This document shows, piece by piece, positions 1-64,000 of a stretch of DNA of 64,000 bases (its first letter is position 1; every line of letters starts with the position of its first letter). Under the pieces are notes generated by a model. The model saw only the letters and a list, made by a program, of their open reading frames with translations. It ran no database searches and was not told the origin of the DNA. Source of the DNA: Roseovarius sp. MMSF_3350 (GTDB lineage Bacteria > Pseudomonadota > Alphaproteobacteria > Rhodobacterales > Rhodobacteraceae); contig NZ_JASHIZ010000004.1 of assembly GCF_030733425.1 (NCBI RefSeq), positions 1 to 64,000 of the forward strand. Direction: 5' to 3'. The translations under genes were made by a program, and so were the position numbers.

Positions 1-1572
1 GGACGAGTCGATCTGATGAAATGGTTCGAATATCCTGTCGAGTTCCTCGGGCTTTATTCCCGCCCCGGTGTCGGAGACATCGATATGGACCTGGTTTTCC
101 GTTTCAGTGACGACGACAGATATTTTGCCGGACTCCGTGAACTTGATGGAATTTCCCAGAAGATTGATGAGTATCTGTCGTGTACGCGTCACATCCGCCC
201 AGATCAGACTGGATATCAAGCTGGTCTCGAGCCGCAGGCCTTTCTGTTCGGCCAGGATATTCATCTGTGCCACCACGGGCTCGATAACCTTTTCCACATC
301 ACAGATCTCGGGATCGATCTTCATGCTTCCGGTTTCCAATTTGGCGTAATCGAGCAACTGGTTTACGAGGAACAGAAGGTGCTCGCCCGATTTGTCGATC
401 TTCTCCATCGCGGTAGTCGTAAATTCCAGCACTTCATCAACGCTGCCCCGTATGTCGTCGACATCCGCCGGACGCAGGTTCAGCCGCTCCTCCAGTTGCT
501 TTGTGGAAGGCAACTGACGCATATTTTTTCCGAGCCGTGAAAAACCCAGAATCACAGTCAATGGCGTTCTGAGCTCGTGGCTCAAGACGCTCAGGAAGTT
601 CAGTTTGGCACGGTCCGCCGCTTCGGCTTCCTGTCTGGCCTTGTTCAGGGCGATGACATCCAGATGCGCTTGCGCCTCACTGGCCTCTAATTGCCCGGAA
701 ACGCCCACCAAACGCCGGACAAGCCAAAACAGGACCGCTCCGCCCGCAAGCACGAAAATCACCAGCGCAGGGAACATCTTGAGGAACAGGTCCATGCCCG
801 GTCGGTATGGCTTCCATACGAGCCAGGAAAGAATGTTATTGGAAAGATCAGCCAGCGCAACACCCGCCAAATCTTCATCGGGGCGAGCGGATTGGAACGC
901 GGTTTCATCAAGTTCGATTGCCTGGCCGACCTCCTGGGCAAGAACGTCATCGACGTAGCGCACGGCGATATGCAGCGGTTCTGTCTCAGGCAATTGCGGG
1001 ATCTCGCCCGTGTCAGAGATGATGGGCACGACGCTAACCAATGCCACTTCTCCGGCGAGCCGAACCGGACTCACGACCGCCACGTCTGCCAGTTCCTCGA
1101 AAGCGTTGTCCTGCCCTGCGCTCGCCTCCGCCATGATACTGCGTAGTTGTGCCACAAGCGGAGCGATGGCATCGGCCCTCGTTTCAAAGGTTTCAGGCGC
1201 GCGGACGTCACCCGAAACAGAAGAGAAGACGGGCTTGTTTTCTTCGTCAAGAACGTAGCTCTCGTGGTGTCCGAAGTATTCCTGCATCCAGACACCGAGA
1301 TTGGCGTCGATCCATTTCTCATTTCCGGCAGCGACATTCCGGATGGCGTCATCCCAAATTGTCGCGCTTCTCTGTTGTTCGGGAAGGCTGGCGACGGCCG
1401 CAGCGAGGCTGCGCGTCGCCATACGTTGTTGCCGATCCAAAGAAGATTGATCGACGATCCTGATCGCGTTGTGTCCCGCGAGAATGAGGGCCAGGAGGGC
1501 TAACCCGAACACGATCAACAGAGAACTGACAATACGGAACGAAAGTGTGCGTCTGCTCGCGAACTTGGGCAA
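1..1572 (-). CDS. CHASE4-domain sensor histidine kinase, C-terminus cut by window edge
   Basis: The frame is open from a TTG start at 1572 to the left edge (524 codons), preceded by a strong AGGAGGAAAG ribosome site 6 bases away. The translation shows a transmembrane helix at about residues 11-27. A periplasmic region of about 210 residues follows, containing TIWDDAIRN and W-x5-LG features typical of CHASE4. A second membrane helix lies near 283-303, then a short coiled linker and an H-box (LSHELRTPL) with the phosphoacceptor His at about residue 332. An N-box (INLLGNSIKF) and the first ATP-binding glycine motif (DTGAGI) come next, and the window ends shortly after IFEPFHQ. It is therefore a membrane sensor kinase missing the end of its ATPase domain and possibly a receiver domain. 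Ligand and partner regulator are not visible here. Confidence 0.85.
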   Translation of the reverse strand, partial: MPKFASRRTLSFRIVSSLLIVFGLALLALILAGHNAIRIVDQSSLDRQQRMATRSLAAAVASLPEQQRSATIWDDAIRNVAAGNEKWIDANLGVWMQEYFGHHESYVLDEENKPVFSSVSGDVRAPETFETRADAIAPLVAQLRSIMAEASAGQDNAFEELADVAVVSPVRLAGEVALVSVVPIISDTGEIPQLPETEPLHIAVRYVDDVLAQEVGQAIELDETAFQSARPDEDLAGVALADLSNNILSWLVWKPYRPGMDLFLKMFPALVIFVLAGGAVLFWLVRRLVGVSGQLEASEAQAHLDVIALNKARQEAEAADRAKLNFLSVLSHELRTPLTVILGFSRLGKNMRQLPSTKQLEERLNLRPADVDDIRGSVDEVLEFTTTAMEKIDKSGEHLLFLVNQLLDYAKLETGSMKIDPEICDVEKVIEPVVAQMNILAEQKGLRLETSLISSLIWADVTRTRQILINLLGNSIKFTESGKISVVVTETENQVHIDVSDTGAGIKPEELDRIFEPFHQIDSS

Positions 1573-1848
1573 TTCTTTCCTCCTGCTTCGATCACCTAGG
1601 ATTCTCTGAGCAGACAGCCTGCCGCGAAACCTCACCTCATGCCTCACCGATCATCACTTTAGTCTGTGATCGTTCATGGCATTCACCGTTGGTAATTGTT
1701 AATTTTGGCGAACACATGGCTGCGCCAAGCAAAAGGCACTTTCTTACATTTTAACGGGAAAACATGCAGGCCCCTCAATCCATAGTGGAACCTGAAAGCG
1801 TGTCAAGGCGGTTCGGCATGACCCGCAAGGCGCACCTTTAACTGGGCG

Positions 1849-3321
1849 CTAATCGATCAGCGCGCCGGGGTTCATGATGTTGTTGGGGTCGATGGCCTGC
1901 TTGATCTGGCGCAGAAGGGCCATCTTGCCGGGACTTGCATGTTTCTGCAGGTCCTTGCGTTTCAGGCGGCCGATCCCGTGTTCGGCACTGATCGACCCGC
2001 CCAGTGCCAGCGTCGCCTCGTTGATCGCCTCGCGCACGCGGTCGGCGATTCCGGGATTGGCCTGCAGGAAGTCGGCCTTGCCCGTGCCCTGGGGCGGAAA
2101 GACATTGTGGTGGATGTTGCCGTCGCCGATGTGACCGTAGCTGTTCGTCCGCAAGCCCTCGTGAACGCCGGCAATCGCCGCATGGGTTCCCGACACGAAC
2201 GCGTCGATCTGGCCGATCGGCACCGCGGTGTCGCTGCTGCAGAACGCGCCGGTCTTGCGGTTGGCGTCGGGCGTATGCTCGCGCAGCGTCCAGAGCGCGC
2301 TGCGCTGCGCCTCGGATTCGGCCATCACGACGTCGACGACGAAACCCTGCTCGATGCAGTCCGCTAGCGCCGCCTCGGTTTCATCCCGCACGCCCGGATT
2401 CCCGGCGGCATCGATCAGCAGGTACCAGGGGTGGTCGTCGGCGAAGGGGTTTCTCAGTGTCGGGAAATGTTCGCACACGAGGCCCACGCCGAAGCCGCTC
2501 ATCAACTCCATCCCGTTCATGCGGTTGCCGATGGCCGTGCGCAGCGCCCGCAGCACCCGCAAGGCATCCGCCGGCGAGGTGATGGCGCAAAAGGCGGTCA
2601 CGGCCTCGGGGTCGAGCGGCTTCAGCGTCAGGCTGGCCGCGGTGATGATGCCAAGGGTGCCTTCGCTGCCGATCAGCAGGTGCCGCAGGTCATAGCCGGT
2701 GTTGTTCTTGCGCAGGGGGCTCAACTCTTCCAGCATGTCGCCCGACGGCATCACCGCCTCGATCCCCACGCAGAGATCGCGAGCGTTGCCGTGGCGCAGC
2801 ACCTGGATTCCGCCCGCGTTGGTGGCCAGGTTTCCGCCGATGGTGCAACTGCCCTTCGAGGCCATGCTGAGCGGGAACATCAGGTCGTGTCGTTCGGCCT
2901 CGGCGTGGATGTTCTCCAGCACGCAGCCCGCCTCGGCGACCATCACGAAATCGTCCGGCGAGACGCTGCGCACGCGGTTCATCCGCTCCAGCGACAGGAT
3001 GATGGCCGCGTCGTTGTCCAGCGAAAGCTGTCCCGCGACCACACCGGTGCCGCCGCCATAGGGGATAATCGCAATGCCGGCCGCGTTGCACAGCCGCACG
3101 ATCTGCGACACCTGGTCGGTGGTTTCGGGCAGGACAACGATACAGTCCTTGCCGGTGAAGCTGCCGCGCGGGTCTTCGTAATAGCGCGCGGCATCTGCCC
3201 CGGACTTGCAGGCGGCTTCCCCCACGACGGACCTGATATCATTCAAGATTCTGTTGTCGGGTGTGTTAAAAGCCACCAACTGTCCGGTGCTCCTGTCGTG
3301 TGGATCGTGGTTCGGGCTCAT
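1849..3321 (-). CDS. FAD-linked 2-hydroxyacid dehydrogenase, GlcD/D-lactate dehydrogenase family (candidate sulfolactate dehydrogenase SlcD)
   Basis: The 490-residue protein has the FAD_binding_4 PP-loop motif PYGGGTGVVAG at residues 87-97. A second FAD segment (GCTIGGNLATNAGG-like) lies near 158-171, and the FAD-oxidase C-terminal signatures GHIGDGNIHHN (396-406) and SAEHGIG (445-451) follow. The family oxidises 2-hydroxyacids to 2-oxoacids and passes electrons to the respiratory chain. It lies immediately downstream of a LysR gene and divergent from ComDE and a tricarboxylate-type transporter. That is the gene set reported for 3-sulfolactate degradation in Roseovarius nubinhibens, where SlcD makes 3-sulfopyruvate. 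Membership of the flavoprotein family is clear. Sulfolactate as substrate is inference from neighbours; lactate, glycolate or 2-hydroxyglutarate cannot be excluded. Confidence 0.85.
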   Translation of the reverse strand: MSPNHDPHDRSTGQLVAFNTPDNRILNDIRSVVGEAACKSGADAARYYEDPRGSFTGKDCIVVLPETTDQVSQIVRLCNAAGIAIIPYGGGTGVVAGQLSLDNDAAIILSLERMNRVRSVSPDDFVMVAEAGCVLENIHAEAERHDLMFPLSMASKGSCTIGGNLATNAGGIQVLRHGNARDLCVGIEAVMPSGDMLEELSPLRKNNTGYDLRHLLIGSEGTLGIITAASLTLKPLDPEAVTAFCAITSPADALRVLRALRTAIGNRMNGMELMSGFGVGLVCEHFPTLRNPFADDHPWYLLIDAAGNPGVRDETEAALADCIEQGFVVDVVMAESEAQRSALWTLREHTPDANRKTGAFCSSDTAVPIGQIDAFVSGTHAAIAGVHEGLRTNSYGHIGDGNIHHNVFPPQGTGKADFLQANPGIADRVREAINEATLALGGSISAEHGIGRLKRKDLQKHASPGKMALLRQIKQAIDPNNIMNPGALID

Positions 3322-3351
3322 TCTGTGGGAAAAGCGACCTTTAGCAAGGCA

Positions 3352-3370
3352 AGATAATTTACGATTATCT
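3352..3370. promoter_or_regulatory. Inverted repeat ahead of the FAD dehydrogenase gene
   Basis: AGATAAT-N5-ATTATCT has perfect 7-base arms. It lies 31 bases upstream of the dehydrogenase ATG and touches the stop codon of the LysR gene. Its AT-rich dyad form fits a LysR-type binding site, so the dehydrogenase may have its own LysR-controlled promoter. No identical copy was found in the 4275-4416 divergent region. Confidence 0.4.
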
Positions 3371-4274
3371 AAGCCATCTCTTTAGAAACCGTCTGCCCGC
3401 CATGCGCCGCGACAGTCCGGGTCAGCTCGTCCAGGAACCGCTCGACCAGCCGGTATTTCGAGCAATCCGCCCGGCTCAGGATGCCCAGCGTCCGCGACGG
3501 GGCCGTAGGCCCAAGCGGCAGCTTGCGCAGGCTGCCGAAGATCGGATCGGGCACGCAGAAATCCGGGCCGATCGACACGCCCAGATCATGCGCCACCATG
3601 CTCGCGATGGTATCGAGCGAGCTCATCTCCATCATGTCGCGCACCTTCAGCCGGCGTCTCGCCAGCCAGTCCTCGGCCATCACCCCGATGGCCGACAACG
3701 CGCTGTGCCGGATGAAGGGCTTGGCCGACAGGATGCGCACCGGGTCGGTTTCGGTCACCTCCACCGAGGTCAGCAGCACCAGCTTTTCCACCGCGAACGG
3801 TGTCCAGGTCATCGTGGCCGGCGTCCGGTTCGGCTCGCTGACCAGCGCGGCGTCGACCGTGCCGGTCTCGACCATCTCCTGCAAGGTCGGGCTGAGGCCC
3901 GGCACCACCCGGATCCGCAGGTCCGGATATTGCCCGATCAGACCCTTCATCGCCTTGGGCACAAGCCCGCGCAGCGTCGATGGCACCGCGCCCAGAACGA
4001 TATCCCCGATCAGACGCGGATCGCCCGTCAGGTCGTCGAGGATCGTCTCGTAGGCGGCGACGACCTCCTTGGCCTTGGGCACCATCGCGCGGCCCAGCTG
4101 GTTCAGACGCGGGGATTTCTGCGAGCGGTCGAAGAGCGCCACGCCCAGCGTCTCTTCCAGGCGCTTCATCTGCTGGCCGACCGCCGCATGGGTGACGCAA
4201 ACGCGGTCCGCCGCGGCATTGAAGCTGCCTTCCTCGGCAACGGCGATAAGGGTCTTGAACAGCGTGATCGACAT
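3369..4274 (-). CDS. LysR-family transcriptional regulator
   Basis: The 301-residue protein has an N-terminal winged helix-turn-helix (SFNAAADRVCVTHAAVGQQMKRLEETLGVALFDR-like, residues 17-51). A LysR substrate-binding domain follows with the usual features (IVLGAVPSTLRGLVPKAM near 93; ARRRL; PDPIFGSLRKLPLG near 246). The gene is transcribed towards the FAD dehydrogenase and divergently from comD, with a 142-base promoter region between 4274 and 4417. That arrangement is standard for a LysR activator of the divergent catabolic operon, with the substrate or product of the pathway as likely co-inducer. The co-inducer is not identifiable from the sequence. Confidence 0.9.
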   Translation of the reverse strand: MSITLFKTLIAVAEEGSFNAAADRVCVTHAAVGQQMKRLEETLGVALFDRSQKSPRLNQLGRAMVPKAKEVVAAYETILDDLTGDPRLIGDIVLGAVPSTLRGLVPKAMKGLIGQYPDLRIRVVPGLSPTLQEMVETGTVDAALVSEPNRTPATMTWTPFAVEKLVLLTSVEVTETDPVRILSAKPFIRHSALSAIGVMAEDWLARRRLKVRDMMEMSSLDTIASMVAHDLGVSIGPDFCVPDPIFGSLRKLPLGPTAPSRTLGILSRADCSKYRLVERFLDELTRTVAAHGGQTVSKEMA

Positions 4275-4416
4275 GGCAGGGCGCTTTCACAACAGGATCG
4301 AAGGCACGATTTACTAAAGCAGAGATTTATAAATGGGAAAAGAATGTTGGTTTGTTAAAGCTCCTCTTATCGCGCAAGATCATGAAACATGAACTTATCG
4401 AGGGGGAGGCCTGCGC

Positions 4417-4914
4417 GTGAGCATCGACGCAAAGATCGTCGCGGATCTGGTGAAGAACGACGTCAAACTGGTCACGACGGTCCCGTGCAAACAGCTTGCC
4501 GGTGTCATTGCCGAAATCGACCGATGCGAGGATATCCACCACATCCCCGCCAACAAGGAAGACGAAGGCATCGGCATCTGCGCCGGCGCCTTCATGGGCG
4601 GCAAGCGGTCCGCTATCATCATGCAGAACACCGCGCTTGGCGTGACGGTCAACACGCTGGTGACGCTGACGCAGTTCTACCGGATGCCGCTGCCGATGCT
4701 GATCTCCTATCGCGGAGAACTGGGCGAGCCGGTGGCCTGCCAGGTGGAAATGGCCGTGCACACCAAGGCGCTGCTGAATCAGCTTCACATCCCGACCTAT
4801 CACTTCCATCATGAATCCGACGCCGAAGAACTGGACCGGATCCTGGAATATACGTTCATGTGCAACAAGCCGGTCGCGATCCTGACCGATGCCACCTTCT
4901 GGAAAGGGTACTGA
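4417..4914 (+). CDS. comD: Sulfopyruvate decarboxylase alpha subunit (TPP pyrimidine-binding half)
   Basis: This 165-residue protein matches the size and layout of ComD, which with ComE forms a thiamine diphosphate enzyme converting 3-sulfopyruvate to sulfoacetaldehyde and CO2. The TPP pyrimidine-binding region is visible: VPCKQL near residue 23, then NKEDEGIGICAG at 46-57 with the glutamates expected to activate the cofactor. The start is GTG at 4417 behind AGGGGGAGG. The gene overlaps nothing and ends two bases before comE. In archaea this reaction makes coenzyme M; in roseobacters ComDE serves sulfonate breakdown. Phosphonopyruvate decarboxylase is a related alternative, but it is normally a single fused chain of about 380 residues. 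Confidence 0.82.
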   Translation: MSIDAKIVADLVKNDVKLVTTVPCKQLAGVIAEIDRCEDIHHIPANKEDEGIGICAGAFMGGKRSAIIMQNTALGVTVNTLVTLTQFYRMPLPMLISYRGELGEPVACQVEMAVHTKALLNQLHIPTYHFHHESDAEELDRILEYTFMCNKPVAILTDATFWKGY

Positions 4915-4915
4915 C

Positions 4916-5479
4916 ATGATCCGATCCGACGTCCTGCGCTCGCTGGTCCCGCTGATCTCGGACCATTTCGTGGTCTGCAACATCGGCCTGCCCAGCCAGG
5001 AGTTGCACATGCTGGATGACCAGCCGACCAATTTCTACATGCTGGGCACGATGGGCCTTGCCTCGTCGATCGGGCTGGGCGTGGCGCTGGCGCAGTCGAA
5101 AAAGGTGATCTCGATCGACGGCGACGGCTCGGTCCTGACCAATTTCGGCACGCTGCCCACCATCGCCAACAACGTGGCCGACAACTTCATCCTGCTGATC
5201 ATCGACAATGGCAGCTACGGCTCCACCGGCGACCAGCCGACCTATGCCGGCATGAAGACGTCGCTCGCCAAGGTGGCCGAGGCCTGCGGGTGCGAAAACG
5301 TCATCGAATGCCAGGCCGAAGACTGCGCAGCCGTCATGAAAGACGCGCTGGCAGGTGACAAGATGACCGTGATCGTGTGCAAATGCGAAAGCGGGAACAT
5401 CCCGGTTTCGGTCATCAAGACCGATCCGGTCGTGATCCGCGACCGGTTCATGACCGCGTTGAAGGAGGCCAACGCATAA
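4916..5479 (+). CDS. comE: Sulfopyruvate decarboxylase beta subunit (TPP diphosphate-binding half)
   Basis: The 187-residue protein carries the TPP/Mg motif GDGS (residues 69-72) followed by about 26 residues and then N98 (IDNGSYGST), the classical diphosphate-binding signature. ATG 4916 is chosen over an in-frame ATG 27 bases upstream because the GGAAAGGG ribosome site sits directly before it and the upstream segment overlaps comD. It pairs with ComD to form the complete active site at the subunit interface. Sulfoacetaldehyde would then need sulfoacetaldehyde acetyltransferase (Xsc) for desulfonation, and no xsc gene is present in this window. Confidence 0.82.
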   Translation: MIRSDVLRSLVPLISDHFVVCNIGLPSQELHMLDDQPTNFYMLGTMGLASSIGLGVALAQSKKVISIDGDGSVLTNFGTLPTIANNVADNFILLIIDNGSYGSTGDQPTYAGMKTSLAKVAEACGCENVIECQAEDCAAVMKDALAGDKMTVIVCKCESGNIPVSVIKTDPVVIRDRFMTALKEANA

Positions 5480-5525
5480 TCAAGACGGCGAAAACGCCGA
5501 CATAAATCAGCTCTGGGAGGAACAC

Positions 5526-6482
5526 ATGCTGAAAAGAACATTTCTGAAGATGGGCGCGGCCCTGGCCGTGACCGCATCGCTGGCAACCGGCGCCGCTGCG
5601 GCCGAACTCAACGGGCCGGTCAACTACATCATCCCGTTCGGACCCGGCGGAGAATCCGACATTTCCGCGCGCTTCCAACAGCCGTTCTTCAAGGACAAGT
5701 TCGGCCAGGACATGGTGATCTCGTACCAGCCCGGCGGCGGCGGCGCGGTGGCATGGGCCACGCTCAACGGTCTCAGCGACGACGGTCAGACCATCATGGG
5801 CGTGAACCTGCCCCATATCATCATCAAGCCGGCGCAAAAGGACGTGGGGTTCACCACCGAGGACCTGAACGTCTTTCACATGTTCCACTTCACGCCCGAC
5901 GCGATCATCGTGCGGGCCGACAGCCCCTACCAGACGCTGGAGGACCTGGTCGAGGACGCCAAGGCGAACCCGGCGCAGGTCACCATGTCGGGCTCGGGCA
6001 AGGCCACGGCCAACCACCTGGCGCATATCAAGTTCGACAAGATGGCCGAAATCCAGACCACCTATGTGCCCTTCAAGGGCACCGGCGCGGCCGTGACGGC
6101 GCTGCTGGGCAACCAGGTCAAGGCCGAATGGGGCTATTCCACCGTCGCCGCGACCCAGGGCGAAGAGGTGCGGATGCTGGCCGTCGCAATGGAGGAACGC
6201 CACCCGCTTTTCCCCGATGTGCCGACCTTCAAGGAACTGGGCTATGACATGGTGGGCGGCGCCTATCGCGGGATCGCCCTGCCGAACTCGGCCAACGACG
6301 AGGTCACGCAGATGTGGTCCGACATGATCGCCGAGATCAACAACGACCCCGAGTTCCGCCAGCAGATGCTGGATAACGGCTTTGCGATGCTGGATGTCGA
6401 GGCGGACGGCATGGACGATTTCATGGCCGCGCGCAGCGAGGAATATCTCAGCGACGCGCGCGAAGCGGGCCTGATCGAATAA
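5526..6482 (+). CDS. Tripartite tricarboxylate transporter substrate-binding protein (TctC family)
   Basis: The 318-residue protein has an N-terminal signal peptide (about residues 1-26, ending GAAAA before ELNGPV) and the family core: NYIIPFGPGGESDISAR, a GGGGAVAWATL turn, and a C-terminal region with PDVPTFKELGYD. TctC proteins are periplasmic binding proteins for carboxylates, capturing substrate for the TctAB membrane permease. It is preceded by GGGAGGAACAC and starts 46 bases after comE, in the same operon. The corresponding R. nubinhibens transporter is called SlcHFG and takes up 3-sulfolactate. Here the ligand is inferred only from neighbours. Confidence 0.88.
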   Translation: MLKRTFLKMGAALAVTASLATGAAAAELNGPVNYIIPFGPGGESDISARFQQPFFKDKFGQDMVISYQPGGGGAVAWATLNGLSDDGQTIMGVNLPHIIIKPAQKDVGFTTEDLNVFHMFHFTPDAIIVRADSPYQTLEDLVEDAKANPAQVTMSGSGKATANHLAHIKFDKMAEIQTTYVPFKGTGAAVTALLGNQVKAEWGYSTVAATQGEEVRMLAVAMEERHPLFPDVPTFKELGYDMVGGAYRGIALPNSANDEVTQMWSDMIAEINNDPEFRQQMLDNGFAMLDVEADGMDDFMAARSEEYLSDAREAGLIE

Positions 6483-6509
6483 GCTGACTTCGCGCAAAGG
6501 CCCGCCGAC

Positions 6510-8012
6510 ATGGAATTCGGTCACTTCCTGTCCGCCCTGACACCGTTCAATCTGGTTCTGGCGTTGTTCGGTGTCGTGGCGGGCACGGTCGTCGGCTCGA
6601 TCCCGGGCCTTACCGCGACGATGGCGCTGGCCGTGCTGGTGCCGATCACGTTCAGCATGGATCCAGCCTCGGCGCTGATCCTGCTGGGCGCGATCTATAC
6701 CGGGGCGATCTATGGCGGGGCCTACGCGGCAATCCTGCTCAACACGCCCGGCACGCCCTCGGCCATCGCCACCACGTTTGACGGCTATCCCATGGCAAAG
6801 CGCGGGGACGGCGACCTCGCGGTTGCACTCGCCTGCTTCGCCTCGGTCGTCGGCGGGCTGGTGGGGGCGTTTTCGCTTTTGCTGCTGGCGCCGCCCCTGT
6901 CGAAGGTGGCGCTGGCCTTCGGGCCGATCGAGTATTTCTGGCTGTCGATCTTCGGGCTGTCGCTGATCGCGTCGCTGTCCACCGGCAACCTGATGAAGGG
7001 TCTGGCGGGCGGCGCCTTCGGCATGCTGCTGTCGACCGTTGGCGTGGCCGAGGTCTCGGCCGATATTCGGCTGACCTTCGGCAGCCAGATGCTGGTCGGC
7101 GGTTTCGGCGTGATCGGGGCGCTGATCGGCCTGTACTGCATCCCGGTGCTGATCGACCTCGTCGCGACGCCCGACCGCCACCTCAAGATGGAAGAGGACG
7201 TGCGCTCGGTCCGCATCGGCGAGGCGTTCCGGATCGCCACGCGGTCCAAATTCAACCTGATCCGGTCGTCCATAGTCGGCACGCTGATCGGCATCCTGCC
7301 CGGCGCGGGCGGCTCGGTCGCAGGCCTCGTCGCCTATTCCGAGGCCAAGCGCACCGGCAAGCCGCACCAGAAATTCGGCGAGGGCGAGCCTGACGGCATC
7401 CTCGCCACCGAATCCGCCAATAATGCCACCGTGGGCGGCGGCTTCATCCCGACGCTGGTGCTGGGCATTCCCGGCACGCCGCCCGATGCCATCGTCCTGG
7501 GCGCCCTGTTGGTGCAGGGCGTCCGCACCGGCCCCACGATGTTCAGCCAAAGCGGCTCGATCGTCTTTACCTTCATCTACGGCCTCCTGATCGCCACGGT
7601 CCTGATGCTGCCCGCGGGCCTGCTGATCGGGCGCTACGCATACAAGTCGATCGTCAACATCCCCAAGGCCGTTCTCGTGCCGACGGTGGGGTTCATGACC
7701 ATCATCGGCACCTTCTCGATCCGCAACAGCGTGACGGATGTGATCCTGATGCTGGGCCTCGGCGTCTTCGGCTGGGTCGTGGGGCGCTTCGGTTTCGCGG
7801 CCTCGCCCATCGTGCTGGGCCTGATCCTGGGCCCCATCGCCGAACAGGGCTTCGTGCAGGGCTGGACCATCGGGTCGGCCACGGGCAACCTCTTCGGCAT
7901 GTTCTTCGGGCGGCCGATCTCGCAGGGGATCATCGCGTTCACGCTGATCACCCTCATCCTGCCGCTTTACACGGCCAGGCGGCGCCGCAGGAAAGAAGGG
8001 GAGCAGACCTGA
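6510..8012 (+). CDS. Tripartite tricarboxylate transporter large permease (TctA family)
   Basis: The 500-residue integral membrane protein has about 12 predicted helices. It shows both conserved TctA signatures: the N-terminal GxxxGxxPGLT loop (VGSIPGLTATMAL, residues 29-41) and a second copy (GILPGAGGS, near 261) in the other half. NTPGTPSAIATTFDGYPM follows the first repeat, and a related GIPGTPPDAIVLGA segment occurs later. The signature duplication reflects the two-fold pseudo-repeat of the family. TctA forms the sodium- or proton-coupled channel of the TTT system. It overlaps the next gene by one base (TGATG), indicating translational coupling. Confidence 0.92.
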   Translation: MEFGHFLSALTPFNLVLALFGVVAGTVVGSIPGLTATMALAVLVPITFSMDPASALILLGAIYTGAIYGGAYAAILLNTPGTPSAIATTFDGYPMAKRGDGDLAVALACFASVVGGLVGAFSLLLLAPPLSKVALAFGPIEYFWLSIFGLSLIASLSTGNLMKGLAGGAFGMLLSTVGVAEVSADIRLTFGSQMLVGGFGVIGALIGLYCIPVLIDLVATPDRHLKMEEDVRSVRIGEAFRIATRSKFNLIRSSIVGTLIGILPGAGGSVAGLVAYSEAKRTGKPHQKFGEGEPDGILATESANNATVGGGFIPTLVLGIPGTPPDAIVLGALLVQGVRTGPTMFSQSGSIVFTFIYGLLIATVLMLPAGLLIGRYAYKSIVNIPKAVLVPTVGFMTIIGTFSIRNSVTDVILMLGLGVFGWVVGRFGFAASPIVLGLILGPIAEQGFVQGWTIGSATGNLFGMFFGRPISQGIIAFTLITLILPLYTARRRRRKEGEQT

Positions 8013-8467
8013 TGCCAGACCATCAGCGCCACCCGGAAGGCCATGTCGGATCGCTGGTGATTTCCGCGCTTTTCGTGCTCATGGGGATCATCGCGCTTTA
8101 CGACACCATGGGCTATTCCGACCGCGACAGCCAGGTGTTCCCGCGTACCGTCGCGATCCTGATGATCCTGACGGCCGGGTTGTCCTTGGTCACCCGCTTT
8201 CTTCACCCGCGCGACAGCGGCGGCTTCGGCACCGGCACCTGGTGGCGCCGGATCCTGCTGATCGTCGCCATGTTCGCGGGGTGCCTTGCCATACCGCATA
8301 TCGGTTTTCTGGCAAGCGGCGCAATCGCCTTCGCGGGCGGGCTCGTCGCGGCGATGCACGACAGGTGGACCCCGATGACCGCGCTGCTCTATGCCGGTAG
8401 TGGCGCGGCGGTCATGATCGCGTTCTTCGCTCTTTTCCGCTACGTTCTGCACGTCCCGCTGCCGTGA
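8012..8467 (+). CDS. Tripartite tricarboxylate transporter small subunit (TctB family)
   Basis: The 151-residue protein has four predicted membrane helices, the standard TctB size and topology, and a GYSDRDSQVFPR segment after the first helix where the family usually has its conserved loop. It is the third subunit of the transporter. The gene order here is binding protein, large permease, small permease. No function beyond complex assembly is established for most TctB proteins. It ends the operon; the convergent RND permease gene stops 45 bases further on. Confidence 0.85.
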   Translation: MPDHQRHPEGHVGSLVISALFVLMGIIALYDTMGYSDRDSQVFPRTVAILMILTAGLSLVTRFLHPRDSGGFGTGTWWRRILLIVAMFAGCLAIPHIGFLASGAIAFAGGLVAAMHDRWTPMTALLYAGSGAAVMIAFFALFRYVLHVPLP

Positions 8468-8511
8468 AAGGCGCCCCGAAGGTGTGAGCCGGGCCGGCAG
8501 GAACACACGCA

Positions 8512-11500
8512 CTACGGGTTCGTCGCCGTCCGGAACGCCGTGGCACGCTTTTCCCCATGCCTTCGCCGACCAAGCATCAGCATGGCGGGCGTCACGATGA
8601 GGGTCAGCAGAGTAGCTATCACCAGACCGCCAGCGATCGCCGCGGAAAGCTCCGTCCAGTATTGGGTCGACGGTGCGCCGAAGATCATTTCGCGGCCGAG
8701 GAAATCGACGTTCAGGCCAAGAACCATCGGCAGCAAACCAAGGGCGGTGGTGATCGATGTCAGCAACACCGGACGAAGGCGCTGCGCTCCGGTCCGAAGT
8801 GCCGCATCACGTGCCGAAGCGCCGGAGCGGCGCAACTCGTTGAAGGTGTCGATCAGAACGATGTTGTTGTTCACCACGATGCCCGCCAGAGCGATCACGC
8901 CGACGCCGCCCATGACGATGCCGAAGGGGCGTCCGGTCACGATCAGTCCGAGCAGCACCCCGGCGACCGAGAAGATAATCGCGCTCATGACAACGAAGGC
9001 CTGGTAGAAATTGTTGAACTGAAGAACCAGGATCATGAACATCAGAACCACGGCGGCAACGAAAGCGCCGGCGAGGAATGTCATCGATTCCAGCTGGTCC
9101 TGTGCCTCGCCGGCGAAGTCGACGGTGGCGCCCTGGGGAAGAACGTCGCCATCGAGCGCCGCGCGCAGGGCCGCGATCTGATCGTTCACCAGAACCCCAG
9201 GCGCGACATTCGCCTCGATCGTCGTGACGCGCGCCTCGTCGATCCGCCGGATCACCCCGACCCGCTCTACCGGCTCGAAGGACACGAAGTTTGAGATCGG
9301 GACCAGCCCGGCGGAGGTCGGCACCCTCAGGTTGCCCAACTCGCCCAGCGAACGGTCATCGTCGGGAAAACGAACCCGCACGTCCATCTCTCCGTCGACG
9401 TCGCTCGGGCGGTAGTCGGTGACCGTGATGCCCTGGGTCAGCAGCTGGATGGCCTGGCCCAGCAGGCCGACATCGGCGCCGTAGCGCGCCGCCTGTACCC
9501 TGTCGACGTTGATCGCGACCTCGACACCCGGAAGCGGGCGCGTGTCCGTCACATCCACGAACCCGCCCAGATCCTCCATCGTGGCCAGAACGTTTTCAAC
9601 GGCTTGGCTTTGCTCGGCGGGGCTTTCGGCCGATACCTGGAGGTTGATCGGCTTGCCGCCGCTGGGACCGCCGCTTTCGGTTTCCACCTGAACGTCGATG
9701 CCCGCGATATCCGCAAGATCCCGGCGGAGATCGGCGCCGATCTCGGCCGCTCTCGGCCGCTGGTCCCAGTCCAGCAGATCGAGCTGGATGGTGCCGATGA
9801 TGTCCTCGTCGCCCTGTCCGGACGTCAGAACCGAGCGGGAATAGATGCTTTCCACGCCCTCGGTGCCGACAAGACGCCGTTCGACCTGCCGGACGAGGTC
9901 GTCGCGCTCATAGATGGACAGGTTGTCCCGGGCGCGGATCTGCACCTGCATGGCTTCCGGTTCGATGGACGGGAAAAAGCTGACGCCGCGCCCGACCTCT
10001 CCATACAGCGCGAAGGTCCCAAGCAGCAGCGAAATTGCAAGAACCACGGTGGCACCGGGGCGGCGGATGGCCTGCTCCAGAAGTCGGACATAGGCACCGG
10101 TGAGGCCGCCCACCCGGCGCGGATCGCCGTGCTCGGCCTCGCGCAGGGCGGTTTTTGCGGCCGCGGTCCGGGGCTGTGCGCGTCCGATCACGCCTCCGAC
10201 CACGGGAATGAAGACCAGTGCCATGAAAAGCGACGCGGAAAGCGTCAGGATGACGGTGATCGGGAGATATTTCATGAACTGGCCGATCAGGCCGGTCCAG
10301 AAGAGAAGAGGAAAGAACACGCTGAGCGTGGTCGCGGTCGACGCGATGATCGGCCAGGCCATGCGCTTGGCGGCAGCGGCGTAGGCTTGCGCTGGCGTGT
10401 CGCCCTCGTGAAGGCGCCGGTCCGCGAGCTCGACCGTGACGATCGCCCCATCCACCAGCATCCCGACCACAAGGATCAGCGCGAAAAGCACCACGATGTT
10501 CATGGTCAGGCCCAGGGCCCAGATCGCGGCGACCCCGGCGAGGAACGCGCCCGGTATCGCAAGGCCGACCAGGATCGCCGACCGCAGGCCGAGGGCAAAG
10601 ACGATGACCACCATGACGAGAAGCACCGCCGCCAGGACGTTGGATTCAAGGTCCGACAACAGGGTCTTCACCTCTTCCGACTGGTCCTGCAGATAGGTCA
10701 CGCGGACGCTGTCGGGCCAGTCCCGGCTTAGCTGTTCGATCGTGGCGCGCACCTCGGCCACCGTGTCGATGACATTTGCGCCCGAGCGCTTGACGACCTC
10801 GAGCGACAAGGCCGGCTGGCCGTCGATCCGCGCGAACCCCGTCGGCTCTTCGAACGTCCGTCGAACGGTGGCCACGTCCGCGAATGTCACCACGGTGTCG
10901 TCCTCGACCTTGACGGGCATCTGGAGGATATCGTCCATGTCCTGGATGAGGCCCGGTACCTTCAACACCACGCGCCCGCCGCCGGTGTCGATGGCTCCAG
11001 CCGCGATCAGCTGGTTATTGCGCTGAAGCTGGTTCGTCAGGCTTTCAAGGTTCAGGTTGTATGTCTGAAAGACCGTGGGGTCGATCAGAACTTCCAGGAA
11101 CTCCTCGCGCTCGCCCCCGATCTCGACTTCCAGAATGCCCGGAAGCGCCTCGATCTCGCGCCGCGCGTCTTCCGCCAGGTCGTTGAGCGTCCGTTCCGGC
11201 ACGGGGCCCGACAGCGTCGCGGTAATGACCGGGAAGAGGGCGGTGTTGACCTCTGTCAGGTTCAGATCGCGTGCGTCCTCGGGCAGGTCGCTCTCGACGT
11301 TGTCGGCCGCTTCCCGCACCTTGCGCAGCGCTTCTTCGATGTCTCCGCCCGCCTGGAACTCGAGCTGGACGCTGGCAAACCCCTCCGCGGCCTCGCTCGA
11401 CATCTTCTGAAGGCCCTCGATGGCCCCGAACTCGGCCTCCATCGGCTCGAGAAGGAGGCGCTCGGCGTCCGAGGGGCTGATCCCGTCGATCCCGGTCGAG

Positions 11501-11643
11501 ACGTAGACGAGCGGCAGCGGAACCTCCGGGTTCGCCTCCTTCGGGATCGCAATGTAGGAGATGGCGCCGAATGCCAGGATCATCCCGAAGGCCAGCAGGA
11601 CAAAGCGCGTGCGCGAGAATGCGGCATCGATCAGGGCGTTCAT
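8512..11643 (-). CDS. RND efflux permease (AcrB/HAE-like) with atypical proton-relay residues
   Basis: This 1,043-residue inner-membrane protein has the RND architecture: N-terminal helix, large periplasmic loop (about 30-335), six helices, second periplasmic loop (about 545-860) and six more helices. In helix 4 the usual Asp-Asp pair is Asp398-Gly399 (GMLVDGAIVTVE). In helix 10 the lysine of the AcrB relay is Asn925 within VVNNNIVLID. The family exports drugs, solvents or toxic metabolites in a tripartite complex with a periplasmic adaptor and an outer-membrane channel; no channel gene is adjacent. The gene overlaps the adaptor by four bases (ATGA). Control by the divergent TetR gene is likely. 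Confidence 0.92.
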   Translation of the reverse strand: MNALIDAAFSRTRFVLLAFGMILAFGAISYIAIPKEANPEVPLPLVYVSTGIDGISPSDAERLLLEPMEAEFGAIEGLQKMSSEAAEGFASVQLEFQAGGDIEEALRKVREAADNVESDLPEDARDLNLTEVNTALFPVITATLSGPVPERTLNDLAEDARREIEALPGILEVEIGGEREEFLEVLIDPTVFQTYNLNLESLTNQLQRNNQLIAAGAIDTGGGRVVLKVPGLIQDMDDILQMPVKVEDDTVVTFADVATVRRTFEEPTGFARIDGQPALSLEVVKRSGANVIDTVAEVRATIEQLSRDWPDSVRVTYLQDQSEEVKTLLSDLESNVLAAVLLVMVVIVFALGLRSAILVGLAIPGAFLAGVAAIWALGLTMNIVVLFALILVVGMLVDGAIVTVELADRRLHEGDTPAQAYAAAAKRMAWPIIASTATTLSVFFPLLFWTGLIGQFMKYLPITVILTLSASLFMALVFIPVVGGVIGRAQPRTAAAKTALREAEHGDPRRVGGLTGAYVRLLEQAIRRPGATVVLAISLLLGTFALYGEVGRGVSFFPSIEPEAMQVQIRARDNLSIYERDDLVRQVERRLVGTEGVESIYSRSVLTSGQGDEDIIGTIQLDLLDWDQRPRAAEIGADLRRDLADIAGIDVQVETESGGPSGGKPINLQVSAESPAEQSQAVENVLATMEDLGGFVDVTDTRPLPGVEVAINVDRVQAARYGADVGLLGQAIQLLTQGITVTDYRPSDVDGEMDVRVRFPDDDRSLGELGNLRVPTSAGLVPISNFVSFEPVERVGVIRRIDEARVTTIEANVAPGVLVNDQIAALRAALDGDVLPQGATVDFAGEAQDQLESMTFLAGAFVAAVVLMFMILVLQFNNFYQAFVVMSAIIFSVAGVLLGLIVTGRPFGIVMGGVGVIALAGIVVNNNIVLIDTFNELRRSGASARDAALRTGAQRLRPVLLTSITTALGLLPMVLGLNVDFLGREMIFGAPSTQYWTELSAAIAGGLVIATLLTLIVTPAMLMLGRRRHGEKRATAFRTATNP

Positions 11644-12806
11644 CGGTTCGCCTCGTCATTGTCCGCGGCCGAGGCGGGCTGATCCTCCAGCGCTGCCTCT
11701 GTTTGTGTGCGGACGGTCTCGCCGGCGCGCACGAAGCCCTGGCCCACCGTGATGATCTGCGCCGTCTCCGGCAGACCCGTCGCCCAGAGTCCGCCGATCT
11801 CGGCCTTGATGAGGTCCACCTCGTGAAAGCGCACGACATCGTCCTCGACCGTCTTGATCCCGGTGGTGCCCTCGGGGCTGAGCGAGACCACCGAGGCTTC
11901 GACGAAATGCGCCGTTTCCTCGCGCGTCGGGATGGTCACCTCTGCAGACACGCCGGGTCTGATGGCGCCATCGGGGTTGTCGATCCTGACCTCGGCCAGA
12001 AAGGTGCGGGTTTCGGGCGAGGCGGCACTCGCGACAAACTCGACGACGCCCTCGCGGGTCTGCCCGGTGATGAAGCGGACCTGCGCGCTCTGGCCGACTT
12101 CGATCCTTTCCCGCGATTGCTGCGGAATCTGGATCGCCACCGTTATCGGGTCGCTGTCGACGATCCGCGCCACCGCGGTTCCCGCGGCGGCATATTCTCC
12201 GTCGTTGAGCAGCAGGTTCTCGATGCTGCCGTCGAAGGGCGCAACAACGGTAAAGTTCGAAAGCGTCTCCTGCGCCGACGAGACCTGCGCCTCCGCCGCA
12301 GCCAGAGCGGCGCGCGCCTCGGCGACCCTGTCCACAGTGCCCGCCCCGCGGTCGAGCAGCGTGGTTGCGTTGTCCAGTTCGCGCCGAGCGCGGCTTTGCT
12401 CCTCTTGTGCCTGCGACAGAGCCGCTTCGGCGCGGCTGGCGTCAAGCTGGGCGATGACCGCGCCGCGCTCCACCATCTGTCCCTTGCGCACGGGCAGCGC
12501 GACCACGGTCCCGGCCGTCTCCGTCACGATGTCGGTGTCGCGTTCGGGCAGGGCCTGCCCCTGTGCGCTGAAGCTGAGCTGTACGCTACCGGCGGTCGAA
12601 TTGCGCACCACGACCGACGGGGGAGGCGGTGGCGCCACCGCGGTTTGTGCCGGTCCTGTCTCCTGCTCGGCGAAAAAACCGCTGCCCATCCACGCGATGA
12701 TCGCGGCCAGGATCGCGCAGGCCATCCAGAACGATCTCGAGGCGCCGCGGTCGCGGCGCATGTCTTTTTGCTCGGTGGTTGGCGCAACATCGGAATGTTC
12801 GGGCAT
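11640..12806 (-). CDS. RND efflux periplasmic adaptor (membrane fusion protein)
   Basis: The 388-residue protein has an N-terminal membrane anchor at about residues 26-46. A split lipoyl domain follows (VALPVRKGQMVERGAVIAQLD, then VVAPFDGSIENLLLNDGEYA). Between the two halves lies an alpha-helical hairpin rich in Ala, Glu and Arg (about 120-205). Beta-barrel and membrane-proximal domains complete it. It bridges the RND permease to an outer-membrane exit duct. It is the first gene of the leftward operon, 85 bases from the TetR start, with the palindromic operator in between. Confidence 0.92.
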   Translation of the reverse strand: MPEHSDVAPTTEQKDMRRDRGASRSFWMACAILAAIIAWMGSGFFAEQETGPAQTAVAPPPPPSVVVRNSTAGSVQLSFSAQGQALPERDTDIVTETAGTVVALPVRKGQMVERGAVIAQLDASRAEAALSQAQEEQSRARRELDNATTLLDRGAGTVDRVAEARAALAAAEAQVSSAQETLSNFTVVAPFDGSIENLLLNDGEYAAAGTAVARIVDSDPITVAIQIPQQSRERIEVGQSAQVRFITGQTREGVVEFVASAASPETRTFLAEVRIDNPDGAIRPGVSAEVTIPTREETAHFVEASVVSLSPEGTTGIKTVEDDVVRFHEVDLIKAEIGGLWATGLPETAQIITVGQGFVRAGETVRTQTEAALEDQPASAADNDEANR

Positions 12807-12854
12807 GAGGGTGTTCCAGGCACAGGGTTGTCATGTCTTCGTCGGCGCGCTTAT

Positions 12855-12871
12855 ATACCGACAGTCGGTAT
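12855..12871. promoter_or_regulatory. 17-bp palindromic operator between efflux operon and TetR gene
   Basis: ATACCGACAGTCGGTAT is a perfect dyad with 8-base arms around one central base. It lies between the two divergent starts (12806 and 12892), 20 bases upstream of the tetR ATG. TetR repressors of RND pumps normally bind such a site to repress the pump and themselves. Confidence 0.75.
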
Positions 12872-12891
12872 GTAGTGGGAGAGCCGGGACG

Positions 12892-13599
12892 ATGCAACCG
12901 GACGAGAAATCCGCGGCGCGACGTGAGCGAATGTCGGCAGACAAGCGTCAGGCCGCGATTCTGGATGCCGCCGCGCAGCTTCTGGCCAGGCAGGGGTGGG
13001 AAGAGGTCACGATCAACGACATCCTCGATGCCGCGGGCATTTCCAGGGGCGGCTTCTATCACCATTTCTCATCGAAGGATGATGTCCTCACGGCGCTGGT
13101 GCTCCGCTTCGCGGATGCGGCAAGCGCTGCCGCAAGATCGGGGATGAACAGGTCCGGGAAAGGATTCGTCGACCGCATCTCGATGTTTCTTCACGACGCC
13201 ATTCAGTGGGAACTGGATCACAGCGACGAGATCATCGGCATCGTGAGCCTGGCCATGCGCCCCGGCAACGGACCGATCTTTCTGGGGCTGAGCCGGGAAA
13301 CCGAGCGCCGAACGCTTCCGATTCTGAAAGAGATCCTTTCCGAAGGGATGGAGCGCCGCGCCTTCGACCTTGCGGATGTGGACCTGACCGCAGACCTCTT
13401 CCTCCGCGTGGCGCGCACGAGGTGGCTGAAGTTCATCGAACTGCAACAGGCAGCACGCGCGGGACGGCTTGCCGAGGCGCGGGATAGACTGCACCAGCGA
13501 GTGCGGGCCGAGCGACAAACCTATGAAAGGCTCCTCGGCCTGCCTCCCGGCAGCATAGAGCTTCCGCCCGAAGACGCCTTCGAGAAGCTTCTGCGGTAG
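12892..13599 (+). CDS. TetR/AcrR-family repressor of the RND efflux operon
   Basis: The 235-residue protein has a typical TetR N-terminal helix-turn-helix: AILDAAAQLLARQGWEEVT followed by INDILDAAGISRGGFYHHF (to about residue 60). A helical ligand-binding domain follows. ATG 12892 was chosen because it directly follows the divergent operator; the long open frame upstream is antisense to the adaptor gene. The family releases DNA on binding a pump substrate. The C-terminal tail is proline-rich (LGLPPGSIELPPED). Confidence 0.88.
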   Translation: MQPDEKSAARRERMSADKRQAAILDAAAQLLARQGWEEVTINDILDAAGISRGGFYHHFSSKDDVLTALVLRFADAASAAARSGMNRSGKGFVDRISMFLHDAIQWELDHSDEIIGIVSLAMRPGNGPIFLGLSRETERRTLPILKEILSEGMERRAFDLADVDLTADLFLRVARTRWLKFIELQQAARAGRLAEARDRLHQRVRAERQTYERLLGLPPGSIELPPEDAFEKLLR

Positions 13600-13692
13600 A
13601 GTCCCGGTCCACCGGCACTGGCATCCGTGGCCGGTGTTCCGATAAGCTGCGTATCGAACGCGGCAAGGCGACAGCAAACCCGAACAAGGAAA

Positions 13693-14862
13693 GTGCCTTT
13701 GAAAATCGTTGATATCCGTGAGGTGACCAAGCCGATCTCGTCGCCCATCCGCAACGCCTACATCGACTTCAGCAAGATGACGGCAAGTCTGGTGGCCGTC
13801 GTGACGGACGTGGTCAGGGACGGACGCCGGGTGGTCGGCTATGGCTTCAATTCCAATGGCCGTTACGGCCAGGGCGGTCTTATCCGCGAGCGCTTCCGCG
13901 ACCGCATCCTCGAGGCCGACCCCGCATCGCTTCTGAACGATGACGGCAGCAATCTGGACGCGCACAGGATCTGGGCGGCCATGATGCAGAATGAAAAGCC
14001 GGGCGGCCACGGCGAACGCTCGGTCGCGGTCGGCACCATCGACATGGCCGTCTGGGACGCCATCGCCAAGATCGAGGAAAAGCCCCTGTTCCGCCTGCTG
14101 GCCGACCGCAAGGGGCGGGAGGCAAACCCGCGCGTCTTCGTCTATGCCGCCGGGGGCTACTACTATCCGGGCAAGGATGACACCGCGCTCTGCAATGAGA
14201 TGCGCGGCTATCTCGACCGCGGCTACACCGTCGTGAAGATGAAGATCGGCGGCGCGTCCATCGACGAAGACCAGCGCCGGATCGAGGCGGTGCTGACCGA
14301 AATCGGCTCCGAGGCGCAGCTGGCGGTGGATGCCAACGGACGCTTCGATCTAGAGACCGCGATCGCCTATGCCAAGATGCTGCGGCAATACCCGCTCTTC
14401 TGGTTCGAGGAGATCGGTGATCCGCTGGACTACCGGCTTCAGGCCACGATGGCCGAATTCTACCCCGGTCCCATGGCGACCGGTGAAAACCTGTTCTCGC
14501 ATCAGGACGCGCGCAACCTGATCCGCCATGGCGGGATGCGGCCCGACCGGGACTGGCTGCAATTCGACTGTGCGCTGTCATACGGGCTTGTCGAATATTT
14601 GCGCACGCTCGATGTCCTTGATGAACTCGGCTGGTCCCCGTCGCGCTGCATCCCGCATGGCGGCCACCAGATGTCACTGAACATCGCCGCGGGGCTGGGG
14701 CTCGGCGGGAACGAAAGCTACCCGGATCTTTTCCAACCCTACGGCGGCTTCCCCGATGGCGTGCAGGTCGAGGAGGGGCACATCCTCATGCCCGACCTGC
14801 CGGGCATCGGCTTCGAGGGCAAATCCGACCTGATCGAAGTGATGCGCGCGCTGGCGGAATGA
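13693..14862 (+). CDS. tarD: Enolase-superfamily dehydratase, probable D-tartrate dehydratase
   Basis: The sequence strongly resembles the Bradyrhizobium D-tartrate dehydratase TarD, including the distinctive SSPIRNAYIDF, GYGFNSNGRYGQGG, YAAGGYYYPGKD and CIPHGGHQMSLNIAAG segments. Counting from GTG 13693 puts the catalytic KxK lysines at 182 and 184, metal ligands near Asp213, Glu239 and Glu265, and the acid/base His at 322. Those match the published TarD numbering as I recall it. The reaction removes water from D-tartrate to give oxaloacetate, using Mg2+. TTG 13699, with AAGGA eight bases upstream, is an equally plausible start. The gene stands alone, with no tartrate transporter beside it. 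Specificity for another acid sugar is possible. Confidence 0.78.
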   Translation: MPLKIVDIREVTKPISSPIRNAYIDFSKMTASLVAVVTDVVRDGRRVVGYGFNSNGRYGQGGLIRERFRDRILEADPASLLNDDGSNLDAHRIWAAMMQNEKPGGHGERSVAVGTIDMAVWDAIAKIEEKPLFRLLADRKGREANPRVFVYAAGGYYYPGKDDTALCNEMRGYLDRGYTVVKMKIGGASIDEDQRRIEAVLTEIGSEAQLAVDANGRFDLETAIAYAKMLRQYPLFWFEEIGDPLDYRLQATMAEFYPGPMATGENLFSHQDARNLIRHGGMRPDRDWLQFDCALSYGLVEYLRTLDVLDELGWSPSRCIPHGGHQMSLNIAAGLGLGGNESYPDLFQPYGGFPDGVQVEEGHILMPDLPGIGFEGKSDLIEVMRALAE

Positions 14863-15319
14863 ACAGCGTTGGCGGGGCAGGGGAAGACAGTGCCGGGGCC
14901 GGTTTCCGCTGCGGACGCATTGCCGGTCAGAGCGGGCTCTTGCAAGTTCGCGGTTCGGCATAGGTCCGTTCCTGATCGCGTGGCATGGCAGTGACGGCTC
15001 GGACCGGGCATCGACTCGAAACGGTGAAAGCAGCCTTGCGAAATCTCTGCTGTGGATTCCTCTCCGCTGTGCCTGCGCGCGCTTTCCGACCAAGGGCCGA
15101 TCTGTGTCCAATGGACCCTCACTGAGCATTTCACGCGTGAGCGTCTCTCGCCTTGGGCAAGGGACACTCTGACGGGCGGGGCGGAACAGCGTCGGCGGTT
15201 ATGTGTGTTTCGGATATTTTATCTTGCGGAATGCACATGGTGACTGGCCCACGAGACGGTAACATGGTGGAAAATACTACGGGACCGATACGAGATTCTA
15301 ACCTGAGGAGGAGGAAAGA
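14863..15319. other. Intergenic region with ABC operon promoter; no gene seen
   Basis: 457 bases separate the tartrate dehydratase-like gene and the ABC binding-protein gene. I see no convincing coding frame or RNA gene. The right part becomes AT-rich and holds the AraC-type motif (15202-15227). A very strong ribosome site (GAGGAGGAGGAAAG) immediately precedes the binding-protein ATG. Confidence 0.5.
15202..15227 (+). promoter_or_regulatory. Candidate AraC-regulator site upstream of the ABC binding-protein gene
   Basis: This 26-base stretch (TGTG, then GTTTCGGATA, TTTATC and TGC) matches 23 of 26 bases with 18907-18932. Both copies are on the + strand and both are followed by ATGGTGAC. It ends 93 bases before the downstream start codon, a spacing suitable for an activator. 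Assigning it to the AraC protein encoded between the two units is inference. Confidence 0.6.
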
Positions 15320-16537
15320 ATGCGTGGAATGATTGGGCGTCTGATGGCGTCATGTGCCTGTGTCACCGCCGCTGCGGCGGCGCAGGCCGAAGTTTCGGAC
15401 GATGTCGTCCGGATCGGTGTGCTTACTGACATGAGCGGCATTTACAGCGATCTTGCGGGGGAGGGCGCGGTCGAGGCCGTGCGCATGGCAGCCGAGGACT
15501 TCGGCGGCGAAGTTCTTGGCGCGCCGATCGAGGTGATCTTCTCGGACCACCTCAACCAGGCCGACACCGCGGCTGCCAAGGCGCGCGAGTGGTTCGACGT
15601 CGAGGGCGTCGACATGATCAACGACCTGTCCAACTCCGGCGCGGCCTTGGCCGTGGCGGCGGTGGCCAAGGAGGCCGAGCGCCACATCATCGTGAACGGC
15701 GCCTCGAACATCGGCATCACCAATGACGTGTGTTCGCCCTACGCCATCCACTACGCCTATGACGCCTATTCCCTGGCCCATGGCACCGGCAAGGCCGTCG
15801 TCGAGGACGGCGGGCTGACCTGGTTTTTCCTGACTGTCGATTTCGCCTTCGGCATCGGCCTGGAAGAGCAGGTGACCGAGGTGGTCGAGAACGCCGGCGG
15901 CGAGGTGCTGGGCTCGGCCCGTCACCCGCTCTCGGCCAGCGACTTCTCGTCCTACATGCTGCAGGCGCAGTCCTCGGGGGCGGAGATCATCGGCATCGCC
16001 TCGACGGGCGGTGACGCGGTCAACGCGATCAACGCCGCCGCCGAATTCGGCCTGACCCAGAACCAGACACTCGCCGCCTTGCTGTTGTGGCTCAACGACG
16101 TGCACTCCATCGGGCTGGAAGCGGCGCAGGGTCTGATGCTGACCAACGCCTGGTACTGGGACATGAACGAGGAATCGCGCGAGTTCGCACAACGGTACTT
16201 CGACCGTGTCGGCTCGATGCCCAACATGAGCCAGGCCGCGAACTATTCGTCCACCATGCACTATCTGCGCGCGATCGAGAAGGCCGGCACCGACGAGTCA
16301 GGCGCCGTGTCCGAGGCGATGCGGTCCATGCCGATCAACGACTTCTTCGCCAAGGACGGCTACATCCGCGAAGACGGCCGGATGATGCACGACATGTACC
16401 TGTGGCAGGTCAAGACGCCGGACGAGGCCGAGGGCGAATGGGATTACCTCAAGGCAGTGTCCACCATCCCGGCCGAAGAAGCGTTCCGCCCTCTGGACCA
16501 GAGCACGTGTTACCTTGTGACGGGTGACAACGGCTGA
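15320..16537 (+). CDS. ABC transporter substrate-binding protein, LivJ/branched-chain amino-acid type
   Basis: The 405-residue protein starts with a signal peptide (about residues 1-23, with AAAAAQA before EVSDDVV). The type I periplasmic-binding fold follows: VRIGVLTDMSGIYSDLAGEGAVEAVRMA, then a DTAAAKAREWFDVEGVD region and INDLSNSGAALAVAAVA. It captures substrate for the LivFGHM-type permease encoded on both sides of the AraC gene. Despite the family name, such proteins in soil and marine bacteria often bind aromatic acids, amides or short-chain acids. The real ligand is unknown. Two ATPase genes follow on the same strand. Confidence 0.88.
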   Translation: MRGMIGRLMASCACVTAAAAAQAEVSDDVVRIGVLTDMSGIYSDLAGEGAVEAVRMAAEDFGGEVLGAPIEVIFSDHLNQADTAAAKAREWFDVEGVDMINDLSNSGAALAVAAVAKEAERHIIVNGASNIGITNDVCSPYAIHYAYDAYSLAHGTGKAVVEDGGLTWFFLTVDFAFGIGLEEQVTEVVENAGGEVLGSARHPLSASDFSSYMLQAQSSGAEIIGIASTGGDAVNAINAAAEFGLTQNQTLAALLLWLNDVHSIGLEAAQGLMLTNAWYWDMNEESREFAQRYFDRVGSMPNMSQAANYSSTMHYLRAIEKAGTDESGAVSEAMRSMPINDFFAKDGYIREDGRMMHDMYLWQVKTPDEAEGEWDYLKAVSTIPAEEAFRPLDQSTCYLVTGDNG

Positions 16538-16590
16538 TAGCTCTGGGCATTGCGCGGCCCCGCATCGCCCCACGTTCCTGCGAGACATCC

Positions 16591-17355
16591 ATGACCGCCC
16601 CCACGACCGCCAACGTGCTGGAAGCCCAAGGGCTCACCAAGAGCTTCGGTGCCTTCAAGGCCGTGGACGGCGTCGATCTCGCGCTTCGCAGGGGGAGCAT
16701 CCACGCCCTGATCGGCCCCAATGGCGCGGGCAAGACCACCTGCTTCAATCTTCTGACCAAGTTTTTGACGCCCAGTTCGGGCGCAATCCGGTTCAACGGT
16801 CGCGACATCACCTCGCTCGACCCTGGCTCCATCGCGCGTCTGGGTATGGTGCGGTCTTTCCAGATCTCGGCAGTCTTCAACAGCATGACGGCGCTCGAGA
16901 ACGTCATGCTGGCATTGCAACGCCAACGCGGCGAATCCTACGACTTCTGGACCCGCAAATCCGCCCTTCGGGTAAACCGCGACACGGCGATGGAGCACCT
17001 CGACAGCGTCGGAATCCAGCACCTGGCCGAGGTCGCTGCCGGGGACCTGTCCTATGGCCATCGCCGGGCGCTGGAGATCGCCACGACCCTCGCGCTGGAA
17101 CCCGAAGTGATCTTGCTGGACGAGCCGACCGCCGGCATGGGGATCGAGGACGTGGACCGTATCACACGGCTGATCCACGATGCCGCCCGGGGCCGCTCGG
17201 TCCTGATGGTCGAACACAATCTCGGCATCGTCTCCGAGATTTGCGACGAGGTCACCGTGCTGGCCCGGGGCCGGGTCCTGGCCCAGGGCGACTATGCCAG
17301 CGTTGCCGCGAACCAGGATGTGATCGAGGCTTACCTGGGGGGCACCCATGTCTGA
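16591..17355 (+). CDS. livG: ABC transporter ATPase, LivG type
   Basis: The 254-residue ABC ATPase has Walker A GPNGAGKTT at about residues 46-54, signature LSYGHRRALEIA near 152-163, Walker B VILLDEPTAGM near 171-181, and the switch histidine in VEHNLGIV. The LivG-type C-terminal extension ends VIEAYLGG. It pairs with LivF to drive the branched-chain-type importer. It overlaps livF by eight bases. Confidence 0.92.
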   Translation: MTAPTTANVLEAQGLTKSFGAFKAVDGVDLALRRGSIHALIGPNGAGKTTCFNLLTKFLTPSSGAIRFNGRDITSLDPGSIARLGMVRSFQISAVFNSMTALENVMLALQRQRGESYDFWTRKSALRVNRDTAMEHLDSVGIQHLAEVAAGDLSYGHRRALEIATTLALEPEVILLDEPTAGMGIEDVDRITRLIHDAARGRSVLMVEHNLGIVSEICDEVTVLARGRVLAQGDYASVAANQDVIEAYLGGTHV

Positions 17356-18076
17356 AGCGCAGGCAGAAACCACCACACGGACCGTTCTGGACATTTCGAA
17401 CCTGCAGGCCTGGTACGGGCCCAGCCAGGCGCTGTACGACATCACCTTGGATGTCCGCGCCGGCGAACTGGTGACCATGCTCGGCCGTAACGGCGCGGGA
17501 AAAACCACGACCCTGCGCTCCATTGTCGGCATGGTCTCCCGCCGGGCCGGTTCGATCGTCATCAACGGGACCGACACCTCGGCGCTGCCGTCGCACCGGA
17601 TCGCCCGCACCGGCGTCGCCTTCTGTCCCGAGGACCGGGGCATCTACGCCAGCCTCACCGCCGAGGAAAACCTCGTCCTGCCGGCCATCGTGGCCGAGGG
17701 CGGGATGAGCGTGGCAGAGATCCTGACGCTGTTCCCCGGTCTCAAGGACCGGATGAGCAGCCCGGGCACCAAGCTGTCGGGCGGCGAACAGCAGATGCTC
17801 GCCATCGGGCGCATCCTGCGGACCGGCGCGCGCCTTCTGCTGCTGGACGAACCGACCGAGGGGCTGGCTCCCGTCGTGGTCCGGCAGATCGGCGCCGCCA
17901 TCGCGGATCTCAAGGCGCGGGGCTATACCATCCTGATGGTGGAACAGAACGTGCGCTTCGCCTCCACCGTGGCGGACCGGCACTATGTCATAGACCGTGG
18001 CCACGTGGCAGAGACCTTCGACAACGCCACGCTGCTGGCCGACTTCGACCGGATCAGCGCGCAGCTCAGCGCCTGA
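17348..18076 (+). CDS. livF: ABC transporter ATPase, LivF type
   Basis: The 242-residue ABC ATPase has Walker A GRNGAGKTT (about residues 46-54), signature LSGGEQQMLAIGR, Walker B RLLLLDEPTEGLAPVVV and switch H replaced by Gln-Asn in VEQNVRFA, the usual LivF form. An unconserved N-terminal tail of about 15 residues precedes the domain. It is the second motor subunit of the transporter. The convergent AraC gene stops six bases after it. Confidence 0.92.
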   Translation: MSEAQAETTTRTVLDISNLQAWYGPSQALYDITLDVRAGELVTMLGRNGAGKTTTLRSIVGMVSRRAGSIVINGTDTSALPSHRIARTGVAFCPEDRGIYASLTAEENLVLPAIVAEGGMSVAEILTLFPGLKDRMSSPGTKLSGGEQQMLAIGRILRTGARLLLLDEPTEGLAPVVVRQIGAAIADLKARGYTILMVEQNVRFASTVADRHYVIDRGHVAETFDNATLLADFDRISAQLSA

Positions 18077-18082
18077 GCCGCT

Positions 18083-18943
18083 TCAGGCGCCCTTGGCCTC
18101 CGGCGGCTTTCGCCCGCGCTGAAACCGCGAGGGCCGGAAGCCGGTCATTCGCTTGAACGTATTCGAAAAGGCGAAGGGGTTCTGATATCCGACCTCGAAG
18201 GCCACGTCCTCCACTCGCCGGTCGGTCGTGGCCAGCACTTGCGCGGCCTGCTGCACCCGCAGGTAGGTCAATTGCTGCATCGGGCTGCGGCCCAGCCGGG
18301 TCTGGCACAGACGGCGCAGGTGCTCTCCGCTGATGCCGGCGATGGCGGCCAGTTGGTCAAGCGTCCAGGAGTGGCCCAGGTCCGCCGTGACTTCGGCCCA
18401 CAGCCTGCTGAGCCGTTCCTCGTTGCGCAGCGGCTCGGTGTAGCGTTTCACGTAATGCTCGATCAGGTCGATCCAGAGGGCCGTCGCCGCGATGTCACCG
18501 CCGCTGTTCACCTCGTGGTACAGCCCCAGGATCGCATCCGACAGCGGCTTGGGATCCACCCGGCTGACCAGCGGCGTCATCCCCTCGATGGCTGACCGGG
18601 GGGACTGCGGCATGTAGCGGACCCAGCAATATTGCCACCGCTTGCCCGGTACCGCGTGAAAGGCGTGCAGCACGTGGGCCGGTGCGAGGGTCACCATCCC
18701 CGCGCGGTGCGGTCGCCAGCGACCGTCCAGCAGCATCCGCCCCTCGCCGCCCAGACAGGCGTGCAGGTATGCCCCGCTGAGGTTCGTGCGCACCACCCGG
18801 TAGGGCGGCGCGGCATCGCCCACGCCCACATGCGACAACAGCCGCCGGGCCAGCAGCGGACAGTCTTCGGCGCGGACGATCCGCTGATGCGTGTCCTCGC
18901 CTACGATGTGGGTTTCGGATAGTTTATCGTGCATGGTGACCAT
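18083..18943 (-). CDS. AraC-family transcriptional regulator
   Basis: The 286-residue protein has an N-terminal cupin-like sensing domain (AYLHACLGGEGRMLLDGRWRPHRAGMVTL region, with HAFHAVPGKRWQYCWVRY). The C-terminal double helix-turn-helix follows: WTLDQLAAIAGISGEHLRRLCQ and RRVEDVAFEVGYQNPFAFSNTFKRMTGFRPSRF-like. ATG 18943 or 18934 begins the protein; the long open frame further upstream is antisense to livH. The gene sits between the two halves of the ABC transporter, opposite in direction. It probably activates both, because a shared 26-base motif precedes each; one copy overlaps its own first codons, suggesting autoregulation. The inducer is unknown. Confidence 0.87.
   Translation of the reverse strand: MVTMHDKLSETHIVGEDTHQRIVRAEDCPLLARRLLSHVGVGDAAPPYRVVRTNLSGAYLHACLGGEGRMLLDGRWRPHRAGMVTLAPAHVLHAFHAVPGKRWQYCWVRYMPQSPRSAIEGMTPLVSRVDPKPLSDAILGLYHEVNSGGDIAATALWIDLIEHYVKRYTEPLRNEERLSRLWAEVTADLGHSWTLDQLAAIAGISGEHLRRLCQTRLGRSPMQQLTYLRVQQAAQVLATTDRRVEDVAFEVGYQNPFAFSNTFKRMTGFRPSRFQRGRKPPEAKGA
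18907..18932 (+). promoter_or_regulatory. Candidate AraC-regulator site upstream of livH
   Basis: This is the second copy of the 26-base motif seen at 15202-15227 (23 of 26 identical, again followed by ATGGTGAC). It ends 105 bases before the livH ATG and lies within the first codons of the araC gene. Confidence 0.6.
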
Positions 18944-19036
18944 TGTTTCGGCCTTTGGCGCGACAGTAAAGTGGGTAACAGTAAAAGTACGGCGCGCCGG
19001 GTCGCGCTGCCCAAGGGTGGCCGAGTGGGAGGGCCG

Positions 19037-19927
19037 ATGATCGAGATTTTCGGGGTGCCGCTTGTCGCACTGACTGGGCAGATCATGCTCGGCATCGTCA
19101 ACGGTGCCTTCTATGCTGTCCTGAGCCTCGGCCTCGCCATCATCTTCGGAATCGTGAAGGTCGTGAATTTCGCACACGGCGCGTTTTTCATGATGGGCGC
19201 GTTCCTGTCGTTCCTGCTGCTCGACACCTTGGGAATCGGCTATTGGGGCGCGATCTTCATCGTGCCGCTCATCGTGGGCGTGCTGGGCGTCGTCGCCGAA
19301 AGGCTCCTGCTGCGCCGCATCTACGGGCTCGATCCGATCTACGGCCTGCTTCTGACCTTCGGTATGGTGCTGGTGATCGAGGGCGGCTTCACGGTTGCCT
19401 TCGGCTCGTCCGGCCAGATCTATACCGCGCCCGACCAGTTGCGCGGCGCGGTGAATCTCGGTTTCATGTTCATGCCGATATACCGGCTGTTCGTGATCGG
19501 CGCGGCGGTGGCGATCTGCGTCGCGACGTGGCTGGTGATCGAACGGACCTCCATGGGCGCAAAGCTGCGCGCGGCAACCGAACGGCCGCACCTGACGCAG
19601 TCCTTCGGGATCAACGTGCCGCTGCTGATGACCCTGACCTATGGCGCAGGCGTGGCGCTGGCCGCGCTCGCCGGGGTCCTGGCGGCACCGATCCAGAATG
19701 TCAGCCCGTCGATGGGCTCGGAACTGGTGATCATCGTCTTCGCCATCGTCGTGATCGGCGGGCTGGGCTCGGTCTCGGGCGCGGCGATCACCGGGCTGAT
19801 GCTGGGCGTGATCGAGGGGCTGACCAAGGTGTTCTACTCCGAGGCCTCCACCATCATCGTCTTTCTCATCATGGCAATCGTCCTGCTGGTCCGGCCTGCC
19901 GGCCTCTTTGGCCGGGAGGAGGGCTGA
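19037..19927 (+). CDS. livH: ABC transporter permease, LivH type
   Basis: The 296-residue membrane protein has about eight helices and the LivH signatures NGAFYAVLSLGLAIIFGIVKVVNFAHGAFFM-like (in two parts, residues 16-46) and the cytoplasmic EAA-like segment around AATERPHLTQSFGIN. ATG 19037 follows GGGAGGGCCG; the open frame extends upstream only into the regulatory region. It forms the translocation pore with LivM. The stop overlaps the region just before livM (TGAGATG). Confidence 0.92.
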   Translation: MIEIFGVPLVALTGQIMLGIVNGAFYAVLSLGLAIIFGIVKVVNFAHGAFFMMGAFLSFLLLDTLGIGYWGAIFIVPLIVGVLGVVAERLLLRRIYGLDPIYGLLLTFGMVLVIEGGFTVAFGSSGQIYTAPDQLRGAVNLGFMFMPIYRLFVIGAAVAICVATWLVIERTSMGAKLRAATERPHLTQSFGINVPLLMTLTYGAGVALAALAGVLAAPIQNVSPSMGSELVIIVFAIVVIGGLGSVSGAAITGLMLGVIEGLTKVFYSEASTIIVFLIMAIVLLVRPAGLFGREEG

Positions 19928-19928
19928 G

Positions 19929-20912
19929 ATGAGCCGCGCGCTTTTCCTGGTGCTGGGCGCAGGTATTCTGCTGGCCCTGATCCTCGTGCCGTTCTATCCG
20001 CAGGTGATCTATCCTGTCTTCGTGATGCGGGTCCTGTGCCTGGCGCTCTTTGCCTGCGCATTCAATATCCTTCTGGGGCACACCGGCATCCTCTCCTTCG
20101 GCCACGCGGCGTTTTTCGGCAGCGCCGCCTACTTCTGCGGCTACATGCTCAAGGAACAGGGCCTTCCGCCGGAGATCGGCCTGCTGACCGGGGTCGCCAG
20201 CGCGGCGGTGATGGGCGCGATCTTCGGCGCGCTGGCGACGCGGCGATCGGGGATCTACCTGGCCATGATCACGCTTGCGCTGTCGCAACTGGTCTATTTC
20301 CTGTTCCTGCGACTGCCCTGGACCCATGCCGAGGACGGGATGCAGCAGATCCCGCGCGGGGTGCTTCTGGGCGTGCTCGACCTGCAAAACGATCTGACGC
20401 TCTACTTCGTGGTGATGGTTCTGACGCTGGCCGGGCTGGCCCTTGTCCACCGTATCGTGCACTCGCCCTTCGGCGAGGTGCTGCGCGCGATCCGCGAACA
20501 CGAACCACGGGCGAAATCGCTCGGCTTTCCGGTCGCGCGGTACAAGATCCTCGCCTTCACTCTCTCTGCCGCGCTGGCGGGTCTGGCCGGGTCTCTCAAG
20601 GCGATCATCTACCAGGTCGCCTCGCTGCGCGACGTGCACTGGAGCATGTCCGGCGACGTGATCCTGATGACGCTGCTGGGCGGCATGAACTCGGTTCTCG
20701 GTCCGGCGCTCGGCGCGGCGCTCATCTCTTCGCTCTACCATTATTTCGACGCGCTGGGGGGATGGGTCACCATCATGGTCGGAGGGATCTTCATCGGCTG
20801 CGTCCTGCTGTTCCGCAGGGGGATCGTGGGCGAACTCCACGCAGTGCTCTCCGAGCGCCGCGACGCCAAGGCTTCACATGACGAAAAGGAAAACGAGAAT
20901 GCCACGAATTGA
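19929..20912 (+). CDS. livM: ABC transporter permease, LivM type
   Basis: The 327-residue membrane protein has LivM hallmarks: [25 protein letters not shown] near residues 38-62, [15 protein letters not shown], the cytoplasmic coupling segment [14 protein letters not shown], and a C-terminal [12 protein letters not shown]. Start ATG 19929 has a GGAGGG site overlapping the end of livH. The reading frame ends inside the first codons of the following gene (14-base overlap), so the transporter and the downstream enzymes are translated from one message. Confidence 0.92.
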
Positions 20913-21732
20913 CCGCTCCAAGATTTTGGAGCGCCTGAACAGGCAGATCGCGGACGGGGTGCCCATCGTGGGCGGCGGCGCGGGCACAGGCATTTCGGCC
21001 AAAAGCGAAGAGGCCGGCGGGATCGACCTGATCATCGTCTACAATTCCGGCCGCTACCGCATGGCGGGCCGGGCCTCTTCTGCGGGGCTGCTGGCCTATG
21101 GCAACGCCAACGAGATCGTCAAGGAAATGGCGCTCGAGGTGCTGCCCGTCTGCAAGACGACACCGGTGATCGCGGGCGTCAACGGCACCGATCCCTTCGT
21201 CATCATGCCCAAGTTCCTGCGCGAGCTGAAGGAACTGGGCTTTTCCGGCGTACAGAACTTTCCGACCGTCGGCATCATCGACGGCACCTTCCGTGTCAGC
21301 CTGGAGGAGACGGGCATCAACTACGCCTCCGAGGTGGACATGGTCCGTCAGGCGCGCGAGATCGACCTGCTGACGACACCCTACGTCTTCGACCCGGATC
21401 AGGCGACAGACATGGCCAAGGCCGGCGCGGACATCATCGTGCCGCACATGGGCGTGACCACCGGCGGCACCATCGGCGCCACCACGTCGAAATCGCTCGA
21501 GGACTCGGTGCGCCTGATCGACGAATGCGCCGAGGCCGCCAGAAAGGTCCGCAAGGACATCATCATCATCGCCCATGGCGGCCCGATCGCCACCCCCGAT
21601 GACGTGTCCTTCGTTCTCGAGCATAGTGAACATTGCAACGGCTTTTATGGCGCGTCCAGCGTCGAGCGTTTGCCGGTCGAGACCGCGATCAAGTCGAATA
21701 TCGAGGCGTTCAAAGCGCTGAAACTGAAATAG
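20899..21732 (+). CDS. PEP-hydrolase-like TIM-barrel protein (Tm-1 C-terminal domain family)
   Basis: The 277-residue protein belongs to the family annotated as phosphoenolpyruvate hydrolase-like or signal-transduction TIM barrel. Its core runs [20 protein letters not shown], then [44 protein letters not shown] and [14 protein letters not shown] 20899 is preferred over 20878 because AAGGAAAACGAGA precedes it. In plant Tm-1 the same domain is fused behind a UPF0261 domain; here that partner is encoded two genes downstream. The biochemical reaction of the family is not firmly established. Operon position behind an importer suggests a catabolic role on the imported compound. Confidence 0.82.
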
Positions 21733-21751
21733 GTCATCAAGGGAGGAGACC

Positions 21752-22201
21752 ATGGCGAGAGTTTACATCAGCGCCGTCATCGACGCGCCGATCGAAAAGG
21801 CATGGGCCGTGCTGCGCGATTTCAACGCGCTGCCGCGCTATCACCGCTTCTTCAGCAAAAGCGAAATCGAGGACGGTCTGCCGTCCGACAAGATCGGCTG
21901 CGTGCGCAACTTTTACACCCATGACGGCGGCCATATCCGCGAGCAGCTGCTGACCCTGTCCGACCGCGAATACCGTTGCTGCTATTGCATTCTCGAGGCC
22001 ACGCTGCCGGTACGCAACTACGTCTCGGAAATGACCCTGAAACCAATCACCGAGGGCGGCCGGACCTTCGGCGAATGGTGGGCCGAATACGAGGTGGACG
22101 ACGCCGACGCGGCCGAGGTGCACCAGACCGTTTCCGACACGTTCCGCTTTGCCTTCGAGGGCACCGAGGACGTGATCCACGGGCGCGAGGTCCGGCGGTG
22201 A
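21752..22201 (+). CDS. SRPBCC-family (polyketide cyclase/dehydrase-like) protein
   Basis: The 149-residue protein has the START/SRPBCC helix-grip start VYISAVIDAPIEKAWAVLRDFNALPRYHR, a middle YRCCYCILEATLPVRNY strand and a C-terminal helix (VHQTVSDTFRFAFEG). Such proteins bind hydrophobic or aromatic ligands in a deep cavity. It starts behind GGGAGGAGACC and its stop TGA overlaps the GTG start of the Tm-1-like gene. It is sandwiched between the two Tm-1-type genes, so it may bind the same substrate or an intermediate. No catalytic residues can be assigned. Confidence 0.75.
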   Translation: MARVYISAVIDAPIEKAWAVLRDFNALPRYHRFFSKSEIEDGLPSDKIGCVRNFYTHDGGHIREQLLTLSDREYRCCYCILEATLPVRNYVSEMTLKPITEGGRTFGEWWAEYEVDDADAAEVHQTVSDTFRFAFEGTEDVIHGREVRR

Positions 22202-23406
22202 CAGCCGCCCGCGTCTACGTCGTCGGCACCTTCGACACCAAGGCCGAGGAGTTGGCCTATGTCGCCGGGATTATCCGCGAAACGGGCATGGCCGTCACGA
22301 CCGTCGATGTCGGTACCACGGCCACCCCCGCCGCTGCCGATATTCCCGCCGCCGACGTTGCCGCGCACCATCCCGATGGCGCTTCGCGCATCTTCGAGGC
22401 CGGGGACCGGGGCAGGGCGGTCATCGCCATGTCCGAGGCGCTGACCCGCTTCGTGGCGACCCGCTCAGATATCGCCGGCATCATCGGGCTGGGCGGCTCG
22501 GGCGGCACCTCGCTCATCACACCGGCGATGCGCGCGCTGCCTCTGGGGCTGCCCAAGCTGATGGTGTCGACTGTCGCTTCCGGTGACACATCCGGCTATG
22601 TCGGCGTCTCGGACCTGACGATGATGTTCCCGGTGACCGATATCGCCGGGCTGAACACGGTCTCGCGGCGCATTCTGGCAAACGCGGCGCAGGCCATCGC
22701 CGGCATGGCCGCAGGCAACCACGCCGACACGACCGGCGACACGCGTCCTGCGCTCGCCTTGTCAATGTTCGGCGTGACGACGAAAGCCGTCCGGCAGCTT
22801 CGCGCACGGCTGGATAACGAGTTCGACTGCATCGTGTTTCATGCCAACGGCGCGGGCGGCCGGGCACTGGAGGCCATCGGCGACAGTGGCATGGTCACGG
22901 CCATCGTCGATGTCACCACCACCGAGGTCGCGGATCACCTGATGGGCGGCATATGCTCGGCGGGACCCGAGCGCTTTGACGTGCTGGCGCGGACCGGCAT
23001 TCCGTGGATCGGGTCCTGCGGCGCGCTCGACATGGTGAACTTCGGCCCGCGCGAGACGGTGCCGGACCGGTATGAAGGCCGGCAGTTCTTTGTCCACAAT
23101 GCCAACATCACCCTCATGCGGACGACCCCGGACGAGAACGCGGAAATGGCGCGGTGGCTGGCGGCCAAGCTGAACGCCTCGCCCGGGCCGGTGGATCTCG
23201 TGCTGCCGCTGGGCGGTGTTTCCGCGCTCGACGCACCGGACGAGGCCTTCTGGAATCCGCAGGCGGACGAAGCCCTGTTCGAGACGCTGGAGGCGGCGTT
23301 CGACGTGTCGGAGACCCATCAGCTCCACCGGCTCGACGCCCATATCAACGACGCGGTCTTCGCCGATTTCGTCGAGTGTCTCGTACGCGATCGCCGGAAC
23401 GGCTGA
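22198..23406 (+). CDS. Tm-1-like ATP-binding protein (UPF0261)
   Basis: The 402-residue protein shows UPF0261 landmarks: YVVGTFDTKAEEL at residues 7-19, a glycine-rich GLGGSGGTSL at 97-106, KLMVSTVASGDTSGYVG, FHANGAGGRALE, and ADHLMGGICSAGPER with FDV. GTG 22198 overlaps the previous stop (GTGA). The family is the N-terminal half of tomato Tm-1, which binds ATP and blocks tobamovirus replication; in bacteria its chemistry is unknown. Adjacent UPF0261 and TIM-barrel genes suggest they form one enzyme that plants carry as a fusion. It ends the operon, convergent with the TetR gene. Confidence 0.85.
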   Translation: MTAARVYVVGTFDTKAEELAYVAGIIRETGMAVTTVDVGTTATPAAADIPAADVAAHHPDGASRIFEAGDRGRAVIAMSEALTRFVATRSDIAGIIGLGGSGGTSLITPAMRALPLGLPKLMVSTVASGDTSGYVGVSDLTMMFPVTDIAGLNTVSRRILANAAQAIAGMAAGNHADTTGDTRPALALSMFGVTTKAVRQLRARLDNEFDCIVFHANGAGGRALEAIGDSGMVTAIVDVTTTEVADHLMGGICSAGPERFDVLARTGIPWIGSCGALDMVNFGPRETVPDRYEGRQFFVHNANITLMRTTPDENAEMARWLAAKLNASPGPVDLVLPLGGVSALDAPDEAFWNPQADEALFETLEAAFDVSETHQLHRLDAHINDAVFADFVECLVRDRRNG

Positions 23407-23445
23407 TCTCTGTAGGACGCTCACATAAGATTCTTCGCGCGGGGC

Positions 23446-23463
23446 ACTGCCGGGCCTGGCAGT
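23446..23463. terminator. Weak hairpin between convergent genes
   Basis: ACTGCC-N6-GGCAGT forms a 6-base-pair hairpin in the 64-base gap between the Tm-1-like gene and the convergent tetR. There is no T-run, so it is at best a weak terminator. Confidence 0.3.
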
Positions 23464-23470
23464 AGACAGG

Positions 23471-24094
23471 TCAGATCAATGCGTCGATCATGGCGCGGGT
23501 CGATTCGAGACAGTCCGCAGGCGTCATCCGGTTGGGCTGAAGGTGCAGGTTCTGCCAGAAGCCGTCGGTCAGCGTGTCGATCCATTGAGCCACTTGATTG
23601 ACCTCTTCCTCCCGCGCATCGGTCATCAACTCACCGCAGACTTCGCGTATCGCGGCAACCCTGTCGCGGTCGAACTCTCGGCAGATCTCGGCATATTGCG
23701 GCACGAAGGTCTGTTCGCCCCAGAAGGCGAACCACAGCGAGAGCGATTCCGGGGAACAGACATCGGGTGAGAAATCCGCCGCGATCAGCGCCATCAGGCG
23801 GTCCCTGGGGTCAGGGCCCGCACGCTCGAGCGCGGCGCGCCATGTATCGTCGTAAAACTCGTAATGCGCGCGCAGGGTTTCGACCAGCAAGCCGTTCTTG
23901 GACTTGAAGTAAAACACCGCCACGCCCTGCGACAGGCCGGCCTCTGCCGCGACGGTGGCAAGTGTCGTCCTGGCCAGCCCGTGCTCGATGATCGAGCGGC
24001 GCGTCGCCTCCAATAACTGCCGCCGGCGCTTGTCCGCGTTCGCCTTGCGCTCCTTGCGTGGCTTGGCCGAGCTTTTGGTCGTTTCTTCAGTCAA
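23471..24094 (-). CDS. TetR/BetI-like repressor of the amine cluster
   Basis: The 207-residue protein has a TetR helix-turn-helix (LLEATRRSIIEHGLARTTLATVAAEAGLSQGVAVFYF in two parts, about residues 22-58) and a BetI-like C-terminal domain (SLWFAFWGEQTFVPQYAEI; IDTLTDGFWQNL). TTG 24094 is the preferred start because GGAGG lies eight bases upstream; an in-frame GTG at 24142 would add a 16-residue tail. The start is 70 bases from a TTTGAGCGCTCAAA palindrome shared with the divergent operon. The same palindrome occurs twice more at 32.1 and 39.4 kb, always at promoters of this cluster, so the protein most likely controls all of them. Confidence 0.87.
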   Translation of the reverse strand: MTEETTKSSAKPRKERKANADKRRRQLLEATRRSIIEHGLARTTLATVAAEAGLSQGVAVFYFKSKNGLLVETLRAHYEFYDDTWRAALERAGPDPRDRLMALIAADFSPDVCSPESLSLWFAFWGEQTFVPQYAEICREFDRDRVAAIREVCGELMTDAREEEVNQVAQWIDTLTDGFWQNLHLQPNRMTPADCLESTRAMIDALI

Positions 24095-24164
24095 ATCCCA
24101 TTCCTCCGCAGGGTGCTGCCGTTTTTTCCATACCAGCACCACATTGTCATTCTAATTGTTTTTG

Positions 24165-24178
24165 TTTGAGCGCTCAAA
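24165..24178. promoter_or_regulatory. TetR operator copy 1 (TTTGAGCGCTCAAA)
   Basis: This perfect 14-base palindrome lies in the divergent region between tetR (start 24094) and the first flavoprotein gene (start 24240). Identical cores occur at 32064-32077 and 39404-39417. Its place beside the tetR gene and at the cluster promoters is the reason for assigning it to this repressor. Confidence 0.8.
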
Positions 24179-24239
24179 AAAACTTTACGAGAAATCGCCG
24201 CTTCGCTAAGACTCATTGCGAAGCTCAGGGAGACGGCGC

Positions 24240-25874
24240 ATGACCGTGCAGACATACGACGCGATCATCGTCGGGGCGGGCCATAACGGGCTGACCACGG
24301 GGTGTTATCTTGCGAAGGCCGGCCTGAAGACGCTGATCGTGGAAAAGAACGACTGGATCGGCGGCGCGGCGGTCAGCCGCTCGCTGCATGAGGGCTGGAC
24401 CTATTCCAACTGTTCCTATGTCTGTTCGCTGCTGCGGCGCGAGATCGTGCGCGACCTTGAGTTGCCGCGCTTCGGCTTGCAGGTGATCCCTTACGAGGGC
24501 GGGGCGACCTTTACCCGCGACAACGACTATTTCGCGTACATGTCGGATCACAATGCGCTGGAGCGTGAGATCGCGCGCCACAGCCCGCGCGATGTCGACG
24601 CCTATGCGCGGTTCTCGCAAACCGTGATGCGCCAGTGCCGGTTCATCCGGCCTTTCCTGTTGCGCAACGCGCCCGATCCCACTTCGCTGCATCCCCGCGA
24701 CCTTGGCGAACTGGCGTTCCTGGTCAAGCAGGCGCATGGGCTGGGCGCCAAGGAACTGGGCGAGACGATCCGGTTCTGGACCATGTCCATCGGCGATTTC
24801 CTCGACGAACATTTCGAAAGCGACCTGATCAAGGCGCACCTAGCCGGCTCCGGCATCATCGGCACCGGGCTGGGCGTCTATTCGCCGGGCACGGCTTATG
24901 TCCTTTTGCATCACTACATGGGCGACGTGGACGGGGCGATCGGGGCCTGGGGCTTTGCCCGTGGCGGCATGGGGGCGATTTCCCGCGCGCTCGGGCTGGC
25001 GTTCGAGGAGGCGGGCGGCACGATCCGAACCGGCTCGGGCCTCGACAGTTTCCGCGTCAGGGACGGCAAGGTCATCGGCGTGGCGCTTGAGAATGGCGAC
25101 ACCTTCGATGCGCCTATCGTGGCATCGAACATGGACGTAAAACGCACCTTCCTGCACCATGTCGACCCGGCCGATGTGCCCGAGGATTTCACGAAAGCCG
25201 TAAAACGATTCAAGATCCGCGGCTCCTCGGCCAAGCTGAACATCGCGCTGGACCGAATGCCCGAGTTTCCCGCCGCCCCCGAGGGCGCGCCGTTCCTGCG
25301 CGGAGACCTGCATTGCTCGACCTCGCTGGCCGAGCTCGAGCGCGGATACGACGACTGGAAGGACGGGCGCTGGTCGGCCGAGCCCTATTTCGACATGCTG
25401 ATCCCCAGCCAGATCGACCCGACGATGGCCCCGCCGGGCAAGCACATGATGACCGTCTTCGTGCAGTATGCCCCGTACGATTTAAAGGTCGACGGCGTGC
25501 GCTCGGGCCGGAACTGGAACGACACGACCCGTGCCGCGCTGGCGAACTGCGTCTATGACAAGATGGAACAGGCGATGCCGGACATCCGCCAGCGGATCGT
25601 GCACGCCGAGGTCCGCACGCCTCTGGATATCGAATCCGAGGTAGGCCTGACCGAGGGCAACATCTTTCAGGGCGAACTCACCTTCGACCAGCTGTTGTTC
25701 AACCGGCCCGTGCCGGGCTACTCGGATTATTCCACGCCGATCGAGGGCCTGTTCATGGTCGGCTCGTCCAGCCATCCGGGCGGCGGTGTCATGGCCGCCC
25801 CGGGAGCAAACGCCGCGCGCGAGATCCTGCGCCGGGCGGGCAAGGGGCGCGCGATGCCGAAGGTCGCGGCATGA
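24240..25874 (+). CDS. CrtI/phytoene-desaturase-like FAD-dependent oxidoreductase 1
   Basis: The 544-residue flavoprotein starts with a Rossmann dinucleotide motif (IIVGAGHNGLTTGCYLAKAG, residues 8-27) followed by VEKNDWIGGAAVSRSL. It ends with the conserved FAD-binding segment GLFMVGSSSHPGGGVMAAPGANAA. This is the layout of the CrtI/amine-oxidase-like superfamily. Members outside carotenoid clusters oxidise C-N or C-C bonds; no carotenoid genes are present here. ATG 24240 follows AGGGAGA. It overlaps the related next gene by four bases. The probable role is oxidation of an intermediate of the imported amine. Confidence 0.8.
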   Translation: MTVQTYDAIIVGAGHNGLTTGCYLAKAGLKTLIVEKNDWIGGAAVSRSLHEGWTYSNCSYVCSLLRREIVRDLELPRFGLQVIPYEGGATFTRDNDYFAYMSDHNALEREIARHSPRDVDAYARFSQTVMRQCRFIRPFLLRNAPDPTSLHPRDLGELAFLVKQAHGLGAKELGETIRFWTMSIGDFLDEHFESDLIKAHLAGSGIIGTGLGVYSPGTAYVLLHHYMGDVDGAIGAWGFARGGMGAISRALGLAFEEAGGTIRTGSGLDSFRVRDGKVIGVALENGDTFDAPIVASNMDVKRTFLHHVDPADVPEDFTKAVKRFKIRGSSAKLNIALDRMPEFPAAPEGAPFLRGDLHCSTSLAELERGYDDWKDGRWSAEPYFDMLIPSQIDPTMAPPGKHMMTVFVQYAPYDLKVDGVRSGRNWNDTTRAALANCVYDKMEQAMPDIRQRIVHAEVRTPLDIESEVGLTEGNIFQGELTFDQLLFNRPVPGYSDYSTPIEGLFMVGSSSHPGGGVMAAPGANAAREILRRAGKGRAMPKVAA

Positions 25875-27415
25875 GCGCCCGGTTCGACGTGATCGTGATC
25901 GGCGCGGGGCATAATGGCCTGACCGCGGCCACCGTGCTGGCGCGCAAGGGCAAGCGGGTCTGCGTGGTCGAGAAGGCCGCGCAGGCGGGCGGCATGGCAC
26001 GTATGACAGACTTTGGCGGCGGAGCGACCGGCCCCGAGATCGCGCATCTGCTCTACAACCTCAGCCCCGCGGTCGCGAAAGACACAGGCGTGGCCTTTGA
26101 CGCGCAGCCGTTGCCGACGATCGCGCTGTCGCCCGACGGATTCCATGCCGAAATACGCGGTGGTACCTTGCGCCGCGCCGAGGGAACCCTGCATCCCGAT
26201 GCCTCGGCCTTCGAGGCGCTGGACGCGCGGCTGGTGCGTTTCGCCGCGCTGCTGGGTCAGCTGTCCGACAAGCCACCGCCCACTATCGCCGAAGGTCTCG
26301 CCAGCATGGCCAGCCTGCGTGATCTCGGCGGGCTGGCGAAGCTGGGTCTGAACCTCAAGCGTCTGGGCCGCGACGACATGCGGGAGTTCCTGCGGATCGT
26401 GCTGTCCAACGCCTATGACTTGCTGCTGGACGAGTTGCCCGACGGCCCCGTCGCCGGGGCGCTGGCCGCCGACGCGGTGCGCGGTGCGTTCAGCGGCCCG
26501 CGGGCTCCGGGGTCCGTGTTTACCTTGATGTACCGGATGGGGCAGGGCTGCGACGCGGCCTGGCCCATGGGCGGCTTCGGCGCGTTCGAGGGCGCGGCCA
26601 CCGGTGCGGGCGCGACCCTGCGATGCGGCACCGGCGTGGCCTCCGTCGACGTCGAGGGCGACCGCGTGCAGGGCGTGACGCTGGAGGACGGCACGGTCTT
26701 GCAGGCCGGCGCGGTGCTGTCCAGTCTCGGGGCAGAGGCGACGATGCAACTGGCCGGACCCGCGCATTTCGACATCGAGGCCACCCGCCGCCTGCGCAAC
26801 ATGCGCACCAAGGGAACGGCGGCGAAGCTGAACCTTGTCCTGAGCGATGTGCCGGACATGCCGGGGCTGAGCGACGCGCAAAAGGCCGGGCGGCTGATCG
26901 TGGCACCTTCGGCGGCTCATGTCGAACGCGCCTTCGATCCGGTGAAATACGGCCGGGCCTCCGACGCGCCGGTGATCGAGGCGGTGATGCCGTCGCTGAC
27001 CGACCCATCGCTTTGCGGCCAGGGTCGGCAGGTCCTGTCGGCCATCGTCAGCTACGTGCCCTTCGCCCCCGAGGGCGGATGGACCCCTGCCGTCCGCGAC
27101 GACCTGACCGCCAGGGCAATCGACACGCTAGAGACCTACATGCCCGGCCTGTCCGGCCTGATCATCCACCAGACACTTTTGACGCCCGACGACATCGCGG
27201 CGGCCACGGGGGCGCCGGGGGGGCATTGGCACCATGGCGAGATGGGCATCGACCAGGTGCTGACCGTCCGGCCGGTGAACGGTCTGTCGCGCTATGCTTT
27301 CGGGATCGGGGGGTACTATCTCTGCGGCGCCTCGGCCCATCCGGGCGGGAACGTCACCGGATCGCCCGGGCGCAACGCCGCGCGACGGCTGCTGACAGAC
27401 GGAATACCGGCATGA
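25871..27415 (+). CDS. CrtI/phytoene-desaturase-like FAD-dependent oxidoreductase 2
   Basis: The 514-residue protein is a diverged paralogue of its upstream neighbour, with the same N-terminal Rossmann motif (VIGAGHNGLTAATVLARKGK), a VVEKAAQAGGMARM segment and the C-terminal YLCGASAHPGGNVTGSPGRNAARR signature. The pair may work as a heteromer or on successive steps. The start overlaps the previous stop (ATGA), and its own stop overlaps the next start in the same way, showing tight translational coupling across three genes. Substrate unknown. Confidence 0.8.
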   Translation: MSARFDVIVIGAGHNGLTAATVLARKGKRVCVVEKAAQAGGMARMTDFGGGATGPEIAHLLYNLSPAVAKDTGVAFDAQPLPTIALSPDGFHAEIRGGTLRRAEGTLHPDASAFEALDARLVRFAALLGQLSDKPPPTIAEGLASMASLRDLGGLAKLGLNLKRLGRDDMREFLRIVLSNAYDLLLDELPDGPVAGALAADAVRGAFSGPRAPGSVFTLMYRMGQGCDAAWPMGGFGAFEGAATGAGATLRCGTGVASVDVEGDRVQGVTLEDGTVLQAGAVLSSLGAEATMQLAGPAHFDIEATRRLRNMRTKGTAAKLNLVLSDVPDMPGLSDAQKAGRLIVAPSAAHVERAFDPVKYGRASDAPVIEAVMPSLTDPSLCGQGRQVLSAIVSYVPFAPEGGWTPAVRDDLTARAIDTLETYMPGLSGLIIHQTLLTPDDIAAATGAPGGHWHHGEMGIDQVLTVRPVNGLSRYAFGIGGYYLCGASAHPGGNVTGSPGRNAARRLLTDGIPA

Positions 27416-28599
27416 CCCAAAGACCCGCCAGCACCGTGCCCATCGGCCTGATCCCCGGACCTTTCCATGACCGGCTCGACGCGCTGAGCCATGCGCGGGG
27501 ATGGATGGATTGGGCCGGCTACATGTCGCCCACCGTACTCGACACGGCCGAGTTCGAATATTTCGCGATCCGCAACCAGGCGACGCTGTTCGACATCTCG
27601 CCCATGCACAAGTACCGCGTCACCGGCCCGGAGGCGCCGGCGATGATCAACCGCGTCGTCACGCGCGACGTGCGGCGGATCGGCGAAGGACGGGTCGGCT
27701 ACGCGCTGTGGTGCGACGAAGAGGGGATGCTGATCGACGACGGCACGCTCTTCCGCATCTCGGACACGGAGTTCCGCCTGTGCTGCCAGGAACGCATGTT
27801 CGGCTGGCTTCTCGACGCCGCCGACGGCTTCGACGTTGCGGTGACCGACGAAAGCGACACGGTCGCGGGCCTCTCGCTTCAGGGGCCCACATCCTTTTCC
27901 GTTCTGAAAGACGCCGGGCTCGACGTGGCTGACATGAAACCTTTCGACCTGCGCGAGGTGGAACCGGACCTCTGGATTTCACGCACCGGGTTCACCGGGG
28001 ACCTGGGCTATGAACTCTGGATGCCGTGGGAGGCCGCGCTGGCGCTCTGGGACAGGCTGTGGGCCGCGGGCGGTCACTGGGGCCTGCGGGCAATCGGCTA
28101 TGACGCCCTGCATATCGCACGGATCGAGGCGGGCTTCATGGCCGCGGGCATGGATTTCCAGCCGGTGCACGCCGCCTTGCGCCTGCACCGCGGGCGGACA
28201 CCCTTCGAACTGGGCTTCGGGCGGATGGTAGATTTCGACAAGGGCCATTTCAACGGCCGCCGCGCGCTGCTGTCCCACCGCGACTACGGCGCGCGCACGC
28301 ACCTGGTGAAGCTCGATATCGGCGGTTTCAAACCCGCGCAGGACGCGCTGATCTACCACCGCAAGCGGCGCGAGGTCGGGCACGTGACCTCGGGCGTCTG
28401 GTCTCCCACGGCCAAGCGCAACATCGCCCTGGCAGAGTTGAAGGCCCCCTTCGGAGACAGCAAGACCAGCGATCTCTGGGCCGAGATCTATGTCAACGAG
28501 GAGGGGCGCTGGAACCGCCGCATGGTGCCCGTTACCGTTGAATCCAAACCGTTTTTCATCAATGACCGCGCCCGCGCGACACCGCCCGGGGCGTTTTGA
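27412..28599 (+). CDS. GcvT-like aminomethyltransferase-family protein
   Basis: The 395-residue protein has the folate-binding GcvT fold: FEYFAIRNQATLFDISPMHKYRVTGPEA near residues 48-75, then LWCDEEGMLIDDGTLFRI, LSLQGPTSF, and RTGFTGDLGYELW around 191-203, whose glutamate normally contacts tetrahydrofolate. Its length and C-terminal barrel (DALIYHRKRREVGHVTSGVWSPT) match stand-alone demethylase-type T-proteins. The role would be transfer of a one-carbon unit from an N-methyl or aminomethyl group to tetrahydrofolate, which suits a demethylation pathway. No glycine-cleavage P, H or L genes are nearby, so it is not the glycine-cleavage T-protein. Confidence 0.83.
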   Translation: MTQRPASTVPIGLIPGPFHDRLDALSHARGWMDWAGYMSPTVLDTAEFEYFAIRNQATLFDISPMHKYRVTGPEAPAMINRVVTRDVRRIGEGRVGYALWCDEEGMLIDDGTLFRISDTEFRLCCQERMFGWLLDAADGFDVAVTDESDTVAGLSLQGPTSFSVLKDAGLDVADMKPFDLREVEPDLWISRTGFTGDLGYELWMPWEAALALWDRLWAAGGHWGLRAIGYDALHIARIEAGFMAAGMDFQPVHAALRLHRGRTPFELGFGRMVDFDKGHFNGRRALLSHRDYGARTHLVKLDIGGFKPAQDALIYHRKRREVGHVTSGVWSPTAKRNIALAELKAPFGDSKTSDLWAEIYVNEEGRWNRRMVPVTVESKPFFINDRARATPPGAF

Positions 28600-28618
28600 T
28601 GACCAAGGAGAGCACGAC

Positions 28619-30010
28619 ATGACAACGCTTCCCCGCGACATGACCAACGGACCCTCGCCGGACCTTCTGAACGAATGGGACCGCAACCATCAGCTTCACC
28701 CCTGGGCGGCGATGGATGCCTGGCAGGAGAGCGACTATCATCCGATCGAAAGCGCCGAGGGCATCTATCTGTGGGATGCCGACGGAAAGCGCTATATCGA
28801 CGGGCCGGGCGGGATGTGGTGTGTCCAGATCGGATATGGCCGCAAGGAGATGGCCGCGGCGATTGCCGAACAGGTTATGCGGCTGCCTTACACCTCGCCC
28901 TGGACCACCACGACCGATCCCTCGACGATCCTCGCCAAGAAGATCGCCGATCTGGCACCGGGTGATCTCAACAACGTGTTCTTCACCACCGGCGGTTCCA
29001 CCGCCGTCGATACCGCCCTGCGCACCATGCACTTCATGAACAATGCGCTGGGGCGGCCCGACAAGAAAATCGTCATCGCCCGTGAAAAGGGCTATCACGG
29101 CTCGACGTACCTCGCCTCGACCGTCACCGGCAAGGAACGCGACAAGAGCCGTTTCGACGTGGAAAAACGCCTTGTACGCTTCCTGCCCGACATCAACCCC
29201 TATGTGCGCCCCGAGGGCATGAGCGTCGAGGCGTGGTGCGATGCCAAGGTCGCCGACCTTGAAAACATGATCCGGGAGGTGGGACCGGAGAAGGTGGGCG
29301 CGTTCATCGCCGAGCCGATCCTGTGTTCGGGTGGAGTCATCGTCCCGCCCGAGGGCTATCACAGGCGCACGCTGGAGATCTGCCGCAAGCACGATATCCT
29401 CTACATCTCGGACGAGGTCGTCACTGCGTTCGGCCGGCTGGGTCACTGGTTCGCGTCCGAAGACGTGTTCGGCATCACCCCCGACATCATCACCTGCGCC
29501 AAGGGACTGACCTCGGGCTACCTGCCGCTCGGGGCCTGCATCATCTCCGACAGCGTGATGGAACGGATGACCGGGCCGGACGAGAACGTGCTCTTCTCGA
29601 ACGGCTACACCTACTCGGCGCATCCGGTCTGCTGTGTCGCCGCGCTGAAGAATATCGAGATCATGGAGGAAGAGCGCATTCTCGAACATACCCGCGAAAT
29701 CACACCGCATTTCCAATCCCGTCTGCGCGCGCTGGAGAAGTTCCCCATCGTCGGGGACCTGCGCGGCATGGGCCTGCTGGGCTGTATCGAGGGGCGGCCG
29801 GATACGCCCGGCACATCGCTGGCGGCAGAGCGCAAGCTGGGCGCGCTGCTGGACGAGGCCTGCGACAAGCGCGGTTTGTTGGTGCGGCCGCTGATCAACA
29901 TGGCCGTGTTCTCTCCGCCGCTGGTGATTACCGAGGCGCAGGTGGACGAGATGTTCGACCTGCTGGAGGACGCGCTGGAGGACGTGACCGCGCAGATGGC
30001 CTCAGACTGA
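28619..30010 (+). CDS. Class III pyridoxal-phosphate aminotransferase
   Basis: The 463-residue protein has class III transaminase features: FFTTGGSTAVDTALR (residues 121-135), SDEVVTAFGRLG with the cofactor-binding Asp265, and the PLP lysine at about 295 in TCAKGLTSGYLPLG. Class III enzymes transaminate terminal amino groups (omega-amino acids, diamines, taurine-like compounds). Start ATG 28619 follows AAGGAG by eight bases. Its stop overlaps the end of the convergent flavoprotein gene by nine bases. In the cluster it would remove nitrogen after demethylation, giving an aldehyde; the acceptor is unknown. Confidence 0.88.
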   Translation: MTTLPRDMTNGPSPDLLNEWDRNHQLHPWAAMDAWQESDYHPIESAEGIYLWDADGKRYIDGPGGMWCVQIGYGRKEMAAAIAEQVMRLPYTSPWTTTTDPSTILAKKIADLAPGDLNNVFFTTGGSTAVDTALRTMHFMNNALGRPDKKIVIAREKGYHGSTYLASTVTGKERDKSRFDVEKRLVRFLPDINPYVRPEGMSVEAWCDAKVADLENMIREVGPEKVGAFIAEPILCSGGVIVPPEGYHRRTLEICRKHDILYISDEVVTAFGRLGHWFASEDVFGITPDIITCAKGLTSGYLPLGACIISDSVMERMTGPDENVLFSNGYTYSAHPVCCVAALKNIEIMEEERILEHTREITPHFQSRLRALEKFPIVGDLRGMGLLGCIEGRPDTPGTSLAAERKLGALLDEACDKRGLLVRPLINMAVFSPPLVITEAQVDEMFDLLEDALEDVTAQMASD

Positions 30011-32047
30011 GGTTTCGCGCCGTCCGTAGCGGGCGGCAAGGTCCACGTCCTCGCCCAGTTCCATCGCCACGCGGTGCCCGGAATAGACTGCCGCGGCGAT
30101 TAACCCCGGCGCTTCGGCATCACCGATCAGGGTGACGCTTTGCAGGCCGTGATCGGTGGATCTGACGGCATCGTAAAGCGCCCGGTCGGGAATACGCCGC
30201 GTCACGGGCAGAACGGCGTCGCAGGCCAGTTCCACATCCTCGCCGCCAAAGAGGCATGTCAGCCGTGCGCTGCCGTCCTCCACATGCGTCAGGATCCGGT
30301 TCGTCACGATCCGCACGCCCGCGGCGACCAGCGCGCTGTTCGAGGCATATTGTTCCTGCGTGAAGGTGCCCCACTCGCAAGCCCGCCCGGCCGGGGTGAC
30401 AAGCGTCACGTCATGGCCCGCCTTGCGCAGGGCCAGTGCCAGAACCGAGCCGTGGTAATAGTGGTCGTCGTCGTAGATCGCGATATGCTGCGCATCCACG
30501 GACCGGCCCGCCAGAACATCGTTCGCGCTGACGATCATGTCCGGGTCCACCGTTACAAGGCCGCCGGGGCTGTTGCGCCCGATGGTGTCCTCGGCCCATC
30601 GCGCGCCGGTGGCCACGATCAGGTGGTCGATGGACATCTCCTCCAGATCCTCCGGCGCGATCCGGCTCTCGGGATAAAGGCTCACGGTCTCCATTTTCTC
30701 GATCTGTCCCAGCCGCCAGTCGCGCACCCGCGCCCATTCCGACAGGCCGGGCAGGGACGCTTCCAGCGTCACGCGACCGCCCATCTCGCGCTTGGCCTCG
30801 GCCAGCATCACCTCGTGCCCGCGCGCCCCCAGCGCCCGCGCCGCCTCCAGCCCCGCCGGACCGCCGCCGACGACCAGAATCCGTGCAGGCCAAGGGGCAG
30901 GGGGCAGGCGTTCGGGGTGCCAGCCCATCCTCCATTCCTCGCCCATCGTGGGGTTCTGGGTGCAGCGGATCGGCACGCCCTGACTGTCATGGGCGTAACA
31001 GATGTTGCAGCCGATGCATTCGCGGATCTCGGCACTGCGCCCCTCGCGGATCTTCACCGGCAGAAACGGATCGGCGATAGAGGGGCGCGCGGCTCCGATC
31101 ATGTCCTGCGTCCCGTCGCGGATCACCCGCGCCATCATGTCGGGATCGGTGAACCGCCCTACGGCCACCACGGGGCGGCTGGTCATCGCCTTGGCCCGCG
31201 CGACGCTGGCTGTCAGGGCGCCCTGTTTCACGAACCGCGAATTGCTCATCTCGACGTCATAGTCGGGCACCGTCAGGTCCCAAAGGTCGGGCAGGTCGGC
31301 CAGCAGACCGAAGGCGTCGTAGCTTTCCGCGTCCTCCAGACCCACGCTGAACCGGCAGGCCACCGCGGCGCGCCCCGCCACGGCTTCCCGGGTCTCTTCG
31401 ATCAATTCGCGCACCAGCCGCACGCGGTTTTCCAGGGTTCCGCCATACTGGTCCGTACGGGTGTTGGGGGCCGCATCCAGGAACTGCGCCAGCAAATAGC
31501 CATGGGTCGCATAGACATAGACGATGTCGAACCCGGCCTCGACGGCGCGCAGCGCGGCGTCCCGATGCCATCGCCGTAGGTCCGTGATATCCGACAGGTC
31601 CATGGGCCGGGTCTGACCGGGCTGCACCTCGCGATCGTCGATCTGTGGCAGGCTGCGCAGGCCCAGGGGCGGTAGCCGCGTGGCATGGTTCACGATCATC
31701 CCGCCGCCATGCCAAAGCTCCACTCCCGCCAGCGCCCCGTGCGCATGAACCGCATCGGTCATCAGGCGATGGGCGCGGACATCGCTGTCGTCCCACAGCG
31801 CGCAATAGGCGAAGTAATCGTTGTCCGACGTGGGATGAATCGAGCAATACTCGGTGTTCACCACGCCCCAGCCGCCCTCGGCCTTCATGCCGCGCATTTC
31901 CGCAAGCATCCGCGGCCGGCGCCACCCCATGCCGCTGCAATGCGGCACTTGGTAGAACCGATTTGGCGCGGTCACGGGGCCAAGCTGCACCGGCTCGAAC
32001 AGGATATCGTGGGTCGGATCGCGCATATTTCGTTCGAACTCCCGCAT
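30002..32047 (-). CDS. Trimethylamine/histamine-dehydrogenase-like FMN/[4Fe-4S] flavoprotein
   Basis: The 681-residue protein aligns along its length with trimethylamine dehydrogenase (TMADH). RDPTHDILFEP starts the barrel, and NRFYQVPHC ends in Cys37, the residue that carries 6-S-cysteinyl FMN in TMADH. NTEY gives Tyr67 (TMADH Tyr60). YVYATHGY supplies the Tyr/His pair at 179/182, and DLWDLT supplies Trp256. [4Fe-4S] cysteines are at 344, 347, 350 and 362, and a C-terminal dinucleotide-binding half begins LVVGGGPAGLEAARALG. The residue matching TMADH Trp355 is Asp354, so the aromatic bowl is altered. ATG 32047 has GAGG five bases upstream, and a TetR operator lies 13 bases further. It probably N-demethylates or deaminates an amine other than trimethylamine. 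Confidence 0.88.
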   Translation of the reverse strand: MREFERNMRDPTHDILFEPVQLGPVTAPNRFYQVPHCSGMGWRRPRMLAEMRGMKAEGGWGVVNTEYCSIHPTSDNDYFAYCALWDDSDVRAHRLMTDAVHAHGALAGVELWHGGGMIVNHATRLPPLGLRSLPQIDDREVQPGQTRPMDLSDITDLRRWHRDAALRAVEAGFDIVYVYATHGYLLAQFLDAAPNTRTDQYGGTLENRVRLVRELIEETREAVAGRAAVACRFSVGLEDAESYDAFGLLADLPDLWDLTVPDYDVEMSNSRFVKQGALTASVARAKAMTSRPVVAVGRFTDPDMMARVIRDGTQDMIGAARPSIADPFLPVKIREGRSAEIRECIGCNICYAHDSQGVPIRCTQNPTMGEEWRMGWHPERLPPAPWPARILVVGGGPAGLEAARALGARGHEVMLAEAKREMGGRVTLEASLPGLSEWARVRDWRLGQIEKMETVSLYPESRIAPEDLEEMSIDHLIVATGARWAEDTIGRNSPGGLVTVDPDMIVSANDVLAGRSVDAQHIAIYDDDHYYHGSVLALALRKAGHDVTLVTPAGRACEWGTFTQEQYASNSALVAAGVRIVTNRILTHVEDGSARLTCLFGGEDVELACDAVLPVTRRIPDRALYDAVRSTDHGLQSVTLIGDAEAPGLIAAAVYSGHRVAMELGEDVDLAARYGRRETSV

Positions 32048-32060
32048 TTCTGCCTCAACA

Positions 32061-32080
32061 TTATTTGAGCGCTCAAATAA
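32061..32080. promoter_or_regulatory. TetR operator copy 2 (extended 20-bp palindrome)
   Basis: TTATTTGAGCGCTCAAATAA is perfectly palindromic over 20 bases. It lies between the divergent flavoprotein gene (ATG 32047) and the binding-protein gene (ATG 32178), 13 and 97 bases away. It is the longest of the three copies and sits where it would block transcription of both genes. Confidence 0.82.
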
Positions 32081-32177
32081 ATGTTGTGTCAACCGCCTTT
32101 CCCCCTTAGCCTTTGCAGTCAGAGGCCTGCCGCATCCACGCCGGACGGGCCGGCACGATATAAACAGGGAGAAATGG

Positions 32178-33242
32178 ATGACCACTTCACGACTGAAGTT
32201 TGCCGCACTCGCCGGAGCCGCCGCGCTGATGACATCGACAGCAATGGCGCAGGATTCCGAGCTGACCGTATTCGACTGGGCCGGGTACGAGGATCCCGCT
32301 TTCTACACCGCCTATACCGAGGAACACGGCGCGCCTCCGACCTTCGCCTTCTTCGGCGACGAGGAAGAGGCGTTCCAGAAACTGCGCTCGGGCTTCAAGG
32401 CCGATGCCGCGCACCCCTGTTCCCAGTCGGTGCCCAAGTGGATGGAAGCGGGCCTGCTGGAGCCGCTGGATACCTCCCGCATCGACCGCTGGGATGACCT
32501 CAACGAGGAATTCCGCGAGATCGAAGCCTACAAGAAGGACGGCGAGTACTATTTCGTCCCGATGGACTGGGGCAACACGGCGCTCACCTACAACACCGAG
32601 AAGCTGACCGAGGAACAGGTCAGTTCGCTGGAGATCTTCGCCGACCCGTCGATGCAGGGCAAGGTGTCGGTCGGCGACAACGTCGATGACGCCTACGCGC
32701 TCGGCTTTCTCGCCGTCGGCGTGCAGGACTGGACCACCGCCACCGACGAGGATTTCCAGAAGGCGTCCGACTTCCTGCGCAAGGTGCACCAGAACGTATT
32801 GTCCTACTGGGACAGCTCGTCGTCGCTGGCGCAGCTGATGCAGTCGGGCCAGGTCGAACTCGCCTGGGCCTGGAACGAGACCTCCTCGACCATGAGCGGC
32901 GAAGGCCATCCCATCGCGATAAAACGCGACACCGAGGAGGGCGCGTCAAGCTGGGTCTGCGGCTACGTCAAGCTGAAGGACGGGCCGGGGTCGGACGACA
33001 AGTTCTACGATTTCATCAATGCGTGGCTGGAGCCTGAAACCGCCGACTACATCGTCACCGCGTGGGGCTACGGCCACTCCAACGCCGCGGAGATGGCACA
33101 AATGGACCAGGAGATGCTCAAGTCGGTCGGGCTCGACAGCAACGAGTCGCTGCGCGCGAACACGCTCTGGCAGGCACCTCCGGGAGCGGAAATGCGTGAG
33201 AAGATGATCGCGGAATTCGAGAACATCAAGGCCGGGTTCTGA
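32178..33242 (+). CDS. Polyamine-type ABC transporter substrate-binding protein (PotD-like)
   Basis: The 354-residue protein has a signal peptide (about 1-25, ending STAMA) and the PotD-like fold: LTVFDWAGYEDPAFYTAYTEE, FFGDEEEAFQKLRSG, VPKWMEAGLLEPLDTSRI, YYFVPMDWGNTALTYNTE and VELAWAWNETSSTM. PotD relatives bind polyamines or other cationic amines through aromatic residues; the Trp and Tyr positions here suit a quaternary ammonium ligand. It is the only gene of the transporter on the + strand; ATPase and permeases are in the convergent operon at 35.3-38.1 kb. The gene is followed by a strong terminator. Confidence 0.88.
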   Translation: MTTSRLKFAALAGAAALMTSTAMAQDSELTVFDWAGYEDPAFYTAYTEEHGAPPTFAFFGDEEEAFQKLRSGFKADAAHPCSQSVPKWMEAGLLEPLDTSRIDRWDDLNEEFREIEAYKKDGEYYFVPMDWGNTALTYNTEKLTEEQVSSLEIFADPSMQGKVSVGDNVDDAYALGFLAVGVQDWTTATDEDFQKASDFLRKVHQNVLSYWDSSSSLAQLMQSGQVELAWAWNETSSTMSGEGHPIAIKRDTEEGASSWVCGYVKLKDGPGSDDKFYDFINAWLEPETADYIVTAWGYGHSNAAEMAQMDQEMLKSVGLDSNESLRANTLWQAPPGAEMREKMIAEFENIKAGF

Positions 33243-33265
33243 GCGAAAGTCATACCGAAAAAGAG

Positions 33266-33304
33266 ACCGCCGCAGCCAAACGGGTGCGGCGGTTTTCTTT
33301 TCTT
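33266..33304 (+). terminator. Rho-independent terminator after the binding-protein gene
   Basis: ACCGCCGCA pairs with TGCGGCGGT (9 base pairs, 10-base loop), followed by TTTTCTTTTCTTT and preceded by an A-rich stretch. It lies between two convergent genes and may work in both directions. Confidence 0.85.
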
Positions 33305-33322
33305 TGGGCAGAAGCCGCGAGG

Positions 33323-34099
33323 TCAGCCGGGCTTTTGCGCCAGCAGGTGATGCGGGCAATGCTCGCCGGTTTCCAGGACCTTGATCATCGCACCCCATGT
33401 CTCGATCGACGACGCGATCAGGTCCGCGCCATGCGCCTTTTCCCAAGCGGGCCGCTCCTGGCCGGTGAACCGGGCCAGCTCGTCCCGCGCGACCTCCAGA
33501 TACCACTTGTTGCGGTTGGTCAGCGCGATGTGCTGGAACCCTGCCTTGGTCAACGCCTTTTCGTACCGCGACGGAGAGGCCATGGCGAAATCCAGATCTT
33601 CCAGCGCGATATAGGTCGCCATCTCGGGCGAGGGCGCGTCGTCGTGCGACATCAGCCAATCGGAGGCGGCGAACCAGCCGCCGGGTTTGAGGATGCGAAA
33701 GACGTCGGCGGCCAGCGCCTCCTTGTCCGGAATGTGGATGATCGAATCCTTGGAGAACACGACGTCGAAGGTCGCGTCGTCAAAGGGCAGGGGGCCCGGC
33801 GTGACGAGTTCGATCGCGATCCGCTCACCCAGTCCCGCCGCCTCGACCCGCCGCCTTGCGGCCGCGCAGACGGGCGCCTCGACGTCGATGCCGGTGACAT
33901 GCGCGGCGTCGTGGTCGCGCACCAGGGAAATGGCGATGGCGCCGGACCCGCTGCCGATATCCAGCATCCGGGCACCCGCCACGGGCGCGTGCTCGACCAC
34001 GCGCGCCACCTCCTCCGGCCCACCCGGAGACAGATAGCCCTCGCCCCACAAAGCCTCGAGCAGCGCGATATGGCGGTCGTCGTAATTCAGATCGGTCAT
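33323..34099 (-). CDS. SAM-dependent methyltransferase, phosphoethanolamine-methyltransferase-like
   Basis: The 258-residue class I methyltransferase has motif I MLDIGSGSGAIAISL (about residues 44-58) with GIDVEAPV. It also has the segment SKDSIIHIPDKEALAADVF and RILKPGGWFAASDW, which resembles phosphoethanolamine N-methyltransferases and glycine/sarcosine methyltransferases. The likely reaction is N-methylation of a small amine. Its start overlaps the Rieske stop by four bases, so it belongs to the demethylation operon, which is unexpected. It could remethylate an intermediate, or work on the oxygenase product. O-methylation is an alternative. Confidence 0.8.
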   Translation of the reverse strand: MTDLNYDDRHIALLEALWGEGYLSPGGPEEVARVVEHAPVAGARMLDIGSGSGAIAISLVRDHDAAHVTGIDVEAPVCAAARRRVEAAGLGERIAIELVTPGPLPFDDATFDVVFSKDSIIHIPDKEALAADVFRILKPGGWFAASDWLMSHDDAPSPEMATYIALEDLDFAMASPSRYEKALTKAGFQHIALTNRNKWYLEVARDELARFTGQERPAWEKAHGADLIASSIETWGAMIKVLETGEHCPHHLLAQKPG

Positions 34100-35301
34100 G
34101 TCCTGGCCTCGTTGCGTCGCAGGGTGGTCTGGTAGGCGTCGATGAAGCGCGCGACGTAGCGTTCCATCGGCACCAGCGGGCCGGGCACGTAGTGGCGCGA
34201 CGCCACGCCGCGCGCGTTATCCTCGACGATGCGCTTGTCGGCCTTGGTGGTCACGTCCCACAGCCATGTCAGGCGTCCCACTTCATAGTCGCGCCCCGCT
34301 TCGGCATCGGCATGGACCAGCCAGATGATCTCCTGCGCGCAGGTGTCCGCGTCGATCGGCAGAAACCGGTACAGCACCGCGTGATCGCAATAAAGCAGCA
34401 TCGGGTTGAGAAAGCCCACATAGGCATCCGACGCGCCACCATCATGGCCGGTGATCCGCCCCAGCAGGGGCGCCACCGGCGTGCCGTCCTCGCTCCCGGT
34501 CAGGAACCCGTCGTAGAGGGCATAGCGGTTGTAGGCATAATCCTCCCCGGGTGCGGGGGCGTTTTTCCCCACGCGGTCGATGAAATCCGTCGGCACGTTG
34601 CAGGCCGCCGACCGCGCCGCCATCGCGTCGTTCAACGGGGTGATGCGCTCGTCCGACAAATGCACGACGTGGCTGCGCGAAAATTCCGGATGCGCCGGGG
34701 TGCAGTGGTAGCACTCGTTGTAGTTCTCCAGCAGCAGCTTCCAGTTTGCCGCAACGGGATAGGTCTCGCGGTGCGCGATCTTGGTATTCGCAAGATCGAA
34801 CGGGGCCAGACAGGGCGTCAGCCCCTTCCGCATCGGCGCGAAATCCGGCGGGTCGTCTGCCAGCGAGACGTATATCAGCCCTTCCAGAATCTCGACCGCG
34901 ACGGGAAATAGCCCGAGCGCGTCCTTGTCGTGATGCTCTTCCAGCATCCGCGCGCTGAAAAGGCTGCCGTCGAGGTTGAACACCCACGCATGATAGGGGC
35001 AGGTCAGACGCCGCACGTTTCCCCGCGGCTCGATGCACAGGCGCGAGCCCCGGTGCCGGCAGACATTGGCAAAGGCCCGCACGTCACCCGCGTTGTCACG
35101 GCACAGGATCACGCTGTCCTTCAGAATGTCGAAAAGAATGTAGTCGCCGGGCTGCGGTAGTTCAGAGACGTGCCCCGCAAGCATCCATTCGCGTCCGAAA
35201 ATCGCGCGACGGTCCGCCTCGAAGACGGCCGCGGAGGTGTAGAACGCCTGCGCCATCGCATGGCCGTCCCGCTGAGTATCGATCAGGTCTGAAACGGACA
35301 T
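34096..35301 (-). CDS. Rieske non-heme iron oxygenase alpha subunit 1
   Basis: The 401-residue protein has the [2Fe-2S] Rieske motif Cys81-x-His83 ... Cys101-x2-His104 (CRHRG and CPYH). The mononuclear iron site is NECYHCTPAHPEF: His199 and His204, with Glu196 where most ring-hydroxylating enzymes have aspartate as bridging residue. A bridging glutamate is characteristic of oxygenases acting on quaternary amines (carnitine monooxygenase CntA, glycine-betaine and stachydrine demethylases). It probably hydroxylates an N-methyl group or C-N carbon. It is translationally coupled to the methyltransferase. No reductase gene accompanies it. Confidence 0.88.
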   Translation of the reverse strand: MSVSDLIDTQRDGHAMAQAFYTSAAVFEADRRAIFGREWMLAGHVSELPQPGDYILFDILKDSVILCRDNAGDVRAFANVCRHRGSRLCIEPRGNVRRLTCPYHAWVFNLDGSLFSARMLEEHHDKDALGLFPVAVEILEGLIYVSLADDPPDFAPMRKGLTPCLAPFDLANTKIAHRETYPVAANWKLLLENYNECYHCTPAHPEFSRSHVVHLSDERITPLNDAMAARSAACNVPTDFIDRVGKNAPAPGEDYAYNRYALYDGFLTGSEDGTPVAPLLGRITGHDGGASDAYVGFLNPMLLYCDHAVLYRFLPIDADTCAQEIIWLVHADAEAGRDYEVGRLTWLWDVTTKADKRIVEDNARGVASRHYVPGPLVPMERYVARFIDAYQTTLRRNEART

Positions 35302-35305
35302 CGGA

Positions 35306-36427
35306 TCACTCCTCGAACACGACGATCGACTCGGCCCCCCAGCCGACCGTGACCGGGCTGCCGGGCGGCACCACCGACCGCCCCGCGGTGTTGCGCATCG
35401 AGATGCTCAAGGGCTCTTCCCGGCCGGGCAGGCGCACCTTGTAGTAGGTCATGTCGCCGTAATACTCGGTATCGACCACCTCGCCCTCGACCTTGTTCTG
35501 CGACCAGTCGTTCTGATCGAAGAGCACCGTCAGCATCTCGGGCCGCACGCCGACGGTGTCGATGCTGTCCGAGGCAATGTCCGGGTCGAGTGTGTCGCGC
35601 GGCAACTCGACCTTGCCCAGTGCGTCGATATCCAGCGTCAGATGCGTGTCCGTTTGCGCCGTCACCCGGGCAGACAGGAAATTCATCACCCCGATGAAGG
35701 ACGCCACCCGCCTGTTGACCGGGCGCCGATACAGACCCTCCGGCGTGTCGAGCTGTTCGATCTGACCATCGAACATCACCGCGATGCGGTCGGACATGAT
35801 AAGCGCTTCTTCCTGATCATGGGTCACCAGGATGAAGGTGATGCCGATCGAACGCTGCAGGCTGCGCAGTTCCACCTGCATCTGGTCGCGCAGCTTCTTG
35901 TCCAGCGCCGACAAGGGCTCGTCCAGCAGGATCACCTTGGGTTTCATCACCAGTGCCCGGGCCAGCGCCACGCGTTGCCGCTGGCCGCCCGACAGCTCGT
36001 GCGCCTTGCGCTTGCCGTATCCCTCCATGTCGACCAGCGACAGCACCTCGGCCACCTCGCGGGCGATGTCCTTTTTCGGCATCTTCCGGGTCTTCAGACC
36101 GTAGCCCACGTTTTCCTCCACGTTCAGGTGGGGGAAAATGGCGTAGCTCTGGAACACCATGTTGGTGGGGCGGTCGTTGGCGGGAATGCTCTCCATGTTC
36201 TTGCCACCGATGGCGATGGTGCCGCTGGTGGTGGGCTCGAACCCCGCGATGGTGCGCAACAGGGTCGTCTTGCCGCAGCCCGACGGGCCGAGCAGGGAAA
36301 AGAACTCGCCCTCGCGGATATCGGCGGTGATCCCGTGCAACGCCGTGAAGCTGCCGAATTTCTTGACCACGTCGCGGATCGCGATCATCGGCGTCTTGTC
36401 GTCTTGCATGTCAGTCTTTCCGCTCAT
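35306..36427 (-). CDS. Polyamine-type ABC transporter ATPase (PotA-like)
   Basis: The 373-residue ATPase has Walker A GPSGCGKTT (about 47-55), the signature HELSGGQRQRVALAR, Walker B VILLDEPLSALD and a C-terminal TOBE-type regulatory domain (VGVRPEMLTVLF onward). ATG 36427 is four bases after the permease stop; an in-frame ATG at 36409 has a better GGAAAG site and would give 367 residues. It powers the permease pair encoded just upstream and uses the PotD-like protein from the convergent gene. Confidence 0.9.
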   Translation of the reverse strand: MSGKTDMQDDKTPMIAIRDVVKKFGSFTALHGITADIREGEFFSLLGPSGCGKTTLLRTIAGFEPTTSGTIAIGGKNMESIPANDRPTNMVFQSYAIFPHLNVEENVGYGLKTRKMPKKDIAREVAEVLSLVDMEGYGKRKAHELSGGQRQRVALARALVMKPKVILLDEPLSALDKKLRDQMQVELRSLQRSIGITFILVTHDQEEALIMSDRIAVMFDGQIEQLDTPEGLYRRPVNRRVASFIGVMNFLSARVTAQTDTHLTLDIDALGKVELPRDTLDPDIASDSIDTVGVRPEMLTVLFDQNDWSQNKVEGEVVDTEYYGDMTYYKVRLPGREEPLSISMRNTAGRSVVPPGSPVTVGWGAESIVVFEE

Positions 36428-36430
36428 GGT

Positions 36431-37246
36431 TCAAACCCCGGCCAGGGTGGTGTCGACGCCCTGCCGCCTGGCGCTGCGCCGGCGCAACGCTTCGGCGGCG
36501 ATCAGCAGCAGGACGGTGACCGCCAGCAGGATCGTGCCCAGCGCCATGACCGAGGGCAGCTTGGCCGGGAAACGCAGCTGGCTCCAGATATAGACGGGCA
36601 GGGTCACGTCCGTTCCGGTCAGGAAGAAGGCGATGATGAATTCGTCCAGGCTGATGGTGAAGGTGATCAGCAGGCTGGAGATCACCCCCGGCAGCACCAG
36701 CGGCAGCGTCACGCGCCGGAAGGTGCCCCAGCGCGATTCGCCCAGGTCGAACGACGCTTCCTCCAGCTCGCGATCGAGGCCGCGGAAGGCCGAACTGAGG
36801 ATGGCGATGGAAAACGGCGTGCAGATCAGCACGTGCCCCGCCACCACCGTCCACAGCGACAGCGACATGCCCAGCTGGTTCAGCATCACCAGAAGCGCCA
36901 CTGCCACGATGATCTCGGGCAGCACCAGGGGCAGCATGATCAGCCCGACGATCCCTGTCTTGCCGGGAAACATGAACCGGGCCGAGGCGCGCGCGGCGAA
37001 GGCGCCAAGAAGCGTGCTCAGCACCGCCGTGCTAAGCCCAACGATCATCGAATTTCCCAGCGCGGTGTGCAGCGTGTCGGTGTGCCACAATCCCACGAAC
37101 CATTCGATGGTGAAGCCCGACAGGGGGAAGGCGATGATCGTCGAGGTGTTGAACGCGAAGAGCGGCAGCAGGATGACCGGCGCATAGAGAAAGATCATGT
37201 AGACCACGGCGTAGATCGTCAGCCACTTGACCGAGAACCATTTCAT
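36431..37246 (-). CDS. Polyamine-type ABC transporter permease (PotC-like)
   Basis: The 271-residue membrane protein has six predicted helices and the EAA loop LEEASFDLGESRWGTFRRVTLPLVLPG. It begins MKWFSVKWLTIYAVVY and ends in a basic cytoplasmic tail (RRRSARRQ). Start 37246 overlaps the preceding permease by four bases (ATGA); longer open frames upstream are antisense or out-of-frame readings of that gene. It forms the transmembrane channel with the PotB-like subunit. Confidence 0.9.
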   Translation of the reverse strand: MKWFSVKWLTIYAVVYMIFLYAPVILLPLFAFNTSTIIAFPLSGFTIEWFVGLWHTDTLHTALGNSMIVGLSTAVLSTLLGAFAARASARFMFPGKTGIVGLIMLPLVLPEIIVAVALLVMLNQLGMSLSLWTVVAGHVLICTPFSIAILSSAFRGLDRELEEASFDLGESRWGTFRRVTLPLVLPGVISSLLITFTISLDEFIIAFFLTGTDVTLPVYIWSQLRFPAKLPSVMALGTILLAVTVLLLIAAEALRRRSARRQGVDTTLAGV

Positions 37247-38109
37247 CGCACACGCCCTCCGAGTTTCTTGCCGGCAAAGAAGATGCCGGCGCTGATCATC
37301 CCGATCACCACCATCGCCGACACCGCCAGCGCCGCGCCCAGCGGCGCGTTGTTGGCCTTGCCGAACTGGATCTGGATCATGTTCGAGATCATCAACCCGT
37401 CGGTCCCGCCCACCAGTCGCGGCGTGATGAAATCGCCCACCGTCGGTATCAGCACGATCAGGGTCGAGGCCACGATGCCCGGCATCGCCAGGGGCAGCGT
37501 CACGCGGAAGAACCGTCGTACCGGCCCGTCGCCGAGGTCGGTCGCCGCCTCCAGCAGGGACCGATCGATCTTTTCCAGCGCCACGAAAATGGGCAGGATC
37601 GCAAAAGGCGCCCAGGCGTGGGCCAGGGTGATCACCACCGCGTTCAGGTTGTAAAGGATGAACGTCAGCGGCTCGTCGATGAACCCCAGGCCCATCAGCG
37701 TGGTGTTGAACACGCCGTTGTATCCCAGGATGACTTTCCACAAGAACACCCGCAGCAGGTAGCTTGTCCAGAACGGAACCGTGATCAGGAACAGCCACAG
37801 CGCCTTGCGCTTCTTGACGTGAAACGACAGGTAATAGGCGATGGGAAAGGCCAACAGCACCGTCACCACCGTCACGATCAGCGAGATCTTCAGCGAACGC
37901 CACATCAGCACCTGGTACAGCGGCTGGGTCCACGCCTCGCGGTAATTGTCCAGCGTCAGCGTCGTGTCGATCGTCAGGTAGTCCTGCGTCCAGAAGCTGA
38001 AGGTAACCACCATCAACAACGGGGCGGCCAGCATCACCAGCACATAGCCGAAGGTCGGGCTGATCAGCTTGAGGCCCTGTCCCGCCTCGCGGTCAAAGCG
38101 CCATGCCAT
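37243..38109 (-). CDS. Polyamine-type ABC transporter permease (PotB-like)
   Basis: The 288-residue membrane protein has about six helices, the long first periplasmic loop usual in PotB, and the EAA loop LLEAATDLGDGPVRRFFRVTLPLAMPG. Start ATG 38109 is 34 bases after the stop of Rieske oxygenase 2, so the operon order is Rieske 2, PotB, PotC, PotA, Rieske 1, methyltransferase. The interleaving of uptake and oxygenase genes argues that transporter and oxygenases handle the same compound. Confidence 0.9.
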   Translation of the reverse strand: MAWRFDREAGQGLKLISPTFGYVLVMLAAPLLMVVTFSFWTQDYLTIDTTLTLDNYREAWTQPLYQVLMWRSLKISLIVTVVTVLLAFPIAYYLSFHVKKRKALWLFLITVPFWTSYLLRVFLWKVILGYNGVFNTTLMGLGFIDEPLTFILYNLNAVVITLAHAWAPFAILPIFVALEKIDRSLLEAATDLGDGPVRRFFRVTLPLAMPGIVASTLIVLIPTVGDFITPRLVGGTDGLMISNMIQIQFGKANNAPLGAALAVSAMVVIGMISAGIFFAGKKLGGRVR

Positions 38110-38143
38110 CAGGATGCGCCTCGGCCGGAGGCGGGTCCGGTAC

Positions 38144-39358
38144 TCATTCGGCGGCGACTTTCTGCGCCAGCAACTCGGCGTTGCGCGCGGCCACCGTGCC
38201 CTTGGGCGGCTCGTCCTCGTTCAGGACCGGGAACAGCTCGCGCAGGCAGTCGTGATAGCTGCGCACGGTGTTCTCAAGGTCCGACAGGATCACCCCGTCA
38301 TAGCCGCTGGAAAACGCCGCTTCCCAGGACCAGCGCACCAGTTCCTCGTCCTCTTCCGAGGTCAGCCGGTCGATCCGGCTGCTGAGATAGCGCGACAGCC
38401 GCATCCGGCGGTCTTCCTTGCCCAGCCTGTAGGTCGTTCCGCGCTGCATGGTCTTGCCATACTCCACCGGGAATTCCTGGTAGAATTTGACACAATCGGG
38501 ATAAATGCCAAGCACGCAATTGGGGAAGATGCCGATATAGAGCCAGGCCCTGGCATGGCTCTCGTCCAGCCCGGGCGGCGCCTGCAGGATCGAGGTATAG
38601 GCCCGTACGCTCCACAGGCGGTGGTTGGCCTCGCGGAACTCGGAATAGGACCGCGAGGCGCCGTCCTCGAAATCCTCGTCATAATAGTTGGACCCGAAAA
38701 GATCCTGCAGGCCGGGATGGGCCATCGGCACGTGATAGCCTTCGTTGTCCACGTCGCGGATGCATTTCCAGTTCACCTCAGCCACGTCGGCATAGAACCC
38801 TTCGCCCGAGGGCATCAGGCCTTCAAGATCGTACTGGTCGATCTCGTCGTCGAAGCGCGACAGCACCTCGGAAATCGCCGGTTGCGGGCCGGGGCGGAAC
38901 CGCACGAAGACGAACCCCCGCCACAGGTCCAGCTCGATCGCCTTCAGGCCAAAGGCGACGGGGTCAAGCTCGGGCAGGGTGTCGGGCTGCGCCGCGCCGC
39001 GCAGCGTGCCGTCAAGGTTGTAGACCCAGCCGTGAAACGGGCAGATGATCGCGTTCTTGCAATTGCCCTGTTCCCCGGCGACCACGCGCGAACCGCGGTG
39101 CCGACACAGGTTGTGAAAGGCGCGCAACTCGCCATCCTTGCCACGGATCACCAGCGCGCGTTCGCCCACGCAGTCCAGCGTGACGAAATCGCCGGCCTCC
39201 GGCAGGTCGTTGGCGTGGCAGACAAGCTGCCAGTGCGACCGGAACAGCAGGTCCTTTTCCATCTCCAGCATCTCGGTGTTGAAATAGCTCCAGGCGGGCA
39301 GTCCCTTGCGGTCGTGGTCGTTGGGCAGATCTATGGCCTTGGTGGCAGGGGGCGTCAT
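38144..39358 (-). CDS. Rieske non-heme iron oxygenase alpha subunit 2
   Basis: The 404-residue protein has the Rieske cluster ligands Cys85-x-His87 and Cys106-x2-His109 (CRHRG and CPFHG). The catalytic iron site is DVDNEGYHVPMAHPG, with His209 and His214 and Glu206 as bridging residue. Like oxygenase 1 it therefore carries the glutamate variant associated with quaternary-ammonium oxygenases, although the two proteins are only distantly similar outside the motifs. It is the first gene of the leftward operon, 45 bases downstream of a TetR operator. Reductase absent. Confidence 0.88.
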   Translation of the reverse strand: MTPPATKAIDLPNDHDRKGLPAWSYFNTEMLEMEKDLLFRSHWQLVCHANDLPEAGDFVTLDCVGERALVIRGKDGELRAFHNLCRHRGSRVVAGEQGNCKNAIICPFHGWVYNLDGTLRGAAQPDTLPELDPVAFGLKAIELDLWRGFVFVRFRPGPQPAISEVLSRFDDEIDQYDLEGLMPSGEGFYADVAEVNWKCIRDVDNEGYHVPMAHPGLQDLFGSNYYDEDFEDGASRSYSEFREANHRLWSVRAYTSILQAPPGLDESHARAWLYIGIFPNCVLGIYPDCVKFYQEFPVEYGKTMQRGTTYRLGKEDRRMRLSRYLSSRIDRLTSEEDEELVRWSWEAAFSSGYDGVILSDLENTVRSYHDCLRELFPVLNEDEPPKGTVAARNAELLAQKVAAE

Positions 39359-39403
39359 GGCAAACTCCGGGTTGAGGGGCTTGCCGGCACTCTAACAAGT
39401 TTT

Positions 39404-39417
39404 TTTGAGCGCTCAAA
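39404..39417. promoter_or_regulatory. TetR operator copy 3 (TTTGAGCGCTCAAA)
   Basis: This perfect 14-base palindrome is identical in core to the copies at 24165 and 32064. It lies 45 bases upstream of the Rieske 2 ATG and is the only dyad in this promoter region. Confidence 0.8.
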
Positions 39418-39521
39418 TAAATTATTTCACGGGACGGCAGATACCGCCCCGTCGCCCGTCGGGCCCGGGGAAACGCGCGGTCGGATCCGGCAGGGTCGGG
39501 CCCCGGAACAGGGGCGTTTCC

Positions 39522-40313
39522 TCACTCTCCTGCCGGCACTGCGGCGGCGTCAAACCCATATTCCGCCAGAACCGCCTGGCCCGAGGGCGACAGGATATGC
39601 AGCGCCAGCTGCCATGCCTCGGGCGGGGCGCCGTCCAGCACGATCAGCCCGTAATAGGCCCCTACGGACAGGGCGTCGGGGATCTGCACGATCTGCAATT
39701 CGGGCACTTCTTTCCGGGCCAGAACGGCATTGGTGCAATAGGTCAGGAACAGGTCGGCCCGGCCGCTGTCCAGCACCCAGGCATAGGTGTTGCGCCCCTC
39801 GGGGGGCGCGGCGCTGTCCGGCCCGCCGGTCAGTTGCAGGGCCTTGGCCTTCAGCGCCTCGGCATGGCCGGACCTGTCGAACAACGCGAAGGCGTAGTCG
39901 CCGGACGGGTCGGCCTTGGGCGTGGACGTGCCAAGCCGGGTGTCGTCATCCAGCATGACTTCAAGCAGCGTTTCGGGTGTGACCTCTACCTCGGGCCGGG
40001 CCAGCGCACACAGGCGATTGCGCGCGAACAAGGCGACGGGCCCGCCATTGCCCGCGCTTTCCAGCGTGCGGGGATGGCGCATGTTGGCCGAGGCGAAGAC
40101 ATGCACCGTCTCGCCCGCCTCGATCCGTTCGCGCATCAGGCCGGAGGGGCCAAAGCTGGTCGCGACGGGCGTGCCATAGGTCTCGGCATAATCCGCTGCC
40201 ACGTCCGATAGGGCGGCCTTCAGGCTGCCGGCCGCGTAAAGCGAAAGGTCCTGCGCCTGGGCCTGTGTCATCGCAAGGCCAAGGGCGGCGGCGGTCAGGA
40301 ATGCGTGTCGCAT
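39522..40313 (-). CDS. Molybdate/oxyanion ABC substrate-binding protein (ModA-like)
   Basis: The 263-residue protein has a signal peptide (about 1-20, ending AQAQ) and the ModA core: LSLYAAGSLKAALSDVAADYAE, SFGPSGLMRERIEAGE and VHVFASANMRHPRTL. ATG 40313 is chosen because the signal sequence begins there; upstream residues are not membrane-like. It is divergent from the tungstate-type permease gene, so the locus has two binding proteins of different families. It lacks its own permease and may feed the neighbouring one. Confidence 0.82.
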   Translation of the reverse strand: MRHAFLTAAALGLAMTQAQAQDLSLYAAGSLKAALSDVAADYAETYGTPVATSFGPSGLMRERIEAGETVHVFASANMRHPRTLESAGNGGPVALFARNRLCALARPEVEVTPETLLEVMLDDDTRLGTSTPKADPSGDYAFALFDRSGHAEALKAKALQLTGGPDSAAPPEGRNTYAWVLDSGRADLFLTYCTNAVLARKEVPELQIVQIPDALSVGAYYGLIVLDGAPPEAWQLALHILSPSGQAVLAEYGFDAAAVPAGE

Positions 40314-40405
40314 GGGGTCTTCCAATCTCTGGTTCGTGTAAGTCAGGTGTTCGGGGTCAAAAGAGCGCGGCAGCGCGGAAATCCGGGATGCGCGCGCAGG
40401 TCTGC

Positions 40406-40417
40406 GGAAATTTTGCA
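40406..40417 (+). promoter_or_regulatory. 12-bp motif GGAAATTTTGCA, copy 1
   Basis: GGAAATTTTGCA occurs here and identically at 40548-40559, with a two-mismatch copy (GGAAGATTTGCA) at 40531-40542. All three lie in the divergent promoter region between the ModA-like gene and the tungstate-type permease gene. They may be binding sites for the HTH/PBP regulator encoded at 42.9 kb. Confidence 0.4.
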
Positions 40418-40530
40418 ATTATCCGCCAAGGTTCGCGCCGGGTTCCGTCGTCTCCGCATCGCTTTGATGTGCTTTTTCTCATCGTCGGGCTTGAACAGTC
40501 GCTGTTGGATCGCATACTGTGCCGGGCAAG

Positions 40531-40559
40531 GGAAGATTTGCAATAAGGGAAATTTTGCA
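40531..40559 (+). promoter_or_regulatory. 12-bp motif, copies 2 and 3 in tandem
   Basis: A diverged copy (40531-40542) and an exact copy (40548-40559) of GGAAATTTTGCA are spaced 17 bases start to start. They sit immediately before or at the start of the permease gene, where bound protein would block transcription or translation. Confidence 0.4.
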
Positions 40560-40563
40560 GTCC

Positions 40564-41262
40564 ATGACAGACGCTTTCGGCCTCGCGTTTGACCTCGTCC
40601 TGTCGGGCGATGCGGACCTTATCGAGATCGTGCTGTTGTCGCTGCGTGTCAGTCTGACCGCGACGGCGCTGGCCTGCCTGATCGGCCTGCCCATCGGGGC
40701 GCTGGTCGCCATCGGGCGATTCCCCGGTCGCAACGCGGTGCTGATCGTGATGAACGCGCTGATAGGCCTGCCGCCGGTGGTGGTGGGCTTGCTGGTCTAC
40801 CTGCACTTGTCGCGCTCCGGCCCCCTGGGGTTTCTCGGGCTCCTTTACACTCCGACCGCGATGATCATCGCCCAAACCATCCTGATCGCACCCATCGTCG
40901 CGGCCCTGTCGCGGCAGGTGCTTGAAGACCTGCACGCGGAATACGCCGAACAGTTCCGCTCGCTCTGCCTGACGAAGTTGCAAACCGTTCAGGCGCTTCT
41001 TTGGGATGCGCGCTATTCCCTGCTGACGGTGGGGCTGGCCGGTTTCGGCCGCGCTGTGGCCGAGGTGGGCGCGGTCATCATCGTCGGCGGCAATATCGAC
41101 CACCTGACGCGGGTCATGACCACGGCCATCGCACTGGAAACCTCGAAGGGCGACCTCGCTCTGGCGCTGGCGCTCGGCATCATCCTCCTGGTCATCGCCC
41201 TGGGCGTCAACGCGGCGGTTCAATCGGTCCGCATGACAGCGGCGCGGCAAGCATATGTCTGA
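40564..41262 (+). CDS. tupB: Tungstate-type ABC transporter permease (TupB-like)
   Basis: The 232-residue membrane protein has five or six predicted helices. It shows ALIGLPPVVVGLLVYL and the EAA-like loop QFRSLCLTKLQTVQALLWDARYSLLTVGLAGFGRAVAEVGAV (in parts), typical of the TupB/WtpB-type oxyanion permeases. ATG 40564 is used, although its AAGGGA site is rather far; TTG 40555 or ATG 40519 in the same frame are possible. It overlaps the ATPase gene by eight bases. Confidence 0.83.
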   Translation: MTDAFGLAFDLVLSGDADLIEIVLLSLRVSLTATALACLIGLPIGALVAIGRFPGRNAVLIVMNALIGLPPVVVGLLVYLHLSRSGPLGFLGLLYTPTAMIIAQTILIAPIVAALSRQVLEDLHAEYAEQFRSLCLTKLQTVQALLWDARYSLLTVGLAGFGRAVAEVGAVIIVGGNIDHLTRVMTTAIALETSKGDLALALALGIILLVIALGVNAAVQSVRMTAARQAYV

Positions 41263-42010
41263 CGCGGCGCTTCCTCTCACCCGCGATATGGCCCCGCCCG
41301 CACGACCCGCGGCCATCCTGCCCCTGGCGGTGCGCGACCTCGGTCTGCGCTTTGGCAGGACGACGGTTCTGGAGGGGGTGAATTTCGATCTGCAACCGGC
41401 GGGCTGCACCATGGTCATGGGGCCGAACGGCGCGGGCAAGAGCTTGCTGCTGAAGCTGCTGCACGGGCTGATCCCCCCGACATCGGGCACCATCGACTGG
41501 CGCGGACAGGGCGCGCCCGACGTGACCGCACGGCAGGCGCTGGTCTTTCAAAAGCCGGTCCTGCTGCGTCGGTCCGTGGCCGCCAACGTAGATTTCGTCC
41601 TCAAGGTGCGCGGCAAGGACCGCACGCGTGGCACCGCACTTCTCGAGCATGTGGGCCTGGCCCACAAGGCCGACCAGCCCGCCCGCCTGCTTTCGGGCGG
41701 CGAGGCGCAGCGCCTGGCGCTGGCCCGGGCGCTCGCGGCGGACCCCGAGGTGCTGTTCCTCGACGAGCCCACCGCCAGCCTCGACCCGGCCTCTGTGCTG
41801 GCCATCGAAGAGATCGTCAGGGATGCCAGCACCCGCGGCGTGCGCATCGTCTTCGTCACCCATGACATGGGACAGGCACGGCGCATGGCCGACGACATCC
41901 TGTTTCTCAGCGGCGGCGGCATCGCGGAACACAGCCGCGCCGCCGATTTCTTTCCAAAGCCGCAAAGCCAGGCGGCGCGGGATTACCTGAACGGCAGACT
42001 CGTCGTCTGA
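41255..42010 (+). CDS. tupC: Tungstate-type ABC transporter ATPase (TupC-like)
   Basis: The 251-residue ATPase has Walker A GPNGAGKSLL, signature LLSGGEAQRLALAR, Walker B VLFLDEPTASLD and switch histidine in VFVTHDMGQ. An N-terminal extension of about 25 residues precedes the domain. It is coupled to the permease by an eight-base overlap and followed 27 bases later by the binding-protein gene. Confidence 0.85.
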   Translation: MSDAALPLTRDMAPPARPAAILPLAVRDLGLRFGRTTVLEGVNFDLQPAGCTMVMGPNGAGKSLLLKLLHGLIPPTSGTIDWRGQGAPDVTARQALVFQKPVLLRRSVAANVDFVLKVRGKDRTRGTALLEHVGLAHKADQPARLLSGGEAQRLALARALAADPEVLFLDEPTASLDPASVLAIEEIVRDASTRGVRIVFVTHDMGQARRMADDILFLSGGGIAEHSRAADFFPKPQSQAARDYLNGRLVV

Positions 42011-42037
42011 AAGACTTCAAGAAAGGGAGTATTCATC

Positions 42038-42856
42038 ATGAAAATGCAATCATTCGGTGCGGCCACTGTCGCTCTGTTTCTGGCCGGGGGCGCCTGGGCA
42101 CAGGACCAGTCGATCATCGTCCAGTCCACGACCTCGACGGCGAATTCGGGCCTTTACGATTACCTGCTTCCGATCTTCCAGGACAAGACGGGCATCCAGG
42201 TCAACGTCGTGGCCGTTGGCACCGGACAGGCGATCAAGAATGCCGAGAACTGCGATGGCGACGTGCTTCTGGTTCACGCCAAGCCGTCCGAGGAGAAATT
42301 CGTCGAGGCCGGCTTTGGCACCGCGCGCACGGACCTGATGTACAACGACTTCGTCATCGTGGGCCCGGCAGACGACCCGGCCGGCGTGGGCGGCATGGAC
42401 GACGTGCAGGGCGCAATGGGCAAGATCGCCGAGACGGGCGCGCTCTTTGCCTCGCGCGGCGATGACAGCGGCACGCACAAGAAGGAGATGGCGCTCTGGT
42501 CCGACAGCGGCGTCGATCCCACGGCGGCCAGCGGCGACTGGTACCGCGAGACGGGCTCGGGCATGGGCGCCACGCTCAACGCGGGCATCGGCATGGGCGC
42601 CTACGTGATGACCGATCGCGCCACCTGGATCAGCTTCGACAACAAACAGGATTACGAGATCCAGGTCGAGGGCGATGAGGACATGTTCAACCAGTACGGC
42701 GTGATCCCGGTCAACCCCGAGAAATGCCCCAGCGTCAAGGTCGACGCCGCCCAGACGTTCGCCGACTGGCTGGTTTCGGACGAGGGGCAGGAGGCCATCG
42801 CGGCCTACACGGTGGCCGACCAGCAACTGTTCTTCCCCAACGCACCGGAAAACTGA
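42038..42856 (+). CDS. tupA: Tungstate-type ABC substrate-binding protein (TupA-like)
   Basis: The 272-residue protein has a signal peptide (1-21, GGAWA before QDQS) and the TupA signature IVQSTTSTANSGLYDYLLPIF (read from residue 27), whose Thr/Ser residues bind the oxyanion. VGTGQAIKNAENCDGDVLLVHAK follows. TupA proteins bind tungstate with very high affinity; molybdate is an alternative. GAAAGGGAG precedes the ATG. The gene order permease, ATPase, binding protein is the reverse of many tup operons. Confidence 0.87.
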   Translation: MKMQSFGAATVALFLAGGAWAQDQSIIVQSTTSTANSGLYDYLLPIFQDKTGIQVNVVAVGTGQAIKNAENCDGDVLLVHAKPSEEKFVEAGFGTARTDLMYNDFVIVGPADDPAGVGGMDDVQGAMGKIAETGALFASRGDDSGTHKKEMALWSDSGVDPTAASGDWYRETGSGMGATLNAGIGMGAYVMTDRATWISFDNKQDYEIQVEGDEDMFNQYGVIPVNPEKCPSVKVDAAQTFADWLVSDEGQEAIAAYTVADQQLFFPNAPEN

Positions 42857-42911
42857 TAGACGTATCGGGGCGGCGGTGCACCCGCCGCCCCGAGATACAG
42901 ATCCAGGTGCC

Positions 42912-43811
42912 ATGACCGAGCTTGACCTTCCCGACCACGAATACCTGACCGTCAAGGAACTGGCCGAGCTTCTGCGCCTGAAGGAACGCAAGATATACGA
43001 TCTCGCGGCCTCGGGTGCCGTGCCGTGTTCACGCGCCACCGGCAAGTTGCTGTTTCCGGCAAACGAGATCCGCGATTGGATCGAACAGGCACAGTCTGGC
43101 GGTGGCGCCGCGCCAATGCACAGCTCGAAACTGCGCACGCCCATCATGCTGGGCAGCCATGACCCATTGCTCGACTGGGCCATCCGACAGTCTGGCTGCG
43201 GGCTGGCCACCCTGCATGACGGCTCGAATGACGGGCTGGACCGGTTCACGTCAGGCGAGGGCATCGCCGCCGGCCTGCACATTCTGGATCCCTCAACCGG
43301 CACCTGGAACGTGCCCGCCGTCTCGCGCGCGGCCGCGCGACAGAACGCGGTGCTCGTGCGGTTCGCGACACGGCGGCGCGGCTTGGTTGTCCGGCCCGGA
43401 GAGCGCGCGCCCAAGGACCTGCACGATCTTGCCGGTGTCCGCTTCGTCCCGCGGCAGGCGGGTTCGGGGACCGACACGCTATTACGACATCTTCTCGAGC
43501 GCGACGGGCTGGACCTGTCCGCCGTGGAACAGGCCGAGACTGCCCGCACCGAGGACGACGCCGTCGAGGCCGTCCGCCGCGGCGCGGCCGACACGACCTT
43601 CGGCCTCGAAGCTGTGGCGCGGAGTTTCGGCCTGGAATTCGTTCCGGTGATCGAGGAAGAGTTCGCGCTCCTGGTCGACCGCAAGGCGTGGTTCGAGGCG
43701 CCGATGCAGGCGCTCATGGGCTTTTGCGCGACAGGCGCATTCCGCGATCGCGCGGACGCCTACGGAGGCTACGATACCGAAGGGCTGGGCACCGTTTTGT
43801 GGAACGCCTAG
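42912..43811 (+). CDS. One-component regulator: excisionase-type HTH fused to oxyanion-binding PBP-like domain
   Basis: The 299-residue protein has an N-terminal helix-turn-helix of the MerR/excisionase type (YLTVKELAELLRLKERKIYDLA, residues 11-32, then PCSRATGKLLFPANEIRDWI). A periplasmic-binding-protein-like domain follows without signal peptide (PIMLGSHDPLLDWAIRQSGCGLA onward). Such proteins sense molybdate or tungstate inside the cell and control the transporter. ATG 42912 begins the HTH and lies 55 bases after tupA, in the same operon. Likely targets are the 12-base repeats at 40.4-40.6 kb. Confidence 0.82.
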   Translation: MTELDLPDHEYLTVKELAELLRLKERKIYDLAASGAVPCSRATGKLLFPANEIRDWIEQAQSGGGAAPMHSSKLRTPIMLGSHDPLLDWAIRQSGCGLATLHDGSNDGLDRFTSGEGIAAGLHILDPSTGTWNVPAVSRAAARQNAVLVRFATRRRGLVVRPGERAPKDLHDLAGVRFVPRQAGSGTDTLLRHLLERDGLDLSAVEQAETARTEDDAVEAVRRGAADTTFGLEAVARSFGLEFVPVIEEEFALLVDRKAWFEAPMQALMGFCATGAFRDRADAYGGYDTEGLGTVLWNA

Positions 43812-43823
43812 CGCGCGGCCCAT

Positions 43824-43866
43824 AAAAAAACTGGCGGCCGCAATGATGCGGGCCGCCAGCATTTTC
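43824..43866. terminator. Bidirectional terminator between convergent genes
   Basis: CTGGCGGCC (43831-43839) pairs with GGCCGCCAG (43851-43859) around an 11-base loop. Seven A residues stand to the left and CATTTT to the right, so it can serve the regulator gene from the left and the HdeA-like gene from the right. Confidence 0.8.
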
Positions 43867-43880
43867 CAACTTATCGGAAC

Positions 43881-44261
43881 TTACTTGGCTTCGTCTTCGT
43901 CCTGGAACATGTCGGCCATGTCCATCTCGGGGTTCGCCTCGCACTCTTCCATCAGCACGACCATCAGCTCCTCGTCCGAGCCCGTCGCCATGGCGCGTGC
44001 CGCGGCGCGACCGCCGACATCGTCGTCAGGATCGCCCAGCTCGTTGGTGGCGCTGGCCGCGTCCGTTTCGGCGTTTTCGTCCGCGCCAACAGCTTCATCG
44101 CGCAGCATCTCGCGGCCACCGAAACCTTCAAAGGCTTCCATTTGGCCGGCGCTGTCCATCTCGTTGTATTCGGCGCAGGTAATGGCGTAGGCGGGTTGCG
44201 ACAGCGCAACGACGAGGCCGAGAACCGAGGTGGATTTCAAGAGGGTCTTGTTGAATGTCAT
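43881..44261 (-). CDS. Small secreted HdeA/HdeB-like protein
   Basis: The 126-residue protein has a clear signal peptide (MTFNKTLLKSTSVLGLVVAL, cleaved near PAYA before ITCAEY). The mature part is strongly acidic, about 100 residues, with two cysteines (in TCAEYNEMDSAGQ and MEECEANP) placed as in HdeA-like acid-stress chaperones, where they form a disulfide. ATG 44261 has GGGAG seven bases upstream. The middle contains a low-complexity acidic stretch (ADENAETDAASATNELGDPDDD) not usual in HdeA. Family assignment is tentative; a periplasmic chaperone role is inference. Confidence 0.6.
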   Translation of the reverse strand: MTFNKTLLKSTSVLGLVVALSQPAYAITCAEYNEMDSAGQMEAFEGFGGREMLRDEAVGADENAETDAASATNELGDPDDDVGGRAAARAMATGSDEELMVVLMEECEANPEMDMADMFQDEDEAK

Positions 44262-44282
44262 AACTTGCTCCCATGCAGTCAC

Positions 44283-45242
44283 GTAGGTTTATCCGTCCCG
44301 TGCGACATGCATCCAAAACGTAAACCATTGGGTGCGGAACGCCCTGTCCCGGCCATAGGTTCCTGCATTGGGCGCAAAACCGCATAATCTTCAAACCAGG
44401 CGCGTCCCTTGGCCGCGTATGCCCCGGCACGCTAACGCCCGAGGACGTGGGCGTCGGCCGCTATCAGGTGCAGCCGCACGTTCTGCATAATCAGGACTCT
44501 TTCGACCTCATTGTCCCGGATTTCCGCCGCGCATGGCCTGGCAAGCCGGTGGTGTTCATGATTCGACGGTTTGCTTTCGACGAAAATTCGCTTCGATTCG
44601 TCCGAAATATGGCGTGACCGTTTCCAGACCGAGGATAGTCGCCGGATTTCGCCAAGATTGACGCATGGTTAAGCAATAACTTTGATCAAGCGCTATCAAG
44701 CTCATGCCACAATTCGGCCACGCTCATTTCCCGTCACTTTCGGAAACAAAGCTCTGCCACAGGTTGAATTGCAGATCGGCAAGAAATCGCACACCCCTTG
44801 TTTTCAAGCGTATGTGCAAATTCCCGCTGAACCGCCTCTGGAAACAATAACGTAAAACGCGTGTCGACGGCTGCCTTAATTGCCCGTGTTTTGGGGCATT
44901 TTCATAAACTGCGCGGACAGTTTTCCGACAAATTTCTCTTTGTGCGGCACACGGCATCTCGTACAAAGCTCGCAGCCCAACTGGGGGGCGATGTCTGTAG
45001 GTCACGGGGGCGACCGCACGAACCGCATCATTCATTGTGCGGGATTGAGTGCGATCGTCGGGCTGCTGTCGCGGCTGACTGAGCGCAAATGGAAGCGGAG
45101 GCTGAACTCCGCCCTGCTGCCGCGTCTTCGCGGATCAATCCCTCCTGGAAATGAGGTTCGTGCAGGTTGCCCCCTGGCCGCCACGTCGCCGGCTTTGGGG
45201 TTTGGTTTTGGTCTGGCCTTGCCGCATGTGCGGTGATGCCGA
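44283..45242. other. Long region with no established gene, upstream of the RTX/Hint gene
   Basis: About 960 bases. The left part holds a start-less coding-like frame (44324-44617, listed separately). From about 44618 to 44960 the sequence becomes more AT-rich than the neighbourhood. The last 200 bases are GC-rich again. I see no tRNA, no convincing terminator and no long open frame with a ribosome site. It may contain the promoter and leader of the RTX/Hint gene. Confidence 0.5.
44324..44617 (+). pseudogene. Coding-like frame without start, possible gene remnant
   Basis: After a TAA at 44321 this frame stays open for 97 codons to TGA 44617. The second half has the codon bias of the genome and a protein-like sequence (TPEDVGVGRYQVQPHVLHNQ, then DSFDLIVPDFRRAWPGKP and VVFMIRRFAFDENSLRF). 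There is no ATG near its beginning; a GTG at 44447 would give only 56 residues. I do not recognise the family. It may be the tail of a decayed gene or chance. Confidence 0.3.
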
Positions 45243-45254
45243 ATGGAGAAGACG

Positions 45255-48200
45255 ATGGCGAATTTTGATCCGAACTCGGTAACCGGCCTCATCGGCCTTT
45301 GGGATTTCAAGAGTGGTGCCGAAAAGAAAGACACCGGCCTGGACGATGGTATCGCCCAAAACGCCGAACACGGCGATGGCAACGCCATCAACGTAAGCTT
45401 CTCCGGCGATCGTCTGATCGTTGGCGCGGGCTCGAATTCGCACCCCACCGTGCTGGACATCAAGGCCGACCCGAACTCGTCGGCGGATGACGAACAGTTC
45501 AACCTGGACCGCGGCACGATCGAGACGCAGTTCACGCAGTTCTCTCATTCCGGGTCTTCCGAAGACGTGATCCTGTCGCGCGGCGAAAAGAATATCGACG
45601 AGAAAGACGAGGGCTTCTTCGAGATCCGCGTCACCAAGGATGGCCAGGTCCAGACCTATCACAACACGAACGATGGCGATGCCGTCGCCACGCTGTCCAC
45701 CTCCAAGGGCTTTTTCAAGCCGGGCGATCTGGTCAACGTGAAGTACTCTTTCGATGTCGACACCGGCGCGACCCTCACCGTCGAGAACCTGACCACCGGC
45801 AAGGCCGAGACGATGGAAAGCACCGAGAAGGGCCTGACCTTCGATCTGACCGACGACGACGACGAAGAGTTCAGCTTTGGCGCGCGTGAGGTCGACGACC
45901 AGAAATATGACAAGGAATTCCAGGGCGCGATCGACTATGTCGCGCTGTATGAATCGCCCAAGGCAGGCCCGGACGGCGCCGTCGACGGCGAGGATTTCGG
46001 CGAGGACATGGACCTTGGCTATGACGACTCCAACGCGCCCACCGACCAGGGTGGCGACAAGATCACCAACGGCGCCGACCTGATCTATGGCAACGGCGGC
46101 AACGACACGATCGATGGCGCCGGCGGCGACGACACCATCTATGGCGGCACCGGCGGCGAGGCCGGCTTCAACGGACCACGCGAAAGCTTCAACTGGGACC
46201 AGGTCTCGGGCGCTCAGGCGGACAGCACCGTCACCCAGGATACCGGCAATGTGGATGTGACCTACACCCGCATCGCGGACACCGGGAAACATGAAAGCGA
46301 CATCGACAATTCGACCAAATTGAACACGGCCGGCATCGACACCGGCGGTGAATCGATCGACACCAACAGTTCGCTCTTCTCGGAAACCGGCGGCAAGGGC
46401 AATACCGGCAAGTTCCAGTGGGAATTCTCGGAAGTCGTCGGAAACCTGGAATTCAATATCAACGACCTTGACGGTGACGGCCTTGTGACCGTGAAGGCCT
46501 ACGACGCCGACCACAACCCGATCGAGGTTGTCCTGACCGGCGGCAAGGACATCAAGATCACCGGCAATGTCGCCGATGCGAATGGCCCGTACCAGGACGA
46601 GGACGATCCCGACACGACCGTCAATGTCTCGATCGCGGGTCCGGTATCGCGCGTCGTGGTCGAGCACACGCAGAACGGCTACGACAATTCGGGCATCCAC
46701 ATCACCGATATGTATTTCGACACCGGATACAGCCTGGGTGACGATGGCAACGACGTGATCACCGGCGGCGCCGGCGCGGATGAAATTTACGGCGAGGGCG
46801 GCGACGACACGTTCATCGTCTCCAGCGGTGCGGACGGCGACGGCGACAAGGTGGTCGGCGGCAACGGTCCCGACGACACCAAGGACAACGACACGCTGGA
46901 CCTGCGCGGCGCGGGCCAGGTGACGATCGTCGCTTCCGCCGATGCCAGCGATAATGGCGCCCAGAAAGGGACCGTGACCTTCGAGGACGGCTCGGTGCTG
47001 GAATTCAGCCAGATCGAGACGATCCTGACCGATCCGCAGCGCGACGGTGTTGTCGATGGCGAGGAAACCGGCGAGGTCATGAACCCCGGCTACGACGACA
47101 GCAACGGCCCGACCGACGGCGGCGGCGACATCATCGACGGTCCCGACGGGCTGGATGACGTCATCGAGGGCAACGGCGGCGACGACACCATCAATGCCGG
47201 CCTCGGCAACGATACGGTCGATGGCGGCACCGGCGCTGACGTTATCGTGGGCGGTGCGGGCACCGACTCGATCACCGGCGGTCAGGGCGATGACGATATC
47301 GCCGTTGGCGGCAATGACAGCGCCTGGGGCGGCACCGGCGACGACGAGTTCACCATCGACGGCACCGATCCGGCATCGGATATCAACGTCACCATCGACG
47401 GCGGCTCGGACGGCACCGACGGCAACCCCGACGGCCCGGAAAACGGCGACGAGGGCGACAGCCTGAACCTCGGCGACCGCACCGAGGACCTGACCGTCGT
47501 TCTCGAAGACGCAGATCCCGAGAACGGCACGGTCAACGGTCTGGATGCCGATGGCGCCACCGACGTCACCTTCGAGGAGATCGAGCGCATCATCACCGGC
47601 AGCGGCAATGACACCATCGACGCCAAGGATGCCGATGGCCCGATCGACGTGGAAACCGGCGCGGGCGACGACTCGGTCGTTGGCGGCAACGGCGACGACA
47701 AGATCGACACCGGCGACGGCGACGACACGGTCATTTCCGGCGACGGGTCGGACACGGTCGATGGCGGCCACGGCAACAACTACATCGACACGTCCAAGAA
47801 CAGCGCCCTGCCGCTGCCCGATGACGGCTTCCCGTCCTACGGTCCGTTCCCGGCCGTGCCCGCGGATGCCGATCCGAACGACGACCGCGATCTTGTCACT
47901 ACCGGCAGCGGTAACGATACGATCTACACCGGCGACGACAACGACACCATCAACGCCGGCGCGGGGAACAACTATGTCGACGGCGGCCTTGACGACGACG
48001 ATATCACCACGCTCTGGGGCAATGACACCATCGTCGGCGGCGAGGGCAACGACACGATCTCGTCCGGCGGTGGCGACGATCTCATCTATGGCGGTCTCGA
48101 CCCCAATGTCGTGCCGTTCGACCAGATCAACATCCCCGACGCACCGGATGGCGGAAGCTTTGGCCCCGACCCCGATGAAGATAACGGACGGGACTGGATC

Positions 48201-49247
48201 GACGCCGGCACGGGCAATGACACGGTGTATGGCCAGGACGATGACGACACCATCTATGGCGGTGGCGGCAGCGACCTGCTGGACGGCGGCAGAGATGACG
48301 ACCTGATCTACGGTGGCGACGGCCGCGACACCATCTATGGCGGCCAGGGGGCCGACACGATGTACGGCGAGGCCGGCTCGGACGAGTTCCGCTTTGACGA
48401 GCGCGAACATGCCTTCGGCGACGAGATCGACGGCGGCACCGAGGATGGCGACAACGACCCGACGACCGACAACGAGAACGACCAGCTCTACCTGCAAGGC
48501 ATGGGCCGGTTCGAGATCGTCCAGAGCGACGGCGTCACCCCGCTGGACCTGACCACGCCGAACGACCCGGACGGCAACAGCTTTACCGGCCAGGTCAACT
48601 TCCTCGATGCCAACGGCAACGTCGAAGGCGTCCTGAAGTTCACCGAGATCGAGGACATCATTCCCTGCTTCACGCCGGGAACCGTCATCGCCACCCCGAA
48701 AGGCGAGCGCCTCGTCGAAGAGCTGCGCGAAGGCGACAAGATCATCACCCGCGACAACGGTCTGCAAGAGATCCGCTGGGTGGGCCGCCGCGATCTGTCG
48801 GGACAGGAACTGGCCAACGCGCCGCACCTGCAGCCGGTCCTGATCCGTGCGGGGTCCCTGGGCCACGGCCTGCCGGAACGTGACATGATGGTGTCGCCGC
48901 AGCACCGTGTGCTGATCAACAACGAGAAGTCGGCGCTCTATTTCGAGGACCGCGAGGTTCTGGCAGCCGCCAAGCACCTCACCGGCATGGAAGGCGTGAC
49001 CTCGGTCGAGGCCAGTTCGGTCAGCTACATCCACTTCATGTTCGACCAGCACGAGGTGGTGCTGTCCAACGGCGCCTGGACCGAAAGCTTCCAACCCGGC
49101 GACACGGTGCTCGACGCGATGGGCGACGCCCAGCGAAAGGAGATCTTCGAGCTCTTCCCCGAACTGTCGGAGGCCGAGGGCCTGAAGGCCTACACCGCCG
49201 CACGCCGGTCGCTGAAGAGGCACGAAGCGCGGCTTCTGGTAAAGTAA
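45255..49247 (+). CDS. Large LamG-like / RTX calcium-binding repeat protein with C-terminal Hint domain
   Basis: The 1,330-residue acidic protein starts at ATG 45255 (GGAG six bases upstream; an in-frame ATG lies 12 bases earlier). Residues about 7-240 form a LamG/concanavalin-like domain beginning LIGLWDFKSGAE. RTX nonapeptides follow in several blocks (GGNDTIDGAGGDDTIYGG type), interrupted by a beta-rich insert (about 310-500) and by two copies of a linker of the type DGxVDGEExGExMxxGYDDS. Residues from Cys1138 (CFTPGTVIATPKGERLVEEL) form a Hint_2 domain with SPQHRVLI. Such Rhodobacterales proteins are thought to be secreted by type I systems, fold on calcium and may self-process at the Hint site. 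No secretion genes are adjacent. Confidence 0.88.
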   Translation: MANFDPNSVTGLIGLWDFKSGAEKKDTGLDDGIAQNAEHGDGNAINVSFSGDRLIVGAGSNSHPTVLDIKADPNSSADDEQFNLDRGTIETQFTQFSHSGSSEDVILSRGEKNIDEKDEGFFEIRVTKDGQVQTYHNTNDGDAVATLSTSKGFFKPGDLVNVKYSFDVDTGATLTVENLTTGKAETMESTEKGLTFDLTDDDDEEFSFGAREVDDQKYDKEFQGAIDYVALYESPKAGPDGAVDGEDFGEDMDLGYDDSNAPTDQGGDKITNGADLIYGNGGNDTIDGAGGDDTIYGGTGGEAGFNGPRESFNWDQVSGAQADSTVTQDTGNVDVTYTRIADTGKHESDIDNSTKLNTAGIDTGGESIDTNSSLFSETGGKGNTGKFQWEFSEVVGNLEFNINDLDGDGLVTVKAYDADHNPIEVVLTGGKDIKITGNVADANGPYQDEDDPDTTVNVSIAGPVSRVVVEHTQNGYDNSGIHITDMYFDTGYSLGDDGNDVITGGAGADEIYGEGGDDTFIVSSGADGDGDKVVGGNGPDDTKDNDTLDLRGAGQVTIVASADASDNGAQKGTVTFEDGSVLEFSQIETILTDPQRDGVVDGEETGEVMNPGYDDSNGPTDGGGDIIDGPDGLDDVIEGNGGDDTINAGLGNDTVDGGTGADVIVGGAGTDSITGGQGDDDIAVGGNDSAWGGTGDDEFTIDGTDPASDINVTIDGGSDGTDGNPDGPENGDEGDSLNLGDRTEDLTVVLEDADPENGTVNGLDADGATDVTFEEIERIITGSGNDTIDAKDADGPIDVETGAGDDSVVGGNGDDKIDTGDGDDTVISGDGSDTVDGGHGNNYIDTSKNSALPLPDDGFPSYGPFPAVPADADPNDDRDLVTTGSGNDTIYTGDDNDTINAGAGNNYVDGGLDDDDITTLWGNDTIVGGEGNDTISSGGGDDLIYGGLDPNVVPFDQINIPDAPDGGSFGPDPDEDNGRDWIDAGTGNDTVYGQDDDDTIYGGGGSDLLDGGRDDDLIYGGDGRDTIYGGQGADTMYGEAGSDEFRFDEREHAFGDEIDGGTEDGDNDPTTDNENDQLYLQGMGRFEIVQSDGVTPLDLTTPNDPDGNSFTGQVNFLDANGNVEGVLKFTEIEDIIPCFTPGTVIATPKGERLVEELREGDKIITRDNGLQEIRWVGRRDLSGQELANAPHLQPVLIRAGSLGHGLPERDMMVSPQHRVLINNEKSALYFEDREVLAAAKHLTGMEGVTSVEASSVSYIHFMFDQHEVVLSNGAWTESFQPGDTVLDAMGDAQRKEIFELFPELSEAEGLKAYTAARRSLKRHEARLLVK
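45970..48370 (+). repeat. RTX nonapeptide-coding repeat blocks
   Basis: Blocks coding for GGxGxDxUx repeats lie at roughly 46078-46150, 46738-46810, 47161-47330, 47650-47780, 47900-48090 and 48200-48370. The two related linkers are near 45970-46075 and 47043-47140. The GGC/GAC-rich triplet pattern opens long spurious frames on the opposite strand. Confidence 0.85.
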
Positions 49248-49598
49248 CAGCTTTGCAGCCGACCGGCCCTTTCCGGGGCCGGTCACATGGAATCGGTTAC
49301 GGGGGCTGACTCGAGTTCCAGTAAACAATCCCGGTCACCGACCGGGATTGTTTCGTTTTCATAAAGTTGTTCGCGCAGAAGCGTATCGTGACGCCGCGCC
49401 TGTCTGAAATTCGTGAACTTCACCGGGGCTTTCGTGAAGGCCGCGCAAGCACGCTCGCCGCAGCGGGCACCGACGCGGGAAAGCCGTTTTCGCCTGACCT
49501 TCGACCCACACACCGCGATCTCGGCCGGCGTGTTCAGGCAGCTTTCAGCACCGCGATCATGCGATGTGCGGCATGGCAAGCGAACCGGAAACCCTGCT
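49248..49598. other. Intergenic stretch between RTX/Hint gene and MocA-like gene
   Basis: 351 bases that contain the two hairpins in the left third. The remainder (49361-49598) shows no supported gene or RNA. Confidence 0.5.
49261..49360 (+). terminator. Tandem hairpins after the RTX/Hint gene, second one a strong terminator
   Basis: The first hairpin, GACCGGCCC/GGGCCGGTC (49261-49284), has no T-run. The second has perfect 14-base arms beginning AAACAATCCCGGTC (49323-49336) around a three-base loop, paired to 49340-49353, and followed by CGTTTTC. The second is a good rho-independent terminator. Confidence 0.8.
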
Positions 49599-50198
49599 CT
49601 AGTCTTTCGCCGTCCGCCAGTCCGCCCAGGCTTCGGGCGTGTCCAGATCCAACGTGGCCCTGGTCCCGCCAAGGGGGCAGGGCCGTACTCGCTCTCGCGC
49701 AATCACCTCCCGTGCGCCGGTATCGCCACGTAGAGTGACAAGCGCCGGTAGCAGCCGGGCGGGCAGGAGGGTCGGGTGCCCGAACCGCCCCTGCGCATCC
49801 GTCGCGCGGATCACGTCGCGCGGATGCTCCGCGTGCAGCGCCCCAACCGCCCGCATATCCTCGCCCGTCAAGTCCGGCATGTCTGGCAGTACGATCATCA
49901 GCCCGCTCATATCCCGTTCCAAGGCCCAATGCGCCGCGGCGCGCAACGACGCGCTGATCCCGTTGGCCGCATCGGGCACGCGTCGCGCTTCGAACGCGGC
50001 GTCGGTCACATCGCCAAGGCATGCGGCACGGGCACCAGGCTCCGGGGGAAGGGTAACAAGCAGGGGTAAACCTGTGCTTAACGCCCGCCGCACCTGCCGC
50101 AGCAACAGCGGCATGCCGTCCACCTCTTCCAGCAGCTTGTCGCGCCCGCGCATCCGCGATGACGCGCCCGCCGCGGGCAGAACGATCCCCAATGTCAC
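49599..50198 (-). CDS. MocA-like molybdenum-cofactor nucleotidyltransferase
   Basis: The 199-residue protein has the nucleotidyltransferase signature IVLPAAGASSRMRGRDKLLEEVDG at residues 5-28, the ISASLRAAAHWA region, MIVLPDMPDLTGED with the metal aspartate, and a C-terminal DLDTPEAWADW. MocA adds CMP to molybdopterin for the xanthine-dehydrogenase family; MobA-like GMP transfer and other NTP transferases are alternatives. The GTG start at 50198 begins MTLGIVLPAAG. No molybdoenzyme gene adjoins it, but tungstate/molybdate uptake genes lie 6 kb away. Confidence 0.82.
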   Translation of the reverse strand: MTLGIVLPAAGASSRMRGRDKLLEEVDGMPLLLRQVRRALSTGLPLLVTLPPEPGARAACLGDVTDAAFEARRVPDAANGISASLRAAAHWALERDMSGLMIVLPDMPDLTGEDMRAVGALHAEHPRDVIRATDAQGRFGHPTLLPARLLPALVTLRGDTGAREVIARERVRPCPLGGTRATLDLDTPEAWADWRTAKD

Positions 50199-50229
50199 CT
50201 GTGCCGGGCCTTTCGTGTCTGATCCCGGA

Positions 50230-52647
50230 TTACCCTCGCATCCGGCTCATGTCGGGGTCAAACAAATGCTCGGTCAGCAGCTTTGCCGCGCACATCTCGC
50301 CCAGGATCTCGATCTCGGCTTGCAGCCCCGGCTTGGCATGTTGGGCGGGGATCAGCGCCAGCGCAATCGACTTCTCCGCATGGTGCGAATACCCGCCCGA
50401 GGTGCAGAACCCCTGTACCGAACCGTCGATCCAGACCGGCTCATAGCCGTTGACATCGGCATCGGTCGCATCCACCTCGAACGCCACCAGCGCCCGCTTC
50501 GCCCCTTCGGCCCGTTCCTTTTCGGCCGCCGCGCGCCCGATAAAATCGGCGTTTTTCCCGAAGCTGATGAAGCGATCCATGCCGGTTTCGCCCGGCGTGT
50601 AATCGGGCGAGAACTCCGAGAGCCAGGAGCCAAAGAACCGGTCCAGCCGCAGCGACATCATCGCCCGCATCCCGAAAGGTTTCAGGCCGAAATCCTTGCC
50701 CTGGCTCCACAATTCGTCCCACAGCGCCCGCTGGGCCATCGGATCGCAATAGATCTCGAAACCCAGATCGCCGGTATAGCTGACCCGCTGAACGAGGCAG
50801 TCGACCATGCCCACGGAAATTTGCCGCAGGTCCATGAACGCCATGTCCGAAATATCCGACCGCGTGCAGGCCGCCAGCAACTCGCGTGATTTCGGCCCCG
50901 CCAGTTGAAACCCGTTCAGCCGGTCCGAAATATTCTCGACCGTCACGCCGTCCGCCGCGTTCTGCTCGAACCAACGCATATGATAAGCCTGCGCGCCATA
51001 AGAGGCGGTCAGCTGGAACGCCTCGTCCGACAGGCAGGAGACGGTAAAATCGCCTATCAAGCGCGCGGCATGTGAAAGCATCGGCGTCAGGCTTATCCGC
51101 CCCGGTTTGGGGATGCGGCCCGCCATGATCCGGTCCAGCCAGTCACGCGCGGCGGGGCCGGTCACCAGGTACTTGCCGAAGTTGTGAACCTCATTGATTC
51201 CAACCCCTTGCCGGACGGTCTTCACCTCGCGCGCCGTGGCCTCCCACGCATTCGATCGCCGGAAGCTGGGCGTCTCGAACCGTGGCTCGTCGCCTGTCGC
51301 GAAATAGTTCACCACCTCCAGCCCGAACTGGTGCCCCCAGACCGCGCCCATACCGTCAAAGATGTCGTACATCGGCGTGGTGCGGAAGGGGCGCGCGGCG
51401 GGCAACTCCTCGTTCGGATAGCTGACGGAAAACCGTTTCTGATAGTTCTCGATCACCTTGGGCAGGGTGTAACCGGGCGTGATCCAGTCGCCGTAACGCG
51501 CCACGTCCATCGCGCTCACGTCCCGCTCGCATTCGCCCGTCGTCATCCACTGCGCCAGCATCAGGCCCACACCGCCGCCCTGGCTGAACCCGGCCATCAC
51601 CCCACAGGCCGACCAGTAGTTGCGCAGGCCCGGCACCGGGCCCACCAGCGGGTTGCCGTCGGGCGCAAAGGTGAACGGCCCGTGAATGACCGATTTCACC
51701 CCGGCACGTTCCAGAGCGGGAAAGCGTTTGTAAGCGAAATCAATGGATTGCGCGATCTTGTCAAAGTCGTCGGGCAACAACTCATGCCCGAATTCCCAAG
51801 GCGTGCCATCGACCGCCCAGGCCCGGCAGGGCTGTTCGTAGAACCCGATGCAGAGGCCACGCCCCTCCTGCCGCAGATAGCTTTCACCGGCCGGGTCCAT
51901 CACATGCGGATGCTCTCCGCCGGCGTCGATGATGGCGGCAATCTCCGGCACTTCCTCGGTCACGAGGTATTGGTGCTCCATCGGGTAGATCGGCACGTAA
52001 ACGCCCGCCATCGCGCCCACTTCCCGCGCCCAAAGGCCCGCCGCGTTGACCACATGCTCGGCCAAAATGGTGCCTTTCTCGGTCACCACCTCCCAGGTGC
52101 CATCCGGTTTCGGGTTCGTTTCCAGTACCTTGCAATGCGTCTCAATCGTGGCGCCGCCCATCCGCGCGGCCTTGGCATAGGCGTGGGTGGTGCCCGACGG
52201 GTCAAGGTGGCCGTCCAATGGGTCGTAAAGCGCCCCGATGATGCCCTCGGTGTTGGTGACGGGCGCGATCCTGCGCACCTCCTCGGGCCCCACGATTTCG
52301 GTCTCCAGCCCCATGTAACGATGCTTGGCCCGTTCAGCGAGCAGCATGTCGAACCGGTCCTTGTTGTCCGCGAGCGTCACGCCGCCCACGTGATGCAACC
52401 CGCAGGACATGCCGGTGATCTCTTCCAACTCCTTGTAAAGCTTGATCGTATAGCCCTGAAGTGCGGCCATGTTGGTGTCGCCGTTCAGAGTATGAAAGCC
52501 CCCCGCGGCGTGCCAGGTCGACCCCGAGGTCAGGTCCGACCGCTCGATCAGCATCACGTCCGACCAGCCCAGTTTCGTCAGGTGGTAAAGCACGCTGCAG
52601 CCGACAACGCCGCCGCCGATCACGGCCACTCGGGTGGTGGTTTTCAT
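50230..52647 (-). CDS. Dimethylglycine/sarcosine dehydrogenase-like FAD + folate-binding enzyme 1
   Basis: The 805-residue two-domain protein has an N-terminal FAD Rossmann motif (AVIGGGVVGCSVLYHLTKLG) and SGSTWHAAGG, where the family His often binds FAD covalently. A long DAO domain follows, with EHQYLVTEEVPE and WSACGVMAGFSQGGG. The C-terminal GcvT half follows with VSYTGDLGFEIYCDPM. It oxidises an N-methyl group and passes formaldehyde to tetrahydrofolate. ATG 52647 has AAGGA seven bases upstream. It is divergent from a paralogue across a 341-base region rich in TGTCG/CGACA repeats. Whether it prefers dimethylglycine or sarcosine is undecided. Confidence 0.87.
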   Translation of the reverse strand: MKTTTRVAVIGGGVVGCSVLYHLTKLGWSDVMLIERSDLTSGSTWHAAGGFHTLNGDTNMAALQGYTIKLYKELEEITGMSCGLHHVGGVTLADNKDRFDMLLAERAKHRYMGLETEIVGPEEVRRIAPVTNTEGIIGALYDPLDGHLDPSGTTHAYAKAARMGGATIETHCKVLETNPKPDGTWEVVTEKGTILAEHVVNAAGLWAREVGAMAGVYVPIYPMEHQYLVTEEVPEIAAIIDAGGEHPHVMDPAGESYLRQEGRGLCIGFYEQPCRAWAVDGTPWEFGHELLPDDFDKIAQSIDFAYKRFPALERAGVKSVIHGPFTFAPDGNPLVGPVPGLRNYWSACGVMAGFSQGGGVGLMLAQWMTTGECERDVSAMDVARYGDWITPGYTLPKVIENYQKRFSVSYPNEELPAARPFRTTPMYDIFDGMGAVWGHQFGLEVVNYFATGDEPRFETPSFRRSNAWEATAREVKTVRQGVGINEVHNFGKYLVTGPAARDWLDRIMAGRIPKPGRISLTPMLSHAARLIGDFTVSCLSDEAFQLTASYGAQAYHMRWFEQNAADGVTVENISDRLNGFQLAGPKSRELLAACTRSDISDMAFMDLRQISVGMVDCLVQRVSYTGDLGFEIYCDPMAQRALWDELWSQGKDFGLKPFGMRAMMSLRLDRFFGSWLSEFSPDYTPGETGMDRFISFGKNADFIGRAAAEKERAEGAKRALVAFEVDATDADVNGYEPVWIDGSVQGFCTSGGYSHHAEKSIALALIPAQHAKPGLQAEIEILGEMCAAKLLTEHLFDPDMSRMRG

Positions 52648-52696
52648 GGGGTATTCCTTGCTCCTGGTGTTAGCTACAGACTGTCTGGTTGCCGAG

Positions 52697-52729
52697 GGAC
52701 AGCATGTCCGTTTGCGACAGGATGTGTCG
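52697..52729. promoter_or_regulatory. Two dyads: GGACA-N3-TGTCC and CGACA-N5-TGTCG
   Basis: The first dyad is 52697-52709, the second 52715-52729. They lie 50-82 bases upstream of the leftward gene start. The half-site matches the pair near the rightward gene, so one regulator may control both. Confidence 0.5.
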
Positions 52730-52874
52730 TAAAGTGTTGCAACTACGGATCGAAGGGAAACCGAGCGGACCAGACGCGCACGCGCCGTGCCGTCGCATTT
52801 TGCCGGCTCGCCCTCAGCCAATCACGCGGCCTCCGGCTGTGACAACCACCCCCCTGACGCAAACCGAAACCCCC

Positions 52875-52931
52875 TGTCGGAAACGACATGACAAAATGCT
52901 TCCGCACGACCGATGATGTCGGGAACCGACA
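52875..52931. promoter_or_regulatory. Two dyads: TGTCG-GAAA-CGACA and TGTCGG-GAA-CCGACA
   Basis: The sites are 52875-52888 and 52917-52931, both with GAA at the centre. The second has perfect six-base arms. They lie 58-114 bases before the rightward ATG. The near identity of the two suggests real binding sites. Confidence 0.55.
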
Positions 52932-52988
52932 AACGCGGGCCGCCCCGGTGGGGCAGTGTGCCGCCAAACAGTCAGATAGGAAGACGAG

Positions 52989-55421
52989 ATGAAGACTCAT
53001 GCACAGGCCGTTGTCATCGGGGGTGGCGTCATCGGATGCTCGGTCCTCTATCACCTGACCAAGCTGGGCTGGACAGACGTGGTGCTGCTGGAGCGCGACG
53101 AACTGACCTCCGGCTCGACCTGGCACGCGGCGGCCAACATCCACGGCCTGCACGACAGCGCCAATATCAGCCGCCTGCAACACTACACGATGAACCTCTA
53201 CAACAGCCTGGAAGAGGAAACCGGCCAAAGCTGTGGCGTCTTCCAGCCCGGCTCGCTCTACCTCGCGCAGACGGAAAATCGCGAGCATCAGCTGAAGCTT
53301 CAGGCCGCCAAGGCCGAACTCTACGGGATGAACTTCTTCGAGATCACCCGCGAAGAGGCCGAGGAAAAGCACCCGCTGGTCAATTTCGACGGCATCCGCT
53401 GCATCATGTGGGAACCCGATGGCGGCAACGTGGACCCCTCGGGCGTGACCAACGCCTATGCCGTGGGCGCCCGCCAGCGCGGCGCGGAGATTCACCGCTT
53501 CACGCCGGTCACGGCCACCACGCAGAAACCCGACGGAACCTGGATCGTCGAGACGCCCAAGGGCAATATCGAAACCGAATGGGTCATCAACTGCGCCGGT
53601 CTCTGGGGCCGCGAAGTGGCGAAAATGGCGGGCATCGAGGTGCCGCTGCAGCCCACCGAGCACCAGTATTTCGTGACGGAAACCATCGCAGAGATCGACG
53701 GCATGGACCGCCGCCTGCCGTCCGTCGCCGACCGCGACGGCGAATACTACCTGCGGCAAGAGGGCAAGGGCCTTCTCATCGGCGCCTACGAGCGCGACAT
53801 GCGTTTCTGGGCCGAGGATGGCACGCCGCTCGACTTCGCCCATGACCTTTTCCCCGACGACCTCGAGCGCATCATGGAAAACGTGATGCGCGCGATGGAC
53901 CGTGTGCCGGTCGCCGCCGAGGCCGGGATCAAGCGGGTCATCAACGGCCCGATGATCTGGTCGCCCGACAGTAACGTGATCCTCGGCCCGGTGCCGGAGC
54001 TCAAGAATTACTTCATGGTCGGCGGCATCATCCCCGGCTTTTCGCAGTCGGCGGGCATGGGCCTGATGGTCAGCCAGTGGATCGTCGAAGGCGAGATGAA
54101 ATACGACATGTTCGCCTGGGACGTCGCGCGCTTCGGCCTCTGGGCCAACGACCGCAAATTCGTCAAGGCGAAGGTCGAGGATGTCTATGCCCACCGCTTC
54201 GCCATCCATTACCCCAACGAGGAACGCGCGGCGGGCCGGCCCCTGCGCACGCGCCCCGTCTACCAGATGCAGAAAGAGATGGGCGCGGTCTTCGGCCTGA
54301 ACTACGGTTGGGAACACCCGCAATGGTTCGCGGACGCGCCCGGCACCAAGGACACCAACGGGTTCATCCGCCAGAACTGGTGGGCGCCGGTGGGCGAGGA
54401 ATGCAAGATGCTGCGCGACCGCGCCGGCATCATCGATATCTCGAACTTCGCCAAATACCACGTGAAAGGGCCGGGGGCAGAGGACTGGCTGAACGCCGTC
54501 TTCGCCAACCGGATGCCCAAATCCGTGGGCCGGTCCTGCCTCACGCCGCTCATCGGCGTGCGCGGCGGCATCGCGGGGGACGCGACCGTGACGCGCGTGG
54601 CCGAAGACGAGTTCTGGGTCGTCTCCTCGGGCATGGCCGAACGCTATCACAAGCGGTTCTTCGACATGGTCCCACTGCCCGACGGCACCACTTTCGAGAC
54701 GAAAACCGAGGCCATGTGCGGCTTCAACGTCGCCGGCCCGAAATCGCGCGAGATGCTGCAGCGCCTGACCAACGAAAGCCTCGCCACCGAGGATTTCCCC
54801 TTCATGCGCTCCAAGATGATCGACATCGCGGGCGTCCGTTGCCTCGCCCTCAGGGTCAGCTTCACCGGCGACCTGGGCTGGGAACTGCACTGCAAGACCG
54901 AGGACCAGGAAAAGCTCTACAAGGCCCTGCTGGAGGCCGGCAAGGAGTTCGAAGCCGGTCCCGTGGGCGCGCGCGCGCTCATGTCCATGCGGGTCGAAAA
55001 GGGCTACGGCTCCTGGAGCCGCGAATACTCGCCCGAGTATTTCCCGCACGAGGTCGGCTTTGCACCGCTCTGCAAGATGGACAAGGAGTTCCTCAACAAG
55101 GCGGCGGCGGAAAAGGCCATGGCCGAGCCCACGCGCGAGGAACTGGTGCTGATCCACATCGACGAAGAGGACACCCATGCCTCCAACGCCGATGCCACGG
55201 GCGGCGAGCCCATTCGCGACGCGAACGGCACCCCGGTGGGCCGCGTCACCTCGGGCACCTATGGCTATACCGTCGGCATGAGTCTCGCGCTCGGTTACGT
55301 GAAATCCGGCACCGTCAAGCCCGGCGACGATGTGCAGGTCATGGTGCTGGGCCGCCCGCACAAGGCCCGCATCCTGCACGAGCCGCCGTTCGATCCCAAG
55401 GGCGAAAAGCTGCGCGCCTGA
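52989..55421 (+). CDS. Dimethylglycine/sarcosine dehydrogenase-like FAD + folate-binding enzyme 2
   Basis: The 810-residue protein is a paralogue of the divergent neighbour and closely resembles mammalian dimethylglycine dehydrogenase in order of motifs. These include VVIGGGVIGCSVLYHLTKLG, TSGSTWHAAANIHGL, GVFQPGSLYLA, VINCAGLWGREVAKMAG, EHQYFVTETIAEI, VINGPMIWSPD and VSFTGDLGWELHC. The N-terminal half is the FAD oxidase, the C-terminal half the tetrahydrofolate-binding GcvT domain. Its second membership in a betaine breakdown set (with the methyltransferase at 55.7 kb) suggests one paralogue handles dimethylglycine and the other sarcosine. ATG 52989 follows TAGGAAGACGAG. Confidence 0.88.
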   Translation: MKTHAQAVVIGGGVIGCSVLYHLTKLGWTDVVLLERDELTSGSTWHAAANIHGLHDSANISRLQHYTMNLYNSLEEETGQSCGVFQPGSLYLAQTENREHQLKLQAAKAELYGMNFFEITREEAEEKHPLVNFDGIRCIMWEPDGGNVDPSGVTNAYAVGARQRGAEIHRFTPVTATTQKPDGTWIVETPKGNIETEWVINCAGLWGREVAKMAGIEVPLQPTEHQYFVTETIAEIDGMDRRLPSVADRDGEYYLRQEGKGLLIGAYERDMRFWAEDGTPLDFAHDLFPDDLERIMENVMRAMDRVPVAAEAGIKRVINGPMIWSPDSNVILGPVPELKNYFMVGGIIPGFSQSAGMGLMVSQWIVEGEMKYDMFAWDVARFGLWANDRKFVKAKVEDVYAHRFAIHYPNEERAAGRPLRTRPVYQMQKEMGAVFGLNYGWEHPQWFADAPGTKDTNGFIRQNWWAPVGEECKMLRDRAGIIDISNFAKYHVKGPGAEDWLNAVFANRMPKSVGRSCLTPLIGVRGGIAGDATVTRVAEDEFWVVSSGMAERYHKRFFDMVPLPDGTTFETKTEAMCGFNVAGPKSREMLQRLTNESLATEDFPFMRSKMIDIAGVRCLALRVSFTGDLGWELHCKTEDQEKLYKALLEAGKEFEAGPVGARALMSMRVEKGYGSWSREYSPEYFPHEVGFAPLCKMDKEFLNKAAAEKAMAEPTREELVLIHIDEEDTHASNADATGGEPIRDANGTPVGRVTSGTYGYTVGMSLALGYVKSGTVKPGDDVQVMVLGRPHKARILHEPPFDPKGEKLRA

Positions 55422-55742
55422 GGCAAGCCTTGCCTGCCCGCGCGCAGACAGGGCAACCCTGACTGTGCCAATGCCGGTCCTTCGACTGTCCCGAACGGCG
55501 AAAGATCGGCGAGAGTCGGTTCTTCATGCCCCGGTGTGGCGCAGGCACAGACCGGTACGGCATCGGGTTTCTCACCTATAGCAGCTGACCACCGCTGTCG
55601 GGTCGTCTTCCGGGCCGCCATCCTTGCGGAATTCTATCGCGCGGCCCGAAAGGCAACAGCGAACCCGGCGGGCCGGGGGGCGTGGGTTTTCACCCACCCT
55701 ACGCCCGGAATGGTCCGCTCCGGCCCGAAGAGACGGTGCCGC
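55422..55742. other. Intergenic region between convergent genes, with an interspersed repeat
   Basis: 321 bases. A compact palindrome AGGCAAGCCTTGCCT covers the stop codon end (55421-55435). The repeat copy at 55681-55703 lies near the right end. No gene is seen. Confidence 0.5.
55681..55703 (-). repeat. Interspersed GGTGGGTTTTCACCC-type repeat, short copy
   Basis: The 23 bases (CGTGGGTTTTCACCCACC then CTACG) match, in reverse orientation, the first 23 bases of the element at 57166-57211 with two differences. The two copies bracket the betaine-homocysteine methyltransferase-like gene. Confidence 0.6.
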
Positions 55743-56765
55743 TTACCCGCGCCGCCGCCGGTTGCGCCGCGCCGGGCGTGGCGTGTCGTCGTCATCGTCC
55801 TCGGTACCGTCCACCGCCGACGAAAACGCACCCAGCGCCTCGGTGATCTGCTCCAGCGTCGGGCGCTCGCCGCGCGGCCGGGTCTCCAACGCCTCGCGCA
55901 TCTTCGACAGGTGCTCGGGCATCGTGCCACAGCAACCGCCGATGATCGTCGCGCCCGCATCGCGGGCCAGCACGGCGTAATCCGCCATCAGGTCGGGCGT
56001 GCCATCGTAATGGATATGCCCGTCCACGTATTTCGGGATGCCGGCATTGCCCTTGGCCACGATCGGGCGCTCGGTGCCCTGCGCCACGAAGCCCAGCACC
56101 GTGCGCATCAGGTCCGACGCGCCGACGCCGCAATTGGCGCCAAAAGCCAGCGGCTTGTGATCCAGTTTTTCCACCATCACCGCCATGTCGGCCGAGGTCA
56201 GGCCCATCATCGTGCGCCCGGCCGTGTCGAAACTCATCGTGCCGCACCACGGCATCTCGGCCAGCTTGAACGCTTCCGCCGCGGCCTTGTATTCCTCGGG
56301 GGCGCTGATCGTTTCCAGCCACAGAACGTCGGCGCCGCCTTCCTTCAGTCCTTCGGCCTGTTCGTGAAAAATCTCGACCGCCAGTTCGTGGGTCAGGCTG
56401 CCCATCGGCGCCATGATCTCGCCGGTGGGGCCGACGGACCCGGCCACAACCACGGGGCGGTCGCGACGGTCGGCCACCTCGCGCCCGATCTCCGCCGAGA
56501 CGCGGCTCAACTCGCGCGCCCGCTTCTGCGCGCCGTGCAGCTTCAGTCGCGAGGCGTTGCCGCCAAAGGAATTGGTCAGGAACAGGTCGCTGCCCGCATC
56601 GACGGCCATGGCGTAAAGCTTTTCGATCCGGTCGGGATGCTCCACGTTCCACATCTCGGGCGCGTCACCGGAGCTCAGACCCATGTTGAAAAGATTGGTG
56701 CCGGTGGCCCCATCCGCGAGGATCCAGTCCCGCTCGGCCATCATCTTGCTCAGTGCGTTGGTCAT
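55743..56765 (-). CDS. Betaine-homocysteine / homocysteine S-methyltransferase family protein
   Basis: The 340-residue protein has the Hcy-methyltransferase barrel: WILADGATGTNLFNMG (residues 13-28), FLTNSFGGNASRLKLHG, VAGSVGPTGEIM and NCGVGASDLM. The zinc-binding cysteines are in NCGVG and GGCCGTMPEHL. The reaction moves a methyl group from glycine betaine (or S-methylmethionine) to homocysteine, giving methionine and dimethylglycine. The latter is the substrate of the neighbouring DMGDH-like enzymes. ATG 56765 follows GAGGG by six bases. The C-terminus is a low-complexity tail (DDDDDTPRPARRNRRRRG), unusual for the family. Confidence 0.85.
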   Translation of the reverse strand: MTNALSKMMAERDWILADGATGTNLFNMGLSSGDAPEMWNVEHPDRIEKLYAMAVDAGSDLFLTNSFGGNASRLKLHGAQKRARELSRVSAEIGREVADRRDRPVVVAGSVGPTGEIMAPMGSLTHELAVEIFHEQAEGLKEGGADVLWLETISAPEEYKAAAEAFKLAEMPWCGTMSFDTAGRTMMGLTSADMAVMVEKLDHKPLAFGANCGVGASDLMRTVLGFVAQGTERPIVAKGNAGIPKYVDGHIHYDGTPDLMADYAVLARDAGATIIGGCCGTMPEHLSKMREALETRPRGERPTLEQITEALGAFSSAVDGTEDDDDDTPRPARRNRRRRG

Positions 56766-57088
56766 GCGCTGCCCTCTGTCCAATATCGGCAGGCAATCTC
56801 ATACATTCCGTGCGCGCGCAAATCCAAAATACGCGTCTTCTTCCTGAACCACGATCCCGTCCGCCGCCAGCGTCCCGCGCGCGTCTCGTTCATGCGTCTC
56901 CATACCATGCGCGCGACCATGCGCGCGGCAGGCGGGCGAATGACCAGCCACAGGTCCGGCAGGCCCAGGCACAGCCCGAAACGGCTCCGGACCAGCGCCA
57001 GGCGCGGCACCGGCAGGGCGGCAATTTTGCTCTTAAACTGTCTTGCCGAACGATGAACACCACCTGGTGGCTCAGCGAACCGCCCCAA
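56762..57088 (-). CDS. Possible small basic protein coupled to the methyltransferase gene
   Basis: A frame of up to 108 codons ends with a stop overlapping the methyltransferase start (ATGA), as in translational coupling. The product is strongly basic with a hydrophobic segment (LCLGLPDLWLVIRPP). I do not recognise it. The start is uncertain: TTG 57088 or later in-frame starts. Codon bias is moderately gene-like. Confidence 0.35.
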   Translation of the reverse strand: MGRFAEPPGGVHRSARQFKSKIAALPVPRLALVRSRFGLCLGLPDLWLVIRPPAARMVARMVWRRMNETRAGRWRRTGSWFRKKTRILDLRAHGMYEIACRYWTEGSA

Positions 57089-57165
57089 GCTTAAAGACCT
57101 GGCGTTACCAGCAGCTTAACAGATCAAATTAAGGGAAGTTAATCGCGACCTGGTCGCCCTTGCCG

Positions 57166-57211
57166 CGTAGGGCGGGTGAAAACCCACCTTTGGTGGGTGA
57201 GAACCCACGCG
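57166..57211 (+). repeat. Interspersed palindromic repeat, long copy
   Basis: CGTAGGGCGGGTGAAAACCC leads into ACC TTT GGT GGG, which folds back on itself, and the element closes with GAGAACCCACG. It lies between the small basic frame and the ATPase inhibitor gene. It shares its first 23 bases with the copy at 55681-55703. REP-like elements of this type are scattered in Rhodobacterales genomes, as I recall. Confidence 0.6.
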
Positions 57212-57214
57212 CTC

Positions 57215-57529
57215 TCAACTTTCCTTCATCAACTGCTCCTGCGCCACGCGCAGAAGTTCGTCCATCTTGGAGCGGATCGTGTCGGCATCGGCCATGTCGC
57301 CCAGATCACCCGCGACCTTGCGCACCACGTCCTCGTGACCCGCTTCCTCGAAATCCGACAGCACGACCTCTTTCGCATAGGCATCGGCATCCGCCCCGGT
57401 CTTGCCCAGGATTTCCGCCGCCCACAGGCCCAACAGCTTGTTGCGCCGCGCCTCGGCCTTGAATTTCATTTCCTCGTCGTGGGCATACTTGTTTTCAAAG
57501 GCGTTTTCACGATCGTCGAAGGTGCTCAT
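57215..57529 (-). CDS. DUF1476 protein, F1F0-ATPase inhibitor zeta subunit
   Basis: The 104-residue protein begins MSTFDDRENAFENKYAHDEE and is entirely helical and charged, the length and N-terminus of the alphaproteobacterial zeta subunit that blocks rotation of F1-ATPase in reverse. ATG 57529 follows GGGGAGAGCCTG. It is divergent from purC, an arrangement common in the order. Confidence 0.9.
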   Translation of the reverse strand: MSTFDDRENAFENKYAHDEEMKFKAEARRNKLLGLWAAEILGKTGADADAYAKEVVLSDFEEAGHEDVVRKVAGDLGDMADADTIRSKMDELLRVAQEQLMKES

Positions 57530-57688
57530 CAGGCTCTCCCCGGGCAGGTATTTCGGTCGCCCCAGATATGGCCGCAAGCCCGCGCGGACGCAAGAGCCTA
57601 AGGGCTTCTTGCCCCATTTCGCCGCATGCACTATGAGAACGCCAGATGCCGCGAGTCCCTCAACGCGGCCCCATATGAAAGAGAGCCC

Positions 57689-58450
57689 ATGGCGCGGCGC
57701 AAGAAAATCTACGAAGGCAAGGCGAAGACCCTGTTCGAAGGCCCCGAACCGGGCACCATCGTGCAGTATTTCAAGGACGACGCCACCGCCTTCAACGCGG
57801 AAAAACGCGATGTGATCGAAGGCAAGGGCGTGCTCAACAACATGCTCTCGGAATACTTCATGACCGGCCTGACCAATGTCGGCATTCCCAACCACTTCCT
57901 CAAGCGGATCAACATGCGCGAACAGCTTGTGCGCGCCTGCGAGATCATCCCGCTCGAGGTGATCGTGCGCAACTATGCCGCCGGCTCGATGGCCAAGCGG
58001 CTGGGCATGGACGAGGGCACGCAGCTGCCCCGTCCGATCGTGGAATACTGCCTGAAGGACGACGCGCTCGGCGACCCGCTGGTTACCGAGGAACATATCG
58101 CCGCCTTCGGCTGGGCCACCCAGCAGGACATGGACGATATCCTGTCGCTCGCCCTGCGCGTGAACGACTTCCTCGCCGGTGTCATGTACGGCGTCGGCAT
58201 CAAGCTGGTGGATTTCAAGATCGAGATCGGCCGCGTCTATGACGGCGATTTCATGCGCCTGATCGTGGCCGACGAGATCTCGCCCGACAGCTGCCGGCTG
58301 TGGGATATCGAGACCGGCCAGAAGCTCGACAAGGATGTGTTCCGCCGCGATCTGGGCAGCCTGACGGATGCCTATACCGAGGTGGCCAAGCGCCTGGGCG
58401 TCATGCCCAAGACCAACCCGCCCGTGACCAAACCGACTCTGATCAACTAG
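57689..58450 (+). CDS. purC: Phosphoribosylaminoimidazole-succinocarboxamide synthase
   Basis: The 253-residue protein has the SAICAR synthetase core: [14 protein letters not shown] with the ATP loop near residues 5-18, [52 protein letters not shown] and [13 protein letters not shown]. It joins CAIR and aspartate in purine synthesis. ATG 57689 is placed by AAAGAGAGCCC and family length. purS and purQ follow on the same strand. Confidence 0.97.
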
Positions 58451-58463
58451 GGGAATCGACCAC

Positions 58464-58703
58464 ATGAAAGCCCGCGTACACGTCATGCTGAAAAACGGGG
58501 TGCTGGACCCGCAGGGCGAGGCCGTGCGCCATGCGCTCGGGTCGCTGGGCTTCGACGGGGTCGAGGGCGTGCGCCAGGGCAAGATCATCGAACTGGACCT
58601 GACCGAGACCGATCCGGGCAAGGCCAAGGAAACGGTCACGGCCATGTGCGAAAAGCTGCTGGCGAACACGGTCATCGAATCCTATTCGGTGGAGATCGCC
58701 TGA
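58464..58703 (+). CDS. purS: Phosphoribosylformylglycinamidine synthase subunit PurS
   Basis: This 79-residue subunit shows [26 protein letters not shown] and [13 protein letters not shown], the complete PurS pattern. It bridges PurQ and PurL in the three-part FGAM synthase. Its stop overlaps the purQ start (TGATG). purL is not in the window. Confidence 0.96.
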
Positions 58704-59371
58704 TGCACGCCGCCGTCATCGTCTTTCCCGGCTCCAACTGCGACCGTGACATGAAGGTCGCGTTCGAGAACGCGGGCGCACGCGTCTCGATGGTCTGGCA
58801 CAAGGACACCGAGATGCCCGCAGGGGTCGACGTGATCGGCGTGCCGGGCGGTTTTTCCTTTGGCGACTACCTGCGCTGCGGCGCAATTGCGGCAAACTCG
58901 CCCATTTGCCAGTCGGTCAAGGCTCATGCCGACAAGGGCGGCTATGTGCTCGGCATCTGCAACGGTTTCCAGGTGCTGACGGAAACCGGCCTGCTGCCGG
59001 GGGTTCTGCTGCGCAACTCGGGCCTGAAGTATGTCTGCAAAGCCCTTGATCTGAAAGTGGAAACCTCGAATTCCGCTTACACCTCGGGCTATAACGCGGG
59101 CACCACGATCACCATCCCGATCGCGCATCACGACGGCAATTACTACGCTGATGACGATACGCTCGCGCGGCTCAACGACGAGGACCGTGTCGCCTTCCGC
59201 TACGTCGAAAACCCCAACGGCTCGCAGCAGGACATCGCCGGCATCCTGTCGGACAACCGCCGCGTGCTGGGCATGATGCCCCACCCCGAGCGCATGGCCG
59301 AGGAAATCCACGGCAACACCGAGGGCGCGACACTCTTTTCCAGCCTCGTCGGCAGCCTGGAGAACGCCTGA
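58703..59371 (+). CDS. purQ: Phosphoribosylformylglycinamidine synthase subunit PurQ (glutaminase)
   Basis: The 222-residue class I glutamine amidotransferase has the oxyanion and nucleophile segment [21 protein letters not shown] (Cys in GICNG). The [16 protein letters not shown] motif precedes it, and the His-Glu pair is in [11 protein letters not shown]. It supplies ammonia for FGAM synthesis. ATG 58703 overlaps the purS stop. Confidence 0.96.
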
Positions 59372-59379
59372 TCCCGTGT

Positions 59380-59399
59380 CCCGGCGGCAACCCGCCGGG
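59380..59399 (+). terminator. GC-rich hairpin after purQ
   Basis: CCCGGCGG-CAAC-CCGCCGGG gives eight base pairs nine bases after the purQ stop. No T-run follows, so termination is uncertain. Confidence 0.4.
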
Positions 59400-59450
59400 C
59401 GCGCCGTGGACCACTCTTGTTCCGCCCCCGGCGACGGCGTAATCTGAAGC

Positions 59451-61226
59451 ATGGCCAGGGGGTTCTTTTCACGCGAGGACAGGAACGGGCGCACGCTGGG
59501 TTGGCGCGCGCGTCTGGCGCTGTTGACGCTGGTGGCGCTGGCCATCGGAGTCGTCGCCGTCACCAACAGCCTGCTGACCGACCGTTTCACCGAAAACACC
59601 CGTAACCGCGCCGAACTGCGCCTGGCACTCTATTCCGGCAACCTGCTGTCCGAGCTGCGCCAGAACGCCATCGTGCCGCAGCTTTTGGCGCGCGACCCGG
59701 CGCTCATCAGTGCACTTGACGCGGGCAATTTTACGCAATCGTCCCAACGCCTTATCACCTTCAACGAAGAGATCGAGGCCGCCTCGCTGACGCTTCTGGA
59801 CGCCGACGGCCGCGTCGTCGCCGCGACCGACCGCGCCCGCATCGGGCAATCCGCCCGCGATGCGCCTTACTTCGTCGACACCCTGCGCAGCCGCGACAAC
59901 GTCTTCACCATCGTGCAGGACGAAACCGGCGCCTTCCGCTTTTTCTATTCGCGCCGCGTGGACAGCAACCAGACCCTGGCCGGCATGATCGTGGTCGAGA
60001 TCAACCTGCAGAAATTCGAACGCGCCTGGGCCGGTATTTCCGACGCCGTGCTGGTCACCGACTCGCAGGGCCGCATCATCCTTGCGACCGAACCGCGCTG
60101 GCGCGGGTTGACCGAACAGGACGCGCTGACGCGCGAGCCGCCCAGTTCCGCCATCTTTCGCGCCATCCAGGCCACCACCGACTGGTCCAGCCTGCCGCCC
60201 GACGCCTATGTCGAAGGCGAGGCGGTGATGCGGGTCGAGGGCAGGGTGGCCTTCCGCGGCTGGCGCATCGCCTCGTTCACCACCTACGCCTCGGTGCGCG
60301 ACAAGGTGAACGGGGTTCTGGCGCTGGAAATCATGATCTTCGCCATCCTGCTGGCGCTGGCCTTCTATTTCCTCAACCGCAAGACGGCGGCGCGCGCCTC
60401 GCTCTTCCAGCGCGAGTCGGCGGAGCTTCGCGCATTGAACGCGCGGTTGCAGCGGGAAATCGCCGAACGCCAGAGGGTGCAGGAAAACCTCGCGGTGGCC
60501 GAACAGACGCTTCAGCAAAGCTCCAAGCTGGCCGTGCTGGGCGAGATGTCGGCGGCCGTGTCGCACGAGCTGAACCAGCCCCTTGCGGCGATGAAGACCT
60601 ACCTGGCCGGCGCCCGCCTCCTGCTGTCGCGCAACCGCCCCGACGAGGCCGTCAGCTCGTTCCAGCGCATCGACGACCTGATCGAGCGGATGGGCGCAAT
60701 CACCAAGCAGCTCAAATCCTACGCCCGGCAGGACGGCAACCGCTTTCAGCCTGTAAACATGGGCCATGCGATCTATTCGGCACTGGCGATGATGGAGCCG
60801 CAGCTGCGCGAACGCAAGGTCGACATCACCCGCACCATGCCCGAGGAAGCGGTCTGGGTGATGGGCGACCGGGTGCGCATCGAACAGGTCATCATCAACC
60901 TTCTGCGCAACGCCATGGACGCCACCCAGAACGAACCCGAGGCCCGGATCGACATCCTGCTGGCCGCGGGCGAGACAGCCGTTCTCACCGTGCGCGACAA
61001 CGGCTCGGGCATCGCCGACATCGACAACCTGTTCGAGCCTTTCTACACAACCAAGCAGCCCGGCGACGGCGTCGGCCTCGGGCTTGCCATTTCCTCCGGT
61101 ATCGTCAACGACCTCGGAGGCCGTCTGACGGCGCGCAACGCCGCCAACGGGGGGGCTGTATTCGAAATGCAGCTGCCCATATTATCCGAAGACGCCCAAC
61201 CGGACGCGACAAGAGCAGCGGAGTAA
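59451..61226 (+). CDS. dctB: C4-dicarboxylate-type sensor histidine kinase (DctB-like)
   Basis: The 591-residue kinase has two membrane helices (about 19-39 and 289-308) enclosing a double-Cache sensor (AASLTLLDADGRVVAATDR; FFYSRRVDSN). A coiled coil (ELRALNARLQREIAERQRVQE) leads to the H-box GEMSAAVSHELNQPLAAM with His372. N-box and glycine motifs (INLLRNAMDATQ, DNGSGI, GVGLGLAIS) complete the ATPase. DctB senses C4-dicarboxylates and phosphorylates DctD. No dicarboxylate transporter is adjacent, so ligand assignment rests on family only. Confidence 0.88.
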   Translation: MARGFFSREDRNGRTLGWRARLALLTLVALAIGVVAVTNSLLTDRFTENTRNRAELRLALYSGNLLSELRQNAIVPQLLARDPALISALDAGNFTQSSQRLITFNEEIEAASLTLLDADGRVVAATDRARIGQSARDAPYFVDTLRSRDNVFTIVQDETGAFRFFYSRRVDSNQTLAGMIVVEINLQKFERAWAGISDAVLVTDSQGRIILATEPRWRGLTEQDALTREPPSSAIFRAIQATTDWSSLPPDAYVEGEAVMRVEGRVAFRGWRIASFTTYASVRDKVNGVLALEIMIFAILLALAFYFLNRKTAARASLFQRESAELRALNARLQREIAERQRVQENLAVAEQTLQQSSKLAVLGEMSAAVSHELNQPLAAMKTYLAGARLLLSRNRPDEAVSSFQRIDDLIERMGAITKQLKSYARQDGNRFQPVNMGHAIYSALAMMEPQLRERKVDITRTMPEEAVWVMGDRVRIEQVIINLLRNAMDATQNEPEARIDILLAAGETAVLTVRDNGSGIADIDNLFEPFYTTKQPGDGVGLGLAISSGIVNDLGGRLTARNAANGGAVFEMQLPILSEDAQPDATRAAE

Positions 61227-61232
61227 AAGGAC

Positions 61233-62567
61233 ATGCCGACCGCCATGAAAATCGCCATAGTCGATGATGAAAAGGATATGCGCCAGTCGATCAGCCAATG
61301 GCTGGCGCTCTCGGGCTACGACACCGAGGCCTTCCCCTCCGCCGAGGAGGCGCTCAAGGTGCTGGGGCCGGATTATCCCGGCATCGTGGTGACCGACATC
61401 AAGATGCCCGGCATGGACGGGATGCAGTTCCTGAAAAAGCTGATGGGCAGCGACAGCTCTCTGCCCGTGATCATGATCACCGGCCACGGCGACGTGCCCA
61501 TGGCGGTCGAGGCGATGCGGGTAGGGGCCTACGACTTCCTCGAAAAGCCGTTCAACCCCGACCGGATGAATGAGCTGGCCAAGCGCGCCACCAACGCCCG
61601 GCGCATGGTGCTCGACAGCCGCGCGCTGCGCCGCGAGCTTTCCGATGGCGGCCAGTTGATGAAAAAGCTCATCGGCGCCTCGCCGGTGATGGAACGCCTC
61701 AAGGAGGACATCCTCGACCTCGGCCAGGCCGACGGCCACGTCCTGATCGAGGGCGAGACCGGCACCGGTAAGACCCTCGTGGCCCACGCCCTGCACGCCG
61801 TCGGCGCCCGCGCCGGCAAGAAATTTGTCCTCATCTCCTGCTCGGGCATCGAGGAAGACGCCCTGATGAAGCGCCTCTTCGGCCCAATGCAGCCCGAGGA
61901 CACCCGCCTGCCTGCCGTGGAAGAGGCCCGTGGCGGCACGCTGGTGCTGGAGGATATCGAGAAACTCAGCGAACCCGCGCAGGCCAAGCTGCTCAGTTTC
62001 GTCAACGAGGAAGGCACCCCGCCCGAAACCCGCGTCGTGGCCATTTCCAACATGCAGGAACAGGACCGCACCTGCGAGGATGCGCTGCGCTCGGATCTCT
62101 TCTACCGCCTCGGCGCGCTGCGCATCACCGTGCCGCCCCTGCGCCAGCGGGGCGAGGATATCCTGACGCTCTTCACCCGCTTCTCCGACGCCTTCGCCGA
62201 TGATTACGGCTGCGAGGCGCCGCAGGTCTCCGCCCAGGAAGCCGCGCAACTCTTGCAGGCGCCCTGGCCGGGCAACGTGCGGCAACTCATCAACATCGCC
62301 GAACGCGCCGTCCTGCAATCGCGCCGCGGCTCGGGCACCATCGCCTCGCTCCTGATGTCCGATCACCAGGACATGCAGCCGGTGATGACGACCGAGGGCA
62401 AGCCGCTCAAGGAATATGTCGAGGCGTTCGAGCGGATGCTGATCGACAACACCATGCGCCGCCACAAGGGCTCCATCGCCAGCGTGATGGAGGAGCTCTG
62501 CCTGCCGCGCCGGACCCTCAACGAGAAGATGGCGAAATACGGCCTGCAACGCTCCGACTACCTCTAA
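61233..62567 (+). CDS. dctD: DctD-like response regulator lacking the GAFTGA loop
   Basis: The 444-residue regulator has a receiver domain with acidic pair Asp11-Asp12 and phosphoacceptor Asp55 (VVTDIKMPGMDG). An AAA+ domain with Walker A GETGTGKT (174-181) follows, then arginine finger region SDLFYRLGALRI and a C-terminal Fis-type helix-turn-helix (GSIASVMEELCLPRRTLNEKM). The segment between LFG (215-217) and GGTLVLEDIEK (234-244) is short and has no GAFTGA, and the Walker B acidic residues read Glu-Asp. It thus cannot contact sigma-54 in the usual way. It starts seven bases after dctB. Confidence 0.88.
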   Translation: MPTAMKIAIVDDEKDMRQSISQWLALSGYDTEAFPSAEEALKVLGPDYPGIVVTDIKMPGMDGMQFLKKLMGSDSSLPVIMITGHGDVPMAVEAMRVGAYDFLEKPFNPDRMNELAKRATNARRMVLDSRALRRELSDGGQLMKKLIGASPVMERLKEDILDLGQADGHVLIEGETGTGKTLVAHALHAVGARAGKKFVLISCSGIEEDALMKRLFGPMQPEDTRLPAVEEARGGTLVLEDIEKLSEPAQAKLLSFVNEEGTPPETRVVAISNMQEQDRTCEDALRSDLFYRLGALRITVPPLRQRGEDILTLFTRFSDAFADDYGCEAPQVSAQEAAQLLQAPWPGNVRQLINIAERAVLQSRRGSGTIASLLMSDHQDMQPVMTTEGKPLKEYVEAFERMLIDNTMRRHKGSIASVMEELCLPRRTLNEKMAKYGLQRSDYL

Positions 62568-62628
62568 GCCTGCCGGAACCGGGTCATCGCCCGCGCGTTT
62601 CTCCTGTAACAAACAAGGAGAGAGCAGC

Positions 62629-63384
62629 ATGACCCGCACCGTCATCGTCACCGGCGCCGGCTCCGGTATCGGCGCCGCCACCGCCAAACGCTTTGCAGAT
62701 GACGGCTGGAACGTCGTTCTCAACGGCCGCACCCGCGAAAAGCTCGAGGCCGTCGCGGCCGAACTGCCCGAAATGCACGTCCGCGTGGTGCAGGGCGACG
62801 TGGCGAACCCTGATGATGCCGCGCGCCTGGTCGAGGAGGCGGTCGACAGCTTCGGCGGCCTGACCTGCCTCATCAACAATGCCGGCATCGCCCGCGGCGG
62901 CGAACCGGGCGCACTCAGCCACGACGATTTCAATGCCCAGATGCATATCAACGTGGGCGGCACCTTCAACTGCGTGACCGCGGCACTGCCGGAGCTGAAA
63001 AAGGCCGACGGCGCCTGCATCGTCAACACGTCCTCGGTGTCGGGCGAACGTGGCGACTGGGCGATGTTCGGCTACAACGCCTCGAAGGGCGCGATCAGCA
63101 ACATGACCCGTGCCATGGCGCTCGATCTCGCGCCCGAGATCCGCGTCAACGCCGTGGCGCCGTCGCTGACCGAGACCGAGTTGACCACGGATATCCGCGA
63201 CGACGACGCCCTGATGAAGCGTTTTTCCGATCGCATCCCTATGGGCCGGGGCGCCAAACCCGAAGAGGTGGCAAGCGTCATCGCCTTTCTGGCTTCGCAT
63301 GACGCCCGTTTCGTCAACGGCGTGGTGCTGCCCGTCGATGGCGGCCTTTCGGCATCGAACGGCCAGCCGAACTTCTCGGCCTGA
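62629..63384 (+). CDS. Short-chain dehydrogenase/reductase (SDR)
   Basis: The 251-residue protein is a classical SDR: TGAGSGIGAATAK cofactor motif (residues 7-19), NNAG near 85, catalytic Ser in NTSSVSG, YNASK with Tyr and Lys near 152-156, and C-terminal GAKPEEVASVIAFLASHDARFVNG. It reduces or oxidises a carbonyl/alcohol with NAD(P). AAGGAGAGAGCAGC precedes the ATG. Resembles FabG-like enzymes; substrate unknown. Confidence 0.9.
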   Translation: MTRTVIVTGAGSGIGAATAKRFADDGWNVVLNGRTREKLEAVAAELPEMHVRVVQGDVANPDDAARLVEEAVDSFGGLTCLINNAGIARGGEPGALSHDDFNAQMHINVGGTFNCVTAALPELKKADGACIVNTSSVSGERGDWAMFGYNASKGAISNMTRAMALDLAPEIRVNAVAPSLTETELTTDIRDDDALMKRFSDRIPMGRGAKPEEVASVIAFLASHDARFVNGVVLPVDGGLSASNGQPNFSA

Positions 63385-63854
63385 CTTCCGCAAACCTGCG
63401 CGATACAGGTTCCGCGCAGGTGCATTTTTCGCGGGCATTCTCCCATCGCGTGTGGTGGCGCACCGCCGCCATTTGTGGCAGGCGCAAGATTACCCATTGT
63501 GTTTTACCGCACTCAGCCCTTATTTAGGGAAGATGGTTCACCTTTTGTGGACCATTCCAGAGTTTCGCTGCCTCGGACCCGCAAGACGGGTCGCGGGGCA
63601 ACCGATTGGGTCCCGACGGGACCACGAGACGCCGGCACGCCCCAAGGGGCGATGCGGCACATGAATGGGGGCAGGGGCCGAGGCCCGACGCCCTGGAGAA
63701 GAACCGCGATGACGCGCGCGAGAACATCGACGTTCCACAGCAAGACCCGATCCGGTCGGGCCTGCCGCGTGTCGCATATCGCTCGAAAAAGACACGACCA
63801 ACGCACGCTCGCACCCCCAGGGGGCCGGCGGCCTTCGTCGTGCAACGGACATAC
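63385..63854. other. Long untranslated leader and promoter region of rne
   Basis: 470 bases without a supported gene. After the SDR terminator comes a moderately AT-rich stretch (63484-63535) that may hold the promoter. A hairpin with 9-base arms (63533-63555, one G-U pair) follows, then about 300 GC-rich bases with further small stems. Ribonuclease E genes are often autoregulated through long leaders. Confidence 0.5.
63394..63430 (+). terminator. Rho-independent terminator after the SDR gene
   Basis: ACCTGCGCG pairs with CGCGCAGGT around a 10-base loop (63394-63421), followed by GCATTTTTC. Confidence 0.8.
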
Positions 63855-64000
63855 ATGCCCAAGAAAATGCTTATCGATGCCACCCACGCGGAGGAAACCC
63901 GCGTCGTGGTGGTGGACGGAAACAAGGTCGAGGAGTTCGACTTTGAATCGGAGAACAAGCGCCAGCTAGCTGGCAACATCTACCTCGCAAAGGTCACACG
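63855..64000 (+). CDS. rne: Ribonuclease E/G, N-terminus, cut by window edge
   Basis: The first 48 codons read MPKKMLIDATHAEETRVVVV, then DGNKVEEFDFESENKRQLAG and NIYLAKVT, the characteristic start of alphaproteobacterial ribonuclease E/G ahead of its S1 domain. The enzyme cuts single-stranded RNA and nucleates the degradosome. The rest lies beyond the window. Confidence 0.9.
   Translation, partial: MPKKMLIDATHAEETRVVVVDGNKVEEFDFESENKRQLAGNIYLAKVT

Follow-up and report, generated by a model that had tools for sequence, protein, structure and literature searches.

We describe here a putative regulon of 13 genes, spanning about 16 kb from tetR to the gene for Rieske oxygenase 1, in the window (the whole 64-kb stretch of DNA that was analyzed). 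In the reading that we favor, to which we give a probability of roughly 0.6, a TetR-family regulator binds three palindromes and represses a cluster for the uptake and demethylation of a methylated amine until its substrate is present. This reading is built on features read directly from the sequence, namely an operator that is confined to the cluster and conserved at corresponding promoters in other genera, a match in the recognition helix of the regulator, and the gene layout; from these we infer binding, and repression rather than activation.

The putative operator has a 14-bp core, TTTGAGCGCTCAAA, with exact copies in the 64-kb window at 24165, 32064, and 39404, and the palindrome was thus rightly placed by the earlier note at three promoter regions beside a BetI-like tetR. 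All three sites are intergenic: the first lies in the gap between tetR and the CrtA gene, the second between the histamine-dehydrogenase-like and binding-protein genes, and the third upstream of the Rieske 1 gene. The strand layout permits every gene from tetR through the Rieske 1 gene to be reached from these three promoters, as had been proposed. Extended beyond its core, the putative operator becomes a 28-bp palindrome, and operators 1 (24158..24185, core 24165-24178), 2 (32057..32084, core 32064-32077), and 3 (39397..39424, core 39404-39417) score 43.0, 41.6, and 48.5 bits, respectively, against a weight matrix whose 31 training sites include these three; the next best score in the 64 kb is 1.4. 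The outcome that would have spoken against a regulon, a palindrome common elsewhere in the genome, is absent, since only three exact sites occur in 4.12 Mb (4,117,166 bases in 40 contigs), all of them inside the cluster, where simple arithmetic predicts about 0.015 chance occurrences for one 14-mer in 4.1 Mb. As a control, the same string read backwards has no match in this genome. Scanning the window with up to three mismatches returned one extra match, with three mismatches, at 20908; because shuffled sequence also yields such loose matches (four or more in 13 of 100 shuffles), the exact matches are what count.

The regulator (23471..24142, minus strand) belongs to the TetR family (PF00440, TetR_N, 43.7 bits against a cut-off of 24) and has a BetI-like C-terminal domain (PF13977, 71.6 bits). 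Its recognition helix contains SQGVA, a string found in 19 of 19 TetRs accompanied by the site and in 0 of 21 related TetRs that lack the site. In a comparison set of 198 genomes of the family, including the bacterium's own, the exact 14-mer occurs at 15 sites in 12 genomes, and 11 of these sites belong to clusters of this type in genomes that have a tetR ortholog. The site is present at the tetR promoter in all 17 genomes whose TetR is at least 47% identical (24.4-49.7 bits), seven of these 17 sites being outside the 31-site training set, and Rieske-oxygenase and importer promoters carry it as well. Of the 12 sites in five named relatives, 11 immediately precede cluster genes, and the remaining one is on the contig that carries CrtA. 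In another relative, Parasedimentitalea marina W43, a nearly identical cluster is located on a plasmid. Even where tetR and Rieske 1 are separated by 325 kb (G004) or 45 kb (G024), the site is kept at both places. Because it recurs at the tetR, Rieske, and importer promoters across genomes and is matched by SQGVA, the regulon appears to be conserved. A palindrome shared by the promoters of the regulator and its targets in several genomes is the pattern of a TetR-operator regulon, and the adjacent TetR likely binds all three palindromes. The idea of one putative TetR regulon with three operators, put forward in the earlier note, is supported by this comparison, in which the operator is conserved across genera.

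The site lies upstream of Rieske 1 in nine of the 28 genomes that have this gene, and these nine are the genomes in which Rieske 1 is at least 58% identical (leaving aside G164, whose upstream DNA lay outside the comparison); relatives of Rieske 1 at 48-54% identity stand in clusters without the operator, which counts against the main reading. Exact palindromes in G009, G013, and G054 were rejected as chance occurrences with no adjoining cluster gene, the only nearby candidate in G054 being an aminotransferase match (32%) 3 kb from the palindrome. The palindrome in G089 was also attributed to chance: it is 4.8 kb away from a tetR with 36% identity, lies inside a DAO-type gene frame, and has no AT-rich flanks. 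These four sites were excluded before the motif was built, as was a weak match in G038.

The gene set suggests that a methylated amine, one that also bears a primary amine, is taken up and oxidatively N-demethylated, and it is from this set that we infer the substrate and each enzymatic step. The predicted substrate, a methylated amine, would lift repression by TetR, and the PotABCD-type importer would take up a compound that carries a methylated ammonium group and probably also a primary amine. Oxidative N-methyl removal from a quaternary or tertiary nitrogen would begin with the Rieske oxygenases, and the two CrtI-like flavoproteins would oxidize the remaining N-methyl groups, with the GcvT-like protein transferring the one-carbon unit to folate. 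Another C-N bond would be cleaved by the histamine-dehydrogenase-like flavoprotein, and the primary amine would be removed by the class III aminotransferase. The claim that the gene set matches no pathway is supported in kind: it again appears as an amine gene set without a described match, and no description of this gene combination or of the operator string was found in the titles and abstract openings of the open-access literature.

Rieske oxygenase 1 (38144..39358, minus strand) is a distant relative of the carnitine monooxygenase CntA (6y9c/6y8j, about 120 bits over residues 21-226), and Rieske oxygenase 2 (34096..35301, minus strand) is related to stachydrine demethylase and GbcA, its best PDB match being the uncharacterized 3n0q (247.2 bits), with about 241 bits for 3vca/4qup, which we take to be the stachydrine demethylase Stc2. 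The GbcA equivalog cut-off of 670 is reached by neither Rieske 2 (297.5 bits) nor Rieske 1 (130.2 bits). Both proteins have the Rieske CxH/CxxH motif and, where the bridging Asp would be expected, a Glu (within DNEGYH, invariant across 36 Rieske 1 rows, and NECYH, invariant across six Rieske 2 rows); this conserved Glu is presumably the residue that bridges the two metal centers, in line with the earlier description of two glutamate-bridged oxygenases. The cluster contains no Rieske reductase gene, which counts against the main reading; a profile search of the bacterium's own genome gave 0 matches to PF00970, 1 to PF00175, and 13 to PF00111.

The closeness of Rieske 2 to 3vca/4qup and the GbcA model, that of Rieske 1 to CntA, and a pipecolate-oxidase-like gene in the G070 cluster would all suit a substrate of the kind proposed in the earlier note, a betaine or an N-methylated heterocycle; the betaine might resemble carnitine, stachydrine, or pipecolate betaine. 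We consider this possible but rather unlikely, as the importer is of the PotABCD kind, its ATPase scoring higher with the PotA model (373.1 bits) than with the models for choline and betaine ATPases (203.9 and 210.5 bits), and several relatives have no Rieske 2. Moreover, separate genes in the same window probably serve glycine betaine, including one for a BHMT at 55743-56783 (605 bits, cut-off 338). Homarine may be among the candidate substrates, and a paper on its pathway is cited in PMC13390433.

The importer comprises a PotD-like solute-binding protein with an altered pocket (32178..33242, plus strand; pocket alignment and fold comparison), a PotA-type ATPase (35306..36427, minus strand; TIGR01187 360.9 bits, cut-off 355.6), a PotC-type permease (36431..37246, minus strand; 173.1 bits, cut-off 326), and a PotB-type permease (37243..38109, minus strand; 219.8 bits, cut-off 348). 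Where PotD has the acidic set E36, D168, E171, and D257, the window protein has G36, N168, D171, and C261, so that three of the acids give way to G, N, and C, and the aromatic box is kept; W34, Y37, W232, W259, G36, and C261 are invariant across 47 binding-protein sequences. According to PMC8666671, PotF residues D39 and D278, the equivalents of PotD E36 and D257, are kept in at least 96% of 250 relatives of PotF, and the position of D168 is A182 in PotF; because PotF has alanine there, the loss of D168 weighs little. Fold comparison of the binding protein indicates kinship with the PotD fold and gives no hint of the substrate. Overall, the protein resembles a PotD relative adapted to a methylated cation more than it does a typical betaine receptor. 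The degradation of an ordinary polyamine (putrescine, spermidine), with oxygenases and flavoproteins acting on amines without N-methyl groups, is improbable, given that three of the four acidic spermidine contacts of PotD are replaced (E36 and D257 weighing more than D168) and that we know of no polyamine route with a use for a Rieske pair from the quaternary-amine branch or for a GcvT-like protein.

Pfam and NCBIfam confirmed the gene set listed in the earlier note, with one name revised: its TMADH-like flavoprotein (30002..32026, minus strand; PDB match and alignments) is better called histamine-dehydrogenase-like, since 3k30 (662.6 bits) outscores TMADH (491.1 bits). Its start was set at the ATG of MRDP, common to relatives, and its FMN-binding Cys and 4Fe-4S Cys motif could be aligned; the aligned cysteines are presumably the FMN and 4Fe-4S ligands. 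CrtA (24240..25874, plus strand), a CrtI/CrtO-family FAD oxidoreductase and predicted amine oxidase, and the second CrtI/CrtO-like FAD oxidoreductase, CrtB (25871..27415, plus strand), both assigned by Pfam/NCBIfam, remain below the family cut-offs of 1000 and 238.1 (258.6 and 114.2 for CrtA; 148.2 and 81.0 for CrtB). The structure model of CrtA is of medium confidence (pLDDT 69.4) and has a carotenoid enzyme as its nearest structure, which counts against the main reading; the fold comparison indicates fold kinship and offers no hint of the substrate. Carotenoids are also substrates of CrtI-like proteins, a further point against the main reading. The GcvT-like protein (27412..28599, plus strand; PF01571 185.2 bits), a predicted folate-dependent C1 acceptor, has trimethylamine N-oxide demethylase and T-protein as its nearest PDB entries. 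The class III aminotransferase (PRK07036; 28619..30010, plus strand, start set by eye) scores 655.4 bits with NF005447 (cut-off 618). A SAM-dependent methyltransferase (33323..34099, minus strand; PF08241 67.8 bits) does not suit a demethylation pathway, which also counts against the main reading. For the oxygenases, the flavoproteins, and the GcvT-like protein, none of the NCBIfam models among the matches listed lies above its cut-off.

All eight aligned binding-protein promoters with the site have a fixed -35/-10-like pattern just downstream of it and abutting it, and the aligned tetR and Rieske 1 promoters have no such fixed pattern. CTTTAC occurs in 14 of 19 CrtA/aminotransferase promoters and 14 times among all 68 gene-facing stretches, the group being assigned by reading rows. 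The half-site TTGAGC was rejected as a -35 box, as TATAAT matches at spacings of 17-19 showed no clear advantage over shifted controls (means of 1.5-2.5 vs. 1.9-2.2 for gene groups of at least four); they were slightly above control for Rieske 1 (2.40 vs. 1.94) and tetR (2.47 vs. 2.24) and no better for the others. The position of the site at the upstream edge of a -35-like element would permit activation, and several relatives have a second tetR nearby, so the regulator might be an activator, or might control only some of the three promoters with another TetR binding the rest. Both versions seem quite unlikely: BetI relatives are known as repressors, the second TetRs differ in their recognition helices, and where a palindrome was seen upstream of one of them, as in a few cases, its core is a different one.

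CrtA and Rieske 1 are linked, which favors the main reading. Across the 198 genomes, CrtA was found in 23, Rieske 1 in 28, and both in 18 (about 3 expected if independent), and all seven plasmid records with CrtA at least 59% identical hold Rieske 1 within 14 kb. Against the main reading, the genes do not always occur together as one unit: no CrtA was detected in the Roseovarius atlanticus genome at E 1e-60 or in G004, G037, and G147 (73% complete) at 1e-150, and gene maps of relatives, drawn with tblastn, have Rieske 2 and the dehydrogenase missing from the stretch compared in L002 and L003. The pipecolate-oxidase-like gene of G070 (AmaA 338.6 bits, cut-off 600) stands between the binding-protein gene and tetR, and relatives of it occur in G148 and G073. 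Related gene sets are found in Rhizobiaceae, and the host bacterium has marine relatives.

A regulon present in 17 of 198 family genomes for a not-yet-named compound is a directly testable gap, for which the operator, the binding protein, and the regulator provide three independent handles on the substrate. More speculatively, and with the odds against it, the regulon could serve the use of diamines or polyamines with N-methyl groups, or of N-epsilon-methylated lysines (for example from diatom silica or turned-over methylated proteins), with CrtA and CrtB as putative bacterial counterparts of human PYROXD2, that is, N-methyl-amine oxidases handing C1 to the GcvT-like protein, and the Rieske oxygenases for the quaternary stage. 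A PYROXD2 missense variant explains half of the variance in plasma N6-methyllysine (PMC8109053), and the precise function of PYROXD2 is called little known in the abstract of a 2022 paper (PMC8777681). If the methylated polyamine or methyl-lysine reading were true, it would reveal a new marine nitrogen sink and a biochemical function for PYROXD2; if CrtA is a methyl-amine oxidase, it would supply a bacterial model for the human protein.

Compared to the BetI regulon (choline to glycine betaine), the cluster likewise has a TetR with a BetI-type C-terminal domain beside divergently read catabolic genes; however, the window TetR is below the BetI cut-offs (112.6 vs. 201.3 bits for TIGR03384 and 103.4 vs. 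118 for a second model), and the 13 genes include no choline or betaine aldehyde dehydrogenase. The PotABCD spermidine importer shares the complete ABC layout, a PotA above cut-off, and the PotD fold, whereas the window binding protein scores 82.7 against 582 with the PotD model and is without three of the four acidic amine contacts, and PotB and PotC are below cut-off. Human PYROXD2, which we take to be a CrtI-type FAD oxidoreductase, would resemble CrtA in this respect. The FMN Cys and 4Fe-4S Cys of trimethylamine and histamine dehydrogenases align with the window flavoprotein, but its pocket mixes both: at the residues that we take to form the aromatic bowl of TMADH, it has Tyr at Y60, Tyr at W264, and a gap at W355, next to which an Asp lines up with an Asp of histamine dehydrogenase. 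Finally, Stc2 and GbcA/CntA share with the window oxygenases the Rieske and mononuclear iron motifs, whose residues have metal roles, and the Glu at the bridging position; the window cluster differs in having no reductase partner gene and in combining two different oxygenases.

The core of the 28-bp palindrome predicted to bind the cluster's TetR occurs in the window at 24165, 32064 and 39404, with zero mismatches, and is absent from the rest of the strain's 4.12-Mb genome; this confirms the three sites reported in the earlier note. From 23.5 to 39.4 kb, the gene order is tetR (23471..24142, minus strand); CrtA and CrtB, which encode CrtI/CrtO-family FAD oxidoreductases, followed by GcvT-like and class III aminotransferase genes (plus); a histamine/trimethylamine dehydrogenase-like gene (minus); a PotD-like binding-protein gene (plus); and the methyltransferase, Rieske 2, PotA, PotC, PotB and Rieske 1 genes (all minus). 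Within the same-strand runs, neighbouring genes overlap or are separated by short gaps of at most 34 bases, so that three intergenic regions can feed all 13 genes.

The sites of the window and its relatives align with the consensus AAATTTATTTGAGCGCTCAAATAAATTT, and the operator of genome G073 is a perfect 28-bp palindrome. By a weight matrix based on 31 training sites, the window sites score 41.6–48.5 bits versus 1.4 bits for the next best place. Outside the training set, 13 more sites exceed 24 bits, every one upstream of an expected gene: at tetR/CrtA or tetR/aminotransferase in G141, G085, G113, G062 (the lowest of the 13, 24.4 bits), G148, G037 and G147; at Rieske 1 in Parasedimentitalea, G004 and locus L003; at the binding-protein region of L003; at PotB in G085, where the site precedes the match by 344 bases; and at an additional Rieske-like gene in G092. 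A search for TTTGAGCGCTCAAW in five relatives (Roseovarius atlanticus, Sulfitobacter sp. EhC04, Pseudosulfitobacter koreensis and two MAGs) gave 12 distinct places, 11 of which lie, by coordinates, directly upstream of a Rieske 1, binding-protein, aminotransferase, tetR or CrtA gene; the twelfth (G202:C71:1323) shares a contig with CrtA, at a distance of 6 kb from that gene.

Among 198 genomes of the family, the strain's own included, matches were found for TetR in 36 (1e-30), Rieske 1 in 28 (1e-60), CrtA in 23 (1e-150) and the aminotransferase in 27 (1e-150; G137 was missed there, yet gives 75% by tblastn). The exact 14-mer core has 15 sites in 12 of these genomes, 11 in this cluster type and four elsewhere; rough arithmetic predicts about three chance copies in some 0.75 Gb. 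All 17 genomes whose TetR is at least 47% identical carry the operator at tetR, and no site above 24 bits was found in the examined clusters with a TetR at most 44% identical; the two matches in Shinella are weak, at 12.7 and 13.2 bits, and have a different core. Upstream of Rieske 1, the operator is present in nine of the 28 genomes, where Rieske 1 identity is at least 58%, and missing in 18, where it is 48–54%; G164, whose Rieske 1 is 64% identical over half the protein, was left out of this comparison. The stretch LSQGVA, which we take to be the TetR recognition helix, occurs in 19/19 proteins with a site, and SQGVA in none of 21 other TetR rows of the loci examined (20 distinct, Fuscovulum and G104 being one record), which read LSHGL-, LS-GI- and similar. 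Covariation ties the operator to this TetR. We regard the TetR regulon as real and conserved, with high confidence in its operator.

The operator is also kept at both genes where tetR and Rieske 1 are separated, by 325 kb in G004 (C292:578349 and C292:903729) and by 45 kb in G024 (C6:32 kb and C6:77 kb); judged from these arrangements, the operator set is a predicted trans-acting regulon. Each of the eight binding-protein promoters with a site has, in fixed positions just downstream of it, a TTG and a TA step with a spacing of 23 bases. This would place a bound TetR against the border of the −35 region, a position that would fit repression. Directly past operator 3 (core 39404-39417), molybdate/tungstate-type ABC genes begin (39522-42010), including a ModA-like gene (39522-40418; 367.4 bits, above the cut-off of 264). 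Branched-chain amino-acid-type ABC genes, judged from translations, adjoin tetR at 15320-23406 without an operator, along with PEP-hydrolase-like (PF09370) and UPF0261 proteins, and 45243-49247 encodes a protein of 1334 residues that combines RTX calcium-binding repeats with a Hint domain.

The gene set differs among lineages in the loci examined. No CrtA was found at 1e-60 in the R. atlanticus genome, despite a Rieske 1 that is 98% identical. At 9613-11300 of its locus L001, a CrtA-type promoter stands immediately before the aminotransferase gene and CrtA, CrtB and GcvT are missing, a layout that suggests a clean loss or that they were never acquired. Loci such as L080, L060 and L063 hold a sister gene set with a different TetR helix and a different binding protein, an amidohydrolase (L080 and L063) and a DMSP-lyase-like cupin (L080); the same chemistry on a different amine is likely.

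With moderate confidence, we predict that the cluster serves to degrade a methylated amine oxidatively. Three points count against this reading. One is the variation of the gene set among lineages. Another is the methyltransferase, which does not fit a demethylation pathway and which the examined loci hold in 23 rows at 45% identity or above (the window included and Fuscovulum counted twice). The third is the Rieske reductase: the strain's genome has no match to PF00970, one to PF00175 and 13 to PF00111, none singled out as this enzyme, and the electron donor may be a general ferredoxin. As to the substrate, G033, G090 and G089 have glutamine-synthetase-like and DAO genes next to related gene sets, and G070 has a pipecolate-oxidase-like gene, with relatives in G148 and G073; these genes, all scanned ones of which fall below the cut-off, suggest a diamine, a polyamine or a compound resembling lysine. 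Human PYROXD2, a candidate relative of CrtA, is a CrtI-type oxidoreductase. According to PMC8109053, a missense variant of it in humans explains 50% of plasma N6-methyllysine variance and 21% of N-methylpipecolate variance. The binding protein (32178-33242) contains cysteine at just two positions, C81 and C261, which align with PotD pocket residues S83 and D257 and do not vary among 47 relatives. Farther along, some 13 kb past the cluster, a DMGDH-like DAO/GcvT flavoprotein gene (52989-55421) and a betaine-homocysteine S-methyltransferase gene (605 bits, cut-off 338) carry no operator; these genes (52989-56783) are likely a separate glycine betaine route.

The cluster's TetR scores below the cut-offs for BetI, its Rieske oxygenases below that for GbcA, and CrtA and CrtB below those of the carotenoid enzyme models, and its binding protein differs from PotD in the polyamine contacts; in its workings the cluster would nevertheless resemble a combination of BetI-, GbcA- and PotABCD-type systems.
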